Positions 1 through 64,000 of a stretch of 64,000 nt of DNA are shown one piece after another. Numbering within the stretch: position 1 is the stretch's first letter; each line of letters begins with the position of its first letter. Under the pieces are notes generated by a model. It searched no databases and was not told where the DNA came from. It saw nothing but the letters and a program-made list of their open reading frames with translations. The stretch comes from an uncultured Bacteroidota bacterium (GTDB lineage: Bacteria > Bacteroidota > Bacteroidia > Bacteroidales > P3). The stretch spans positions 1 through 64,000 of the forward strand of contig CACXXO010000007.1 of NCBI GenBank assembly GCA_902771735.1, written 5' to 3'. The position numbers and the translations under genes are program-made.

Positions 1-1
1 C

Positions 2-788
2 AGCTCGAGCTTGGATAGTAATTTTAACAACACCTGGCTCGACACCACGTTGGACAAAGTCTACCGCACGGTGCGTCTCTATGTTCCCGAAGGCGACTCT
101 CTGCGAATGCTGGCCGAGCGCCAATTTTATATAAAAGACGCGGAGGTGGCCTATTACATGGCTATGAACAAGAGAGACATGCGTAGGCCGGACTCGACAT
201 TGAAGCCATTTCCTGTCTACGAGCTCTTCTTCGACAACCCGGTTGCCGTAAAGGACACGTTCTATATCGGGTTCAACTTTGAGACCAACTATAAGTATCT
301 TGACCCCACCCTTGGCCGGGTATACAACTATAAATACACCATGACGCTCAACGGACTCGAGCAAGCCTGGGTAACCGGAAGAAGAGACACCGTCACCATA
401 GCGCAACGAAGGACAGAAGAGAGCCTATATTATGACCAGGGCACCTGGCTAATCAGGACGCGTATCGCTCCTCAGACAATGTATTTCCTGTATGCCATCA
501 CAGAGCCTGGTGACGGCACCTCAGGCGGCATTGACAATCACGGCTTCGGACGCAGCAGCACGCTATGTGTCGGTGCAGCCGAACCCGGCGGTGGACGAGG
601 CGCGGGTGCTGTCGAGCTTCGGGCTGCGCGGCATCGAGGCCTACAACGCCGGCGGGCAGAAGGTCTACGAGGGCAAAGCCAAGGGCCTCGAGGCCACCCT
701 CGACGTCAAGGGCTGGCCCCGCGGCACCTACCTCCTCCGCATCACCACCCCCTTGGGCACGGTGACGAAGAAGCTGCTGGTGGAGTGA
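2..788 (+). CDS. T9SS type A cargo protein, 5'-partial and frameshifted
   Basis: The reading frame enters from outside the window and runs to about position 500; the +1-shifted frame from 492 to 788 then supplies a good T9SS type A C-terminal sorting domain (VSVQPNPAVDEARVL near its start, GTYLLRI and KKLLVE at its end). Both halves look like real protein, so this is one gene broken by an apparent one-base insertion around 495-525. The first frame instead runs on into low-complexity Arg/Gly/Pro sequence up to 871, which is not credible protein. The upstream part has no domain I recognise. If intact, the product would be exported by Sec and then by T9SS to the cell surface. The break may be a real mutation or a sequencing error. 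Confidence 0.6.
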
Positions 789-827
789 GGCTTTTACGTT
801 CAAGGGGAAGAGCCATTGAAGATTTTT

Positions 828-858
828 TTTGCCATGTGAGAAAAAAGTCGTATTTTAG
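828..858 (+). promoter_or_regulatory. Candidate promoter of the PorE-like gene
   Basis: TTTG at 828-831, a 19-bp gap, then TATTTTAG at 851-858. The -7 box has one mismatch to TAnnTTTG. It lies about 95 bp before the PorE-like start codon. Confidence 0.4.
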
Positions 859-951
859 CATTTTGAATTAACGCATTAAATCCCCCACGAGGGACGTTTA
901 ATGAGTTGATATTGATATTAGTACGAATAAAAAGAAAACTTGGGTATATAT

Positions 952-3714
952 ATGAAAACACTCAAAAAAGGACTCTTCCTGCTCTTTGCGGCCATGCTGA
1001 TGGCCTCGGGCGCCTATGCCCAGAAAAGCCTCGCCGCCAAGGCCGACGAGCTCTTCGACCAGAACCGCTTCATCGAGGCAGTGAGGGAATATGAGGCAGC
1101 CTACGAGAAAATCAAGGACAACAAGGCCGAGAAAAACCGCATCTATTTCCAGGTGGCAGAGTGCTACCGCTTGACCTACAACTATCCCCGGGCCGAGCGT
1201 ATCTACAAACGCCTGGCCGACGAGGAGTACTACAAGAGCGAGCGCAAGCTCTACTTCAACCTTGCCGAGATGTGCCGTTTCCAGGAGAAATTCGACGAAG
1301 CCGAGGAGTACTACGCCAAGTATCTCGAGCAGGAGCCCAACGACACCTATGCCGCCAAGCGCAAGCAGTCGCTTGTGTATGTGAACCAACTGGCCAACAA
1401 CCGCACACGCCACACCGTGGAGAAAAAGAGCGAGTGGTGTACCGACTATAACGACTTTGCGCCGCGCTTTGTGGGCAACGACACCACGAAGATTGTCTTC
1501 ACCTCGGCCCGTTTCCCCGAAGGCGAGGAGCTGGGCAAGGACCCCTGGACCGACCAGGCCTATTCCGACATCTACCTCGTCTATATGGACCGCAACGGCC
1601 AATGGAACTCCACCCCCGAGCCGTGGGACAAGACCGGCAAGATTAACTCGGGTGTCAACGAGGGCGAGCCCTCCTTCACCCCCGACGGCAACACTGTCTT
1701 CTTCTCACGCTGCGACATCCGAGAGAACGAGACCGTGCGCTGCCGCATCTACACCTCGGTGCGCACCCCACAGACCCTCGACGACAAAAAGAAGAAAAAG
1801 ACCGTAAAGAAAAAGACCACCAAGAAGAAAACCACCAAGAAAAAGAAAGGAGCCTCTGAGGAGGCGGCCGAGAAAGAGGGTGCCGAAGCCACCCCCGCCG
1901 AGGAGCCCAAGCCCGGCGAGTGGAGCGACGCCACCTACGTCCACCTGGGCGACACAAACTACACCTTCCTCTATCCCGCCATCAGCAGCGATGGGCTGAC
2001 GCTCTACTTCTCGTCGAACATGCCTGGCGGTTTCGGCGAGTACGACCTGTGGCGCGCCACCCGCAAATCGACAGCCGACGATTTCGGCCGTCCGGTCAAC
2101 CTCACCTCCATCATCAACACCCCCGGCAAGGAAATCATGCCGGTGCTGAAGAACGACTCGCTGATGTACTTCTCCTCCAACGGCCACGCCGGCGTCGGCG
2201 GCCAGGACCTCTTCTCCACCAAGCTCAACCCCAACGGCAAATGGTCGGTGCCCGAGAACCTCGGCATCCCCATCAACTCGTCGTATGACGAGATGTCCAT
2301 CGTCTTTTATCCCAACGACTCGAAAAACAACATCATCGAGCGCGGCTACTTCTCCTCGAACCGTCCCTACGACGATCCCCACAACCGCAACGTGCAGAAC
2401 GAGAACCGCAGCGCCCAGACACCCCCTATCAACGACGACATATTCTATTTCGAACTCCCGGGTCTGAACTATGCCATCCAAGGCGTGGTGCGCGACGAAA
2501 AGTCGATGCAGCTCATGAAGGATGTGCGCATCAAGCTCGTTGGTTCCGACGGCACTTCCTCGGAGACCCGCACCGACAAGAAAGGCTTCTACAAGTTCGA
2601 CAGCACCATTGTCCGCCGCGACGTGGTCTACAAGATGTACCTCTCGAAACAGAGCTACTACAGTGTCGAGGGGTCGGAGAGCACCCGAGGCTACAATACC
2701 AACAAGACCATCGTCCACGACTTCCGCATGGAGCCCGTGCCGCGTCGGCCCATCATCCTGCCCAAGATCAACTTTGAGTTGGCCAAGACCGACATCCAGT
2801 CGCAGTTCATGGATTCGCTCATGGATCTTTACCTCGTGATGGAGAACAACCCCAACCTTGTGGTCGAGATACGCGCCCATACCGACTGCCAGCCCTATGT
2901 AGGCCTCACCAACGACACCCTCTCGCAGCGTCGCGCCCAGAGCGTGGTGGACTACCTGGTGAACCGTGGCATCGAGCGCGAACGTCTGGTGGCCAAGGGC
3001 TATGCCGAGCGCGTGCCTCGCACCCTCGACGAGGATGTCACCGTCAACTACAATGGTCAGAAATATGAGTTTTCCGCCGGTACCGTGCTGGAGTGCGACT
3101 ACATCGCCACCCTCAAGGGCGACCGCCAGCAAGCAGCCCACTCGCTCAACCGCCGCATCGAGTTCCTCGTGCTGCGCGAAGACTATGTGCCGCGCAACCT
3201 CGTGGAGAATCTCACCTCCGAAAGCAAGTCGAGAGACGAGAAGGGCAAGGTGGTGGACCTCGTTGAGCACAACAATGGCGACGAGGAGCCTGAGATTCAG
3301 CCCACCATCGTCCACGACGAGAGTACGCTCTATGTCACCATGATCAACTCCACCCGGGGCGAGATTCCCTGCATCGCCAACGGCATGCAGATCACCATGC
3401 TCATTGACGAGCGCTACACCGAGCCCATAGCCATCTCGTGGGAGGAGGCCATGAACCTCATCTATCAACAACGTCTCACAAAGGAGGACTTCCCGCTGCG
3501 CGACAAGTCGTTCGACCCTGAAGGCAACATCCTCGACCGCACCACCATCCTCTTCAAGACCATGCAAATAGGCGAACAGCGCCGCGAGAATGTCGAGGTG
3601 GTGGTTGTCAAAGGCATCGACTACAAGTTCATCATCAACCGCCTCGGGCTGCAGCAGTTTGGCAACTATGAGTTCGACAAACAGCGCTCGAAGCTGATAT
3701 TCCTTGATGAGTAG
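952..3714 (+). CDS. PorE-like TPR / beta-propeller / OmpA-domain periplasmic protein
   Basis: 920 residues from the ATG at 952; the in-frame TTG at 940 is less likely because the signal peptide (MKTLKKGLFLLFAAML...AYAQ) begins at the ATG. Domain order: tetratricopeptide repeats (about 25-150), PD40/WD40-like propeller (about 165-490), carboxypeptidase-regulatory-like domain (about 505-580), OmpA-type peptidoglycan-binding domain (about 600-750, with LSQRRAQ and NRRIEF), then an extra C-terminal domain (about 765-919). TPR, propeller, regulatory-like and OmpA domains in this order match PorE of the type IX secretion system, which ties the T9SS trans-envelope complex to peptidoglycan. A lysine-rich insert (about 278-322) interrupts the propeller. 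The extra tail resembles a retropepsin-like fold without its DTG motif. PorE assignment is by architecture only; other OmpA/PD40 proteins share parts of it. Confidence 0.8.
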   Translation: MKTLKKGLFLLFAAMLMASGAYAQKSLAAKADELFDQNRFIEAVREYEAAYEKIKDNKAEKNRIYFQVAECYRLTYNYPRAERIYKRLADEEYYKSERKLYFNLAEMCRFQEKFDEAEEYYAKYLEQEPNDTYAAKRKQSLVYVNQLANNRTRHTVEKKSEWCTDYNDFAPRFVGNDTTKIVFTSARFPEGEELGKDPWTDQAYSDIYLVYMDRNGQWNSTPEPWDKTGKINSGVNEGEPSFTPDGNTVFFSRCDIRENETVRCRIYTSVRTPQTLDDKKKKKTVKKKTTKKKTTKKKKGASEEAAEKEGAEATPAEEPKPGEWSDATYVHLGDTNYTFLYPAISSDGLTLYFSSNMPGGFGEYDLWRATRKSTADDFGRPVNLTSIINTPGKEIMPVLKNDSLMYFSSNGHAGVGGQDLFSTKLNPNGKWSVPENLGIPINSSYDEMSIVFYPNDSKNNIIERGYFSSNRPYDDPHNRNVQNENRSAQTPPINDDIFYFELPGLNYAIQGVVRDEKSMQLMKDVRIKLVGSDGTSSETRTDKKGFYKFDSTIVRRDVVYKMYLSKQSYYSVEGSESTRGYNTNKTIVHDFRMEPVPRRPIILPKINFELAKTDIQSQFMDSLMDLYLVMENNPNLVVEIRAHTDCQPYVGLTNDTLSQRRAQSVVDYLVNRGIERERLVAKGYAERVPRTLDEDVTVNYNGQKYEFSAGTVLECDYIATLKGDRQQAAHSLNRRIEFLVLREDYVPRNLVENLTSESKSRDEKGKVVDLVEHNNGDEEPEIQPTIVHDESTLYVTMINSTRGEIPCIANGMQITMLIDERYTEPIAISWEEAMNLIYQQRLTKEDFPLRDKSFDPEGNILDRTTILFKTMQIGEQRRENVEVVVVKGIDYKFIINRLGLQQFGNYEFDKQRSKLIFLDE

Positions 3715-4615
3715 CCTCATCACCATACTCGGCCCCACGGCCACGGGCAAGACCGCCCTGGCTGCCGAGGTGGCCTATCGTCTGGGTGGCGAGATTATCA
3801 GCGCCGACTCGCGTCAGGTGTTCCGCGGCATGGACATCGGCACAGGCAAGGACCTGGCCGACTATTCGTTGCACGGCACCCATATCCCCTATCATATTAT
3901 AGATATCTGTGACCCCGGCGAGGAATACAGCGCCTACCGCTTTCTACGCGATTTCTGCACGGCCTACCAAGACATCGTTTCACGTGGAAGGCAACCCATC
4001 CTCTGCGGCGGTACCGGTCTTTACATCGATGCCGTGGTGAGTGGCTACCGGTTGGCCGATGCACCCATAGACCCCGACTACCGACGCTCGCTTGAACCCT
4101 TCAGCGACGAGGAGCTCACCGCACGCCTCGCAGCCCTCGTCCACCTCCACAACCACACTGACACCGAGACCCGCGCACGACTGGTCCGAGCCCTCGAGAT
4201 CCAGGAATTCGCCCTCGCCCACCCCGAGGCCTGCACCCAAGCGCCTGAGATGCAGCATCGCATCTATGGTCTCCTGTTGCCGCGCCAGGTGGTCATCGAC
4301 CGCATCGAGGCCCGCCTGCGCCACCGCATGGAAGAGGGCATGACCGACGAGGTGCAGCGGCTGCTCGACGCAGGTGTCAAGTCCGAACGGCTGATGCGTT
4401 ACGGACTCGAATACCGCCATGTGACGCGCTACTTGACAGGTGAATGTACGAAAGAGGAGCTGTTCCGCGACCTTTTCACCGACATCCGTCGCTTCGCCAA
4501 ACGGCAGATGACCTGGTTCCGACGCATGGAGCGCAACGGCGTCGCCATCCATTGGATTGACGGCACGCTGCCTCTCGAAGAGAAGGTGACTCAAATAATT
4601 ACTCCGGAAGCTTGA
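3707..4615 (+). CDS. miaA: tRNA dimethylallyltransferase MiaA
   Basis: 302 residues from the ATG at 3707 (a TTG lies one codon upstream). Transfers a dimethylallyl group to N6 of A37 in tRNAs that read codons beginning with U. The P-loop GPTATGKTALA and the signature DSRQVFRGMDIGTGK are both present, as is the C-terminal RQMTWFRR motif; length is normal for the family. The start overlaps the end of the PorE-like gene by 8 nt, suggesting translational coupling. The 3' end overlaps the convergent CNNM gene by 17 nt. Confidence 0.95.
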   Translation: MSSLITILGPTATGKTALAAEVAYRLGGEIISADSRQVFRGMDIGTGKDLADYSLHGTHIPYHIIDICDPGEEYSAYRFLRDFCTAYQDIVSRGRQPILCGGTGLYIDAVVSGYRLADAPIDPDYRRSLEPFSDEELTARLAALVHLHNHTDTETRARLVRALEIQEFALAHPEACTQAPEMQHRIYGLLLPRQVVIDRIEARLRHRMEEGMTDEVQRLLDAGVKSERLMRYGLEYRHVTRYLTGECTKEELFRDLFTDIRRFAKRQMTWFRRMERNGVAIHWIDGTLPLEEKVTQIITPEA

Positions 4616-5654
4616 TTTCCTTGAAGCGGCTCTGGCGTTTCTGCCAGCGCTCACGGGCATACTGCTGCATGTCGGCCACCTCGTCGCTCTCGTCAATAAT
4701 CTCGAGGCCGAAGATGGTCTCGATGATGTCCTCAAGAGTGATGATGCCCTGGAAAGAGCCGAACTCGTCGATGATGCCTGCAATCTGCTCTTTGTGTTTC
4801 AGCAAACTGTCCCAGATATCGGCCACCGACATCTCCTCGTTGTAGAGAGGAATCTCGCGCTTGATTTCACCAAGGGTTTTCTTGAAGTGGTCCTCGGCCA
4901 ACTCTTCAAGAGCCTCGCTGCGAAGGACATAGCCTGTGATGAAATCCTCTTCGTCGGCATAGACGGGGATACGAGAGAAGTGGGAATATTCGTCCTCACG
5001 ATAAAAGTCCTTGAGGGTCATCTTCTCGGGCGCTGTGGCGGCCACCACACGGGGAGTCATCACATCGTAAGCCTTGATGTCGTTGAGTTTGATGACGTTC
5101 TGGATAATCTTGTTTTCGTCCTCGTCGATGACACCCTCGTCCTCACCCATATCGGCCATGGCGGCCACCTCCTCGCGGGAGACGGCGGTCTCCTCTTCGT
5201 CTTTCTTGGCGATGAGTTTGGTGAGCCACTGCACCACCACCACAACCGGGTAAAGGATAAAAATGAGGACGCGGATGGTGTAGGCCGTAAAACCCATGAG
5301 ATGGCGCCATTGGCTGGTGCCTATGGTTTTGGGGATAATCTCACTGAAAATGAGGATAAGCACAGTGGTGACAGCCGAGACCACGCCGAACCATTCGTTA
5401 CCGAAGGCTTCGGTGGTTTGGTAGCCTACGCCGGCAGCACCAATGGTATTGGCTATCGTGTTGAGACTCAAAATGGCGGCGATGGGGCGAGCGTTGTCCT
5501 GCTTGTACTTCTTGAAGAGCGGGGCCGCTTTGTAGCCTTCATCCTCGCGCATGGTGATATAACTGAGCGGGGTGGACATCAAAACCGATTCCAGTATCGA
5601 ACAGAGGAACGATATTGACATCGCACCGAGCAGAAACACAATGAGTAACGTCAT
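4599..5654 (-). CDS. CNNM/CorC-type transporter (DUF21 plus CBS pair)
   Basis: 351 residues. An N-terminal DUF21 membrane domain (about 1-170, several hydrophobic spans) is followed by paired CBS domains (about 190-320, with MTPRVVA and GIIDEFGSFQGIITLEDI). The family is linked to magnesium/cobalt efflux, and its members are often annotated hemolysin-like. The C-terminal CorC_HlyC domain found in many relatives is absent: the protein stops soon after the second CBS domain. It has its own promoter at 5677-5707 and converges on miaA with a 17-nt overlap. The substrate cannot be set from sequence. Confidence 0.85.
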   Translation of the reverse strand: MTLLIVFLLGAMSISFLCSILESVLMSTPLSYITMREDEGYKAAPLFKKYKQDNARPIAAILSLNTIANTIGAAGVGYQTTEAFGNEWFGVVSAVTTVLILIFSEIIPKTIGTSQWRHLMGFTAYTIRVLIFILYPVVVVVQWLTKLIAKKDEEETAVSREEVAAMADMGEDEGVIDEDENKIIQNVIKLNDIKAYDVMTPRVVAATAPEKMTLKDFYREDEYSHFSRIPVYADEEDFITGYVLRSEALEELAEDHFKKTLGEIKREIPLYNEEMSVADIWDSLLKHKEQIAGIIDEFGSFQGIITLEDIIETIFGLEIIDESDEVADMQQYARERWQKRQSRFKEIKLPE

Positions 5655-5676
5655 TTCTTCTTTCTAAAATCTTTTG

Positions 5677-5707
5677 CAAAGTTACAAAAGTTGAACGATA
5701 TGGCAAA
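5677..5707 (-). promoter_or_regulatory. Promoter of the CNNM transporter gene
   Basis: On the minus strand: TTTG (5704-5707), 19-bp gap, TAACTTTG (5677-5684). This matches the Bacteroidota consensus and lies 23 bp from the start codon. Confidence 0.7.
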
Positions 5708-5742
5708 ATTTATTTTGACTTGTCCGGTTCCCCAAATGAAGA

Positions 5743-9938
<4,196 letters not shown>

Positions 9939-9950
9939 AATTTCGCTATT

Positions 9951-12695
9951 TTAAAATGGGAGGAAACCGAGTCCGAGACGGATGGATATGATATTGGAAT
10001 AGATGGCGTCGCCGTAGTGGGCGTTGGGTCGGGTATCCTTGGTGAAGCCCATCACCTTGAGGAAGCCGTAAGTATAGGCGTAACTGACTTCGTAATTGAG
10101 CAACAGACGTTCAAAAAAAACATAATTGCGACCCACGCCGCCATGGATGCCAAAGGTGTTGACACCACCGTCGCCGTCGAGTTCCGACATGTGAATCCAA
10201 TGCAAGCCATAGGAAAAATATAAGCCCAATGGAGCAAAGTCGCTGCGCGTATAACGGCGGAGGTCGAGGTTGACGGTCCACATGCTGCGCGACACAGGCT
10301 TGGTGTCGGTGGATGGATTATTCCAGTCATCATCGATGAGTCCGAAGAGAAGTCCGCGCCAGTCAGACTCCACCACATCGTCGTAAGCCTTATGGTAGCG
10401 CACCGAGACGGCAATCGACCGGTTGCGTTGTATGGCATATTCTATCGCCGCCCAAGGAGTAAAAGCCAAGATATGGCCCTTGCGGACAGGCCGCACGCCA
10501 GAGAGGCCCATATTCACACCTCCTGTGATTGCCAACCGTCGCCCCAGGAAGCCCTTGGTCGACTTGCCCGTGGCAGTACGGCGGTAACTGTCGTAGAGCA
10601 TAGCGACGAGGAGGTCATCGTGGTCGGCCACATTATAATTGTATGTCTGGCTCGAGAGAATCGTTCCCTCGCGGGCATCTACGGTCATGGTGGCCAAGGC
10701 GGTCTTCTCGATTCCGGTGAACATGCCTATGAGCGTCAAAGGGATGGTGGGGATAAAGAGGACCGAGGAGAGAGAGGCCTCGCCACGACGGTTCTCGATA
10801 TTGAGCATGGCCGTGAGGTTCACTTCGCGGGCATCGTGGCGCGCCGTCAGCTCGTCCATCAGGGGTTGCGTCATGCGTTGCATGCGGAACTTGTCCTTGA
10901 CAAGCCAGAACTCATTCATCCACTCGCAGAGGGTCATAAAGTCGTTATACTGCGTGTCGGAAACCATCTGGTGCAATCCGTCGTCGGAGAAGTCTATGCC
11001 ATGGCGTCCCATACGTTTTGCAATGCCCATGATATGTCGGGTGAGGCGACGCTCGGCAGAAGCGCTCTTCCCAACCTTCATGTCGTCGGAGAGGTCGCTG
11101 AACACCAGGCTTACAGGATTAAACACCATGAGGCCGTTGTGCCCCACCGTGTCGGCAACATGCGAGGTGTCGGCAGAACCCTCGAGATGGGCGGTCAGCA
11201 ATTCGGCAAAGGAGCTGTCGGCCATCATCAAGTCTGTCAAGGCATAAGAGGTTGGAGTATTTTCGGTCTGTTCTTTACGTTTCTGGCGGATACGGTCATA
11301 TTTGGAAAGAGGTTCCGAACCATCGGCTTTCCCGGAATATCCAACACTGTCGGTGTTCTCTGCAACCATCGAAAGATAGTCGTCACTGCTACGCTTGGCG
11401 GCGAAACGGAGTTGCTCCATCAAGTCATCCGCCATTTGTCGATAGTCGCTGCTGGCGGGATAGTCCTTATGGGCCTGCCATGCCGCATGCAGTGCCACGA
11501 GGAGTACCTGTTCCATACTCATTTCCTGCAACGCGTAGTACACCTGCTGACTCTCTCCTTGCACCAACGTGTAGTCCTGCTTGATGATGGGGGTTCCCTG
11601 TACACGGTGCATCGCATAGCCATAGAGCGAATAGGCCATGTAACGGTCAAGCAGCGCAACATCGTTGACCGGATTCTGCCTCATCAACCATGCATTGTAG
11701 AACGCACGGGCATACTGCCCGTGTATCACCTCCTGCCGTACACATTCCATCCGTGCCATCTCACGCAGAGCCTCGAATTCCTCCTTGCCGATGGTAACAA
11801 ACGGCTGACCACCCTTACCATGCAGTAACGCAGAACACTGACGACGACGTGTGAGAATGTTGGGGTGAGTGCTTCGCGAGTCGTCATAGTTGTCGCGGCT
11901 CGTGATACCTGTCACTTCGCGAAGCCAGCAACCTGTCAACTGATAATAGGGAGTGTTGAAAAAAGTGGTGTCGAACGGCACATCGTCAAATGGAAGCGCT
12001 CCATATTGCAGCACGTCAAACACGCCGTCGATCACTCCTTTATAATAGGGACTGCGACGGTAGAACAGCTCTATACCCAGCGAGTCGGCCTCGCTCTCCA
12101 TGGAGCGACTGCGGTTGTGCCATCGCAGGAAATTGTCGAGTTCCACGTCGTTGGATTCATACTCCACATCCTGCTTGCGGCTCTTCTTGCGGTTCTTGTC
12201 CTTTACCATCTCCTCCATGGCGTGAGCACGATAGTAATGGATAATCTCGTGGCTGAGGATGAACGCTATCTGAGCCTCGTTCTCGACCTGCGCCACCAAT
12301 CCCAAATTGACAAATACCATGCCTTGCCCCGTGGCGAAAGCGTTAACCTCCGGGCTGTTGACGGTGTAGAACCGCAACTCCGACCGCAACTCGGGATAGT
12401 CCTTCAAAAGAGTGTCGGCTATGCGCTCCACCATGTGGCTTACGGCGTCGCCATAGAGAATGCGGCCACCTGCCATCATCTTGTTTATCTGGTACGAGGC
12501 CTCCATCACCTGTTGCCTGTCGGCGCCACGGCTGCCGGCATATTTCTTAGCCCGCTGCAGGTCGGCGGCATAGAGTTCCTCCACCGTCATCTTCATATCG
12601 GGAGGAATGGGACCCGTGCTACGCAACTGGCCACTGGCCATCGCCGGTAGTAGCAACAACAATGCTATCCCTATATTTTTCAGTGTTATAAACAT
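9951..12695 (-). CDS. M48 metalloprotease with C-terminal barrel-like domain
   Basis: 914 residues with a signal peptide (MFITLKNIGIALLLLLPAMASGQ). The zinc motif HEIIH is at about 149-153, in an M48-type domain spanning roughly 60-270; a downstream glutamate in SMESEADSLGIELF fits the third ligand. The middle (about 270-700) is helical in look and unassigned. The last 200 or so residues alternate polar and aromatic/hydrophobic stretches with many Gly/Tyr/Trp and end in a terminal Phe (RLGLGFLPF), as outer-membrane beta-barrels do. M48 enzymes such as BepA act in outer-membrane protein quality control; a fused barrel would anchor the protease there, but that is inference. First gene of the M48-GT2-beta-galactosidase operon. 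Confidence 0.8.
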   Translation of the reverse strand: MFITLKNIGIALLLLLPAMASGQLRSTGPIPPDMKMTVEELYAADLQRAKKYAGSRGADRQQVMEASYQINKMMAGGRILYGDAVSHMVERIADTLLKDYPELRSELRFYTVNSPEVNAFATGQGMVFVNLGLVAQVENEAQIAFILSHEIIHYYRAHAMEEMVKDKNRKKSRKQDVEYESNDVELDNFLRWHNRSRSMESEADSLGIELFYRRSPYYKGVIDGVFDVLQYGALPFDDVPFDTTFFNTPYYQLTGCWLREVTGITSRDNYDDSRSTHPNILTRRRQCSALLHGKGGQPFVTIGKEEFEALREMARMECVRQEVIHGQYARAFYNAWLMRQNPVNDVALLDRYMAYSLYGYAMHRVQGTPIIKQDYTLVQGESQQVYYALQEMSMEQVLLVALHAAWQAHKDYPASSDYRQMADDLMEQLRFAAKRSSDDYLSMVAENTDSVGYSGKADGSEPLSKYDRIRQKRKEQTENTPTSYALTDLMMADSSFAELLTAHLEGSADTSHVADTVGHNGLMVFNPVSLVFSDLSDDMKVGKSASAERRLTRHIMGIAKRMGRHGIDFSDDGLHQMVSDTQYNDFMTLCEWMNEFWLVKDKFRMQRMTQPLMDELTARHDAREVNLTAMLNIENRRGEASLSSVLFIPTIPLTLIGMFTGIEKTALATMTVDAREGTILSSQTYNYNVADHDDLLVAMLYDSYRRTATGKSTKGFLGRRLAITGGVNMGLSGVRPVRKGHILAFTPWAAIEYAIQRNRSIAVSVRYHKAYDDVVESDWRGLLFGLIDDDWNNPSTDTKPVSRSMWTVNLDLRRYTRSDFAPLGLYFSYGLHWIHMSELDGDGGVNTFGIHGGVGRNYVFFERLLLNYEVSYAYTYGFLKVMGFTKDTRPNAHYGDAIYSNIISIRLGLGFLPF

Positions 12696-12719
12696 CCTAT
12701 CCTATAATAATGAAATATG

Positions 12720-12750
12720 CAAAAATACTATTTTTTGCCGACAGCACAAA
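12720..12750 (-). promoter_or_regulatory. Promoter of the M48-GT2-beta-galactosidase operon
   Basis: Minus strand: TTTG (12747-12750), 19-bp gap, TATTTTTG (12720-12727). It overlaps the divergent promoter at 12734-12766. Confidence 0.65.
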
Positions 12751-12766
12751 ATTTTTTGTATCTTTG
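12734..12766 (+). promoter_or_regulatory. Promoter of the barrel-protein / rsgA operon
   Basis: TTTG (12734-12737), 21-bp gap, TATCTTTG (12759-12766), 47 bp before the ATG at 12814. It overlaps the divergent promoter on the other strand. Confidence 0.7.
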
Positions 12767-12813
12767 CACTGTTTTTACATCTGTATACCAAGTAATAACT
12801 ATATAAAACAGAA

Positions 12814-13660
12814 ATGATTAAACAATTGTCTCACCATATTGTGGCATTGCTCCCCATGGTTGCGCTGATGCTCGCCACCCTGCCTGTAGCGGCACAGAGT
12901 ACGCCTGTCTACACCCCTGTCTATATCCCCTCACAACGCGCCCCCATCTACATCCCGCAGTACCGATACAACTACACCCCCACCCCTTCTGGGCCTTGGC
13001 TCGGGCACTCCCTTTTCAGCGTCCACTTCGGCACAGGCCTCTTTCAGAGCCCCTCTTTCGAATCCCTTACCCATTCCGGATACTCCCCTTCCCTCCCCTT
13101 TTCAATTTCCGTGCGCTATGCTGGCGAGAAATATTTCGCCAACCGCTTCTTCTGGGGATGGCAGAGCGAAGGCATCTTCAACCACCTTGGTTTCGACTAC
13201 ACCCTCGACGGCGACCAGCACCAACACACTCTCAGCAACGGCACCTCTTCCTCCGGCCACTTCATCCACCAGTCGGCCTCCTTCTGGGCCATCACCCTCG
13301 ACGAACGCGTCTCCATTGGATTCGACCTCTCCTATTACTTCAGCCTCAACCTTTCGGCCGGCTTCTACGTCCAACTCCTCTCCGGCGGCTCCACCGATAC
13401 ATGGTTCACCGACAAGGCCACCGGTGCCGACACTCCTGTCGACCACCACAGCCACGGCATCTCTTTCCTCTCTTTCAACACCGGCCTCAGCGCCCAACTT
13501 GAACTCATCTACTACATCACAGACAACCTCTTTGCCTCCTGTGCCGCCAAGGCCCACTTCAACACCTCCAATGTAATATTCTCCAACGCCTCCAACCTCA
13601 ACCAGTACTCCATACTCATCGGCATCGGATACAAATCCTACAGCAATCGATCACACAAAG

Positions 13661-13668
<8 letters not shown>
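12814..13668 (+). CDS. Secreted protein with probable outer-membrane beta-barrel
   Basis: 284 residues. The signal peptide ends near VAAQ (about 28) and is followed by a Pro/Tyr/Thr-rich stretch (about 30-60). The rest alternates aromatic and polar residues with Gly turns, the look of an outer-membrane barrel in the OMP_b-brl-like group of Bacteroidota; strands such as GFDLSYYFSLNLSAGFYVQL are typical. No specific family was recognised. The stop codon overlaps the rsgA start by 8 nt, so the two are probably co-transcribed from the promoter at 12734-12766, though no functional link is apparent. Confidence 0.7.
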
Positions 13669-15881
<2,213 letters not shown>

Positions 15882-15924
15882 TTATATATTATTTGTTAAT
15901 ACTATTCTTCTTCATAAGAAACTG

Positions 15925-15932
15925 CAAATATA
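15925..15932 (-). promoter_or_regulatory. Candidate -7 box of eno
   Basis: TATATTTG on the minus strand, 50 bp from the eno start. No exact TTTG lies at the expected -33 distance. Confidence 0.45.
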
Positions 15933-16023
15933 CAAAAAAAAAAATTTCCAACGAAAGAAATCTTGCAAATCATGAAAAAAAACTATTTTACCATTTTTTT
16001 ATTCTTTTTCAGAAAAAACAGTG

Positions 16024-16031
16024 TAAATTTG
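16024..16031 (+). promoter_or_regulatory. Orphan -7-like box facing hairpin repeat copy 1
   Basis: TAAATTTG within a small near-palindrome (GTGTAAATTTGCAC, 16021-16034). It points toward repeat copy 1 and no plus-strand gene follows. There is no clear -33 TTTG. It could drive a small RNA or be chance in AT-rich DNA. Confidence 0.25.
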
Positions 16032-16152
16032 CACAATAGCAAAATGCACAATAACTTACTGATAATCAATACTCCACATAAGAATGCAGAAAACAATTCC
16101 TTTTTTGGTTCCACGCGATTTTTTTACTTTTATAACCAATTGATTCTTAATG

Positions 16153-16300
16153 TCCTATAAGTACCAACTCTTTACCATCTCCTTACCATCTCCCTACCAC
16201 CTCCGTATCATCTCCGACCATGGTAGGAGATGGTAGGGAGGTGGCAGGGTGTTGGGGCGGCGTTGCACCCTTCCCGGTCCCTGTCGGGTAGGGGCCGTCT
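16153..16300 (+). repeat. 11-bp-unit hairpin repeat, copy 1
   Basis: Left arm units such as TACCATCTCCT, TACCATCTCCC and TACCACCTCCG lead to a central palindrome ACCATGGT, then right arm units GGTAGGAGATG, GTAGGGAGGTG and GCAGGGTGTTG. Left CCACCTCC pairs with right GGAGGTGG. The head (CCTATAAGTACCAACTC) matches copies 4 and 5. Lies between eno and rplQ, next to the rplQ terminator. Confidence 0.85.
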
Positions 16301-16324
16301 GCTGGGGCGTGAAGGGAGTGGGGC

Positions 16325-16355
16325 AAAAAAGCCCCGCTGGGTTCCAGTGGGGCTT
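16325..16355 (-). terminator. Terminator of the ribosomal superoperon
   Basis: Minus strand: AAGCCCCACTGG / CCAGCGGGGCTT with a short loop and then a T run, 38 nt after the rplQ stop codon. A strong intrinsic terminator. Confidence 0.9.
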
Positions 16356-16392
16356 GGATCGTTGTGTTCTTTACTCTGTGTCTGTGAAGAAC

Positions 16393-16878
16393 TTACTCTG
16401 CCTTGGGGGCTTCGGCCTCGGCGACGGGGGCTTCGACTGCGGGGGCAGCTTCGGCCTTTTTGGCGCGCGAACGGCGGGTGCTCTTGGCTGCCTTCTTGGT
16501 GGTGTCCTTGAGCATGTTCTCGTTGTAGTCAACGAGCTCGATGATGGCCATCTCGGAGTTGTCACCGTGACGGATGCCGGTCTTCAGGATGCGGGTGTAG
16601 CCACCGGGGCGGTTGGCGACTTTCTGCGAAACCTCGCGGAAGAGTTCGTTGACGGCCTCTTTGCTGTGGAGGTAGCTGAAGACGATGCGGCGGTTGTGGG
16701 TGGAGTCCTCTTTGGAGCGGCTGATGAGCGGCTCGACATACACGCGGAGGGCTTTGGCTTTGGCAACGGTGGTCTCGATGCGCTTATGCATGATAAGCGA
16801 GGTGGCCATGTTGGAGAGCATAGCGACGCGATGGGCGTGGGTTCTTGACAGATGATTTACTTTGCAACCGTGTCTCAT
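16393..16878 (-). CDS. rplQ: Ribosomal protein L17
   Basis: 161 residues. The conserved core ([20 protein letters not shown] to about 115) binds 23S rRNA at the base of the large subunit. An Ala/Glu/Lys-rich tail of about 40 residues ([14 protein letters not shown] then [13 protein letters not shown]) extends it; such tails are common in this phylum. Last gene of the superoperon, 9 nt after rpoA, followed by a strong terminator. Confidence 0.97.
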
Positions 16879-16887
16879 ATTCTTTGT

Positions 16888-17880
16888 TTATTCTTTATCA
16901 AGTTTATACTTTGAAACATTCATGCCAAACTCGAGGTTTTTCGAAGCGACGAGGTTCTCGAGCTCGGTAAGTGATTTTTTGCCGAAGTTGCGGAATTTGA
17001 GCAGATCGGCTTTGTTGAAGGACACCAGGTCACCCAGGGTCTCGACTTCGGCGGCCTTGAGGCAGTTGAGTGCGCGGACGGAGAGGTCGAGGTCGATGAG
17101 CTTGGTCTTCAGGAGCTGGCGGGTGTGGGCCGTGGACTCATCGAATTCTTCCTGGACGGGCTTGGGCTCGACGTCGAGGGTGATGCGCTCGTCGGAGAAG
17201 AGCATGAAGTGCTGGATGAGGATGGTGGCGGCCTCTTTGAGGGCTTCCTTCGGATGGATGGAGCCGTCGGTCTCGATATCGAACGTCAGCTTCTCGTAGT
17301 CGGTGCGTTGCTCGACGCGGTAGTCATCGACGGCATACATGACCTTTTTGATGGGGGTGTGGATGGAGTCGATGGCGATGACACCGATGGGGTCGGTGGC
17401 ACGTTTGTTTTCGTCGGCGGGGACGTAACCGCGGCCCTTGTCGATGGAGAGGGTGATGCGGAGCTCGGTGGAAGCTTCCATGTGGCAGATTTCGAGGTCG
17501 GGGTTGAGGACCTGGAATCCGTTGAGGTTGCTGTTGAGGTCACCGGCTTTGAAGACTGTCTGATTTTTGACCGTGAAGGTGAGCTTTTCGTGGTCGTAAT
17601 CCTCCAGCTGACGGCGGAAGCGTATCTGCTTCAAGCGCAGGATAATGTCGGTCATGTCTTCGACCACGCCGGGAAGCGAGGAGAATTCATGGTCGACGCC
17701 ATCAATCTGGACAGATGTGATAGCATAGCCTTCGAGCGAAGAGAGAAGGACGCGACGCAAAGCGTTGCCGATGGTTGTGCCGTAGCCGGGCTCCAACGGA
17801 CGGAATTCGAACGTGCCGCGGAAGTCGTTGGCCTCGAGCATGACCACCTTATCGGGTTTTTGGAATGATAATATTGCCAT
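16888..17880 (-). CDS. rpoA: RNA polymerase subunit alpha
   Basis: 330 residues. The N-terminal dimerisation domain (about 1-230) contains [21 protein letters not shown], and the C-terminal domain (about 255-320) carries the helix-hairpin-helix elements [20 protein letters not shown] and [14 protein letters not shown], which contact UP-element DNA and activators. Length and motifs are ordinary. It lies between rpsD (69 nt upstream) and rplQ (9 nt downstream), the standard alpha-operon order. Confidence 0.98.
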
Positions 17881-17949
17881 TTTTTATCCTTTCTTTCTTT
17901 GAATGTGTTGTTGTCTAAGTCAAGACTCAGACTGACGTCCTGTGAACTA

Positions 17950-18555
17950 TTACTTGGAGTAGAGGTCAACGATGAGCTGCTCGTTGATGGTCTCGGGGAT
18001 GTCGGAGCGCTGAGGGAAGTTGACGAACTTGCCGCTCATGCTGGCGCCGTCCCATTCGAGCCAAGGATAGTTGTTGGCGCGCGAGGCGAGGGCGTCGGTG
18101 ATGACTTCGAGCGATTTGCTGCGCTCGCGGACGGAGACGACGTCGCCTTCTTTCAAAGAATAGGAGGGGACATTGACGACATTGCCGTTGACGGCGATGT
18201 GGCGGTGGGAGACGAGCTGACGGGCCTGGGCGCGGCTGCGGGCGATGCCGAGACGGTAGACCACGTTGTCGAGGCGAGCCTCGATGAGTTTCATGAGCTC
18301 TTCACCGGTGATGCCACCACGGCGCGAGGCTTCGGCGTAGAGTTTACGGAACTGGCGCTCGAGAATGCCATAGGTGTATTTGGCTTTCTGTTTCTCGTTG
18401 AGCTGGATGCCGTACTCGGAGGTCTTGCCACGACGGCGGTTCTGGCCGTGCATGCCGGGGGCGTAGGGTTTCTTCTCGTAGCTCTTGTCCGGGCCGTAGA
18501 TAGGCTCGTGGAACTTTCTTGCGATTTTGGTCTTCGGACCAGTGTATCTTGCCAT
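17950..18555 (-). CDS. rpsD: Ribosomal protein S4
   Basis: 201 residues. Primary 16S rRNA binder needed early in 30S assembly. Begins [15 protein letters not shown] and contains an S4 domain (about 90-155, [20 protein letters not shown]). The zinc-type cysteine cluster seen in some S4 proteins is absent, as usual in this phylum. Between rpsK and rpoA. Confidence 0.97.
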
Positions 18556-18583
18556 TGTTCTTTTGTTCTTTTAAGATTAATAA

Positions 18584-18973
18584 TTACACACGACGACGTT
18601 TGGGGGGACGGCAACCATTGTGGGGCAGCGGGGTGATGTCGGTGATTTCCATAACCTCGATACCGCAGGTGTTGATTGCGCGGATTGCAGATTCACGTCC
18701 TTGACCGGGTCCTTTCACAAAGACCTTGACTTTTCTTAGGCCCAAATCATAAGCAACTTTGCCGCAATCTTCCGCAGCCATCTGAGCGGCGTACGGAGTG
18801 TTTTTCTTCGATCCGCGGAAGCCCATTTTTCCAGCAGACGACCAAGAAATCACTTGACCGGCGTTGTTCGTCAGCGAGACGATGACGTTGTTGAAGGATG
18901 CAAAGATGCATGCTCTTCCTTGAGGTTCAACTTTTACGACTCTTTTTTTGGTCGGTTTTGAAGTTTTTGCCAT
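18584..18973 (-). CDS. rpsK: Ribosomal protein S11
   Basis: 129 residues from the ATG at 18971-18973 ([18 protein letters not shown]). The open frame extends 18 codons further upstream, but that part reaches back toward rpsM and does not look like S11. Conserved features: [30 protein letters not shown] and the tail [17 protein letters not shown]. Helps form the 30S platform near the E site. Confidence 0.95.
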
Positions 18974-19062
18974 TTTGTTTTTGCTTGATTTACTTTGTTT
19001 CTTACTACCAACCGCTCCTGAGGTCACTTTCTAATCCGCGGCTGGGGCGCTACAACCATTAC

Positions 19063-19440
19063 TTACTTGGTAGCTTTCTTTTTGTTAGCGATTGTTTTCT
19101 TCTTACCCTTGCGAGTGCGGGCGTTGTTCTTGGTGCTTTGACCGCGGAGGGGCAGACCCAGGCGGTGACGGATGCCGCGGTAGCAGCCGATATCCATCAG
19201 TCGCTTGATGTTCATCTGGACTTCGGAGCGGAGGGCGCCTTCCACTTTGTACTCATCGTTGATGATGTTGCGGAGGGTGTTCTGCTCGTCGTCGGTCCAA
19301 TCCTGCACCTTCTTGCCTTCGTCGATACCGGCCTTGGCCAGAATCTCTTTGGCGGTGCTACGTCCGATTCCGAAGATATAGGTCAGGCCTATCTCTCCTC
19401 TTTTGTTCTTGGGTAAGTCAATACCTGCAATACGTGCCAT
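19063..19440 (-). CDS. rpsM: Ribosomal protein S13
   Basis: 125 residues. Sits in the 30S head and contacts L5 and P-site tRNA. Typical start [20 protein letters not shown], helix-two-turn-helix region, and basic C-terminal tail ([20 protein letters not shown]) that reaches toward tRNA. Follows rpmJ. Confidence 0.97.
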
Positions 19441-19467
19441 AGATTCTTTTTATTGTTTTTTTTTTAA

Positions 19468-19584
19468 TTATCCTTGTCTTTGTTTGAATTTAGGATTTTT
19501 CTTGTTGATAACATAGACAACCCCGTGGCGGCGGACCACTTTGCATTCGGGCGATCTTTTCTTTACAGAGACTCTTACTTTCAT
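19468..19584 (-). CDS. rpmJ: Ribosomal protein L36
   Basis: 38 residues, found by reading the gap between infA and rpsM. Sequence starts [20 protein letters not shown] and ends NPKFKQRQG. Of the four zinc ligands of the C+ form (CxxC, C and H), only the Cys in PEC and the His in RRH remain, so this is the C-minus type, consistent with Bacteroidota. Last protein of the 50S subunit set here. Confidence 0.95.
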
Positions 19585-19643
19585 TTTGTGTAATTATTAA
19601 TCTTGTTGATACTTCTTTTCTTGTTCTTTTTGGCAGGCGGGGC

Positions 19644-19862
19644 CTACTTGTGACGGTAAGTGATGCGGCCTTTCGAGAGGTCATAGGGGGACATTTCGAT
19701 CTGCACTTTGTCGCCGGGAAGAATCTTGATGTAATGCATGCGCATTTTGCCGGAGATGTGGGCGATGATCTGATGTCCGTTTTCCAATTCGACGCGGAAC
19801 ATTGCGTTGCCGAGGGACTCGACGACGGTTCCGTCTAATTGTATGGATGCTTGTTTTGCCAT
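19644..19862 (-). CDS. infA: Translation initiation factor IF-1
   Basis: 72 residues, a single OB-fold S1-like domain. Starts [20 protein letters not shown] and ends KGRITYRHK. Binds the 30S A site during initiation. It lies between map and rpmJ, the usual position in this phylum. Confidence 0.97.
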
Positions 19863-19889
19863 TGAATTGTTTTTACTTACCGTTCTTTT

Positions 19890-20657
19890 TTAGTTGTTTT
19901 CGATGAATTCGAAGGTTGTGAGGATGTCGGGGCCATTGGCGGTGATGGCCACGGTGTGCTCGAAGTGGGCTGCGGGCTTGCCGTCGCGAGTGCGGCAGGT
20001 CCATCCGTCTTCTTTGGAGAACTTGACGTTCTTGGAGCCCATGCATACCATGGGTTCGACGGCGATGACCATGCCTTCCTTGAGGAGGGGGCCGGTGCCG
20101 GGGACGCCGTAGTTGGGCACGTTGGGGGATTCGTGCATTTTGAATCCCACGCCGTGGCCACAGAGCTCGCGGACGACGGAGTAGCCGTTTTTCTCACAAT
20201 GCATCTGGACGGCATGGCCGATGTCGCCCACCCTGTTGCCGGCCTTGCACTTGTCGAGGCCGATGAAGAGGGCTTCGCGGGTGACCTTGAGGAGGCGTTG
20301 CATCTCGGGAGTGACCTCACCGGCCGTGAAGGTATAGGCCGAGTCGGCCACATAGCCGTTGAGTTCGATGACACAGTCGAGTGAGACGTTGTCTCCTTCC
20401 TTGATGAAGAGGTCGCCAGGTATGCCGTGGACAACGACATCGTTGACCGAGATGCAGAAGGCGGAGGGGAAACCCTCGAAGCCTTTGCAGAGGGGCTTGG
20501 CGCCGTTGTCGCGGATGATTTGCTCTCCAATTTGGTCGAGGAATGCGGTGGTCACACCCGGGCGGATGTGACGGCCCACCTCCGCGAGAGTTTTCCCGAG
20601 GAGGCGGCCGGCATCACGTATGAGCTCGATTTCTTCTTTGGTCTTGAGCACAATCAT
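19890..20657 (-). CDS. map: Type I methionine aminopeptidase
   Basis: 255 residues. Removes the N-terminal methionine from nascent proteins. All five expected metal ligands can be placed: Asp in VSLDCVIEL, Asp in VADSAYTF, His in GHGVGFKMHE, Glu in AVEPMVCMG and Glu in FEHTVAIT. No N-terminal zinc-finger extension. Lies between secY and infA. The adenylate kinase gene that many bacteria carry here is absent. Confidence 0.96.
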   Translation of the reverse strand: MIVLKTKEEIELIRDAGRLLGKTLAEVGRHIRPGVTTAFLDQIGEQIIRDNGAKPLCKGFEGFPSAFCISVNDVVVHGIPGDLFIKEGDNVSLDCVIELNGYVADSAYTFTAGEVTPEMQRLLKVTREALFIGLDKCKAGNRVGDIGHAVQMHCEKNGYSVVRELCGHGVGFKMHESPNVPNYGVPGTGPLLKEGMVIAVEPMVCMGSKNVKFSKEDGWTCRTRDGKPAAHFEHTVAITANGPDILTTFEFIENN

Positions 20658-20679
20658 TTTATTTCTGCAGATGTTTTTA

Positions 20680-22035
20680 TTAAGCCTGGATAGACATTGA
20701 TGTGCGGCCCTTGATACGGCCGGTCTTGGTGAGACCGTCGTAGTGGCGCATCAGGAGGTGGCTCTCGATTTGCTGGAGGGTGTCAAGGATGACACCGACA
20801 AGGATGAGCAGCGAGGTACCACCATAGAACTGAGCGAACTGGGTGTTGACACCGAAGAGGCGGATGATGGCCGGCAGGATGGCCACCACGGCGAGGAAGA
20901 TGGAGCCGGGGAGGGTGATCTTGGAGAGGATGCCCTCGAGGTACTCGGCAGTCTTCTTGCCGGGCTTGACGCCGGGGATGAATCCACCGTTCTTCTTCAT
21001 GTCGTCGGCCATTTGGTTGGGGTTGATGGCGATGGCGGTGTAGAAGTAGGTGAACACCACAACAAGGATGAAGAACACCAGGTTGTACCAGAAACTGTTG
21101 TAGTCAGCGAAAGCCATAGCGAACTTGCTGTCGGTGTTGTTGGAGAATCCCATGAAGGTGATGGGCAGGAACATGATTGCCTGAGCAAAGATGATGGGCA
21201 TGACGCCGGCTGCGTTAACCTTGATGGGGATGTACTGGCGGACACCACCGTACTGCTTGTTGCCAACGATACGCTTGGCATACTGCACGGGGATACGGCG
21301 AGTACCCTGGACAAGCAGGATAACCAAGAGGATGACAACGAGGAGGACAACGAGTTCGAAGAGGAACATCACCAAGCCACCACCTTCGGAGAGTCGGGAG
21401 GCGAACTCGGCCGAGAGGGCGAAGGGGAGACGGGCGATGATACCAATCATAATCAAAAGCGAGATGCCATTGCCGACACCTTTGTCGGTAATGCGCTCAC
21501 CCAGCCACATGACAAAGAGGGTACCGCTGATCAGTATGACAATGCTGCTAATCCAGAAGAAGAGCGAAGGCTCGGCGCCCGTGAAAGGATGGAGGGCGTA
21601 GGGAGTGGCTTCGAGCTGCATTCTCATGTTGGTGATATAGGCGGGAGCCTGGGCTGCCGTGACAGCGACGGTGAGCCAGCGAGTGATTTGATTCATCTTT
21701 CTACGGCCACTTTCACCTTCCCTCTGCATTTTCTGGAACTTGGGGACCACCATCACCAACAATTGGATGACGATGGATGCCGTGATGTAAGGCATGATAC
21801 CCAAGGCAAAAATGGAAGCATTGGAGAATGCTCCACCCGAGAACATATTGAGAAGGCCCATCAGACCCTCGGAACCCTGTTTCCTGAGGACCGAAAGCTG
21901 AGAGGGGTCAACACCTGGCAGCACGACGTAGGAGCCAATGCGGTAGATGAGCACCAAACCGATGGTGTAGAGGATTCTTTTCCGCAGGTCTTCAATCGAC
22001 CAGATGTTTTTAAGTGTCTGTATTAATCGCTTCAT
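20680..22035 (-). CDS. secY: Protein translocase channel subunit SecY
   Basis: 451 residues with about ten membrane spans. Forms the Sec channel in the inner membrane; all the secreted proteins in this window would pass through it. Signature regions are GIMPYITASIVIQLL (second span) and the plug region GLMGLLNMFSGGAFSNASIF. A cytosolic loop contains RRIPVQYAKR. Sits between rplO and map as usual. Confidence 0.97.
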   Translation of the reverse strand: MKRLIQTLKNIWSIEDLRKRILYTIGLVLIYRIGSYVVLPGVDPSQLSVLRKQGSEGLMGLLNMFSGGAFSNASIFALGIMPYITASIVIQLLVMVVPKFQKMQREGESGRRKMNQITRWLTVAVTAAQAPAYITNMRMQLEATPYALHPFTGAEPSLFFWISSIVILISGTLFVMWLGERITDKGVGNGISLLIMIGIIARLPFALSAEFASRLSEGGGLVMFLFELVVLLVVILLVILLVQGTRRIPVQYAKRIVGNKQYGGVRQYIPIKVNAAGVMPIIFAQAIMFLPITFMGFSNNTDSKFAMAFADYNSFWYNLVFFILVVVFTYFYTAIAINPNQMADDMKKNGGFIPGVKPGKKTAEYLEGILSKITLPGSIFLAVVAILPAIIRLFGVNTQFAQFYGGTSLLILVGVILDTLQQIESHLLMRHYDGLTKTGRIKGRTSMSIQA

Positions 22036-22047
22036 TGTGATAGTTTT

Positions 22048-22497
22048 TTATTCGATTACGGTAGCAACGCCGCCTTTGTCCTCGATGGCTTTCTTGGCAG
22101 TGGCCGAGAAGGCGTGAGCGGTGACGTTGACAGCCTTGGCGAGTTCGCCACGGCCCAAGATCTTGATACGATCCTTGCCCGAGATGAGGCCGTTCTCCTT
22201 CAGCACATCAATGTTGAAGTCGGTGATATTCTTGGCCTCGGCGAGAGCGTTGAGGGTGTCGATGTTGATGCCGACATACTCGACGCGGTTGATGTTCTTG
22301 AAACCGAACTTCGGAACGCGGCGATAGAGGGGCATCTGACCACCCTCGAAGCCGATCTTCTGATGGTAACCGGAACGAGCCTTGGCACCCTTGTTACCGC
22401 GCGTAGCAGTACCGCCTTTGCCGGAACCGGCACCACGGCCGATGCGTTTCGAATGCTTGATGGATCCTTCAGCGGGCTTGAGATTACTTAAGTTCAT
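22048..22497 (-). CDS. rplO: Ribosomal protein L15
   Basis: 149 residues. Late-assembly 50S protein. The N-terminal Gly/Lys/Arg-rich tail (RIGRGAGSGKGGTATRGNKG) threads into 23S rRNA, followed by a globular domain with GFEGGQMPLYRRVPKFGF. Lies 12 nt upstream of secY. Confidence 0.97.
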   Translation of the reverse strand: MNLSNLKPAEGSIKHSKRIGRGAGSGKGGTATRGNKGAKARSGYHQKIGFEGGQMPLYRRVPKFGFKNINRVEYVGINIDTLNALAEAKNITDFNIDVLKENGLISGKDRIKILGRGELAKAVNVTAHAFSATAKKAIEDKGGVATVIE

Positions 22498-22525
22498 TAT
22501 ATCTTTCCTTTCTTATTTTACTAAG

Positions 22526-22705
22526 TTAAATTTCTTCGACGGTGATAAGGTGTTTGACCTTGTCAATCATGCCCATGATCTGGGGGGTGGCGACAACCTC
22601 ACGGGTGTGGTTGATGCGACGCAGGCCCAGAGCGGCCATGGTGCGTTTCTGACGGGCGGGGCGGCCAATGATACTTCTGACCTGTTTGATTCTGAGTTTC
22701 TTCAT
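22526..22705 (-). CDS. rpmD: Ribosomal protein L30
   Basis: 59 residues, read directly between rpsE and rplO. Begins MKKLRIKQVRSIIGRPARQK, includes LGLRRINHTREV and ends KHLITVEEI. Ordinary length. Non-essential in several bacteria and lost in some lineages, but intact here. Confidence 0.95.
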   Translation of the reverse strand: MKKLRIKQVRSIIGRPARQKRTMAALGLRRINHTREVVATPQIMGMIDKVKHLITVEEI

Positions 22706-22724
22706 TTTCTTGACCTCCTATTAT

Positions 22725-23243
22725 TTAACCGTTAAACACTTTGTCGAGAGAAATACCACGGAGCTGGGACACCATGTAAGGATCCTTCATCTGGAGAAGG
22801 GCATTGATGGTAGCTTTCACCACACTGTGGGGGTTGGAGGAACCTTTGCACTTGGCAAGCACGTCCTTCACACCGACGCTCTCCAAAACGGCACGCATGG
22901 CACCGCCGGCGATGACACCGGTACCGGGGGCAGCGGGTTTGAGGAAGACTTTGGCGCCGCTATACTTGCCGCACTGCTCGTGGGGGATAGTGCCCTTCAG
23001 CACGGGGACGCGGATGAGGTTCTTCTTGGCGTCGTCAATACCTTTCTGGACGGCGGCCTGGACCTCCTTGGCTTTGCCGAGGCCATAGCCCACAACGCCA
23101 TTCTCATTTCCAATAACGACGATGGCAGCAAAGGTGAACGTTCTACCACCTTTGGTAACCTTGGTGACGCGGTTGATAGCGACAAGACGATCTTTGAATT
23201 CGATCTCGCTCGATTTTACTCTTTTAATGTTTACTTCTGCCAT
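22725..23243 (-). CDS. rpsE: Ribosomal protein S5
   Basis: 172 residues. N-terminal double-stranded RNA-binding-like domain ([20 protein letters not shown]) and C-terminal domain ([20 protein letters not shown]). Involved in decoding accuracy and in helicase action at the mRNA entry. Between rplR and rpmD. Confidence 0.97.
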
Positions 23244-23249
23244 GACTTA

Positions 23250-23603
23250 TTAGAATTTTAAACCACCTTCTCTGGCACCGTCGGCCAAGCTTTTCACGCG
23301 GCCGTGGTAGAGGTAACCATTACGGTCAAAAACAACGGTATTGATACCAGCGGCAATGGCGCGCTCGGCAAGGGCTTTGCCGACCTTGGCGGCCACTTCG
23401 CTCTTTGTGCCACTCTTTTCAAAGCCTTTCTCAAGGGAAGAGGCTGCGGTCAGTGTCACACCTTTTACATCGTCAATCACCTGAGCGTAGATTTCCTTAT
23501 TGCTTCTGAAAACCGACAGGCGGGGCATCTCAGCAGTTCCGCTGACTTTGTGACGGATGCGGAATTTAATCTTTGTTCTTCTTATGTCTTTTTTTGTTGC
23601 CAT
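23250..23603 (-). CDS. rplR: Ribosomal protein L18
   Basis: 117 residues. Binds 5S rRNA together with L5 in the central protuberance. Typical core: [18 protein letters not shown] and the end [20 protein letters not shown]. Stop is 6 nt before the rpsE start. Confidence 0.97.
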
Positions 23604-23649
23604 AACTATTTTTCTTTTGGCTTTTTGGCAAATCTTTTTACCTTACTAT

Positions 23650-24204
23650 TTATTTAGCAGCAGCTTTACCAGCTTTCTTGCGAACCTCTTCGCCCTGGAA
23701 GCGGATACCTTTACCCTTGTAGGGTTCGGGCTTGCGGAGCGAACGGATCTTGGCTGCAGCCTGACCAAGGATTTGCTTGTCACAGCAGGTCATGGTGATG
23801 ATGGGGTTCTTACCTTTCTCGGTGACAGTCTCGACTTTGATCTCGGGGGCAAGTTCAAAGAAAATCTTGTGCGAGTAGCCGAGGTCCATCTCCATGACGT
23901 TGCCAGTGGCCTGGACTTTGTAACCCACGCCGATGACTTCCTGGACGGTCTTGAAACCTTCGCTGACACCCTTCACCATGTTGGCTGCAAGGGCACGATA
24001 GAGGCCGTGTTGGGCCTTGGTCTCACGCTCGTCGTTGGGACGGTTGAAATGGAGGACGCCATCTTCAACTTTCATCTCGATCATGGGGTTCACTTTCTGG
24101 CTGAGTTCTCCCAGAGGACCCTTTACGGTCAGGACATTGTCATCAGAAATCTTCACTTCAACACCTTTGGGAAGGTGGATGGGCATTTTACCTATTCTTG
24201 ACAT
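23650..24204 (-). CDS. rplF: Ribosomal protein L6
   Basis: 184 residues with two repeated L6 domains. Starts MSRIGKMPIHLPKGVEV and has the C-terminal signature PEPYKGKGIRFQGEEVRKK, part of the 23S-binding region near the GTPase centre. Confidence 0.97.
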   Translation of the reverse strand: MSRIGKMPIHLPKGVEVKISDDNVLTVKGPLGELSQKVNPMIEMKVEDGVLHFNRPNDERETKAQHGLYRALAANMVKGVSEGFKTVQEVIGVGYKVQATGNVMEMDLGYSHKIFFELAPEIKVETVTEKGKNPIITMTCCDKQILGQAAAKIRSLRKPEPYKGKGIRFQGEEVRKKAGKAAAK

Positions 24205-24225
24205 TTTCTAAATCTCCTCTCTTGA

Positions 24226-24627
24226 TTAGCTGATGTAACATAAAACTTCGCCACCGACATTGAGTGTGCGAGCTTCCTTGTCGGTCATGAGGCCTTTGGA
24301 AGTCGACACGATGGCGATGCCGAGACCATTGAGGACACGGGGCATCTCGTCGACGGAGACATACTTGCGCAGACCGGGGCTGGAGACGCGTTTCAGCTCA
24401 GCAATGGCCGACTGCTTGGTCACAGGGTGATACTTCAGGGCGATTTTGATGCTCTGGTTGTGGGCACCCTCGTTTTCGAACTTGTAGTTCAGGATGTAGC
24501 CCTTCTCGAAGAGAATTTTGGTCATCTCTCTCTTCAGTTTGGAGCCAGGGATTTCAACCACGCGATGCTTAGCGGCGATGGCGTTGCGCATCCGGGTCAG
24601 ATAATCTGCAATAGGATCTGTTACCAT
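24226..24627 (-). CDS. rpsH: Ribosomal protein S8
   Basis: 133 residues from the ATG at 24625-24627 (MVTDPIADYLTRMRNAIAAK). A longer open frame adds 20 residues upstream that do not belong to the S8 family. Ends with SKGLMTDKEARTLNVGGEVL. Binds the central domain of 16S rRNA; in Escherichia coli it also represses the spc operon, which cannot be judged here. Confidence 0.95.
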   Translation of the reverse strand: MVTDPIADYLTRMRNAIAAKHRVVEIPGSKLKREMTKILFEKGYILNYKFENEGAHNQSIKIALKYHPVTKQSAIAELKRVSSPGLRKYVSVDEMPRVLNGLGIAIVSTSKGLMTDKEARTLNVGGEVLCYIS

Positions 24628-24699
24628 ATTAATTTTTGATTTTAAGTTTTGTAGTATTGGTGTTATGCCAACTTGCAAAGCTACCAATAAATTATTTTT

Positions 24700-24999
24700 T
24701 TACCAACTTGCTTTTTTGACACCGGGGATAAGACCGGAGACTGCCATCTCGCGGAAGTTAATACGCGAGATGCCGAACTGGCGCATGTAGCCTTTGGGGC
24801 GGCCGGTCAGCTGACAACGGTTGTGCTGACGGATGGGGCAAGCGTTCTTCGGAAGTTTCTGAAGGGCGATGACGGCCTTCTCCACATCCTCAGGTTCACC
24901 TGTACGGACAATTTCTTTCAGGGCAGCGCGCTTGGCAGCGTACTTGGCAACCATTTTAGCTTTTTTGCGCTCTCTTGCTTTAATCGATTCTTTAGCCAT
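24700..24999 (-). CDS. rpsN: Ribosomal protein S14
   Basis: 99 residues of the long, zinc-independent class: the conserved stretch [20 protein letters not shown] has no CxxC pairs. It is about ten residues longer than the Bacteroides forms I remember, through an insert around [14 protein letters not shown]. Lies between rplE and rpsH. Confidence 0.96.
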
Positions 25000-25004
25000 T
25001 ATGC

Positions 25005-25565
25005 TTATTTTTGTTGATTCTTGAACGGTAAACCGAACTCTTTGAGCAGCGACATGGCCTCCTTGTCGGTCTGGGCCGAGGTAACGAAGGTGATGTCCAT
25101 TCCCTGAATGCGGTCAATCTTGTCGATATCAATCTCGGGGAAGATAATCTGCTCGGCGATGCCAAAGGTGTAGTTACCCTTGCCATCGAATCCCTTGTCG
25201 TTGATGCCGCGGAAGTCGCGGATACGGGGGATGGAAGCAGTCACGAGGCGCTCCAAGAACTCATACATACGCTCACCGCGGAGGGTCACGCGGACGCCAA
25301 TGGGCATGCCGCGACGCAGTTTGAAGTTCGAAATATCCTTGCGGGACTTGGTGGCGACGGCTTTCTGACCAGTGATGGCAGTCATTTCCTCGATACCCTT
25401 GTCGATGACTTTCTTGTCAGCGATAGCTGCCTTACCGAGCCCCTGATTCAAGGTGATTTTCTTCAGGCGGGGAGCCTGCATGACGGTCTTGTAGCCGTAC
25501 TCTTTCATCAAAGCAGGAAGAATTTCCTCTTTGTACTTGGTCTTTAATGCGGGAATGTATGCCAT
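25005..25565 (-). CDS. rplE: Ribosomal protein L5
   Basis: 186 residues. 5S rRNA-binding protein of the central protuberance. Contains [19 protein letters not shown] and the [19 protein letters not shown] signature. Its ATG shares one base with the rplX stop codon (TAATG), implying coupled translation. Confidence 0.97.
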
Positions 25566-25879
25566 TACTTAATCTCCTCTCCTGTTTTTTTAGAATAACG
25601 GACTATTTTGCCAGTCTTTTCATCGACACGACGGCCAATCTTAGTGGGGGTCTTTCCAACCACAACCATGAGGTTGGAGATGTGGATGGGAGCTTCCTGC
25701 TCGACGATACCGCCCTGTGTGTTCTTGGCATTGGGCTTGGTATGCTTTTTGTTCACGTTGACACCCTCGACGATGGCGCGATTCTTTTCGGGATAGACCT
25801 TCAGGACCTTGGCGATCTTGCCTTTGTCATCGCCGGCGATCACCTGGACCATATCCCCTTTCTTAACGTGCAATTTCAT
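25565..25879 (-). CDS. rplX: Ribosomal protein L24
   Basis: 104 residues with an N-terminal KOW motif ([20 protein letters not shown]). Assembly initiator that binds the 5' part of 23S rRNA. Stop codon overlaps the rplE start. Confidence 0.97.
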
Positions 25880-25901
25880 TTTCTCTTCTTTCTTTTATTG
25901 T

Positions 25902-26270
25902 TTACAATACTTCGGGAGCGAGAGAGACAATCTTCATAAACTGTTTCTCACGCAGTTCACGACCCACGGGGCCGAAGATACGGGTGCCACGGAGCTCATC
26001 GGCGGCGGTGAGCAGGACGCAGGCGTTGTCGTCGAAGCGGATGTAGGAACCATCATTGCGACGAATCTCTTTCTTGGTGCGCACCACGACTGCTTTGGAA
26101 ACGCTACCCTTCTTCACATTGCCGGAAGGAAGTGCATCTTTGATAGCCACAACGATGGTATCACCGATGGAAGCATAGCGCTTCTTGGTGCCACCGAGGA
26201 CGCGGATGCACAGGGCGCTCTTAGCGCCGCTGTTGTCGGCAACTGTCATTCTGGTTTCTTGTTGTATCAT
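25902..26270 (-). CDS. rplN: Ribosomal protein L14
   Basis: 122 residues. Starts [17 protein letters not shown] and includes the signature [20 protein letters not shown]. Forms an intersubunit bridge with 16S rRNA. Ordinary. Confidence 0.97.
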
Positions 26271-26297
26271 TTCTTTTTTGTTTTTCTGATAGGTGTA

Positions 26298-26552
26298 CTA
26301 TTTAGCCTTCTCAACGATCTCGACCAAACGCCAGCATTTATTCTTGCTCAGGGGACGGGTCTCCATGATACGGACGGTGTCTCCGATGTTGGCTTCGTTC
26401 TTTTCGTCGTGGGCCATGAATTTGGTGGACTTCTTGACGAACTTGCCGTACTTGGGGTGCTTCACCTTACGCTCGACGAGAATCACGATGGATTTGTCCA
26501 TCTTGTTGCTGACCACAACACCGATTCTTTCTTTTCTTAAATTTCTTTCCAT
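26298..26552 (-). CDS. rpsQ: Ribosomal protein S17
   Basis: 84 residues, OB fold. Contains [19 protein letters not shown] and the signature [19 protein letters not shown]. Early 30S assembly protein. Confidence 0.97.
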
Positions 26553-26582
26553 CTTAGAATTGGATTTTACTAATTGCCATGC

Positions 26583-26786
26583 TTACTTGTTGCCGGCGAT
26601 TTCGCGGGCGCGGAGCTCTGTAAGGCAGCGGGCAATGTTTTTTCTACTTTCTTTAATTTTGTTGGGATTCTCAAGAGGAGACACGGCATGGGTCAGAAGC
26701 ATTTTCTGATAGGCGGCGCGCTCGGTCTCGAGTTTCTCTTTCAATTCAGCAGTCGAGAGCTCTTTTAAAACGATTTCATTCTTCAT
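26583..26786 (-). CDS. rpmC: Ribosomal protein L29
   Basis: 67 residues, helical. Contains VLKELSTAELKEKLE and the L29 signature around KNIARCLTELRAREIAGNK. Lies at the polypeptide exit, near the trigger factor and SRP docking site. Confidence 0.96.
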   Translation of the reverse strand: MKNEIVLKELSTAELKEKLETERAAYQKMLLTHAVSPLENPNKIKESRKNIARCLTELRAREIAGNK

Positions 26787-26803
26787 GACTGTAGGACTTC
26801 TAA

Positions 26804-27226
26804 TTATTCTTCGATATAGTCTCTTTTGACGACAAATTTGGTCGAGATGGGAAGTTTCTGAGCGGCCAAACGGAGAGCCTCTTTAGCAACATCCATGGGG
26901 ACACCCTCGCACTCGAACAGCATGGTGCCGGGCATGACTCGGGCGACAAAATACTCGGGAGCACCTTTACCTTTACCCATACGCACCTCATTGGGCTTCT
27001 TGGTGATGGGCTTGTCCGGGAAGATGCGAATCCAAATCTGACCTTCACGTTTCATGTGACGCGTTACAGCTTGACGAGCAGCCTCTATTTGACGGCCAGT
27101 GATGAAGCAAGTCTCAAGCGATTTGATACCGAAGGTACCGAATGCGAGTTCATGGCCACGGAAGGCATTACCTTTGATTTTGCCTTTCTGCTGCTTTCTA
27201 TATCTTGTTTTCTTGGGTTGTAACAT
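26804..27226 (-). CDS. rplP: Ribosomal protein L16
   Basis: 140 residues. Starts [20 protein letters not shown] and contains [20 protein letters not shown] and the [13 protein letters not shown] signature. Supports tRNA accommodation near the peptidyl transferase centre. Confidence 0.97.
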
Positions 27227-27270
27227 TTCTTCTTATTGTTTCTTGTTTAGTGTGAAAGCTAAACTACCAA

Positions 27271-28026
27271 TTATTTACTGTTGTTATTTCTGTTGCCCTG
27301 ACGGCGGCGAGGAGCACCTTCCGGACGACGGCCTGCGCCCATGGCACCGGCGCGGTGGTCCTTCTGCTGACCGCCCACGGTGGAGGGAACGAGCTCGGGT
27401 CTGCCATAAATGACACCACGGCAAATCCACACTTTGATACCGATACGGCCATAGGTTGTATGAGCCTCGGCATTGGCATAGTCGATGTCGGCACGGAGCG
27501 TATGGAGAGGAGTACGACCCTCTTTGAAGTGCTCGCTGCGGGCAATCTCGGCGCCGCCGATACGGCCGGCGATGGAGACTTTGATACCCTCGGCACCTGT
27601 ACGCATGGTGGAGGTGATAGCGTTCTTGATGGCACGGCGATACTGGATGCGGCCTTCAATCTGTTTGGCGATGTTCTGGGCCACGAGGACGGCGTCCATC
27701 TCGGGGCGCTTCACCTCACTGATGTTAATCTGCACATCCTTACCGGTGAGCTTCTTGAGCTCTTCGCGGAGTTTGTCAACCTCAGAGCCTGCACGACCGA
27801 TGATGAGACCCGGACGAGCCGAGTTGATGGTCACGGTGAGCAATTTCAGGGTACGCTCAATGTAAATCTTGGAGATGCTAGCCTTGGCAAGACGGGCGTT
27901 GAGATATTTACGGATCTTGTCGTCCTCAACGAGCTTCTGTTCAAATCTTCTTCCGCCAAACCAGTTAGAATCCCATCCGCGGATGATACCTAATCTGTTT
28001 CCAATTGGGTTAGTTTTTTGTCCCAT
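27271..28026 (-). CDS. rpsC: Ribosomal protein S3
   Basis: 251 residues. [20 protein letters not shown] start, KH domain (about 40-110, with [19 protein letters not shown]) and C-terminal domain ([20 protein letters not shown]). Ends in a low-complexity Arg/Gly tail. Part of the mRNA entry channel. Confidence 0.97.
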
Positions 28027-28053
28027 TGTTGAGTTTCTTCTTTTTAATTAACT

Positions 28054-28491
28054 TTATTTAGTTTCTTCTTTTTCAGCCTGGGCGACCGGAGCTTCCTCGA
28101 TGCGGCTGCCGAGAATCACGGTGATGTGGTTGCTACGCTTGCGGATGCGGTAACCGCGGCCCTGGGGGGCAGTGCGCATGCGCTTCATCGTGCGACCTTC
28201 GTCAACCTTGATTTGCTTGACATAAAGCTGAGCGTCCTCCATGCGGGCACCCTCGTTCTTGGCCTGCCAGTTGGCAATAGCCGAGAGGATGAGTTTGCGC
28301 ATCTTGGGAGCGGACTCTCTGGGATTGTACTGAAGGATACCGAGAGCCTTCTCGACGTCGACACCACGGACGAGGTCAGCGACGAGACGGGTCTTACGAG
28401 GCGAAGTAGGATTATTCATCAACTTTGCCACATAAAGGGTCTTGTTGGCTTCTTTGCGTGCTTCTGCACTATTATGTTTTCTACGTCCCAT
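28054..28491 (-). CDS. rplV: Ribosomal protein L22
   Basis: 145 residues. The beta-hairpin that lines the exit tunnel is seen in EGRTMKRMRTAPQGRGYRIR; N-terminal part includes MNNPTSPRKTRLVADLVRG. Short acidic C-terminal tail (EEAPVAQAEKEETK). Confidence 0.97.
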   Translation of the reverse strand: MGRRKHNSAEARKEANKTLYVAKLMNNPTSPRKTRLVADLVRGVDVEKALGILQYNPRESAPKMRKLILSAIANWQAKNEGARMEDAQLYVKQIKVDEGRTMKRMRTAPQGRGYRIRKRSNHITVILGSRIEEAPVAQAEKEETK

Positions 28492-28504
28492 TTTCTTTTA
28501 AAAT

Positions 28505-28783
28505 TTACTTTTTACCTTTATCTTTAGATCCTGCATGGCCGCGGAAGATGCGGGTGGGAGCGAACTCGCCAAGCTTGTGACCCACCATGTTCTCGGTGAC
28601 GTACACGGGGATGAACTTGTTGCCATTATGCACGGCAATAGTCTGACCCACGAAGTCGGGCGAAATCATCGAAGCTCTCGACCATGTTTTGATGGTAACC
28701 TTCTTGTTGGACTGCTGTGCCTCGATTACACGTTTTTCCAGTTTGTGGAAAATATACGGACCTTTCTTTAATGAACGACTCAT
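28505..28783 (-). CDS. rpsS: Ribosomal protein S19
   Basis: 92 residues. Starts [18 protein letters not shown]; signature [19 protein letters not shown]. 30S head protein near the A site and S13. Confidence 0.97.
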
Positions 28784-28803
28784 TGTTTCTTCTTTTTACT
28801 GAG

Positions 28804-29628
28804 TTACTTCTTTCTTCTTTCGACGATGTACTTGCTCGACTGCTTCTTGGGAGCGCGAGTCTTGTAGCCCTTGGCCGGGATACCCTTGCGCGAACGGGGA
28901 TGTCCGCCGGTCTGACGGCCCTCACCACCGCCCATCGGGTGGTCAACGGGGTTCATGACAACGCCGCGGTTGCGCGGACGACGGCCGAGGTGACGGCTGC
29001 GACCGGCTTTACCACCGACTTCGAGGTTGTGCTCAGGATTGCTCACGATACCGACAGTGGCACGGCAAGCCTGAAGAATCATGCGCATCTCGCCGCTGGG
29101 CATTTTGATGATGGCATACTTGTCGTCACGCGACATCAGCTGGGCATAGGCACCGGCCGAACGCACCATCTTGGCACCCTGGCCGGGACGGAGCTCAATA
29201 TTGTGAATCAGCGTGCCGAAAGGAATCTCAGCAAGCAACAGGGTGTTACCCACTTCGGGGGCAACACCGGCACCGGACATGACAGTCTGACCGACCTTAA
29301 GACCCTGAGGGCAAAGGATGTAGCTCTTCTCACCGTCAGCGTAGCTAATGAGGGCGATACGCGAACTGCGGTTGGGGTCATACTCGATGGTCTTCACGAC
29401 GGCGGGGATACCGTCTTTGTTACGCTTGAAGTCGACAAAGCGGAACAACTGCTTGTGGCCGCCGCCGATATAGCGCATCGTCATCTTACCCTGATTGTTA
29501 CGGCCACCGCTTTTGCGCATACCGTAAACAAGGCTTTTCTCCGGTCTGGTAGCCGTAATGTCGTCGTTGGTGACAACAAGTTTGTGGCGCTGACCGGGAG
29601 TCGTAGGTTTAATTTTCTTTAAAGCCAT
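28804..29628 (-). CDS. rplB: Ribosomal protein L2
   Basis: 274 residues. Binds 23S rRNA near the peptidyl transferase centre and is needed for subunit association. Contains [21 protein letters not shown] and the C-terminal signature [13 protein letters not shown], where the conserved His sits. Ordinary. Confidence 0.98.
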
Positions 29629-29689
29629 TTCTTTTTCTTGTTCTTTTTAGTCTCTTATCAGTGGACTATACTATTATTATTGAATCTGA

Positions 29690-30043
29690 TTAAATGTTTG
29701 CATAGAAATCGATGGCATCGCCCTCGGCCAAAGTGACGATAGCTTTCTTGAAGGCGTTGGTACGGCCAGTCAAGAAGCCGGCTTTGGTGTAGCGCGATTT
29801 CACCTTGCCCGCGTAGTTCATCGTGTTCACGTCAATGACCTTCACATTGTAGAACTGTTCGACGGCATTCTTGATTTCAATCTTGTTGGCGCGTTTGTCA
29901 ACAACAAAACCATAGCGGTTGTGAGCAGGTGCGACGGCGATACCCTTCTTGCGCTGGATGCGGGTCTGAATGAGATTGGCCGCGGCCTCGGTGAGGCGGG
30001 TCATCTTTTCACTAATCAGCGGTTTTACTATAATGTTCATCAT
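29690..30043 (-). CDS. rplW: Ribosomal protein L23, with insertion
   Basis: 117 residues (two adjacent ATG codons; the second, at 30040, gives the usual M-x-I-I-x-KPL start). Core is normal: IVKPLISEKMTRLTE, then RYGFVVDKRANKIEIKNAVE and the end YTKAGFLTGRTNAFKKAIVT. Between these, about 20 residues (AANLIQTRIQRKKGIAVAPA) are inserted relative to the roughly 96-residue Bacteroides forms I remember. L23 lines the tunnel exit and binds trigger factor and SRP, so the insert probably lies on the ribosome surface or reaches rRNA. Confidence 0.94.
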   Translation of the reverse strand: MMNIIVKPLISEKMTRLTEAAANLIQTRIQRKKGIAVAPAHNRYGFVVDKRANKIEIKNAVEQFYNVKVIDVNTMNYAGKVKSRYTKAGFLTGRTNAFKKAIVTLAEGDAIDFYANI

Positions 30044-30079
30044 TTGTTAAACTTTCTTAAATCGTTATACTCACATACC

Positions 30080-30712
30080 TTATTTTGTCGCCAAAACGCG
30101 GTTGATTTCGCTCATTGAACCCTCGCAAACGACAATATTGGAGGCGTTAACAATGTCGTAAGTGTTTAATTGCGACACGTTTACAACCTTCACGTTCTTG
30201 AGGTTTCTAGCAGACAAAGATACGAAATTATTTTGATTCTCAAGCACAAAAAGTGACTTTTTATCGTTCAGCTTCAGATTCTTGAGGACCTCGATCATCT
30301 TCTTGGTCTTGGGGCCTTCGAAAGTGAAGTTCTCAACGACGGTCAGGGCATTGTCGCTGGCCTTGTAGCTCAGGGCGCTGCGGCGGGCGAGACGTTTGAC
30401 CTTGATGTTGAGTTTGAAACGATAGTCGCGGGGCTTGGGTCCAAAAATCGTACCGCCGCCAACAAACACGGGGCTCTTCAAATCACCGGAACGGGCACCG
30501 CCGGTACCTTTCTGACGTTTGAGCTTGCGGGTGCTGTGGGCGTTCTCACTGCGCTCCTTGGCTTTATGAGTACCCTGACGGTTGTCGGCCAAATACTGCT
30601 TGACATCGAGGTAGATGGCGTGGTCGTTGGGCTCGATGGCGAAAATAGAATCCTCGAGGTTGATGGTTCTGCCGGTTTCGCTTCCGTTAACGTTATAAAC
30701 TTTAATCTCCAT
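30080..30712 (-). CDS. rplD: Ribosomal protein L4
   Basis: 210 residues. The tunnel loop region is recognisable in [23 protein letters not shown] (positions about 67-90). Begins [19 protein letters not shown]. In Escherichia coli L4 also represses the S10 operon; no such leader could be recognised here because rpsJ is co-transcribed with the str genes. Confidence 0.96.
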
Positions 30713-30718
30713 GTCTTA

Positions 30719-31348
30719 TTAACTCCATCTTTCAAGTTTGACAATAGAACCCTTGGGGCCGGGCACGGAACCCTTGACCAGCATGAGGTTCTTCTCAGCG
30801 ATAATCTTGACCACCTGGAGGTTCTGGACCTTCACGCGATGGTTGCCCTTCTGACCGGCCATGCGCATACCCTTGAAGATACGCGAGGGATACGAAGAGG
30901 CACCAATCGAACCGGGGGCGCGCAGACGGTCGTGCTGACCGTGGGTCTTGTCGCCGACACCGCCGAAACCGTGGCGGGTGACAACGCCCTGGAAACCTTT
31001 ACCCTTGGAGGTACCGACCACGTCGACAAATTCGCCTTCCTGGAAGACCTCGACGGTAAGGATCTCACCATGTTTCTTCTTGTGACCCTCCTCGAAGCGG
31101 CTGAACTCAGCGAGATAGCGCTTAGGGGTGGTGTTGGCCTTGGCGAAGTGACCCTTCATGGCCTTCGTCGTGTGGCTCTCTTTCTTCTCGCCGAATGCGA
31201 GCTGGATGGCCTCATAGCCATCTTTCTCAATCGTTCTCACTTGTGTGACAACACAAGGACCAGCTTCAATAACAGTGCACGGAATCTGCTTTCCGTCGGC
31301 ATCAAAAAGACTGGTCATTCCAATTTTCTTTCCAATTAATCCTGACAT
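30719..31348 (-). CDS. rplC: Ribosomal protein L3
   Basis: 209 residues. Starts [20 protein letters not shown] and contains [19 protein letters not shown], the extension that approaches the peptidyl transferase centre. Six nt upstream of rplD. Confidence 0.97.
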
Positions 31349-31418
31349 TTCTTAGTTTGGATTCTTTTAATTTGTTAGACAATTCAGCTTATCTGACGTT
31401 GACATTGGCTGATTAAAT

Positions 31419-31727
31419 TCACACTTTGATTTCGACTTCCACACCACTGGGGAGCTCGAGCTTCATCAAGGCATCGATGGTCTTCGTGCGATCGTTGATC
31501 TCGATGTCCATCAGGCGCTTGTAGGTGCTCAGTTCGAACTGCTCACGCGACTTCTTGTTCACGAAGGTCGAGCGGTTCACCGTGAAAATCTTTTTGTTGG
31601 TAGGCAGGGGTATGGGACCATTGACCACTGCGCCAGTCATCTTAACGGTCTTCACAATCTTCTCAGCCGATTTGTCGACGAGGTTGTGATCGTAAGATTT
31701 GAGCTTGATTCTGATTCTTTGACTCAT
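31419..31727 (-). CDS. rpsJ: Ribosomal protein S10
   Basis: 102 residues. [20 protein letters not shown] start and signature [19 protein letters not shown] region. Directly after fusA (14 nt), with no tuf gene in between, unlike the str operon of many bacteria. S10 also pairs with NusB in antitermination. Confidence 0.97.
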
Positions 31728-31741
31728 TTGTTATTTATTTT

Positions 31742-33829
31742 TTAATTATTTTTATTCTTCAAAATAGCTTCCTGCTGTTCACGGCTCACCTCGGCGTAGT
31801 GCGAGAACTCCATCGTGGAGTTGGCACGGCCCGAAGTGATGGTACGCAACGAGGTGACATAGCCGAACATCTGCTCCAGGGGCACCTTGGCGTGGATAGC
31901 TTGGACGCCCACTTTGGCAGTGATGTTCTCCAACATGCCACGACGACGGTTCAGGTCGCCGGTGACATCGCCCACATAGGCATCGGGAGTCAGTACCTCG
32001 AGTTTCATGATGGGCTCCAGCAGCACGGGGTTGGCCTTGCGGCAGGCGGTCTTGAAACCAATCTTGGCGCAGAGCTCGAAACTCAACTGGTCGGAGTCCA
32101 CTGGGTGGAACGAACCGTCGATGATGCGGACCTTCATCGAGTCCATGGGGTAGCCGGCGAGGACACCGTTCTGCATGGCCTCTCTGAAACCTTTCTCCAA
32201 CGCAGGCATATACTCCTTCGGGATATTGCCACCTTTCACTTCGTTGATGAACTGCAAACCCACAAAACCTTCATCGGCGGGACCGATCTCGAACAACACG
32301 TCGGCAAACTTACCCTTGCCGCCAGTCTGTTTCTTGTAAATCTCGTGGTGCTGCACCGTGGTGGTGATAGCCTCTTTGTAGGCCACCTCGGGACGACCCT
32401 GGTTGACATCGACGCCGAACTCGCGGCGCAGACGGTCCATGATGATGTCGAGATGGAGCTCGCCCATACCGCTGATGACGGTCTGTCCGCTGACCTCGTC
32501 GGTCTTCACACGGAAAGTGGGGTCTTCCTCCACCAACTTCATCAAGGCGTTGGTCATCTTGTCCATGTCGGCCTGGGTATGGGGTTCCACGGCGATGCTA
32601 ATCACAGGCTCGGGGAACTTCATCGACTCGAGGACGATGGGATGGTGCTCGTCGCAGAGCGTATGTCCAGTCTTGATTTCCTTGAAACCGACAGCGGCTC
32701 CGATATCACCGGCCTCGATACGGTCGAGGGGATTCTGCTTGTTCGAGTGCATCTGCATGATGCGCGAGATACGCTCCTTCTTGCCGGTATTGGCATTGTA
32801 GACATACGAACCGCTCTCCAGGCTGCCGCTGTATACGCGGAAGAAACAAAGACGTCCCACATAGGGGTCAGTGGCAATCTTGAAGGCGAGGGCGCTGAAG
32901 GGGGCCTTGACGTCCACCTTGCGGCACTCTTCCTTCTCAGTCTTGGGGTTGATGCCGTCAATCTCCGGCATGTCCATCGGGCTGGGCAGGAAAGCAGCAA
33001 CGGCATCGAGCAACGTTTGAACGCCTTTGTTCTTGAAGGCGGAACCGCACATCACAGGGACAATCTTGCGGGCGAGGGTGGCCTTGCGAATCTCGGCAAT
33101 GACCTCATCGGCAGTGATGGAGTCGGGGTCATCGAAGAACTTCATCATCAGTTCCTCGTTCTCCTCAGCCACACCCTCGATGAGCTTCTGGCGATATTCG
33201 GCGGCAATGTCCTTCAGGTCCTCAGGCATGGGGATTTCCATGAACTGCTGGCCGTTGGAGGACTCGTCCCACACCAAGGCCTTGTTGGCGATGAGGTCGA
33301 CAACACCCTTGTAGAGGTCTTCCTGTCCGATAGGAATCTCTATGGGGATGGGATTGGCACCGAGGCGCTCCTTAATCTGGTTCACCACCGAGAAGAAGTC
33401 GGCACCCGCGCGGTCCATCTTGTTGATGAAAGCAATGCGGGGCACGCCGTACTTGTCGGCCTGACGCCAGACTGTCTCGCTCTGGGGCTCCACGCCGCCC
33501 ACCGCGCAGAAAATGGCGATGGCGCCGTCGAGTACACGCAGCGAGCGCTCCACCTCGACGGTGAAGTCCACATGGCCCGGAGTGTCTATGATGTTGTATT
33601 TGTAGCGGTTGTTATGCCATTCCCAGTACACGGTGGTAGCGGCCGAGGTAATGGTGATGCCGCGTTCCTGCTCCTGCACCATCCAGTCCATAGTGGCGCT
33701 ACCCTCATGAGTCTCACCCAGCTTATAGTTCTTGCCGGTGTAGAAGAGGATGCGCTCAGTCGTCGTCGTCTTGCCGGCGTCGATGTGGGCCATAATGCCG
33801 ATGTTGCGTGTGTACTTGAGGTCAGACAT
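31742..33829 (-). CDS. fusA: Elongation factor G
   Basis: 695 residues. GTPase that drives translocation. G1 AHIDAGKTT, switch region [11 protein letters not shown]3 DTPGHVDF and G4 NKMD are all intact, followed by domains II-V; the tail [20 protein letters not shown] is typical. Length fits canonical EF-G rather than a shortened paralogue. Between rpsG and rpsJ. Confidence 0.98.
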
Positions 33830-33886
33830 ATTGTTGCTTTCTGTCGTTTACTTATTATATATGTACTATATATTCTATTTATAGTA

Positions 33887-34354
33887 TCACACTCTGAAGT
33901 GAGAGAAGGCCTTGTTGGCGTCGGCCATGCGGTGGATATCCTCTTTGCGCTTGAAGGCGGCACCCTCTTCCTTGTAAGCGGCCTGGATTTCGGCGGCCAG
34001 CTTCAGGGCCATAGTCTTCTCACTGCGCTTGCGCGAGAAACCGATGAGGTTCTTCATACCGATGCTCTGCTTGCGCTCGGCACGGATCTCGGTGGGGATC
34101 TGGAAAGTGGCACCACCAATACGGCGGCTGCGCACCTCGACGCTCGGCGTCACATTGGCCAAAGCCTTCTTCCACACCTCGAGACCGTCCTCTTTCGTAC
34201 GGTCGGCGACCACGTCGATTGCCTCATAGAAAATCTTGTAGGCGATGGTCTTCTTGCCACCCATCATCAGGTTGTTGACGAACTTGGTGACCAGGATGTC
34301 GTTATATTTGGGATCCGGGAGGATGATTCTTTTTTTGGGCTTAGCTTTTCTCAT
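33887..34354 (-). CDS. rpsG: Ribosomal protein S7
   Basis: 155 residues. Organises the 30S head and E site. Contains [20 protein letters not shown] and the C-terminal helix [20 protein letters not shown] 35-bp run of 7-bp repeats fills most of the gap between rpsL and this gene. Confidence 0.97.
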
Positions 34355-34365
34355 TGCTGCTAAAA

Positions 34366-34400
34366 ACTTTAAACTTTAAACTCTAAACTTTAAACTTTAC
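34366..34400. repeat. 7-bp tandem repeat between rpsL and rpsG
   Basis: Plus-strand units ACTTTAA, ACTTTAA, ACTCTAA, ACTTTAA, ACTTTAC, ending exactly at the rpsL stop codon. It forms nearly all of the spacer within the str operon. Confidence 0.85.
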
Positions 34401-34744
34401 TTACTTGCCGGCCTGTTTCGGACGCTTGGCACCGTATTTCGAACGACGCTGGCGACGACCGTCCACTCCGCTGGTATCCAAAGCACCGCGGATGATGTGA
34501 TAACGCACACCGGGAAGGTCCTTCACACGGCCTCCGCGGATCATCACGATCGAGTGCTCCTGCAGGTTGTGACCCTCACCCGGGATGTAGGCGTTGACTT
34601 CCTTACCGTTGGTAAGACGCACACGGGCCACTTTACGCATGGCCGAGTTAGGTTTCTTGGGGGTGGTGGTGTACACACGGGTGCAGACACCGCGACGCTG
34701 CGGGCAGCTGTCGAGGGCGGGAGACTTGGACTTGTACTCCATCT
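34401..34744 (-). CDS. rpsL: Ribosomal protein S12, N-terminus anomalous
   Basis: About 114 residues from the ATG at 34742-34744 ([18 protein letters not shown]...). S12 is central to decoding; the loops with [19 protein letters not shown] and [16 protein letters not shown] are intact. Family members normally begin MPTIQQLVRKGR; here no such start exists in frame. The frame stays open upstream to 34820 and reads ...[15 protein letters not shown], which partly resembles the family, but those codons have no ATG/GTG/TTG after the predicted transcription start at about 34783. A nearby ATG (MPVKRDV...) is in another frame. Possible explanations are true loss of about a dozen residues, an unusual start codon, or a sequence error. 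Confidence 0.85.
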
Positions 34745-34789
34745 GCTGACGTCTCTTTTTACGGGCATAACCCGCCCAAAAAGGAATTG

Positions 34790-34821
34790 CAAAAGTACTA
34801 CTTTTTTCCGACCCCACCAAA
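34790..34821 (-). promoter_or_regulatory. Promoter of the str-S10-spc-alpha superoperon
   Basis: Minus strand: TTTG (34818-34821), 20-bp gap, TACTTTTG (34790-34797). The transcript would begin near 34783 and could form a small hairpin (CGGG/CCCG at 34762-34774) before the rpsL ATG. Confidence 0.75.
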
Positions 34822-35106
34822 CATCCAAAGCTTCACCAACTGTTAAAAAATCATAAAATCTTTTGGCAACATTGATTATCTGTGTTTTACAAAATAATTT
34901 TAACACAATATTTTTGCCGTTTTGAGCGATTTATCAACAAAATCAGCCCCGCAAAACCGTCTCTTTTCAACATCTTTTCCACAATTTTTGCGTTTTCGAG
35001 AATCCATTTTCCCCCATTTCTCACACCTCTATTTGGACCAACTTCCCACTCCTAACAAAGGTCGTTCCTGGAGGGTAAACAGGCCCTGAAGAGCCACAAA
35101 AAAACA
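34822..35106. other. Non-coding gap upstream of rpsL
   Basis: No gene was found. The half next to rpsL is AT-rich. Apart from the superoperon promoter at its edge and repeat copy 2 beyond it, no further feature was recognised. Confidence 0.5.
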
Positions 35107-35197
35107 ACCACCCCCCTACCCTCTCCCTACCCTCTCCCACTGCAGTAGGAGATGGTAGGGAGAGGGTAGGGAGTTAGTAGGGAGTTGGGTTGACGTT
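35107..35197. repeat. 11-bp-unit hairpin repeat, copy 2
   Basis: Left arm has two CTACCCTCTCC units, then the palindrome ACTGCAGT, then GGAGATG, GTAGGGAGAGG, GTAGGGAGTTA and GTAGGGAGTTG. Here left CTCTCC pairs with right GGAGAG, where copy 1 has CACCTCC with GGAGGTG. It begins 9 nt after the stop codon of the 1769-residue gene. The longer head and tail of copies 4 and 5 are not seen. Confidence 0.85.
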
Positions 35198-35205
35198 ACT
35201 GTCCA

Positions 35206-38200
35206 CTATCGGACAATGAGTTTGCGGGTGGCGTTGGCAGTGGGGGTAGAGGCAGTGACGAAGTAGACTCCGGGCATGAGGTCGTCAATAGAGAGGATCT
35301 CTTGGGGTTCTTTCACCTCGAAGGACATGACCGTGCGGCCCGAGGCATCGCGGATGGCAACCGCAGCGCCGGGCACGAGGCCCGAGAGGGTGATGTTGCC
35401 GTGAGCGGGATTGGGGGTGATCAGGAAGCGAACACCGGTCGAGGATTGGGGCATGTCGATGCCGTCGACCTCAGTGGTGAATCTCACCACTTCACTCCAC
35501 ACACTGTTCACATCCTCCTCGCAGAGGGTCATCACATACAAATCGTATTCGGAATCGGCCTCGAGGCCTTCGATATGGGCTGCGACGCGGCCAGCCTGCT
35601 GCGCGGGCACGACAACCTGGCTGCCAAGTCCCTGGGCGAAGTCGCGCGGCCCGTATTCCACACGCCACGGCCCGTCGGTCGGAGCCTGCCACTCGATGTC
35701 CACACTGTGAGCCGAGGTCGCGAGCAGCGTCACCTGTTCCACAGGCGGGCAGGTATGGGTGGTAAACGTCACCTCATCGCTCCAAAGCATCTGACCGTCC
35801 CAACACAAGGGGCGCACCCTGAGGGTGTACTCCGTGCCTTGCACGAGGTTTGTCAGGTTCACCTGTGGATTGTCGGTAATGATAGTCGTATCTCCCTGTA
35901 TGCTGTGCAGTTGCAGCTGCCATTCGGTAGCCGGTCCCTGCGGTGTCCACCATACAACGGCCTGGGTCAGGGTGATGTCGCCGAAGGTCACATCGGCCAC
36001 TGGCTGGCAGGGAGGCTCGTGGTGGACGGCATAGATCGACACGCTGTCGAGGCCAAAGGAGGCTGTGGAGGCGATGGTGTCGCGGAAAAAACTGAAGTAG
36101 AAGTTACCCGTACCAACAGGAACCTGGGTGGTGGCTATCTCCACCAACTGCCATTGGGCCTCTGCACCATAGCTGATCTCGTACGATTGCAGGGTGTCGT
36201 CGTAAATCACCACCGGCAGCGCCATGGCGTCGTCTTGGTAAGACACCCTCACACGCATCGGTATCTGTATGCTATGCATCACGCTGTCGTTGTATACGCT
36301 TTGGTACACCCTTGCCAGGAAGTTGACATAGAGGTCGGTATCGGCAATGTGTATCAGTGGGGAAACCACGGTCACGAGACTGTCGCCCGCTGCAACACTG
36401 CCGGTGAGGGCCTGCTGCCCCGAACGGACAGACATGCTACTGTTGAACACCCACGGACGGCTGCTCGAATCCGCCACGTAGTTCCAACAGGGGGCAATGC
36501 GGTTGGTTCGTAAGGTCTCGAAGTCTTCCTCCCACGGCAGCTCGTTGATGCCGCAGTCGGTGGTGAAGGTCACCTCGACGGGGAAGGTAGCCAGTCCTTC
36601 CGTGCACACCGAGGCAACCGCCAGGGTGTATTCCGTCACCTGCTGCAGGCCGGTGACCATGACGCTGTCGCCGTGGAAGTCGATGGTGTCGCCCATGACA
36701 TAGACACAGTAGTGGCCCACGCCGCGCGGGTCGTGTACCACCAGCAGCGCCGAACTGTCGGTCATTGCGGCCACGCTCACCGAGTCGGGAGCCTGGCACG
36801 AGAGGTCATGCACCAGCATCACGTCGTCCACCACCACCGAAGCATGGAATCTGCTGCCGCCATTGCCGAAGCGCATAGCCACATGGATATCGGTAGCGCT
36901 GTAGGAGCCCAACGATACATAGTATTCGTGCCAATCGGTTAGCGAGGGGAGTGTAATGGTCTGTATGGCGGTGAAGGTCAGCGTGTCGGCAGGGTCGCTC
37001 ATCACGCCCACTTGCACCGTGGCATCGCCCCTCGCCCAGAAATCGACGGCCACGCCGCCGAGGCTATCCACCTGCGGCATCACGTAGTAGAAAGGCTCGT
37101 AGTTATAGCCCACATTGGGCACCAGGGCGCCGCTGTTGCCACGACCTATGGTGCGGTTCGTACGGTCGCCGCTGTTGCCGGGGAAGCAGTAGTCGATGAA
37201 GCTCTGGCAGAGGCCCAGGCCGTCATTGTAGCTCGCGTCCCACGGCAACTCGTTGTGGGAAATGACTCCGCAAGCCGTCGCCATCCGGACGTCGAGCACC
37301 GTGGACAAAGTGCCGTCCGACGGGCAGATCGAGGCCACCGAGACGTTGTATCTTGTAGAGTGATGCAGGCCGGTGATGGTGTAGGTATAGCCGCTGACGT
37401 CGGCCGAGTCGATAGTGCTTCCGTCGCTCCACCACAGGCGGTATTGCCCGACCGTGTCGGGGTCGACGATGCGCACGCTGAGGCTGCCGAGGTCGGCGCT
37501 GTCGAGCACCAAGCTGTCGGGACGCGCACACGAGGTGGCGTAGAAGAGCGAGATGTCGTCCACCAAGACCTGCTTCCATCCGCTGAAGCTCGTCAGGCGC
37601 AACGCCAAACGGCCGCTGCCGATGCCGCCAAGGGCATGTTCATAGTAGGTCCAGTTGGTTATTCCGTTGACGAAGGGCAGGGTGTCGAAGGCCGTGAAGC
37701 TGCTCCGGTCGGTGACGTTGGTCATCACGCCGAGCTCGAGCACCGCATCGGACATGCTGGTGCTCACTCCCGACACGTTCATCGAGAGGGAGAGGCCCGC
37801 GTAAGGCACCGCCACAAAAGGCAGCACCAAGAACGAGCGGGCCGTGTCGCCCTGCCACAGGTCGGAATTCATCCTGACGCTATGGGTCATAGAGAAAACC
37901 TCCACGCAGGAATAGCGATCGGGCCCTTCGAGGCGCGTCCAGCAGGAGCCGAAGCTTCCCTCTGCCCAGCTGTCGAAGTTCTCGCCCCATGGGAAGTTGG
38001 CGATGCCTGCGCAGGTGGTGGTGAAGGTGGTGGTGAGGGCTTCAGTATACCCGTCGGGACACACGGTGCGCACGCTGACGTTGTAGGTCGTCTGGGGGCT
38101 GAGGCCGGTGAAGGTGTAGCTGGTGTCGCCCGTCACCGTGACTGTCTGCGTGCCGCAGGTCACCTCGTAGGTGCCGGCACCATTGACATCCTGCCACAAA

Positions 38201-40515
38201 ACGGTGGCTTCCGCGTCGCTCACCATGCTCACCGTCAACGCCACAGGCCTCATGCATCCCGCAAAGGGCGTCACCACGACGCTGTCGAGGTAGCCGTATT
38301 CGTTGGGCAGGCCTCCGGCGTAGCTGTGGTCGCTGTGGTTGTCCTGCAGCATGGCGATGCGGCCGTCGGTGATGCCGCTGAGGGCGAAGTCGACGCTGTA
38401 GCGATGCCAGTTGCCGTCGGTCGGACGGATGGAAGCCAGACGGACAAAGCCGCTGGTGTCCGTCTCGCTGGTGGTGATACCCACCGCCAGCTCCACATAT
38501 TCATATCCACTGGGCACCCTGTAGTCGAAGTCCACCATCACCCGGTTGGGGGCGTCGGTCATTGTGGGCAGCACCACCCACGAGGCCTCGCGGCCCACCA
38601 GATTGCTGCGTTTGGATTCCAGGCGCAGCGACCTGGAGCCCGCCGTCGCCATAGTGGTACTCACCCCGGGCAGCCAGGCAGGAACCGGATTGCTGCTGAG
38701 GAAGCGCATGCTCCGCACTGTCCAGCAATGGGAAAGGGACTCACTCTCGAAACTCTCGCTGAAGGGGGCTGTCATCGGGCCACAAAGGGTTCTGAAGGTG
38801 TCGGCCACCACCGCACTCTGCTGGCTGCCACAAAGACTGTAAATCTTGACGACATACTCCTCGTCGGGCGTAAGGCCTGTGAGAGACACGGGCGATGCGG
38901 AGACATTGAGCGTCGTGGTGGCGGAAGGGGTCAACAACGGGTGATAGACCACGCGGTAGCTGCCCACCTGGTTGGGGTCGGTCCAGCTGACGGTGGCTGT
39001 CGCATGGGTCACATCGCCCACCGTCAGCGTCTCCACCGCCGGGCATCCCACAGCCACATGCACATCGATATCATCTATATAGATTCGCGACACCGCCGTA
39101 GTAACGCGGAAAGCAATGGCCTTCCCCGTACCCTCATAGGTGTTGAAACGCACCGAGCGGGAGGTCCATGTGCCGGTAGGGGCACTAATGGTTTGCAACG
39201 GGACGAAGCTCATCAGGTTGTCGGCCTCGTCAATCACACCCACCTCCAGCGTGCCGCTCTGCCGCTGCACCGAGAAGGTGAGCTCCAAGTCGCTCACGCT
39301 GTCGATGGCCGGCAGGGCCACGATGATGGGTTGGGCGTCGTTGCCGTTGGAGAGAAACAGGCAGCGGTGGCCGTCGTAGCCACTCTGCCGGGTGACATAG
39401 CCACCTCCACGCCAACAGCCGGGATTGAAGAGCGTGCGTTGATCCTGATAGTTGGTATAGAACTCGAAATCCTCAGTGAAGGGCAGCTCGGCATGCGTGA
39501 TGGACACGCAGGGTGTGTAGATGCTGAACGACACCCAGTTGCTCACATCGGCACCGCAGTTCGACCGGATGTATCCGCTGTATTGGTGGTTCGGCAGCAG
39601 CGAGTCGAGGTAGAGCACCGTGTCGTTGGTTGACAACAGCGGGCGGCTGCCGGGATAGTTGACGTTGAAAGGGGTGGTGTCCATATACACCTCATAGGTG
39701 CATCCCCCCACGCCGTTGCCGGTCCACATCAGCTGGCACGAGGTAGGCTCCAGCTCCTCGGCGCGCACATGGGTAGGCTTCGGACAAGGCGGTTCGGGCC
39801 TCACATAGGTGACCACCAACCCGCTGTCGGGCATACCCGTGATGTGGTGGGGCACCGACGACGAGCTGCTGCCCATCGTGTAAGGGTGGAACGCCGTGGG
39901 ATTGTCCCAGCTGCCCATCAGGGCTATGGCGTCGTTGTAGCCGGCGATGACATCCGACACCATCATGAAGTTGAACGAGCTGTCGCTGGCGTGGTTCTCC
40001 ATGTGGCCGTAGTGCACCGACACATTGCCGTTCTCGTAGAGGCGCACCTGGTAGTTGAAGTCGTCGGTGCCCACATTGTAGTGCTGCACATGCTGGAACT
40101 CCACCACCAGCACCCGCTGCCCGTCGTCGGCCGTATCCACCTGCCACCAGCAACCCGAGTTGCCCTGCGGCATCTGCCCGTCCACCAGCAGGAACGGCAC
40201 AATGACGCGCGTGCTCGTGTTGCAGTAGCCGTAGGCATTGTGCGAGCCCGTGCCGCTGTTGAGCAGCATGTAGCCGTCGGCACGCATACACACCGGGTCG
40301 CCCTCGGCGATGGTGGCCTCGCCGAAGGGAAACTCGAAGGGCATCATGATGTTCTGGTTTCCGCCGTCAGCCGCCACATAGGTGAGCTGTGTGCCCGTAG
40401 CGGAAATCGAATTCCAAGGTTCCGACGAAGTCTCCATCGTGTAGGTCTGCACCCCTTGCGCCATCGCAACAGCGGAAAGCAGCATCGCCGCAACCAATAA
40501 TAGTACTTTTTTCAT
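35206..40515 (-). CDS. Giant fibronectin III surface protein with T9SS type A signal
   Basis: 1769 residues with signal peptide (MKKVLLLVAAMLLSAVAMAQ). After an N-terminal beta-rich domain (about 20-240), seven fibronectin type III-like modules alternate with jelly-roll (cleaved-adhesin/MAM-like) modules. Nearly every module begins with a Cys (CPKPTHV, CPAVETL, CMRPVAL, CARPDSL, CQAPDSV, CQPVADV, CPPVEQV) and ends at a second Cys, suggesting one disulfide per module. The C-terminus (ITPNPAHGNITLSG ... GVYFVTAS ... RKLIVR) is a T9SS type A sorting domain, so it is expected on the surface or released. No catalytic motif was seen; adhesion or matrix binding is the likely role but is inference. 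Transcribed alone, with hairpin repeats on both sides. Confidence 0.9.
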   Translation of the reverse strand: MKKVLLLVAAMLLSAVAMAQGVQTYTMETSSEPWNSISATGTQLTYVAADGGNQNIMMPFEFPFGEATIAEGDPVCMRADGYMLLNSGTGSHNAYGYCNTSTRVIVPFLLVDGQMPQGNSGCWWQVDTADDGQRVLVVEFQHVQHYNVGTDDFNYQVRLYENGNVSVHYGHMENHASDSSFNFMMVSDVIAGYNDAIALMGSWDNPTAFHPYTMGSSSSSVPHHITGMPDSGLVVTYVRPEPPCPKPTHVRAEELEPTSCQLMWTGNGVGGCTYEVYMDTTPFNVNYPGSRPLLSTNDTVLYLDSLLPNHQYSGYIRSNCGADVSNWVSFSIYTPCVSITHAELPFTEDFEFYTNYQDQRTLFNPGCWRGGGYVTRQSGYDGHRCLFLSNGNDAQPIIVALPAIDSVSDLELTFSVQRQSGTLEVGVIDEADNLMSFVPLQTISAPTGTWTSRSVRFNTYEGTGKAIAFRVTTAVSRIYIDDIDVHVAVGCPAVETLTVGDVTHATATVSWTDPNQVGSYRVVYHPLLTPSATTTLNVSASPVSLTGLTPDEEYVVKIYSLCGSQQSAVVADTFRTLCGPMTAPFSESFESESLSHCWTVRSMRFLSSNPVPAWLPGVSTTMATAGSRSLRLESKRSNLVGREASWVVLPTMTDAPNRVMVDFDYRVPSGYEYVELAVGITTSETDTSGFVRLASIRPTDGNWHRYSVDFALSGITDGRIAMLQDNHSDHSYAGGLPNEYGYLDSVVVTPFAGCMRPVALTVSMVSDAEATVLWQDVNGAGTYEVTCGTQTVTVTGDTSYTFTGLSPQTTYNVSVRTVCPDGYTEALTTTFTTTCAGIANFPWGENFDSWAEGSFGSCWTRLEGPDRYSCVEVFSMTHSVRMNSDLWQGDTARSFLVLPFVAVPYAGLSLSMNVSGVSTSMSDAVLELGVMTNVTDRSSFTAFDTLPFVNGITNWTYYEHALGGIGSGRLALRLTSFSGWKQVLVDDISLFYATSCARPDSLVLDSADLGSLSVRIVDPDTVGQYRLWWSDGSTIDSADVSGYTYTITGLHHSTRYNVSVASICPSDGTLSTVLDVRMATACGVISHNELPWDASYNDGLGLCQSFIDYCFPGNSGDRTNRTIGRGNSGALVPNVGYNYEPFYYVMPQVDSLGGVAVDFWARGDATVQVGVMSDPADTLTFTAIQTITLPSLTDWHEYYVSLGSYSATDIHVAMRFGNGGSRFHASVVVDDVMLVHDLSCQAPDSVSVAAMTDSSALLVVHDPRGVGHYCVYVMGDTIDFHGDSVMVTGLQQVTEYTLAVASVCTEGLATFPVEVTFTTDCGINELPWEEDFETLRTNRIAPCWNYVADSSSRPWVFNSSMSVRSGQQALTGSVAAGDSLVTVVSPLIHIADTDLYVNFLARVYQSVYNDSVMHSIQIPMRVRVSYQDDAMALPVVIYDDTLQSYEISYGAEAQWQLVEIATTQVPVGTGNFYFSFFRDTIASTASFGLDSVSIYAVHHEPPCQPVADVTFGDITLTQAVVWWTPQGPATEWQLQLHSIQGDTTIITDNPQVNLTNLVQGTEYTLRVRPLCWDGQMLWSDEVTFTTHTCPPVEQVTLLATSAHSVDIEWQAPTDGPWRVEYGPRDFAQGLGSQVVVPAQQAGRVAAHIEGLEADSEYDLYVMTLCEEDVNSVWSEVVRFTTEVDGIDMPQSSTGVRFLITPNPAHGNITLSGLVPGAAVAIRDASGRTVMSFEVKEPQEILSIDDLMPGVYFVTASTPTANATRKLIVR

Positions 40516-40970
40516 CTTTTATACGTTTTTATTGTTAAGAACAACCCTTTTATCCTTCTCGCCCGCCGCTCCGCCGGCTCTCGAGCGTGCTTCTCTCCCG
40601 CTTCTGCTATAAAGAGTGGGAAAAAGCATTTTTGGCTCAAATTTTAACATTTTTCTTCTCCTCGCCCCATGCTATCTGCTTCAACCATAATAGACAAAAA
40701 AAATCATAACGGGTTTCGTTCTTAACACAATTTAACATCCTACACCCTCAAAATGTTTTTTCGTCTTGCCCGGCACCGAAAGCGCAGCCCTCGGCAGACA
40801 ATTCCCCCACCCCGCGACACAGCAGCCACGTCCTGTCGGGATCCCGACAAGCCACAACGGAATTTAACATTTATTAAGTTAAAATATTGGCCGCGGCATA
40901 CCCCATCAGCCACAATCCCCACAACCCTCACACTCTTCGACCATAACACTTGCTACCTCAGTCGTATAAA
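40516..40970. other. Long non-coding gap upstream of the giant surface gene
   Basis: No gene and no exact TTTG/TAnnTTTG promoter for the downstream gene was found. The gap contains several AT-rich TTTAACA-like stretches and a perfect 16-bp palindrome at 40834-40849. A 90-codon plus-strand open frame (40753-41025) runs into the hairpin repeat and has no protein character. Confidence 0.5.
40834..40849. promoter_or_regulatory. Perfect 16-bp palindrome
   Basis: TGTCGGGATCCCGACA, a perfect inverted repeat with no spacer, upstream of the giant surface-protein gene. It could bind a dimeric regulator; nothing else supports this. Confidence 0.3.
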
Positions 40971-41052
40971 CTACCTACCATCTACCTACCAACTCCCTAC
41001 CAACTCCTACCACGGTAGGTGTTGACAGGGAGTTGGTAGGTTGATGGTAATT
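40971..41052. repeat. 11-bp-unit hairpin repeat, copy 3
   Basis: Left units TACCATCTACC, TACCAACTCCC and TACCAACTCC, centre TACCACGGTA, right units GGTGTTG, ACAGGGAGTTG and GTAGGTTGATG. Left CAACTCC pairs with right GGAGTTG. It starts about 20 nt after the thiamine pyrophosphokinase stop codon, where a terminator would be expected. Confidence 0.85.
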
Positions 41053-41071
41053 AAGATTTGTTAACAACAGC

Positions 41072-41767
41072 CTATATCCATGCGCTGCATGGGGGAATGG
41101 GTGCTGCGGAAACCGTCTTCGGGTCGTAGGTGCGGAAAAGGATAACCCAGCCATCGGAATGGAGGCTAAAACTATCGCCAAGAGACTCGTTGAGAGTGGC
41201 TTGCCACCAAAGACGGGGATGCATGGCGTCGAGAGGCCAGCGGAGGCCCTGAGAGGTGACGGAGGTGGCGGGGTCGGGGGTGAAGATGGATATTTGCTGA
41301 CGGGGGAATGTGGCGAAGGTGCGTTCTCCTCGGAAAGCGAGGAAGAGGCCATGGTCTGTGAGCATGCGGATGTCGGCGCCGGGGTGTTCTTCGGCAAAGG
41401 TGACAAGGTAGCTGATGTTGCCCAGGGTGTGGTCCTCACGGCGGCCGGTGGCGCCGAGGATAGAGAATTGGGAATTGGAAATAGGGAATTCACGGGTGGC
41501 CCAGTCCATGGCTTTGTGGAGGTCGTTGTAGTCCTGCTCGTCGACCTGGAGCCAGCGGTCGCCAAGCTGACGCTTGTCTTGTTCAGACAGCGAATCCCCG
41601 TCGCCGATCACAATATAATTCTTAATTCTTAACTCTTCATTCTTCATTTCCCTATAGGCGGAGTCGCAGCAGACGACGAAGTCGGCTTCGCGCAACGCCT
41701 GCAAGGGCACGGGGTGACTCGGGAAGTCGCCGGAAGCGAGAATTACGATATGCTTTGTCTTTTCCAT
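41072..41767 (-). CDS. Thiamine pyrophosphokinase
   Basis: 231 residues. Converts thiamine to thiamine diphosphate with ATP. Family motifs are clear: IGDGDSL, DEQDYNDLHKA (the acidic metal/thiamine site) and LGATGRREDHTLGN. Two segments are encoded by 7-bp repeats: MKNEELRIKN (41617-41651), just before the IGDGDSL strand, and EFPISNSQFSI (41463-41490), just before LGATG. Both lie in loops next to catalytic motifs, and the frame is kept. The start overlaps the PnuT-type gene by 25 nt. Third gene of the thiamine operon under the TPP riboswitch. Confidence 0.93.
   Translation of the reverse strand: MEKTKHIVILASGDFPSHPVPLQALREADFVVCCDSAYREMKNEELRIKNYIVIGDGDSLSEQDKRQLGDRWLQVDEQDYNDLHKAMDWATREFPISNSQFSILGATGRREDHTLGNISYLVTFAEEHPGADIRMLTDHGLFLAFRGERTFATFPRQQISIFTPDPATSVTSQGLRWPLDAMHPRLWWQATLNESLGDSFSLHSDGWVILFRTYDPKTVSAAPIPPCSAWI
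41463..41490. repeat. 7-bp tandem repeat in thiamine pyrophosphokinase (a)
   Basis: Plus-strand units GAGAATT, GGGAATT, GGAAATA, GGGAATT. Translated in frame (minus strand) as part of EFPISNSQFSI. Confidence 0.8.
41617..41651. repeat. 7-bp tandem repeat in thiamine pyrophosphokinase (b)
   Basis: Plus-strand units AATTCTT, AATTCTT, AACTCTT, CATTCTT, CATTTCC. Translated in frame (minus strand) as MKNEELRIKN. Confidence 0.85.
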
Positions 41768-42306
41768 CTGATGATTCCCATGATGCAGAATACCTCATAG
41801 ACGGCATACATGACGGCCGAAGCCGTGTAGCCGGTGGAGAGGTAGATGTATACCAATATTGGTTCGCTGACGAGCCAGAAGAGCCACTGCTCCCAGTATT
41901 TCTGCGAGAGCATCCACATGCCCACGATGCCGAGGGCAGCCGAGAGGCCGTCGAGCCACGGCATATTGCTCTCGTCCAGCAGGGCCAGCAGCCAGCGGAA
42001 AACGAGAGTAAACACTGTGGTGGCCAGAAGCAGCCATGGCCAGAGTTTTCCGGGACAGGAGGCAATGGGTCGCTCGGTTTTCTCTTTGCTCTGAATCAGG
42101 CCACGCCAGACGAGGAGTCCATAGATAGAGATAAGGAAGTTGTAGATGCATATGCTCATGTTGGCATACCAGCCGATATGGAAGTTGATGACGGTATAGA
42201 ACGCCGCCATCAGCAGACTCGACGGCCAAAGCCATCGGCTTGCCCTGTACTCGCTGAATACAAAGACCAAGCCGATGGCGGCGCCGACGATGTCCAAAAT
42301 ATTCAT
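41743..42306 (-). CDS. pnuT: PnuC-family permease, probable thiamine transporter PnuT
   Basis: 187 residues with six to seven hydrophobic spans and the PnuC-family pattern of paired aromatic residues (SRWLWPSSLLMAAFYTVINF, WLFWLVSEPILVYIYLSTGY). PnuC proteins carry vitamins such as nicotinamide riboside by facilitated diffusion, trapped by a kinase. Here the gene lies between a TonB receptor and thiamine pyrophosphokinase and behind a TPP riboswitch, which points to thiamine (PnuT) rather than nicotinamide riboside. Starts right after the receptor stop codon (TAAATG) and overlaps the kinase by 25 nt. Confidence 0.88.
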   Translation of the reverse strand: MNILDIVGAAIGLVFVFSEYRASRWLWPSSLLMAAFYTVINFHIGWYANMSICIYNFLISIYGLLVWRGLIQSKEKTERPIASCPGKLWPWLLLATTVFTLVFRWLLALLDESNMPWLDGLSAALGIVGMWMLSQKYWEQWLFWLVSEPILVYIYLSTGYTASAVMYAVYEVFCIMGIIRWKRQSIS

Positions 42307-44541
42307 TTAGAAACGGTATATCAAACGTCCCATGAAGTTGATGCCAGGCTGCTGGAGCCAGGCGCGGTCGTGGTAGTAGCCGTACCACGAGGCGTCGTCG
42401 CTGAAGTAGTCGCCCACCCAGGCGTTGAGGCGGTACTGGTGGTCGAGCAGGTTGTTGACCTGCAGCTGGGCCTCGATTTGCTTGGTTCCGCCGAGGTGCC
42501 AGATGTAGGAGGCTTTGAAGTTGAGGAGGAAGTAGGGGTCGATGGCGTAGCACTCGCGCGAGGTGTTGTCGGCGTACTGCTTGCCGACGTATTTGCCGAT
42601 GAGCTGTATTTTGGCGTCCTTGACGGGCATGAAGGTGGCGATGGCGGCGCCGACGACGGAGGGCGAGAGGGAGAGGTTGGTGTTGGCGGTGACGGTCTGG
42701 AGGACGGTGTCGCCGTCGGCAAAGTCGGTGTAGGTGAAGTCGACGGCCTTGTTCTGGCTCAAGGTGAGGTTGGCGTCGAAGCGGAACCAGTCGACGGGCT
42801 GGTAGCCGGCCTGGAGCTCGATGCCGAGACGGTAGCTCTTCTCGACGTTCTCCATCAGCGCGTAGCCGCTGCTGCTGACGTCGCCGTTGGGGGTCATCTG
42901 GTCGCGGTAGAGCATGGCGTAGAGGTTGGCGCTGAAGTTCCAGCGGGCGGAGGCTATCTGGTAGCCGAGCTCAAGGTCGAGCATGGTTTCGGGGCGGATG
43001 GTGTCGCCGCTGCCGATGGCGTCCTTGATGTCGCTGCGGCGCGGCTCGCGGTTGCTGATGCCGGCCACGAAGTAGGTGCGCTGGTTGTCGCTGATGCGGT
43101 AGTTGATGCCGGCCTTGGGGTTGAAGAAGAGGTAGTTGGCGTCGAAGTCCATGTCGAAGAGGTCGTCGGCATAGCCGTAGACCTTGTAGTTGACCATGCG
43201 CAGCTGGAGGTCGGCGTAGGCGTTGAGGTCGGCGTTGAAGTCGTAGTTGGCCTTGGCGTAGAGGGTGTTGTCGTATTTGTCGCCGTAGTTGCGGTACCAC
43301 TCGTAGGGGGTGTCGAGGTGGACGGCGGTGTCGCGGAACCAGATGATGTCGCCGTAGTGCTCGCCGTCGTAGTAGAGGAAGTTGTCGCCGAAGGAGAGGC
43401 TGAGCCGCTCGCCGCTGTAGCGGGCGGAGAGGTTGGCGGTGTAGGCGTTGTTGTAGAGGTATTTGCGGGTGACGAGGTTGTGCTTCGCGCCGTCCTCGAG
43501 GGCGGTGAGGCCGTAGGCTTTGTATTTCTTGTTTTTCATCTGCTCGTAGTAGCCGTCGCCGTGGGTGAAGTCGAAGGCGGCGTTGAGGCTCCAGCGGTCG
43601 GAGAGGAGGTGGGAGAGGTAGAGCTGGTAGTGCTGCTGCCAGTAGTTGTCGGTCTCGTTGGGGTAGTACATGGTTTTGCCGTCCATTTTGTATTCGCCGG
43701 AGGGGTTGTAGGTGGGGTCGTCGTCGAGTTGGTAGTCATAGGCGCCGTCCCAGGTGATGCCGGTGGTCTGGCTGCCGATGATGGCGAGGAGTTTTATCAG
43801 GGTACGCTCGCCGTACCAGCTGGCGCTGCCGAAGAAGCTCTGCTGGTCGGTGCCCCAGGAGCGTATGTAGCCGTCGGAGGTCAGTCCGCTGTAGGCGAAG
43901 TCGAAGGAGAGGCCGCTCTTGAGGATGCCGGTACCGGCGCTGAAGCTGTACTGGCGGGTGTTCCAGCTGCCGAAGCCGAGGTCGGCCTCGCCGTAGGCGC
44001 GGTTCTGGGCATTGAGGGTCTGCATGTTGATGGCGGCGCCGAAGGCGGGGCTGCCGCCGTTGCTGGCGCCCACGCCGCGCTGTATCTGCATGCTCTGGGC
44101 CATGCCGCCGAGGTTGGGGATGTTGTACCAGAAGACCTCTTGGCTCTCGGCATCGTTGAGGGTGATGCCGTTGATGTTGACGTTGATGCGCGAGCCGTCG
44201 ACGCCGCGGATGCGGAGGGCTGTGGCGCCCACGCCGCCGTTCTCGCCGCTGGCCACGACGGAGGGCTGGGTCTCGAGCATGAAGGGCAGGCTCACTGCAG
44301 AGCGCGCCTCGTCGAGCTCGGAGCGGTCGAGGGTGCTGGTGGTGAGGGGCGTCTTGTTGCTCACGCGGACGTCTTGGATTATCACCTCGTCGAGGGTGCG
44401 GACGGTGTCCTGTGCGTTTAAGGTGAAAGGTGAAAGGTGAAAGGTGAAAATGAGCGCGAGGCAGGCTATCATCTGCTTGCGGCTAATCCTGGTGGCCTTA
44501 TAAAGAAGATAGCGGCCACAGCTATAAATGTTGTGTTTCAT
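42307..44541 (-). CDS. TonB-dependent outer-membrane receptor, probably for thiamine
   Basis: 744 residues. The signal region is long (about 1-43) and includes FTFHLSPFTLNAQ, encoded by four perfect 7-bp repeats. A TonB box-like stretch (DEVIIQDVRV) precedes the plug (GENGGVGATALRIRGVDGSRINV), then a 22-strand barrel ending NFMGRLIYRF with a terminal Phe. There is no SusD partner and no N-terminal carboxypeptidase-like domain, so this is a classical vitamin/metal-type receptor. The TPP riboswitch immediately upstream and downstream pnuT and kinase genes argue that it imports thiamine or its phosphates across the outer membrane. Confidence 0.9.
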   Translation of the reverse strand: MKHNIYSCGRYLLYKATRISRKQMIACLALIFTFHLSPFTLNAQDTVRTLDEVIIQDVRVSNKTPLTTSTLDRSELDEARSAVSLPFMLETQPSVVASGENGGVGATALRIRGVDGSRINVNINGITLNDAESQEVFWYNIPNLGGMAQSMQIQRGVGASNGGSPAFGAAINMQTLNAQNRAYGEADLGFGSWNTRQYSFSAGTGILKSGLSFDFAYSGLTSDGYIRSWGTDQQSFFGSASWYGERTLIKLLAIIGSQTTGITWDGAYDYQLDDDPTYNPSGEYKMDGKTMYYPNETDNYWQQHYQLYLSHLLSDRWSLNAAFDFTHGDGYYEQMKNKKYKAYGLTALEDGAKHNLVTRKYLYNNAYTANLSARYSGERLSLSFGDNFLYYDGEHYGDIIWFRDTAVHLDTPYEWYRNYGDKYDNTLYAKANYDFNADLNAYADLQLRMVNYKVYGYADDLFDMDFDANYLFFNPKAGINYRISDNQRTYFVAGISNREPRRSDIKDAIGSGDTIRPETMLDLELGYQIASARWNFSANLYAMLYRDQMTPNGDVSSSGYALMENVEKSYRLGIELQAGYQPVDWFRFDANLTLSQNKAVDFTYTDFADGDTVLQTVTANTNLSLSPSVVGAAIATFMPVKDAKIQLIGKYVGKQYADNTSRECYAIDPYFLLNFKASYIWHLGGTKQIEAQLQVNNLLDHQYRLNAWVGDYFSDDASWYGYYHDRAWLQQPGINFMGRLIYRF
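44421..44448. repeat. 7-bp tandem repeat in receptor signal peptide
   Basis: Four perfect plus-strand AGGTGAA units. On the minus strand they encode part of FTFHLSPFTLN in the signal-peptide region of the TonB receptor. Confidence 0.88.
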
Positions 44542-44548
44542 AATTTCA

Positions 44549-44655
44549 TTCCTTACGCCGGCATTATCCGGATCAAGTTTCAGGGTATGTTCTCAGCACA
44601 TTCATGCAATCAAGCAGTCAAGCAATCAAGCACTTATGAGCACCCCTATGCTCTT
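44549..44655 (-). promoter_or_regulatory. TPP riboswitch
   Basis: Minus strand: AGGGGTGC near the 5' end, CTGAGA with ACATACCCTGAAACTTGATC, then CCGGATAATGCCGGCGTAAG, the conserved thiamine-diphosphate aptamer (THI box). The 3' end lies only about eight nt before the receptor ATG, so control by hiding the ribosome-binding site is likely; no separate terminator hairpin fits in. The variable arm between GGGGTGC and CTGAGA holds three 8-bp repeats (CTTGATTG-type). It controls the receptor, PnuT-type and kinase genes. Confidence 0.93.
44607..44630. repeat. 8-bp tandem repeat in riboswitch variable arm
   Basis: Plus-strand units CAATCAAG, CAGTCAAG, CAATCAAG inside the optional stem region of the TPP riboswitch. 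Confidence 0.75.
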
Positions 44656-44665
44656 TTTGACGATG

Positions 44666-44696
44666 CAAAGATACGAAAGAGATATGGAATGGCAAA
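44666..44696 (-). promoter_or_regulatory. Promoter of the thiamine operon
   Basis: Minus strand: TTTG (44693-44696), 19-bp gap, TATCTTTG (44666-44673). Predicted start near 44659 leaves the riboswitch at the very 5' end of the mRNA. Confidence 0.8.
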
Positions 44697-44704
44697 ATTT
44701 TTTT

Positions 44705-47668
44705 TTATCGAAGTAGGGTGACGGTGCCGAGGGTCTCGCGCCAGCCGTCGGGGCGGTCGAAGGTGCGGTAGCGCAGGTGCCACACATAGGCTCCCTGCGG
44801 GCAGGGAGTGCCGTTGTGGGTGCCATCCCAGCCAGCGTCGAGGTCGGTGGTGGTGAAGACGAGCAGCCCGTGGCGGTTGTAGATGGTGAGTTCTGCCTCG
44901 AGCATACCGTTGCAGACGATGGTGAAACGGTTGTTGATAGTTTGGTCGGGGGTGAAGATGTTGGGCGCGAACACCGCAGAGCGGACGATGGGGAGCGTGC
45001 GGGTGGCGGTGTCGAGGCAGAAGGCATTGCTGACGGCAAGGATGACAGTGATGCTGTCGTCGAAGAGCGATGCAGTGTAGCTGATGCGTCGCAGGGTGTC
45101 GGGCAAGACGATGGTGTCGCCTGTGCCATAGGGTATCACAGCCCATCGGCGGGATTTGATCCTCTCGCTTTTGTCGTAGGCAATCAGTGTCGGGTTGTCA
45201 ACACTGAGTACCTCGGGATTCACTTCGAGTTCGGCGTGCGGGAAAGTGGGGCGCGAGAGGTCGTGGCTGATGGCAGTGGGACAAAAGAGGGAGTCGCCGT
45301 AGTAGGAGGTGAGGATGTAGGTGACTGTGCTGTCGGGGAACACCCATATCTGACGGTCGGTCTCGTGGTCGACGAGGGCGGTGTCGTGGGGCGAAGAACT
45401 CCACAGCCAAAAGGGATTGTCGGTGGCAGCGGTGAGGAGGTAGTATCCCATGCCGCAGTCGGGGTCGATGTCGATGGAAAGCGGGTCGGGGGGCAGCTGT
45501 ACCAGCGGGAGATAGACCACCGAGTCGCAGCCGTTGGCGGCGACGAGGGTGTCGATGAGCATGGGGAAGAGGGTGTCGGCAGAATGGCTGATGGGGGCAG
45601 AGTGACCGCGCCAGGTATAATTGCTGTTGTAGCAGAAGGTGTCGGCAGGCAGGGTGAAGTGGGCCGACGGCAGTGTGGAGAGGTGGAGGGTGTAGATGGT
45701 GTCGCAGGTAGCGGGGAAGGCTACCCTTTTTGTAGGTCCCATGGTGTCGTGGTCGTACCATACGCTGTCGATCCATAGCAACGAGTCACAACAGGTGAGG
45801 TAGAGGTCTTTGGGAGCCCAGGCATCCGGAGCAACGATGGTGTAGGTGGTGGTGTCGGAACATTGGCCGTTTGCCAACGAGGAGATGAGGGTCACGGTAT
45901 AGGTGCCGGGGTGCTGGTAGGTGTGTGTGGGATGGTATTCGATAGACATGGTTCCGTCACCGAAACTCCAAATAGCCGATTCGCAGGGTGGATAGCCCGG
46001 CAGTGGGATGCTGTCGTCGTCGAGAATGGTACTGCGGTTGCGGAACCGCACCACATAGCCGTCGCATCCGTTGTCGGTGGTTTGAAGGGTGTCGACTTCG
46101 GCATGGGGCCAGAAGTTGAAGACGTCGGTGTTCATGGTGAGGTAGCAGGAGGGTTTCTCGATGAACGAGAGGCGACAGTGGACCGGGCCCTCCGAGGTGA
46201 CAACAGTGGCGCTTTGGTCGGTAGAGATGGGATTCTGGGTATTGTTGCCATAATACCATAAATAGTTAAAGCCGGCGGGAGCTGTGAGTGTGGCGGTGTC
46301 GACAGTGCCGCAGTGGTCCGATGAAGCATAGGGCTGTTGGCATTCGACATAAAAGTAAGCATAACCGAAATGGCCTCCCGCTTTACAGTCGTAGGTAGTG
46401 AACTGCAGTTGCACGTTCTGCCCGTGGTAGGGAGCGAGGTTGATGCCGATGGTGGTCCAGTCTTTCCACAGAATGTCATTGTAGGTATTCCATCCGAGGG
46501 AAGTATCGGCGACGAAGTCGGCGGCTCCACATTGGGGGTCAATCACATTGTCGTTCTGGTCGAGGATACGCATGGTGAATCTGGGCTGATATTCAGGCGT
46601 ATGGTTGGGGTTCTGTAGCACGGCGGCATAGTGGAGCATTATCAGCGAGTAGAGTGTGGTGTCGACATGGAGATGGTAGACGATGGCTTCGACCTCTCCA
46701 CCGGAGTGCCAATTGCCCAAACGAACCGAACCTGGGTCGCCGGGACCGACGGTATGGAGCAGATTGCCCGTGTTAGGGTCGGTCTCATTGGGATTATTAT
46801 GGACGGTGTGGCGGCTGTACGAGTCATTCGGACCACCGTCCATGATATTGGGGAAGAAAGAAAGATTGTTGTTGTTGAAGCCGCAGAGACACTGTACATA
46901 GGTGGAATAAAGGTCGAGCACATCGGGACATCCTGTATAAGGAATGGGTTGGGTTTGGAAGTCAAACACTTTGCTACAGCAACGTTGTAAGTCCGAGTCG
47001 TGTGGGAGTGCCCTGACATGGTATAAAGTGTTGGGGGAAAGTCCTGTCAGGTTAAGGGTGCCGCCGGTACCGGTGTAGTGTTGCCCGTCTATGGTAATGT
47101 CCATGGTGATACTGGTAGGCTGCCATTTGATGTCGGCTGTTGTGGTGGTGATATTTCGCGCCTGTATACTGTAAATCTGGCCGCAGGGGTCGGATGGAAG
47201 GGGTGGGGGGTAGGAGGGTGGGACGGACGAGATCCAAGACAGATTCAACTGGCGTATTGGGTTGATTACGGTGGGCGAAATGGCATCGAAGTGTATGTGG
47301 AATGTTATTTGCTCGCTTCCGATGGGAAGAGTTTGGTTGGTATAGTTAGTGGCATGGTTCAGTATGAGTGTTCCGGCGTTTTCATCTCCATCCCAGATGT
47401 CGAGAAAACCATTGACATTTGCAGTGATAAATTCAATGGTCAATGAAAAGGTGGAATCAACGCCCGTGATAACCCCCCATGAATCGAATGCGTCGAGATG
47501 GGCGTTATAGGAGAAATTAAGATGGTTTATGTAAACCGCTGAGTTTGTGCAGAAGTAGGTGGTGTCGTTGTTGTAGAGCGTCGTCTGGTTTTGAGCACAC
47601 AAATGTCCCGACATCATTGCCACCATCAGCAGCAACAACATCAGCAGTCTATGTGCAGCAGTTTTCAT
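44705..47668 (-). CDS. Secreted PKD-domain protein with T9SS type B sorting domain
   Basis: 987 residues with signal peptide (MKTAAHRLLMLLLLMVAMMSGHLCAQ). A CUB-like N-terminal part is followed by a fibronectin III-like module (about 165-250), a large jelly-roll-like region, a PKD domain (about 560-650, with AIWSFGDGTMSIEYHPTHTY), further Ig-like repeats, and a gliding-motility-associated type B C-terminus (APNIFTPDQTINNRFTIVCN ... LTIYNRHGLLVF ... AGWDGTHNG ... GAYVWHLRY). Type B cargo is usually anchored differently from type A cargo and is often handled by a PorP/SprF-type partner, not found here. Three nt after recQ; function unknown, probably adhesive. Confidence 0.88.
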   Translation of the reverse strand: MKTAAHRLLMLLLLMVAMMSGHLCAQNQTTLYNNDTTYFCTNSAVYINHLNFSYNAHLDAFDSWGVITGVDSTFSLTIEFITANVNGFLDIWDGDENAGTLILNHATNYTNQTLPIGSEQITFHIHFDAISPTVINPIRQLNLSWISSVPPSYPPPLPSDPCGQIYSIQARNITTTTADIKWQPTSITMDITIDGQHYTGTGGTLNLTGLSPNTLYHVRALPHDSDLQRCCSKVFDFQTQPIPYTGCPDVLDLYSTYVQCLCGFNNNNLSFFPNIMDGGPNDSYSRHTVHNNPNETDPNTGNLLHTVGPGDPGSVRLGNWHSGGEVEAIVYHLHVDTTLYSLIMLHYAAVLQNPNHTPEYQPRFTMRILDQNDNVIDPQCGAADFVADTSLGWNTYNDILWKDWTTIGINLAPYHGQNVQLQFTTYDCKAGGHFGYAYFYVECQQPYASSDHCGTVDTATLTAPAGFNYLWYYGNNTQNPISTDQSATVVTSEGPVHCRLSFIEKPSCYLTMNTDVFNFWPHAEVDTLQTTDNGCDGYVVRFRNRSTILDDDSIPLPGYPPCESAIWSFGDGTMSIEYHPTHTYQHPGTYTVTLISSLANGQCSDTTTYTIVAPDAWAPKDLYLTCCDSLLWIDSVWYDHDTMGPTKRVAFPATCDTIYTLHLSTLPSAHFTLPADTFCYNSNYTWRGHSAPISHSADTLFPMLIDTLVAANGCDSVVYLPLVQLPPDPLSIDIDPDCGMGYYLLTAATDNPFWLWSSSPHDTALVDHETDRQIWVFPDSTVTYILTSYYGDSLFCPTAISHDLSRPTFPHAELEVNPEVLSVDNPTLIAYDKSERIKSRRWAVIPYGTGDTIVLPDTLRRISYTASLFDDSITVILAVSNAFCLDTATRTLPIVRSAVFAPNIFTPDQTINNRFTIVCNGMLEAELTIYNRHGLLVFTTTDLDAGWDGTHNGTPCPQGAYVWHLRYRTFDRPDGWRETLGTVTLLR

Positions 47669-47671
47669 TTT

Positions 47672-49885
47672 TTAATGACCGTAGTCGGCCATGAACTTGA
47701 TGCGCATCAGGCGTATCTCCTCCTCCGTGTAGTCGGGGTCGTCTTGGAATTCCTCATAGGCCTCTTCGAGCGAGGCGCTTTCCGAGTTGCGCCAGTAGTC
47801 GAGCAATACATCCTGATGCTCCGGCTCTATCTCCTCATCTATATAATAGTCAATATTTAACTTGGTGCCGCTCGAGATAATATGCTCCATCTCGGTGAGG
47901 AGTTCTTCCATGGAGATGCCCTTGCCGGCGGCGATGTCCTCAAGGCTCTTGCGACGGTCGATGCTTTGGATGATGTAGACTTTGTTGGCCGACTTGTTGG
48001 CGGCCGAGCGCACCACGATGTCCTGCGGACGCTCGATGTCGTTGTCCTCCACATAACGTTTGATGAGCTCGATGAACGGCTCTCCGTATTTCTGCGCTTT
48101 CGCGATGCCCACGCCGGCACAGTGGCTCAATTCCTCCACGTTGCAGGGATACTGCAGTGTCATATCTTTCAGGCTCGACTCCTCGAAAATGACGTAAGCA
48201 GGCAGTTTCTCGCGCGAGGCTATGCTCTTGCGCAAGCTTTTGAGCTGAACGTAGAGCGCTTCGTCACCGGCCGCCGAGGCGCCACCGCTGGCAGCCACCA
48301 GGTCCTCCTCCTCGTCGTTGCCGACGGCCGAGTAGTCATGGTCGCAGGTGACATAGAGACTGTAGGGTTTCTTGATGTATTTGTTGCCGGCAGGTGTCAA
48401 CTTCAGTACACCGTATTGCTCAATCTCCTTCTGCAGCAGTCCTTCGAACTGGGCCTGCCGTAGAACGGCTTTCCAGAAGAGGTCGTCGTGGTCGCTTCCA
48501 CCGCCAAACTGCTCCAGCTTGTCCAAATGGTAGGTCTTGGTATTGGCATTCTTGCGGCCCATCATCACATCGACAATATCCTTGGGCTTGAAAGCCTGCT
48601 TCATGGCCACGATGGTCTCCAGCGCAAACTGTATTTCCTCTTTGGCCTCCACCTGGGGCTTGGGATGGGTGCAGTTGTCGCAGTTGCCGCAGTAGGGCTC
48701 GTTGTAGTCTTCGCCGAAGTATTTCAATATGTTCAATCGGCGACAGGCCGAGCTCTCGGCATAGGAAACCATTTCCTGCACCAGCTGCTTGGCCATCTCC
48801 TGCTCGGTGACATTCTTGTCGGTGAAGAACTTGTAGAGTTTTTCCACGTCGTGCTCGCTGTAGAAAGCAATGCAGCGGCCCTCGCCACCGTCGCGACCCG
48901 CACGGCCGGTCTCCTGATAATATCCCTCGATGCTCTTGGGAATGTCGTAGTGGATGACAAAACGCACATCGGGTTTGTCGATACCCATACCGAAAGCAAT
49001 GGTGGCCACTATCACATCCACATCCTCCATCAGGAACTTGTCCTGATTCTCTGCCCGCACCTTGTTGTCCAGTCCGGCGTGGTAGGGAAGGGCTTTGATG
49101 CCGTTGATGACCAGCAACTCGGCGAGCTCTTCCACACGCTTGCGTGTCAGGCAGTAGATGATGCCACTCTTGCCGGGATTGTCCTTGATGAAACGGATAA
49201 TCTCCTTGTGCAGCACCATGGGGTCGCTGGGTTTGGGGCGCACCTCATAGTATAGGTTCGGACGGTTGAAACTCGAAATGAAAGTCTTGGCATTCTCCAT
49301 GCCGAGGTTCTTGATGATATCCTGCTGCACCTTGGGGGTGGCGCTCGCCGTGAGAGTCAGTATGGGCACCTGGGGGTTGATGGCCTTGATGGCGTCGCGC
49401 AAGCGGCGGTATTCCGGACGGAAGTCGTGGCCCCATTCCGAAATGCAGTGCGCCTCATCGATGGCGAAGAACGAGATCTTGATTTGCCGAAGGAATTCCA
49501 CTGTCTCCTCCTTCGAGAGGGTTTCGGGTGCCACATAGAGCAACTTGGTGTCGCCCTTCAGCAGGTCATCCTTCACCTCGGTGACCTGTGCACGGTTGAG
49601 CGACGAATTGAGGAAATGGGCCACACACTGGCTGCCGGATGTATAACGCACAGCGTCGACCTGGTTCTTCATCAGCGCAATGAGCGGCGACACCACAATG
49701 GCGATGCCCTCGCTGATCATGGCCGGCAACTGGTAACACAGGCTCTTGCCGCCTCCCGTGGGCATGATGACAAAGGTGTCGTTGCCCTCGAGCAGGCTGC
49801 GGATGATGGCTTCCTGGTCGCCTTTGAACTGGTCGAAACCGAATATTTCTTTCAAATATATATGCAAATCCTTCATATCTTTCAC
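47672..49885 (-). CDS. recQ: ATP-dependent DNA helicase RecQ
   Basis: 737 residues. 3'-5' helicase in recombination and replication-fork repair. Walker A PTGGGKSLCYQ, DEAH box IDEAHCISEWGHDFRPEYR, and motif VI (QETGRAGRDG) are intact. The zinc site follows (CRRLNILKYFGEDYN...CGNCDNC), then the RQC winged helix and a C-terminal HRDC domain (about 530-610). About 100 further residues form an acidic tail (EEAYEEFQDDPDYTEEEIRL). Own promoter at 49925-49955. It is followed after 3 nt by an unrelated T9SS cargo gene. Confidence 0.95.
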   Translation of the reverse strand: MKDMKDLHIYLKEIFGFDQFKGDQEAIIRSLLEGNDTFVIMPTGGGKSLCYQLPAMISEGIAIVVSPLIALMKNQVDAVRYTSGSQCVAHFLNSSLNRAQVTEVKDDLLKGDTKLLYVAPETLSKEETVEFLRQIKISFFAIDEAHCISEWGHDFRPEYRRLRDAIKAINPQVPILTLTASATPKVQQDIIKNLGMENAKTFISSFNRPNLYYEVRPKPSDPMVLHKEIIRFIKDNPGKSGIIYCLTRKRVEELAELLVINGIKALPYHAGLDNKVRAENQDKFLMEDVDVIVATIAFGMGIDKPDVRFVIHYDIPKSIEGYYQETGRAGRDGGEGRCIAFYSEHDVEKLYKFFTDKNVTEQEMAKQLVQEMVSYAESSACRRLNILKYFGEDYNEPYCGNCDNCTHPKPQVEAKEEIQFALETIVAMKQAFKPKDIVDVMMGRKNANTKTYHLDKLEQFGGGSDHDDLFWKAVLRQAQFEGLLQKEIEQYGVLKLTPAGNKYIKKPYSLYVTCDHDYSAVGNDEEEDLVAASGGASAAGDEALYVQLKSLRKSIASREKLPAYVIFEESSLKDMTLQYPCNVEELSHCAGVGIAKAQKYGEPFIELIKRYVEDNDIERPQDIVVRSAANKSANKVYIIQSIDRRKSLEDIAAGKGISMEELLTEMEHIISSGTKLNIDYYIDEEIEPEHQDVLLDYWRNSESASLEEAYEEFQDDPDYTEEEIRLMRIKFMADYGH

Positions 49886-49924
49886 AATATTTTACACAAT
49901 CAAGCGTTATATGTTTCAGTTTTA

Positions 49925-49955
49925 CAAAGGTAGTCAAAAAAATTGAATCAACAAA
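49925..49955 (-). promoter_or_regulatory. Promoter of recQ
   Basis: Minus strand: TTTG (49952-49955), 19-bp gap, TACCTTTG (49925-49932), 40 bp from the start codon. Confidence 0.75.
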
Positions 49956-49967
49956 AAAAAAGTTACC

Positions 49968-50930
49968 GTGAAGCGCCGAGAAGAGATTAAACAAATTGCT
50001 ATTCAGGTGATTAACGATGAAAAAAAAGCCATCGAAAATCTACAAAACTATATCGATGACAGTTTTTCCAAGGCTGTCGAAACTATTTTTTCCGCCTCTG
50101 GGCGTGTCGTTGTGACTGGTATCGGCAAGAGCGCCAACATCGCCGTGAAAATCGTTTCCACCCTCAACTCCACCGGCACCCCGGCCCTCTTCCTCCACGC
50201 CGCCGACGCCATCCACGGCGACCTCGGCATGGTGCGCCCCGGCGACGTCGTCATCTGCATCTCCAAAAGCGGCAACACCCCCGAAATCAAAGTCCTCGTA
50301 CCACTCATCAAAAACTTCGGCAACACACTGATAGCCATTGTCGGCAACACCGACTCCTTCCTCGCCCACGAAGCCGACATCGTCCTCAACACCACCGTCG
50401 CCCACGAAGCCTGCCCCAACAACCTCGCCCCCACCTCCTCCACCACCGCCCAACTCGTCATGGGCGACGCCCTCGCCGTGGCGCTCATCGAGTGCCGCAA
50501 CTTCTCGGCACGCGACTTCGCCCGTTTCCACCCCGGCGGCGCCCTCGGCAAGCAGCTCTACCTCCGTGTAGCCGACCTCTACATCCAAAACGAGCGCCCC
50601 GAGGTATCGCCCTCCACTCCCATCTCCGAAACCATTCTCGAAATGACCTCCAAACGCCTCGGCTGCACCGTGGTCACGGAAAACGGCCGCATCGCCGGCA
50701 TCATCACCGACGGCGACCTGCGCCGCATGCTCCAAACCTCGCACCAACCCTCCACCGCCGCCGACATCATGCACTCCAACCCCCGCACCATCCTCGACTC
50801 CGAGTATGCCGTCAACGCCCTCCAACTCATGCGTCAAAACTCCATCACCCAACTCATCGTCACCGACACCGACAACCGCTACCTCGGCATCATCCACATC
50901 CACGACATCCTCCGCGAAGGAATAATTTAA
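49968..50930 (+). CDS. kdsD: Arabinose-5-phosphate isomerase (KdsD/KpsF type)
   Basis: 320 residues with a GTG start (no ATG is close). Converts ribulose 5-phosphate to arabinose 5-phosphate, the first step to Kdo for lipopolysaccharide. SIS domain (about 30-190) with GIGKSANIA, ISKSGNTPE and the family residues around HEACPNNLAPTSSTTAQL; paired CBS domains follow (about 205-320). Thirty nt upstream of lptB, another lipopolysaccharide gene. Divergent from recQ across an 82-bp gap; no clear promoter of its own was found. Confidence 0.93.
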   Translation: MKRREEIKQIAIQVINDEKKAIENLQNYIDDSFSKAVETIFSASGRVVVTGIGKSANIAVKIVSTLNSTGTPALFLHAADAIHGDLGMVRPGDVVICISKSGNTPEIKVLVPLIKNFGNTLIAIVGNTDSFLAHEADIVLNTTVAHEACPNNLAPTSSTTAQLVMGDALAVALIECRNFSARDFARFHPGGALGKQLYLRVADLYIQNERPEVSPSTPISETILEMTSKRLGCTVVTENGRIAGIITDGDLRRMLQTSHQPSTAADIMHSNPRTILDSEYAVNALQLMRQNSITQLIVTDTDNRYLGIIHIHDILREGII

Positions 50931-50931
50931 T

Positions 50932-50959
50932 TTCATTGTTCATTTTTCAATTCTCAATT
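50932..50959 (+). repeat. 7-bp tandem repeat between kdsD and lptB
   Basis: Units TTCATTG, TTCATTT, TTCAATT, CTCAATT fill the spacer from just after the kdsD stop codon to one base before the lptB GTG, occupying the ribosome-binding-site region. Confidence 0.85.
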
Positions 50960-50960
50960 T

Positions 50961-51728
50961 GTGAAACTCTATACCGACAACGTCGTCAAAAAATACCGCT
51001 CACGCACCGTCGTCAAAGGAGCCTCCGTCGAAGTGTGCCAGGGTCAGATTGTAGGCCTCCTCGGCCCCAACGGCGCCGGCAAAACCACCACCTTCTACAT
51101 GGTCGTCGGCATCATCAAACCCTACTCCGGCAAAGTCTATCTCGCACCCGAACCTGAAAAGGGCGAGACCGGCGAGACCATCGAGCTCACCCAATACCCC
51201 ATGTACAAACGTTCGCAAATGGGCGTAGGATACCTGGCCCAGGAAGCCTCGGTCTTCCGCCAGATGTCGGTGGCCGACAACATCATGTCCATCCTCGAAT
51301 TCCGCAAGGACCTGGACAAGGAGCAGCGCGAGGCCAAACTCGAGTCGCTGCTCGACGAGTTCCACCTCCAGCACATACGCGACAGCAAGGGCATCCAGCT
51401 CTCCGGCGGCGAGCGCCGTCGCACCGAGATTGCCCGGGCCCTCGCCAACGACCCCATGTTCCTCCTCCTCGACGAACCCTTCGCAGGCGTCGACCCCATC
51501 GCCGTGCAGGACATCCAGGACATTGTCTGGAAACTCAAAGAACGCAACATTGGCATCCTCATCACCGACCACAACGTCCGCGAGACCCTCTGCATCACCG
51601 ACCACGCCTACCTCCTCTACGAAGGCTCCGTCCTCCAAAAAGGCACTCCCCGAGCCCTCGCCGACGACCCCGATGTCCGCGAGAAATACCTCGGACGCGA
51701 CTTCGTCCTCAAAGAGCGTCATTCCTAA
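50961..51728 (+). CDS. lptB: Lipopolysaccharide export ATPase LptB
   Basis: 255 residues with a GTG start. ATPase of the LptBFG complex that lifts lipopolysaccharide from the inner membrane. Walker A GPNGAGKTTTFYMVVG, Q-loop in YLAQEASVFRQMSV, signature LSGGERRRTEIARAL, Walker B MFLLLDEPFAGVDP and the H-loop TDHNVRETL are all present, and the pattern PFAGVDPIAVQDIQ is typical of LptB. An insert of about ten residues (APEPEKGETGETIEL) lies after GKVYL. The spacer before it consists of 7-bp repeats, so its translation may depend on kdsD. A strong terminator follows. Confidence 0.95.
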   Translation: MKLYTDNVVKKYRSRTVVKGASVEVCQGQIVGLLGPNGAGKTTTFYMVVGIIKPYSGKVYLAPEPEKGETGETIELTQYPMYKRSQMGVGYLAQEASVFRQMSVADNIMSILEFRKDLDKEQREAKLESLLDEFHLQHIRDSKGIQLSGGERRRTEIARALANDPMFLLLDEPFAGVDPIAVQDIQDIVWKLKERNIGILITDHNVRETLCITDHAYLLYEGSVLQKGTPRALADDPDVREKYLGRDFVLKERHS

Positions 51729-51760
51729 ACCTCAGGTCCACTTGCTAAAACGAAATAGAA

Positions 51761-51797
51761 GGGGGGGGGCACTCAATCCGAGTGCCCCCCCCTTTTT
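51761..51797 (+). terminator. Terminator of kdsD-lptB
   Basis: G8 CACT / AGTG C8 stem with loop CAATCCG, followed by TTTTT; an A-rich stretch on the other side is short. A very stable intrinsic terminator, 32 nt after lptB. Confidence 0.92.
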
Positions 51798-51830
51798 ATT
51801 TTTCCTGTTCCACCGCACCATCAGTTTCTT

Positions 51831-51995
51831 CGTCACCGGGATGGGCAGGGCGAAGGGGCGGGGAGGAACGGAACAGATGCCGGCAGCCTGTCACCGGCCT
51901 ACCAACAACCTACCATCTCCTACCATCGTCGGAGATGGCACGGAGGTGGTAGGGAGATGGTAAGGAGTTGGGAAAGAGTTGATACCAATAGGGTG
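51831..51995 (-). repeat. 11-bp-unit hairpin repeat, copy 4 (long form)
   Basis: On the minus strand the element reads ACCCTAT head, CAACTCTTTCCCAACTCC, units TACCATCTCCC, TACCACCTCCG and TGCCATCTCCG, centre ACGATGGT, units GGTAGGAGATG, GTAGGTTGTTG and GTAGGCCGGTG, then a C-rich tail ending CCCGGTGACGA. Copy 5 matches it end to end. It lies between two terminators, one from lptB and one from the small gene at 52109-52234. Confidence 0.9.
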
Positions 51996-52052
51996 TTAAT
52001 TATCAGACTGTTGCAACAGTAGCGAAAACAGTGTTTTTTTGCAGTTTTGCAA

Positions 52053-52096
52053 AAAAAAGAAGCGGGGTTCCCGTGACCGGAAACCCCGCTTCTTTG
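52053..52096 (-). terminator. Terminator of the 41-residue gene
   Basis: Stem AAGAAGCGGGGTT / AACCCCGCTTCTT with a loop of about 12 nt; in the minus direction it is followed by eight T. It lies 13 nt beyond the small ORF stop codon, which supports that ORF as a real transcription unit. Confidence 0.88.
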
Positions 52097-52108
52097 TCGC
52101 TGCTCTTA

Positions 52109-52234
52109 TTAGTTGAGAAAGAGTCTCATCTTTATTCCTCTCACATCAACATTTTGGCAGCATCGGGCAAAACTCATGATGTTCTGGAGTATTTGCTCCG
52201 AGGGTTGAATAAGTGTACTTGTTTCTTCCTTCAT
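52109..52234 (-). CDS. Small conserved-looking protein, 41 residues
   Basis: Minus-strand ORF starting MKEETSTLIQPSEQILQNIM and ending FARCCQNVDVRGIKMRLFLN; an in-frame TTG nine codons upstream (52261) is an alternative start. The pattern PSExxLxNIxxFAR...LN at the C-terminus resembles tiny hypothetical proteins that I recall as frequent in Bacteroidales, with no known function. Support: a strong terminator directly follows in the same direction, and an otherwise empty interval surrounds it. No exact promoter motif was found upstream. Confidence 0.6.
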   Translation of the reverse strand: MKEETSTLIQPSEQILQNIMSFARCCQNVDVRGIKMRLFLN

Positions 52235-52369
52235 AAGCGCCTTTATATGTTGAACAATCAATTTTTCACCTATAATAACTCTCCTGTTGAAAAAAAATTG
52301 TGTGCCGGGGCATTTTTAACATTTTTTCCAATCCTCCCACCCGGTTGCGGCAGGTGGTTGAAACTTTTT
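52235..52369. other. Gap between the small gene and purD
   Basis: AT-rich leader of the small minus-strand gene, then DNA leading to the purD promoter. Nothing else was recognised. Confidence 0.4.
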
Positions 52370-52400
52370 TTTGCCATGTCAAATGGTTTTTGTACTTTTG
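52370..52400 (+). promoter_or_regulatory. Promoter of purD
   Basis: TTTG (52370-52373), 19-bp gap, TACTTTTG (52393-52400), 35 bp before the ATG. No purine riboswitch was recognised. Confidence 0.8.
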
Positions 52401-52435
52401 CATTTTTATTAATGGAAACAAAATTATAAATAGTT

Positions 52436-53743
52436 ATGAATATTCTACTCCTTGGATCGGGCGGACGCGAACACGCAATAGCCTATAAGATAGCGCAAAG
52501 CGCTCAATGCAACCAGCTCTTCATCGCCCCCGGCAACGCGGGGACGGAGAAGGTGGGAGAGAACGTGAAACTGGATATTGCCGACTTCGAAGCCGTGGGG
52601 CAGTTCGCCATCAGCCACAGGGTAGAGATGGTGGTGGTGGGGCCCGAGGCCCCGCTGGTGGCCGGCATCGCCGACTACTTCGCCGAGCAGTCCCTGCTGA
52701 AGAACATCATGGTCATCGGTCCCTCGAAACAGGGTGCCATGCTGGAAGGCAGCAAGGACTATGCCAAAGCTTTCATGCTGAGGCACAACATTCCCACGGC
52801 ACACTATCGCACCTTCACCGCCGAAACCCTGGCCCAAGGTGAACAATTCCTCGAAAGCCTGAAAGCGCCCTACGTGCTGAAGGCCGACGGCCTGGCGGCG
52901 GGCAAAGGGGTGCTGATAGAGGACAACCTGGCCACCGCCAAAGCCCACCTGCGCGAGATGCTGAAAGAGCGCAAGTTTGGCGATGCGTCGGCCAGCGTGG
53001 TGATTGAAGAATACCTCGACGGCATCGAGATGAGCGTCTTTGTGCTCACCGACGGAAGCCACTACCTGCTGCTGCCTTCGGCCAAGGACTATAAACGCAT
53101 CGGCGAAGGCGACACCGGGCTGAACACCGGCGGCATGGGCTCGGTCAGCCCTGTGCCGTTTGCCGACAAGGCTTTCATGAAGAAGGTGGAGGACCGCATC
53201 GTGAAGCCCACCGTCCGCGGCCTGCGCGACGAGAAAATCCCCTACTGCGGTTTCATCTTCATCGGACTGATGTGCAAGAACATAGGCACCGAGGAGGCCG
53301 AGCCTTACGTCATCGAGTACAACGTACGCATGGGCGACCCCGAGACCGAAAGCGTCTTCCCTCGCATCAAGAACGACGTGGTAGAGCTCTTCGAAAACGC
53401 CGCCCACGGCAACCTCGACGGCTGCAAACTCGAAGTGGATCCCCGCACGGCGGCCTGCGTGATGATGGTGGCCGACGGCTATCCCGAGAGCTACAAGAAG
53501 GGCGACCTCATCGACCTCGGCACCGACGACGAGACCCTCATCTTCCACTGCGGCACAAAACGCAACGAGCTGGGCAAGCTGGCCACCAACGGCGGCCGCG
53601 TGCTCTGCGCCACCGCTCTGGCCAACAGCCTCCCCGAGGCCTTGCTCAAGAGCTACAACCGCTGCATGGGCATCACTTGGAACGGCAAATACTACCGCCG
53701 CGACATAGGACAGGACCTGCTGAAACTGATGCAGGAAGGATAA
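52436..53743 (+). CDS. purD: Phosphoribosylamine-glycine ligase
   Basis: 435 residues. Second step of purine synthesis, joining glycine to phosphoribosylamine with ATP. Starts MNILLLGSGGREHAIAYKIA; ATP-grasp region contains VLKADGLAAGKGVLI and the signature NVRMGDPETE (about 290-300). Length normal. Possibly the first gene of a plus-strand run with the DMT permease (34 nt further on) and later genes, none of which is a purine gene. Confidence 0.97.
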   Translation: MNILLLGSGGREHAIAYKIAQSAQCNQLFIAPGNAGTEKVGENVKLDIADFEAVGQFAISHRVEMVVVGPEAPLVAGIADYFAEQSLLKNIMVIGPSKQGAMLEGSKDYAKAFMLRHNIPTAHYRTFTAETLAQGEQFLESLKAPYVLKADGLAAGKGVLIEDNLATAKAHLREMLKERKFGDASASVVIEEYLDGIEMSVFVLTDGSHYLLLPSAKDYKRIGEGDTGLNTGGMGSVSPVPFADKAFMKKVEDRIVKPTVRGLRDEKIPYCGFIFIGLMCKNIGTEEAEPYVIEYNVRMGDPETESVFPRIKNDVVELFENAAHGNLDGCKLEVDPRTAACVMMVADGYPESYKKGDLIDLGTDDETLIFHCGTKRNELGKLATNGGRVLCATALANSLPEALLKSYNRCMGITWNGKYYRRDIGQDLLKLMQEG

Positions 53744-53777
53744 CGGAGGCAGACAAAAGATTAAAGGAGAAGGATTG

Positions 53778-54737
53778 ATGGCACGAGTGAATCCACGTTT
53801 GGCTGTGGGCCATGCAGCGGCTGCGGCGGCGTATGTCATTTTCGGCATCAACGTCGTGGTGTGCCGCGACATTGCCACCGACGGCGGCATCGAGCCCATC
53901 GTGCTCTTTGCCATGCGCGCATTGGTGGCAGGGGCCCTGTTCTGGCTGGTGTCGCTGTTTGCTCCCAAGGAACGGGTGCCATGGAAAGACCTGCTGAAAC
54001 TGGCAGGGGCCGGATTCCTCGGCCTCTTCATGCCGCAACTCACTTTCCTCCATGCCATTGCCCACACCACACCCGTCGACCTCTCGGTGATGAGCACCAC
54101 GACGCCCATCTTCACCATGTTTGTGGCAGCCATTTTCCTCAAAGAGCCCATCACCTGGAAGAAAGCCCTCGGCGTGGCGTTGAGTTTCGGCGGCATACTG
54201 TGGTTGATCCTGCAAAGCACCTTCGGCGGCAACGGAGCTTCCGAGACGGAGCCCATAGGCATCATGTTCTGTTTCGCCAACTACATCGTTTTCGCCCTCT
54301 ACCTGGGCACCTGCCGCAACCTGATAGCACGCTATTCGGTGGTGACAAGCATGAAATGGATGTTCCTGTCCTCGTTCATTCTGGCCATTCCTTTCACGCT
54401 GCCGCACCTGCCTACGACCGACTTTGCGGCCGTGCCGTCCTACGTGTGGTGGGAGATAGCCTTCATGATTATCTTCTCCACTTTCATAGCCTACTATCTC
54501 ATCCCGGCGGCACAACAACGTATCAGGCCCACGCTGGTGAGCATGTATGGCTACCTGCAGCCCATCATTGCCATCGCCGTGGCCATCTGGACAGGCATGG
54601 ACCATCTGACATTCACCAAGATACTGGCCGCACTGCTGGTATTCGCCGGCGTGTGGGTGGTCAACCGCAGCCGTGCCGCTGTGTCAAAAGAAATTTCGCA
54701 CGACAAAGATACGATAAACGAGAATAAGACGTTATAG
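53778..54737 (+). CDS. EamA/DMT-family permease
   Basis: 319 residues from the ATG at 53778, preceded by AAAGGAGAAGG, a strong purine-rich ribosome-binding site; a TTG one codon upstream is less likely. Ten hydrophobic spans in two EamA repeats (about 10-140 and 155-295), of the drug/metabolite transporter superfamily. The C-terminus is short and basic. Substrate unknown. Five nt separate it from the S41 protease gene. Confidence 0.9.
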   Translation: MARVNPRLAVGHAAAAAAYVIFGINVVVCRDIATDGGIEPIVLFAMRALVAGALFWLVSLFAPKERVPWKDLLKLAGAGFLGLFMPQLTFLHAIAHTTPVDLSVMSTTTPIFTMFVAAIFLKEPITWKKALGVALSFGGILWLILQSTFGGNGASETEPIGIMFCFANYIVFALYLGTCRNLIARYSVVTSMKWMFLSSFILAIPFTLPHLPTTDFAAVPSYVWWEIAFMIIFSTFIAYYLIPAAQQRIRPTLVSMYGYLQPIIAIAVAIWTGMDHLTFTKILAALLVFAGVWVVNRSRAAVSKEISHDKDTINENKTL

Positions 54738-54742
54738 GGAGT

Positions 54743-56365
54743 ATGGATTCGGAGAACAAATCGTACAACGGCGGCAACAAAGTGCTGATACTCATCGCCA
54801 TGGTAATGGGAGTGGTGATCGGGCTGATGTTCGGTTCGCACCAGAAAGAAGACCTCACGACAGGCCACACCTCATTGCAAGGCAAGATGAGCGAGGTGCT
54901 CGACCTGGTGGAAAGCCGCTATGTGGACTCTGTCGACGCCGACTCGCTCAGCGAGCGCCTGGTGGGCGTGATGCTCAGCGAGCTGGACCCACACAGCGTC
55001 TACCTCACAGCCCGTGAGACCGAGCGCACCAGCGAGATGATGCGCGGCAATTTCGAAGGCGTAGGGCTGGTTTTGCGTCGCGAGGGTGATTCGACCTACA
55101 TCGGACAGGTGCTCGCCGACGGTCCCTCGGCGGGGTCGGGCCTGCTGCCCGGCGACCTGATTGTGAGGGTCGACGGTGTGACAGTGAGTGGAGTGGACAT
55201 GCCCGCCGACTCGGTGGTGGCACGCTTGCGCGGCCCCCGGCGGTCGAAGGTAAAAATCGAGATACAACGCCACTCCGACACCCAGGCACACGGCCTCTCG
55301 ACCACGCTTGATTTCATCATCCGCCGCGGAGTGGTCAACCACAAATCACTTTCCTACAGCGGGATGCTCGACGATACTACGGGATATATCATGCTCTCCA
55401 CCTTCTCGTCGACGAGCCATGACGAATTCCACGACGCCCTGCGCGAACTGGTGCGCAAAGGCATGAAACACCTCATCTTCGACCTTCGCGGCAATACCGG
55501 CGGCTCGCTCGAGTCGGCCGTGGGCATCGCCAACGAGTTGCTCCCTGCCAACAGTCTCATTGTCTACACCCAAGGAGCCCACCAGCGGCGCAACAATGTA
55601 TACGCCCGACGCGGAGGCCTGTTCACCGAAGGACGTGTCACGGTGATGGTCGACGAAAGCTCGGCCTCGGCCAGCGAGGTGGTCAGCGGTGCCCTTCAGG
55701 ACAACGACCGCGCCCTCATCGTGGGGCGTCGCACCTTCGGCAAAGGATTGGTACAGCGAGAGTTTGAGCTGGGCGACGGTTCCTCGGTGCTGCTCACCAT
55801 AGCCCGCTACTACACCCCCTCGGGGCGCTCCATCCAGCGTCCCTACGGCGACGGCACAGACGAATACTACCGCGACTATATCGACCAACTGATGAAAGAA
55901 TCCTACGCCGACAACCCCACGCTGCACGTCACCGACTCGACGCCCTACCACACCGTGGGAGGCCGCGTGGTTTACGGCGGCGGCGGCATCTTCCCCGACC
56001 GACTCATCCCCTACCGCAAGGACGCTTCCTTCGTCTACTACAACAGCCTCTCCTCCAGGGGGCTCCTGTCGAAAGTAGCCTTTGAAAACATAAAAAAGAA
56101 TGCCGCGACATGGCTTAGACATTATCCCACGGCCGACGATTTCTGCCGTCGCTTCACGGTGAGCGACCTTCTCATCCAGCAAGTGGTGAAGCTCGGCGAG
56201 AAAGAGGGTATCCCCCTCGACAGCAAGGGCCTCGCTGCCCAACGCCAACTGATGCGCACCATGATCAAGGCCTATATCGGAGACTTCCTCTACGGCCAGC
56301 AAACCTTCTACCGCATCTATCTTACCGAGGACGAAGACCTGAAACAGGTGCGAGGAAAACAATAA
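54743..56365 (+). CDS. S41 C-terminal processing peptidase
   Basis: 540 residues. One N-terminal membrane anchor (VLILIAMVMGVVIGLMFG), then a PDZ domain (about 90-190) and the S41 domain. The catalytic serine lies in VDESSASASEVVSGAL and the lysine in RTFGKGLVQ, as in CtpA/Prc. A region of about 150 residues after the peptidase domain is typical of Bacteroidota homologues. Such proteases trim or degrade periplasmic proteins and lipoproteins. It lies between the DMT permease and a TlpA-like gene, 19 nt before the latter. Confidence 0.95.
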   Translation: MDSENKSYNGGNKVLILIAMVMGVVIGLMFGSHQKEDLTTGHTSLQGKMSEVLDLVESRYVDSVDADSLSERLVGVMLSELDPHSVYLTARETERTSEMMRGNFEGVGLVLRREGDSTYIGQVLADGPSAGSGLLPGDLIVRVDGVTVSGVDMPADSVVARLRGPRRSKVKIEIQRHSDTQAHGLSTTLDFIIRRGVVNHKSLSYSGMLDDTTGYIMLSTFSSTSHDEFHDALRELVRKGMKHLIFDLRGNTGGSLESAVGIANELLPANSLIVYTQGAHQRRNNVYARRGGLFTEGRVTVMVDESSASASEVVSGALQDNDRALIVGRRTFGKGLVQREFELGDGSSVLLTIARYYTPSGRSIQRPYGDGTDEYYRDYIDQLMKESYADNPTLHVTDSTPYHTVGGRVVYGGGGIFPDRLIPYRKDASFVYYNSLSSRGLLSKVAFENIKKNAATWLRHYPTADDFCRRFTVSDLLIQQVVKLGEKEGIPLDSKGLAAQRQLMRTMIKAYIGDFLYGQQTFYRIYLTEDEDLKQVRGKQ

Positions 56366-56384
56366 ATAGAAACAATAATATAAT

Positions 56385-57437
56385 ATGTATATGAAACGCT
56401 TTATCCTACTCATAACCATCATGGCTGCGGCCCTCGCCGCCGACGCCCAGAGAAGCACCCTCAACTGCACCTTCAACGGGTTGGAGAAAGACATGCGCAT
56501 CGTGGTCAGTCAGGCCCAGGGAGGCCGACTGGTACCCGTCGATACCCTCACCCCCGATGCCAAAGGCCATATCAAACTGGAACGCAACACCGCCGACCCC
56601 CTCATGGTGGTCCTCAGCCTCACCAAAAGCAACAGCCCCACCATCTACACCATCATGATGCCCAAAGAAAAGATAACCCTCGGCATCAACTACATGCCGG
56701 CACTCAACCACCTCGACATCACCTCCTCCAAGGGCTCTGCCAACATGGCGCTCTACAAAAAATTCACCAACATCATCACCGCCGCCCACATGCAAGACCA
56801 TCAGGGGAATATATCGTCCTTCATCGAATTCAGCCTCGACACCCTCCTCAACAGCAATCCCTCGGTACTCATGAGTGCTTTCCTGGTGACCTACTTCGAG
56901 AAAGCTTTCGAACAATACTCCGGACTGTATAAGAAAATCCGCGACGCCCTCATCGACCGCTGGCCCGAGAACGAGTTTGTCAAGCACATCGACAACCGTC
57001 TGCGCACCACCCTCCTCCCCGGCATGGAAGCCCCTGAGATTGAAATGGCCGACCGCGACGGTAACATACGCAAGCTGAGCAGTCTCCGCGGCAAGGTAGT
57101 CCTCATTGACTTCTGGGCCTCGTGGTGCCGCCCCTGCCGAATGGAGAACCCCAACGTGGTGCGCCTCTACAGGTTGTACCACTTCAAAGGATTCGAGGTC
57201 TTCAGCGTGTCGCTCGACAACAACCGCGACGCCTGGCTAAAAGCCATCGAGGACGACCACCTCACCTGGCCCAACCACGTCAGCGACCTCCGCGGATGGT
57301 CCTCGGCCGCCGGCCGCCTCTATGGCATCCAGTCCATCCCCGCCACCGTCCTCATCGACCGCAACGGGAAAGTGCTGGCACGCAATTTGCGGGGACAAGA
57401 TTTAGAGAACAAACTAAAAGAAATATTCGCAGAATGA
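56385..57437 (+). CDS. TlpA-like thioredoxin-fold protein with N-terminal DUF4369-type domain
   Basis: 350 residues; signal peptide MYMKRFILLITIMAAALAADAQ. The N-terminal part (about 22-130) resembles the DUF4369 domain often fused to TlpA-like proteins in this phylum. The C-terminal thioredoxin domain (about 215-350) has the redox motif WCRPC (Cys about 248 and 251) and the cis-proline in SIPATVLIDRNG. A periplasmic disulfide reductase is the likely role. Its stop codon overlaps the mrp start (ATGA). Confidence 0.92.
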   Translation: MYMKRFILLITIMAAALAADAQRSTLNCTFNGLEKDMRIVVSQAQGGRLVPVDTLTPDAKGHIKLERNTADPLMVVLSLTKSNSPTIYTIMMPKEKITLGINYMPALNHLDITSSKGSANMALYKKFTNIITAAHMQDHQGNISSFIEFSLDTLLNSNPSVLMSAFLVTYFEKAFEQYSGLYKKIRDALIDRWPENEFVKHIDNRLRTTLLPGMEAPEIEMADRDGNIRKLSSLRGKVVLIDFWASWCRPCRMENPNVVRLYRLYHFKGFEVFSVSLDNNRDAWLKAIEDDHLTWPNHVSDLRGWSSAAGRLYGIQSIPATVLIDRNGKVLARNLRGQDLENKLKEIFAE

Positions 57438-58513
57438 TTACAACAACACAAATAGAGATGGCCCTCGGCCATGTTAACGATCCCGACCTCGGCCGCAGCC
57501 TCACCGAACTCGGCATGATTGAGAATATCAAGGTAGATGGGATGAAGGTAAGTTTCGACCTCGTCCTCACCACCCCCGCCTGCCCCATGAAGAAAAAGAT
57601 GAGCGACGACTGCATCAACGCCATCCACGAAATGGTGGACCGCAACGCCGAGGTGGAAATCAACCTCACCTCCAAACCGCAACCCGACCCCAAGGAGGAG
57701 TTCCGCGAGGTGCTCAAGAATGTGCACAACATCATCGCCGTGGCCTCGGGCAAAGGCGGCGTGGGCAAGAGCACCGTGGCCGCCAACCTGGCCGTGTCGC
57801 TCGCCAAGACCGGAGCCAAGGTGGCCCTGGTCGATGCCGACATCTACGGTCCTTCCATCCCCATCATGTTCGACATCAAGGACGAAGAGGTCTACGGCCA
57901 CCACGTGGGCGACAAGACCTACATGCTCCCCATCGAGAAATACGGCATCAAGCTGATGAGCGTCGGTTTCTTTGTCGACGCCACCAAAGCCCTCGCCTGG
58001 CGCGGTCCCATGGCCAGCGGCGCCTTGAAACAGATTGTCGGCGAGACCTGGTGGGACGAGATTGACTACATGGTGGTCGACATGCCTCCGGGAACCGGCG
58101 ACATCCAGCTCACCCTTGCCCAGACCCTCCCCGTCACCGGCGCCATCATCGTCAGCACCCCCCAGCAGGTGGCCTTGGCCGACGTGGTGCGCGGCGTGGA
58201 GCTCTTCCGCAACGAGGCCGTCAACATCCCCGTCCTCGGATTCGTCGAGAACATGGCCTACTTCACCCCTGCCGAACTCCCCAACAACAAATACTACATC
58301 TTCGGCAACGGCGGCTGCCGTCGGCTGGCCGAGGAGATGAACATCCCCCTGTTGGGCGAGATACCCTTGGTGCAAAGCATCGCCGAGAGCGGCGACAGCG
58401 GCAAACCCGCGGCCCTCTTCAATCCCGCACAGACCAACGACCCCGTGCGCGACGCCTTCGACACCCTCGCACAGAACACCATCAAAGAGATTTGCAAAAT
58501 AAAAATATCGTGA
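57434..58513 (+). CDS. mrp: Mrp/ApbC-type iron-sulfur carrier ATPase
   Basis: 359 residues from the ATG at 57434, which overlaps the previous stop codon; the longer open frame upstream is antisense-free shadow of the TlpA-like gene and is rejected. N-terminal DUF59/MIP18 domain (about 1-90, with DPDLGRSLTELGMI and CPMKKK) then a deviant Walker A P-loop ASGKGGVGKST and DMPPGTGD. A CxxC pair common in Mrp proteins was not seen. Loads or moves iron-sulfur clusters. The NifU-domain gene follows 40 nt downstream, consistent with that role. Confidence 0.94.
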   Translation: MITTTQIEMALGHVNDPDLGRSLTELGMIENIKVDGMKVSFDLVLTTPACPMKKKMSDDCINAIHEMVDRNAEVEINLTSKPQPDPKEEFREVLKNVHNIIAVASGKGGVGKSTVAANLAVSLAKTGAKVALVDADIYGPSIPIMFDIKDEEVYGHHVGDKTYMLPIEKYGIKLMSVGFFVDATKALAWRGPMASGALKQIVGETWWDEIDYMVVDMPPGTGDIQLTLAQTLPVTGAIIVSTPQQVALADVVRGVELFRNEAVNIPVLGFVENMAYFTPAELPNNKYYIFGNGGCRRLAEEMNIPLLGEIPLVQSIAESGDSGKPAALFNPAQTNDPVRDAFDTLAQNTIKEICKIKIS

Positions 58514-58553
58514 TAACGAAACAACGTTATTACGCAATAAAAAAGGAAAGAAC

Positions 58554-58799
58554 ATGACCGACCAAGAGAAACCTGCCGTCGAGCAGAAAGTAAAGAACGC
58601 ATTGGCACAAATCCGCCCCTACCTGCAGCAGGACGGCGGCGATGTGGAATACGTCGACATGACCGCCGAGGGCGTCGTCATCGTGCGCCTCAAAGGTCAC
58701 TGCCACTCCTGCCCCCATGCCATGGCCACCCTCAAGCAGGGCATCGAAGCCGCACTTAAAAAAGTCATCCCCGAAGTAAAATCCGTCGAAAAAATATGA
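58554..58799 (+). CDS. NifU-domain iron-sulfur scaffold protein
   Basis: 81 residues, a stand-alone NifU C-terminal domain. QQDGGDVEYVDM and the cluster-binding motif CHSC (in LKGHCHSCPHAMATLKQGIE) are typical. Holds nascent clusters for transfer, probably together with the Mrp protein encoded upstream. Stop codon overlaps the start of the cobalamin adenosyltransferase gene by 4 nt (ATGA). Confidence 0.93.
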   Translation: MTDQEKPAVEQKVKNALAQIRPYLQQDGGDVEYVDMTAEGVVIVRLKGHCHSCPHAMATLKQGIEAALKKVIPEVKSVEKI

Positions 58800-59341
58800 T
58801 ATACACCAAGACTGGCGACCGCGGCACCACCTCTCTCGTGGGTGGCAGCCGCGTGGCCAAGGACGACCACCGCGTCGAAGCCTACGGCACCGTCGACGAG
58901 CTCAACTCCCACATCGGCCTCCTGGCCGAGATGTTACGCACCACCCAGGGCGGCTACTACGACGAGCTCAAAGCCGTGCAACACAACCTCTTCACCCTCC
59001 AGACCCTCCTGGCCACCGAGGACGAGACCATCTATGCACGCCTGCCGCAGCTGGCCGAAGAGGAAGTGGAAATCCTTGAACGCCAGATAGACACCATCAG
59101 CGACCTCCTGCCCAAATTGCAAAACTTCGTCATCGCCGGAGGCAACATCACCGGCGCCCAATGCCACGTCTGCCGCACCGTCTGCCGCCGCGCCGAGAGG
59201 TGCGTCGTCACCCTCGCCCGCGAGACAAAAATCGACGACATCATCCTCCGCTACCTCAACCGCCTATCCGACTATCTTTTTGTCCTCGGAAGGAGGGCTG
59301 TGGTCGCCGACGGCAAGCAGGAAGATTTGTATATCAGTTGA
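58796..59341 (+). CDS. PduO-type cobalamin adenosyltransferase
   Basis: 181 residues. Makes adenosylcobalamin from cob(I)alamin and ATP. ATP site TKTGDRGTTSLVGGSRV at the N-terminus; YGTVDELNSHIG; and the C-terminal helices CRRAERCVVTLARE and ILRYLNRLSDYLFVLGR are typical. Needed for adenosylcobalamin-dependent enzymes such as methylmalonyl-CoA mutase, which fits propionate-forming Bacteroidales; that gene is not in the window. Translationally coupled to the NifU-domain gene. Confidence 0.95.
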   Translation: MIYTKTGDRGTTSLVGGSRVAKDDHRVEAYGTVDELNSHIGLLAEMLRTTQGGYYDELKAVQHNLFTLQTLLATEDETIYARLPQLAEEEVEILERQIDTISDLLPKLQNFVIAGGNITGAQCHVCRTVCRRAERCVVTLARETKIDDIILRYLNRLSDYLFVLGRRAVVADGKQEDLYIS

Positions 59342-59353
59342 TTGCAAAAAAAA

Positions 59354-59384
59354 TTTGTCAGTATCGAAAAATCACGTACTTTTG
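59354..59384 (+). promoter_or_regulatory. Promoter of the DUF2795-DUF2520-tatD genes
   Basis: TTTG (59354-59357), 19-bp gap, TACTTTTG (59377-59384), 37 bp before the ATG at 59422. Confidence 0.8.
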
Positions 59385-59421
59385 CACGATTTTTTAGCAA
59401 GAAACAGTCATTTTTTTGAGT

Positions 59422-59643
59422 ATGTATTGGACACTTGAATTAGCATCGAAATTGGAAGACGCTCCCTGGCCCGCCACCAAGGAAGAACTGATTGACTACG
59501 CCCAGCGCACCGGCGCTCCCATGGAGGTTGTGGAGAACCTCATGGAAATTGAGGATGAGGGGGATCAGTATGAAAGCATAGAGGACATCTGGCCCGACTA
59601 TCCCACCAAGGAGGACTTTTTCTTTGAAGAAGACGAATATTAA
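59422..59643 (+). CDS. Small acidic DUF2795-type protein
   Basis: 73 residues from the ATG at 59422 (a TTG at 59416 is possible but less likely). MYWTLELASKLEDAPWPATK, then GAPMEVVENLMEIEDEGD, then a very acidic end (PTKEDFFFEEDEY). It resembles the DUF2795 proteins of Bacteroidota; function unknown. Its own promoter precedes it. The last 20 nt overlap the next gene. Confidence 0.88.
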   Translation: MYWTLELASKLEDAPWPATKEELIDYAQRTGAPMEVVENLMEIEDEGDQYESIEDIWPDYPTKEDFFFEEDEY

Positions 59644-60409
59644 CAATAGTATTTCCATCATTGGGTCGGGCAACGTGGCCACCCACCTTGCCCTGGCTCT
59701 TCACAGCGCAGGCCACACCATCCGACAGGTCCTCTCGCGCGAGTTCGACCACGCTTCATTGCTGGCCTCGCGCGTGAGCGCGCAACCCATTGACCGGGTC
59801 GACCGCCTCGACAGCCAGTCAGATGTCTATCTGCTGGCCGTCAACGACGACGCCCTCTACGACCTGGCCCTCGACCTCCATCTGCCCGACGCCCTCGTCG
59901 TCCACACCTCGGGCAGCACCCCAGCTTCGGTCCTCAAGCCCGTGTCGCGACATTACGGCGTCGTATGGTCGCCTCAAACCTTCGTGCGCGACCTCGCCAT
60001 GGACTATACCCGCCTGCCACTCTGCATCGAAGGATGCAACCCCACCGTCGAAGCCAACATCGAAACACTCTTCTCTTCCATCAGCAACCATATCCATCAC
60101 CTCGACTTCGAGCAGCGCCGCTGGGCGCACCTCGCCGCCGTGATGGTCAACAACTTCGGCAACGCCATCAACGCTCTGGCGCAAGAGCTTGCCGAAAACC
60201 ACGGCATCGACTTCACCATGCTGCGCCCATTGGCCGAGATGACCGTCAAGAAAATGGACTACGGCCCCCTGTGGGCTCAGCAGACAGGCCCCGCCCGCCG
60301 CCACGACCAGAAAACCCTCGACGCCCAGCGCCGCCTCCTGGCCGACGACCCCACGATGCTGCACCTCTACGACATGATGACAGAAATCATCCAAAGCCGT
60401 GACAAATAA
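59624..60409 (+). CDS. Rossmann-fold DUF2520 protein, probable NADP-dependent oxidoreductase
   Basis: 261 residues with a TTG start inside the previous gene; no ATG lies near the beginning of the Rossmann fold, so an overlapping TTG start is the best choice. The nucleotide-binding motif SIIGSGNVATHLALAL is followed by a domain like F420-dependent NADP oxidoreductase, and by the helical DUF2520 domain (about 130-255, with VMVNNFGNAINALAQELAEN). Substrate not known. Overlaps the tatD gene by 11 nt. Confidence 0.88.
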   Translation: MKKTNINNSISIIGSGNVATHLALALHSAGHTIRQVLSREFDHASLLASRVSAQPIDRVDRLDSQSDVYLLAVNDDALYDLALDLHLPDALVVHTSGSTPASVLKPVSRHYGVVWSPQTFVRDLAMDYTRLPLCIEGCNPTVEANIETLFSSISNHIHHLDFEQRRWAHLAAVMVNNFGNAINALAQELAENHGIDFTMLRPLAEMTVKKMDYGPLWAQQTGPARRHDQKTLDAQRRLLADDPTMLHLYDMMTEIIQSRDK

Positions 60410-61202
60410 TTCCCAATTCGTAGACACCCACTGCCACCTCTACGACGAGGCCTTCGACGAGGACCGCGACCAGGCCGTCGCCCGCGCCCTCGACGCCGGC
60501 GTCACCACCATGCTCCTGCCCGACATCGACAGTACCTCCACCCCCCGCCTCGACGCCCTCTACAATGCTCACCCACAACACTTCTTCCGCATGGCCGGCC
60601 TCCATCCCACTTCCGTCAAAGAGGACTTTGAGGCCGAACTCCGGCACGTCCACGACCGCCTCTTCCACCTTTCATCATTTGTCGCCGTGGGCGAAATCGG
60701 CATGGACCTCTACTGGGACCGCACCTATGAGGAACAGCAGCGCGAAGCACTTCGCACCCAACTGCTTTGGGCCGAGGAACTCGACCTCCCCGTCTGCCTC
60801 CACATCCGCAAGGCCCACAACGAGGTCTTCGCTGTGTTGCGCGAACTGAACCGCCTCTCGTGGCGCGGCGTCATGCACTGCTTCGGCGGCAGCGTCCAGG
60901 AGGCCCGGCGCGCCCTCGAGATGGGCTTCCACCTCGGCATCGGCGGCGTGGTGACCTTCAAGAACGCCACCATGGCCGAAGTCGCCAAGGCCGCACCCCT
61001 CGACCGCCTCCTCCTCGAGACCGACGCCCCCTACCTCAGCCCCGTCCCCCACCGCGGCCAGCGCAACGAGAGCGCCTACATCCCACTCATCGCCCAAAAA
61101 ATTGCCGACCTCCGGGGCATCTCCCTCGCCGAGGTCGCCGACGTCACCACCGCCTCCGCACAAACCCTTTTCAACCTACGGCAATCCCGCATGAACGATT
61201 GA
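60399..61202 (+). CDS. tatD: TatD-family metal-dependent hydrolase
   Basis: 267 residues, GTG start overlapping the previous gene. Metal ligands are visible: HxH in VDTHCHLYDE, Glu in VGEIGMDLYW, His in LPVCLHIRKAH, His in MHCFGG and Asp in ETDAPYLSP. TatD proteins have 3'-5' DNA exonuclease and related activity and may act in DNA damage or D-aminoacyl-tRNA clearance. Symbol follows the family; close paralogues such as YcfH-type are possible. Followed by a terminator. Confidence 0.92.
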   Translation: MTNNSQFVDTHCHLYDEAFDEDRDQAVARALDAGVTTMLLPDIDSTSTPRLDALYNAHPQHFFRMAGLHPTSVKEDFEAELRHVHDRLFHLSSFVAVGEIGMDLYWDRTYEEQQREALRTQLLWAEELDLPVCLHIRKAHNEVFAVLRELNRLSWRGVMHCFGGSVQEARRALEMGFHLGIGGVVTFKNATMAEVAKAAPLDRLLLETDAPYLSPVPHRGQRNESAYIPLIAQKIADLRGISLAEVADVTTASAQTLFNLRQSRMND

Positions 61203-61230
61203 TTTCCAGCACAATAATACCATCGATACC

Positions 61231-61265
61231 AAAATGCTGCTGAACCTCGGTTTGGCAGCATTTTT
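61231..61265 (+). terminator. Terminator after tatD
   Basis: AAAATGCTGC / GCAGCATTTT stem with a 14-nt loop and a T run, 28 nt after the tatD stop codon. Confidence 0.85.
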
Positions 61266-61290
61266 CTGTATCTGTAGCAGGTTGACAATC

Positions 61291-61460
61291 AGTACCCTAT
61301 AGGCACCAACTCTTTCCCAACTCCTTACCATCTCCCTACCATCTCCGTACCATCTCCCACCACGGTAGGAGATGGTAGGCCGTTGGTAGGCCGTTGACAG
61401 GCCGTCGGCACATTTCCCGTCCCTCCCCGTCCCCTCGCCATGCCCCCTCCCGGTGACGAT
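61291..61460 (+). repeat. 11-bp-unit hairpin repeat, copy 5 (long form)
   Basis: Head AGTACCCTATAGG, CAACTCTTTCCCAACTCC, then units TACCATCTCCC, TACCATCTCCG and TACCATCTCCC, centre ACCACGGT, units GGTAGGAGATG, GTAGGCCGTTG, GTAGGCCGTTG and ACAGGCCGTCG, then a C-rich tail ending CCCGGTGACGA. Nearly identical to copy 4 along its whole length. It starts 26 nt after the tatD terminator. Confidence 0.9.
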
Positions 61461-61527
61461 TAAAGCTGATCGTACAGTAGAACGTCATGGCAAAAATATT
61501 TTTTTATATTATATACAATTTATTTTG

Positions 61528-61535
61528 TATATTTG
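61528..61535 (+). promoter_or_regulatory. -7 box of the carboxylase-subunit gene
   Basis: TATATTTG followed by a typical CAC start region, 59 bp before the ATG. No exact TTTG at -33; the region upstream is AT-rich. Confidence 0.55.
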
Positions 61536-61594
61536 CACTACCCCATTTTATTGTTAAATTGGGGTAATGTTTTTTAAATCAATAGATTAAAAAA

Positions 61595-63364
61595 ATGGCA
61601 AAAGAGATAAAATTCAGCTTGGTGTATCGCGATATGTGGCAATCGAGCGGAAAATACCAGCCAAGGGTAGACCAACTGGAAAAAATCGCCCCGGTAATTG
61701 TGGACATGGGATGCTTCGACCGCATAGAGACCAACGGCGGAGCCTTCGAGCAGGTGAACCTGATGTACGGCGAAAACCCCAACAAGGCCGTGCGCGCCTG
61801 GACCAAGGCTTTCAACAAGGCTGGCATCCAGACCCACATGCTGGAGCGCGCCCTCAACGGCCTCCGCATGTACGGCGTGCCTGCCGACGTGCGACGCCTC
61901 ATGCCCAAGGTGAAGAAAGCCCAGGGCGTGGACATCATGCGCTCGTTCTGCGGACTCAACGACCCCCGCAACCTGGAACTCAGCGTGAAATACGCCAAGG
62001 AGGCCGGCATGATAAGCCAGGCCGCCCTCAGCATCACCCACTCGCCCGTCCACACCGTGGAGTACTACATGGGCATCGTGGACAAACTGGTGGAGTTCGG
62101 CGCCGACGAGATATGTCTGAAGGACATGGCCGGCGTGGGCCGTCCCGCCACGCTGGGCAAGCTGGTGCATGAAATCAAGACCAAATACCCCCACATCAAG
62201 GTTCAGTATCACGGACATACCGGTCCCGGCCTCTCTATGGCCTCGACCCTCATGGTGGCCGAAGCCGGAGCCGATGTCATCGACTGCGCCATGGAGCCCC
62301 TGTCGTGGGGCATGGTGCACCCCGACGTCATCAGCGTGCAGGCCATGCTGAAGGATGCCGGTTTCTTAGTGAAGGACATCAACATGGACGCCTACATGGA
62401 GGCCCGCAAGCTGACGCAGGAGTTCATCGACGACTTCCTGGGCCTCTACATCAACCCCGGCAACCGCGTGAGCACCTCACTGCTGGTAGGCTGCGGCCTG
62501 CCTGGCGGCATGATGGGCTCGATGATGAGCGACCTGCGCGGTGTGCACGGCGCCATCAACATGGCACTGAAGAAGAACGGAAAGCCCGAGGTAAGCTTCG
62601 AGGAGCTGACGGTGCAGCTGTTCCAGGAGGTGGAGCACATCTGGCCCATGCTGGGTTATCCCCCGCTGGTGACCCCCTTCAGCCAGTATACCAAGAATAT
62701 CGCCGTGATGAACCTGCTGTCGATGGCCCAGGGCAAACCCCGTTTCAGCCAGATTGACAAAGACAGCTGGAGCATGATTCTCGGCCGCGCCGGCAAGCTG
62801 CCCGGCCAGCTGGCCCCCGAAATCGTCGAGTTGGCCAAGGCCCAGGGCATGGAGTTCTACACCGGCGTGCCGCAGGATGCCTATCCCGATGCCCTGCCCG
62901 AATACATCAAGGAGATGGAACAGAACGGTTGGGACCGCGGCGAGGACGACGAGGAACTCTTCGAGCTGGCCATGCACGACCGCCAGTACCGCGACTACAA
63001 GAGCGGCCTGGCCAAGGAGCGCTTCCACAAAGAGGTTGCCCAGCTGCGCGCCGAGAAAGACGCTCCCAAGGCTCCCGCCACGGCCGAAAGCATCGCCCTC
63101 AACTACATCACCCCCAAGCACCCCAACGCCACACCCATCGTGGCCACCGCTACGGGACGTCTGCTGTGGGAGGTGAATTTCGACGACAAATCGACCGCCC
63201 CCGCTCCCGGAACCGAGGTGAAAGAAGGCGCCTCCCTCGCCCACATCGAAGCCTCCTATGCTCTCATGCCGCTGGTTGCCCTCAAGGGTGGCAAAGTGGT
63301 GGACACCTGCGCCAAACAAGGCCAAATGGTGAAGAAAGGCGACGTGCTGGGATGGGTCGAATAG
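61595..63364 (+). CDS. Pyruvate carboxylase subunit B / oxaloacetate decarboxylase alpha-type protein
   Basis: 589 residues. The carboxyltransferase TIM barrel (about 1-300) has the substrate motif YRDMWQSSGKY, the metal-site HxH in QYHGHTGPG and the catalytic lysine in ICLKDMAG. A conserved carboxylase domain follows (about 310-470). The C-terminus (about 515-589) has the fold pattern of a biotin carrier domain, but where family members have EAMKM it reads IEASYALMP, with no lysine at the biotin position. It may use a separate biotin carrier or have another role. No beta or gamma decarboxylase subunit or biotin carboxylase gene adjoins it here. Own promoter and a hairpin repeat upstream. Confidence 0.9.
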   Translation: MAKEIKFSLVYRDMWQSSGKYQPRVDQLEKIAPVIVDMGCFDRIETNGGAFEQVNLMYGENPNKAVRAWTKAFNKAGIQTHMLERALNGLRMYGVPADVRRLMPKVKKAQGVDIMRSFCGLNDPRNLELSVKYAKEAGMISQAALSITHSPVHTVEYYMGIVDKLVEFGADEICLKDMAGVGRPATLGKLVHEIKTKYPHIKVQYHGHTGPGLSMASTLMVAEAGADVIDCAMEPLSWGMVHPDVISVQAMLKDAGFLVKDINMDAYMEARKLTQEFIDDFLGLYINPGNRVSTSLLVGCGLPGGMMGSMMSDLRGVHGAINMALKKNGKPEVSFEELTVQLFQEVEHIWPMLGYPPLVTPFSQYTKNIAVMNLLSMAQGKPRFSQIDKDSWSMILGRAGKLPGQLAPEIVELAKAQGMEFYTGVPQDAYPDALPEYIKEMEQNGWDRGEDDEELFELAMHDRQYRDYKSGLAKERFHKEVAQLRAEKDAPKAPATAESIALNYITPKHPNATPIVATATGRLLWEVNFDDKSTAPAPGTEVKEGASLAHIEASYALMPLVALKGGKVVDTCAKQGQMVKKGDVLGWVE

Positions 63365-63369
63365 TAAGG

Positions 63370-63397
63370 TTTAATGTTTAAAGTTTAAAGTTTAAGG
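63370..63397 (+). repeat. 7-bp tandem repeat between the carboxylase gene and rnfA
   Basis: Units TTTAATG, TTTAAAG, TTTAAAG, TTTAAGG, starting 6 nt after the carboxylase-subunit stop codon and ending 8 bp before the rnfA -33 box. Confidence 0.85.
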
Positions 63398-63404
63398 AAA
63401 AAAA

Positions 63405-63436
63405 TTTGGTCGGTTCGGAAAAAGTTTGTACTTTTG
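63405..63436 (+). promoter_or_regulatory. Promoter of rnfA
   Basis: TTTG (63405-63408), 20-bp gap, TACTTTTG (63429-63436), 34 bp before the ATG. Confidence 0.75.
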
Positions 63437-63469
63437 CAGTTCGAATTCAAACAATAAAACAATAGACTT

Positions 63470-64000
63470 ATGACAGGTATCTCAATATTCGCACTTATCA
63501 TCGGAGCCATCTTCGTGAACAACGTAGTGTTGGCCCAGTTCCTCGGCATCTGCCCCTTCCTGGGCGTGTCGAAGGATGTGAAAAGCTCGCTCGGCATGGG
63601 CGGCGCAGTGCTCTTCGTGATGCTGCTGGCCACCATGGTGACCTACCTCATCATGCAGTATGTCCTGGTGCCGTTGAACCTGCAGTATCAGCAAACCATT
63701 GCCTACATCCTGGTCATCGCCGCCCTGGTGCAGATGGTCGAGATTGTGCTCAAAAAGATTGCCCCCGCCCTCTATCAAGCCCTGGGAGTGTTCCTTCCGC
63801 TGATCACCACCAACTGCGCCGTTCTCGGCGTGGCCATCCTGGTGATTCAGAAGAACATGAACTTCCTCGAGAGTGTCATTTACTCGGCCTCCATCGCCGT
63901 GGGCTTCACCCTGGCACTGGTCATCTTCGCCGGCATCCGCGAGCAGCTGGAACTCACCGGAACCCCCAAGGGAATGAAAGGCGTGCCCATCGCACTGGTC
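63470..64000 (+). CDS. rnfA: Rnf electron-transport complex subunit RnfA, 3'-partial
   Basis: 177 residues visible; the gene runs off the window. Membrane subunit of the Rnf complex, which links ferredoxin:NAD oxidoreduction to ion pumping. Several membrane spans; motifs IFVNNVVLAQFLGICPFLGVSK and LITTNCAVLGVAIL are typical of RnfA, and differ from the equivalent NqrE segment (which has MCSxLAVSK). It has its own promoter, and the genes upstream are not rnf genes, so it does not end a complete rnfBCDGEA operon as it often does. Other subunits may follow beyond the window. Confidence 0.9.
   Translation, partial: MTGISIFALIIGAIFVNNVVLAQFLGICPFLGVSKDVKSSLGMGGAVLFVMLLATMVTYLIMQYVLVPLNLQYQQTIAYILVIAALVQMVEIVLKKIAPALYQALGVFLPLITTNCAVLGVAILVIQKNMNFLESVIYSASIAVGFTLALVIFAGIREQLELTGTPKGMKGVPIALV

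Follow-up and report, generated by a model that had tools for sequence, protein, structure and literature searches.

A large family of evenly spaced palindromic 11-bp ladders in a Bacteroidales genome, possibly marking chromosome-organising DNA sites

The genome of this uncultured Bacteroidales bacterium carries a large, dispersed family of palindromic elements, here called ladders, in which two opposed arms of 11-bp units meet at a short central palindrome. The ladders lie between genes, are spaced more evenly than chance would produce, and are retained at orthologous loci of a relative whose flanking sequences have diverged almost to background. That the ladder is kept while the surrounding DNA changes suggests a site helping to organise the chromosome, and the reading that we prefer, at a probability of roughly 40%, is that of a dispersed double-stranded DNA site for a putative protein which would organise or insulate the chromosome. 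The binding of such a protein, its architectural or insulating effect, and selection on the spacing are the parts that we infer.

The C-rich unit of the ladder reads TACCA-W-C-N-CC-N, and the G-rich units keep the same 11-bp step. The centre approximates CTCC-TACC-RY-GGTA-GGAG, with a single 10-bp step beside it, and the total length is about 80–130 bp. As the preliminary description had stated, 11-bp arms and a central palindrome are present in all five copies of the window (the whole 64-kb stretch that was analysed), and Tandem Repeats Finder detected period 11 at each of them. A two-unit pattern with at most three mismatches matched 21 times in the window, against a mean of 0.01 in 100 shuffles, and these matches are confined to the five ladder places. 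Folded as single-stranded DNA, the copies have z-scores of −3.6 to −9.9, none of 200 shuffles folding equally well for any window copy.

Copy 1 (16160..16262, minus strand; model core 16186–16255; 84.0 bits, E 1.3e-19; folding z −4.6) lies between the genes of enolase (14583–15875) and ribosomal protein L17 (16393–16821), both on the minus strand. Copy 2 (35108..35190, no strand assigned; 71.8 bits, E 3e-16; z −5.0) is located between the S12 gene (34401–34742, minus) and the stop of a gene for an fn3/Por_Secre_tail protein (35206–40515, minus). Copy 3 (40971..41052, minus; 89.3 bits, E 4.9e-21; z −9.9) is found about 20 bp past the stop of the thiamin pyrophosphokinase gene (41072–41767, minus) and is edged, as in one subfamily, by TGTTAACAAATCTTAAT on the minus strand (about 41049–41067). 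Copy 4 (51890..52016, plus; model core 51891–51960; 68.0 bits, E 3.2e-15; z −3.6) carries the conserved right end TTAATTATCAGACTGTTGCAA and lies between genes of an ABC transporter (50961–51728, plus) and phosphoribosylglycinamide synthetase (52436–53743, plus). Copy 5 (61291..61415, minus; model core 61328–61397; 77.6 bits, E 7.6e-18; z −3.6) is located between a TatD-type DNase gene (60399–61202, plus) and a carboxylase-domain gene (61595–63364, plus). All five previously listed copies are therefore present, the fourth starting near 51890 instead of 51831. A scan of the window against Rfam at gathering thresholds returned a TPP riboswitch alone and no ladder family, and the element was not described among the literature matches listed for searches by wording and by unit letters, so that no name was found for this intergenic family, in agreement with the earlier view.

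The original count of five copies proved to be a large underestimate. The covariance-model search proposed at that stage found many more in the host genome and in relatives, with at least 109 distinct places in the host; this number is a floor, since 150 of 1593 candidates were scored. When 451,560 bp of the host genome was scanned completely, 34 copies emerged, and all 119 two-unit matches in that sequence lie at them; extrapolation gives roughly 150–175 copies for the whole genome. In the alignment of 107 copies (two of the 109, with a shifted centre, were dropped), columns C19, T21, C24, A25, C29, C30, A32, and C33 are identical throughout, an invariance partly favoured by the selection of copies, which used the model and a filter on the central columns (28–43). 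The core identity of random ladder pairs within the host has a median of 0.79. Many copies carry a directional end, and subfamilies have such ends in common, e.g., TTATCAGGTAGTT. About 197–346 bp of right flank is common to five copies; an autonomous parent element was considered for it and rejected, as the flank runs into the starts of genes that look secreted by eye, not into a transposase.

The distribution of the ladders is non-random and even in the host and in the relatives G069, G002, and G035, as expected of a chromosome-organising site, but not in G028. In the full scan of the host, with the weak copy C1:211416 (in no called gene) included, 32 gaps with a mean of 11.9 kb had a gap CV of 0.46, while random intergenic placement gave 0.86–0.91 and under none of three nulls did any of 2000 draws reach this evenness; one gap was shorter than 5 kb, against 9.0–9.5 expected. 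For the list of at least 109 copies the gap CV was 0.63, and none of 5000 draws of a conditional test, from which the weak copy was omitted, was as even. In G069, of which 400 kb was scanned, the gap CV was 0.54 versus 0.83–0.90 at random (P 0.0015–0.0095), and gaps below 3 kb were not significantly rare (1 versus 3.1–3.4 expected, P 0.07–0.15). Among the matches listed, the conditional test found spacing more even than chance in G002 (P 0.0002) and G035 (P 0.0008), a P of 0.07 in G011 with three usable gaps, and spacing no more even than chance in G028 (P 0.45; places listed by two joined searches). The median gap is about 11 kb in the host, 12 kb in G069, and, among the matches listed, 26 kb in G002 and 44 kb in G035. 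The even genomes are not independent tests because their ancestry is common, and the host and G069 also have many loci in common.

Of 19 syntenic loci, 14 have kept the ladder in G069. The median identity between host and G069 is 0.87 for the ladder cores and 0.64 for the flanks, with a background of 0.556 for mismatched flanks. Five of the 19 loci lack a ladder in G069, one of them ambiguously (copy C11:24035 was counted as a miss, and another alignment of it ends near a G069 element), and 9 of the 23 G069 elements were unmatched to host copies. Within the genus the copy number is patchy: a match at E ≤ 0.001 is absent from 7 of 23 congeners, and G079 has at least 8 match rows versus at least 85 in G035, both being about equally related (rows count both strands). 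Such patchiness is odd for an essential organiser. Ladder unit variants recur in other Bacteroidota, and unit types differ between genomes as whole sets. We tentatively suggest, with less assurance than for the host itself, a Bacteroidota-wide class of organising sites, built of opposed phased 11-bp units in genome-specific variants, that would set near-equal domains in some chromosomes via a putative protein. Neither even spacing nor retention in place had been among the expectations of the preliminary description.

Ladders are almost always intergenic, as first described: none of the 109 copies of the model list and one of the 34 full-scan copies, within a weak gene call, lie inside called genes. 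The 109 copies comprise 40 in divergent, 54 in tandem, and 12 in convergent context and 3 at contig edges; the 34 comprise 9 divergent, 17 tandem, 7 convergent, and the one inside the weak call. Genes were called by a simple codon-usage caller, which is error-prone with short frames; copy 1, for instance, was miscalled convergent owing to a 62-codon frame taken as its left neighbour. The proximity to a stop codon or terminator (10–60 bp) noted for the window fails beyond it, given the share of divergent copies. Relative to the regions available, the full scan placed 7 copies in 19 convergent, 9 in 35 divergent, and 17 in 110 tandem regions, and G069 has 3 in 11, 8 in 22, and 12 in 103, respectively. 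Junctions of opposed genes are therefore favoured, as either insulation or termination would predict. No strand or replication orientation bias was seen in 42 confidently oriented copies, and adjacent oriented pairs point in the same direction in 10 cases and in opposite directions in 12.

Under the organising-site reading, each arm would present a helically phased row of about 3–5 candidate binding sites, 11 bp each, on one face of the helix. The two rows would meet head to head at the palindromic centre, which could allow cooperative protein loading from either side, and neighbouring ladders might then be bridged by the protein or form barriers. With a site about every 12 kb, outside genes, the chromosome would be partitioned into similarly long domains, or transcription in one domain would be insulated from the next. 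The even spacing, conservation in place, invariant columns, mixed gene context, and lack of orientation bias support this reading, and the mobile-repeat, termination, and RNA readings appear weaker.

The ladder might instead be a REP- or MITE-like non-autonomous mobile hairpin, one whose earlier spread through the clade was followed by persistence through descent, though we consider this doubtful. This reading would fit the high and patchy copy number among congeners, the directional ends of subfamilies, the ladder-free loci and unmatched elements of G069, and the whole-set differences of unit types between genomes. Evenness would then require target immunity of some form or the loss of close copies, but exclusion acting over a short distance would leave the evenness at the 26–44 kb gaps of G002 and G035 (matches listed) unexplained. 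Alignments at five ladder-free sites (four of the five G069 misses and C2:88929, the right side of which is not collinear) revealed no clean junction or target duplication, the flanks being much diverged. As to the REP type, the Y1 (REP-type) transposase family PF01797 has no match at E ≤ 0.001 in the host genome (95.94% complete), and its occurrence in relatives does not follow the number of ladders: there are no matches in G028, 2–4 in the ladder-dense G021, G069, G002, G007, and G035, and some in G004 and G001, both without a ladder match. A REP transposase as the driver was rejected on these grounds. In 15 stretches covering 14 of the 26 Y1 matches in relatives, a ladder lies 1.3–3.3 kb away at six genes, five of these stretches having been picked for a nearby ladder, but none lies within 1 kb except for a weak match about 440 bp off in G002; several of the inspected genes have other palindromes alongside, different from the ladder. 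No match was obtained in viral contigs, searched with one exact pattern, in plasmids, searched with copy 3, or in phages, searched with copy 5.

Known repeats resemble the ladder in part. REP elements, with their GTAG tag and RAYT transposases, are likewise high-copy, extragenic, and palindromic, but measure 20–40 bp, whereas the ladder is a longer and modular element with even spacing; the roles hypothesised for REPs concern supercoiling, termination, and the stability of mRNA (PMC3733652). The ladder also differs from them in the lack of a Y1 transposase match in the host and in having no clear Y1 gene association in relatives; no Y1 gene flanked by the ladder as its own repeat was found among the 14 of 26 matches inspected. 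According to the REP literature, transposase genes and repeats show no obvious correlation (PMC3733652), so that the absence of a Y1 match makes REP membership less probable. GTAG recurs along the G-rich arm, and a single REP-like tag is therefore not distinguishable. With respect to MITEs, the whole ladder is palindromic and many copies have a directional end; the alignments at the five ladder-free sites, whose flanks are too diverged for a firm reading, show no clean junction or duplication. The BrickBuilt MITE of Porphyromonas gingivalis is similarly a dispersed, always intergenic Bacteroidales element built of tandem units; as described, however, each element has between 1 and 22.8 direct repeats of 23 nt, with leader and tail segments, small inverted-repeat ends, and 19 elements per genome, while the ladder has two opposed arms of 11-bp units, with period 11 at all five window copies, and well over a hundred copies (PMC4596501).

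The ladder could also act on transcripts. As a two-way transcription stop, whose C-rich arm, met first, would recruit Rho with help from the hairpin and so keep read-through from neighbours, it would explain why each strand offers the C-rich arm first with CC pairs every 11 nt, why ladders occur between genes in all orientations, and why opposed-gene junctions are favoured. We nevertheless regard this as unlikely. Rho is not known to need the invariant A and T positions, which counts against it; G is tolerated at free positions (column 6 in 33 and column 17 in 26 of 107 copies); and termination alone leaves the even spacing unexplained. Moreover, among 77 gene 3′ ends facing a ladder in tandem or convergent context, 35 already have a terminator-like hairpin before it, 4 only beyond it, and 38 neither (the control, 11 of 45, was scanned to 200 bp and is not matched to the ladder side, which took ends up to 400 bp away). 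Ladders lying beyond such a hairpin also favour the organising site. An RNA element, either a long mRNA 3′-end hairpin protecting transcripts or a structured RNA, is more improbable still. Its long stems, the strongly negative folding z-scores (obtained for DNA), and the position of 38 of the 54 tandem copies nearer to the upstream stop than to the downstream start agree with it. Across 107 copies, 2859 cells are paired versus 2803 (sd 12) after shuffling, a modest excess above all 500 shuffles, and columns 17–54 (47 pairs versus 28.8 expected) and 26–45 (95 versus 70.7) covary. In a set of 25 copies, 16 of 500 shuffles reached the covariation score and 11 reached the pair types; pairing fell to 29–55% when the partner was slid, but the paired-cell share equalled that of shuffled copies (78.4% versus 78.0%). 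A hairpin role would predict the pairing excess and covarying columns too; however, copy kinship or template-switch repair of imperfect palindromes could give the same covariation. The RNA proposal of the preliminary description is thus weakened by the divergent copies (40 of 109, and 9 of the 34 fully scanned ones), the modest pairing, and the lack of an Rfam family in the window, although pairing exceeded all 500 shuffles.

Least probable, and only remotely so, is a DNA-transfer recognition sequence resembling uptake sequences, which would have accumulated by biased transfer, with spacing reflecting fragment length and with species-specific variants. The uptake sequences of Pasteurellaceae and Neisseriaceae are, like the ladder, dispersed, reported as evenly spaced (citing Karlin et al.), and variable between groups, as the ladder units are between genomes (PMC1939737). 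As characterised there, they are short, for the most part lack inverted-repeat structure, and are often genic (65% inside genes in H. influenzae and 35% in N. gonorrhoeae), whereas the ladder is about 80–130 bp long, palindromic, and intergenic (PMC1939737).

To our knowledge, hardly any sequence elements that set evenly spaced domain boundaries in bacteria are known. The boundary question would become testable with such a palindromic site, whose unit is readable, whose spacing is even, and which natural relatives either carry or lack. If the ladder were instead mobile, it would represent a large Bacteroidales repeat family, not found among the literature matches listed, and its even spacing would still need explaining. 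Bacterial chromosomes are considered to be partitioned into supercoiled domains, of which 400–500 are reported for E. coli (PMC3820752). In P. gingivalis, a 77-bp inverted repeat before the capsule operon, bound by the HU protein PG0121, resembles the ladder in being a long and imperfect inverted repeat located between genes in a member of the Bacteroidales; it is bound by a nucleoid protein and described at a single locus (PMC3969353).

All five copies reported in the preliminary description are present in the window, four of them where they had been placed (16160..16262, 35108..35190, 40971..41052 and 61291..61415) and the fourth beginning near 51890 rather than 51831 (51890..52016). In the element, here called the ladder, a C-rich arm made up of 11-bp units with the consensus TACCA-W-C-N-CC-N is followed by a centre close to CTCC-TACC-RY-GGTA-GGAG and by a G-rich arm repeating the C-arm unit in reverse; the step is 10 bp innermost and 11 bp elsewhere, and the period of 11 was recovered by independent tandem-repeat analysis. 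A paired-unit pattern gave 21 matches in the window against 0.01 expected, and the folding of every window copy was better than that of all 200 of its shuffles. The motif TGTTAACAAATCTTAA adjoins the left side of one ladder subfamily, as at window positions 41049-41067 and in several further copies.

The covariance-model search proposed in the preliminary description revealed a family far larger than five. The two-unit pattern yielded 421 matches in the source genome (2,291,778 bases searched in 37 contigs, 95.94% complete), against 7 with the reversed control. The model, built on 25 copies, gave 150 scored matches, which represent at least 109 distinct places, since the palindrome often matches both strands; 109 is a lower bound, as 150 of 1593 candidates were scored. 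A full search of 451,560 bp, taking in the remainder of contig C7 together with 240 kb of contig C1, found 34 copies, with which all 119 two-unit matches (up to three mismatches) in this DNA coincide. The whole-genome estimate is about 173 copies by length extrapolation and about 154 by share of two-unit matches (539 in total).

The main new result is that the ladders are evenly spaced. The 32 gaps of the full set average 11.9 kb with a CV of 0.46, whereas random intergenic placement of the same copy number gives a CV of 0.86-0.91; one gap is below 5 kb, against 9.0-9.5 expected. None of 2000 draws was as even under each null used (163 intergenic sites of at least 60 bp, length-weighted or unweighted; 83 sites of at least 150 bp, weighted). 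In G069, the relative used for the syntenic comparison, 23 copies in 400 kb have a CV of 0.54 versus 0.83-0.90 (P 0.0015-0.0095), while the rarity of gaps below 3 kb, taken alone, was not significant (P 0.07-0.15). A test that took the outermost copies of each contig as given indicated evenness in the relatives G002 (P 0.0002) and G035 (P 0.0008), both with incomplete copy lists, and gave P 0.07 from three usable gaps in G011 and no excess over chance in G028 (P 0.45). Owing to common ancestry, the genomes are not independent trials. The median gap is about 11 kb in the source genome, 12 kb in G069, 26 kb in G002 and 44 kb in G035. A short exclusion distance of fixed length would not give rise to evenness at such unlike scales, subject to the incompleteness of the G002 and G035 lists.

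Gene calls came from a simple caller, which misread the window context at least once. None of the 109 copies lies within a called gene; among the 34 of the full set one does, and that gene call is weak. The neighbouring genes are divergent at 40, tandem at 54 and convergent at 12 of the 109 copies, with three at contig edges; the counts are 9, 17 and 7 in the full set, plus the one inside a gene call, and 8, 12 and 3 among the 23 copies of G069. Relative to the regions available, ladders favour junctions of opposed genes (full set: convergent 7/19, divergent 9/35, tandem 17/110). In tandem contexts the ladder centre is a median 138 bp from the upstream stop and 190 bp from the downstream start, the stop being closer in 38 of 54. 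For 77 gene ends facing a ladder, a terminator-like hairpin lies between stop and ladder in 35 and only past the ladder in 4, and the scan detected none in 38; ladder-free ends, scanned over a shorter distance, have one in 11 of 45. The intergenic siting noted earlier thus held, and the link to gene 3' ends did not, given the 40 divergent copies. The picture is of an element of non-coding spacers, often past transcription stops. Five ladder copies have about 197-346 bp of flanking DNA in common, reaching the starts of genes whose products seem, on visual inspection, to be secreted, which suggests that a gene family shares a duplicated promoter region.

Nineteen ladder loci of the source genome could be placed, by collinear alignment of both flanks, in the G069 DNA retrieved, and a ladder is present there at 14; of the five loci without one, one is ambiguous. 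No precise junction was seen in five alignments at ladder-free sites of the relative. Nine of the 23 G069 ladders were not matched to a copy in the source genome. At the 14 kept loci, identity over the 70-bp core has a median of 0.87 and ranges from 0.69 to 1.0, against 0.64 for DNA 70-160 bp off centre, 0.556 for mismatched flanks and 0.79 for cores of random copy pairs within the source genome. Copies at their loci are therefore kept close to the consensus of the family, with adjoining spacer DNA close to background. The ladder at C21:15076, flanks included, is identical over 150 bp in the two species, whose other spacers are barely more alike than background; this may reflect recent transfer or contamination.

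Eight C-arm columns never vary in 107 aligned copies (C19, T21, C24, A25, C29, C30, A32 and C33); these copies were found by the model and filtered at the centre, so invariance is favoured for columns 28-43. Their whole-stem pairing (2859 cells versus 2803, sd 12, shuffled) lay above all 500 shuffles, with an excess of 2% that stems from a few columns, 17-54 and 26-45 above all. When 25 copies were aligned, 78.4% of cells paired versus 78.0% shuffled; of 500 shuffles, 16 reached the covariation score and 11 the number of pair types, and pairing fell to 29-55% when the partners were slid. Symmetric unit arrays account for most of the pairing. A protein reading each unit is the simpler view; some selection for pairing, or repair of imperfect palindromes, is possible.

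Among 23 congeners, the model (E<=0.001) matched 16 and gave no match in 7. Match rows, counting both strands, were most numerous in G021 and G069 (at least 150 each), G007 (87), G035 (85) and G002 (78), followed by G028 (46), G011 (29), G018 (27) and G024 (12), and sparse in G079 (8), G014 (6), G015 (5), G013 (4), G022 (3), G008 (2) and G072 (2). The distribution is clade-biased and patchy, since the nearest of 59 sampled genomes by one common protein are the ladder-dense G069, G021, G002 and G007, yet G079 (85% identity) has few ladders and G035 (84%) many. An exact three-unit pattern, in a search of 84,980 species genomes that may omit records of the source or very near genomes, found 35 stretches; the record names point to Bacteroidales or genera of that order for 34 and to Zobellia for one. 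Seven of those genomes had 86, 55, 31, 16, 15, 12 and 5 two-unit matches (up to two mismatches; control 0-1), the 15 being those of Zobellia, with one array seen. In four of the seven the unit ends in a genome-specific letter (G, T, C or A); the centres inspected differ. Zobellia amurskyensis has about 16 tandem 11-bp units in a single direction beside a terminator-like hairpin (stretch positions 4020-4192); several dispersed repeat families of G085, the genome of an uncultured Bacteroides, incorporate the 11-bp units beside other conserved blocks and a different central hairpin.

One could hypothesise, with a probability of roughly 40%, that the ladder is a double-stranded DNA site for a putative protein, which would bind the 11-bp units on one helix face from both sides of the dyad, and that the evenly placed sites would divide or insulate the chromosome. 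We infer the protein and its function; structure, location, spacing and conservation are observed. A mobile hairpin, which we consider doubtful, would account for copy number and patchiness, less well for retention in place, and would leave the spacing unexplained. Rho-type termination is unlikely, although it fits arms with the C-rich part first and the preference for opposed-gene junctions; an RNA role, which the stem would suit, seems slightly less likely again. The spacing and unit variants would fit a transfer signal, a very improbable role given the mismatch in ladder length and location.

The ladder belongs with dispersed intergenic palindromic repeats, among which its modular build and even spacing are unusual. 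No description of the 11-bp unit or the ladder was among the literature matches listed, by words and unit letters. The nearest named element met in the order is BrickBuilt of P. gingivalis, with 19 elements of 23-nt direct repeats, as opposed to 11-bp units (PMC4596501). REPs are GTAG-tagged, tied to RAYT transposases and shorter than the ladder (PMC3733652). A Y1 (RAYT-type, PF01797) transposase had no match in the source genome, and Y1 matches do not track copy number in relatives, which speaks against this transposase as the ladder's driver. Long palindromes beside some Y1 genes of relatives, of the GCGTGCCGTnAGGTACGCA type in two species and another type in a third, may be a separate REP-like system.

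Tandem-repeat analysis also detected five separate arrays of 7-bp units in the window (14335-14365, 34364-34399, 41616-41648, 44420-44449 and 63365-63395), with about 4-5 copies each and differing units; they may represent another short-repeat theme in this genome. A TPP riboswitch (RF00059, 60.7 bits) lies at 44533-44657 on the minus strand.
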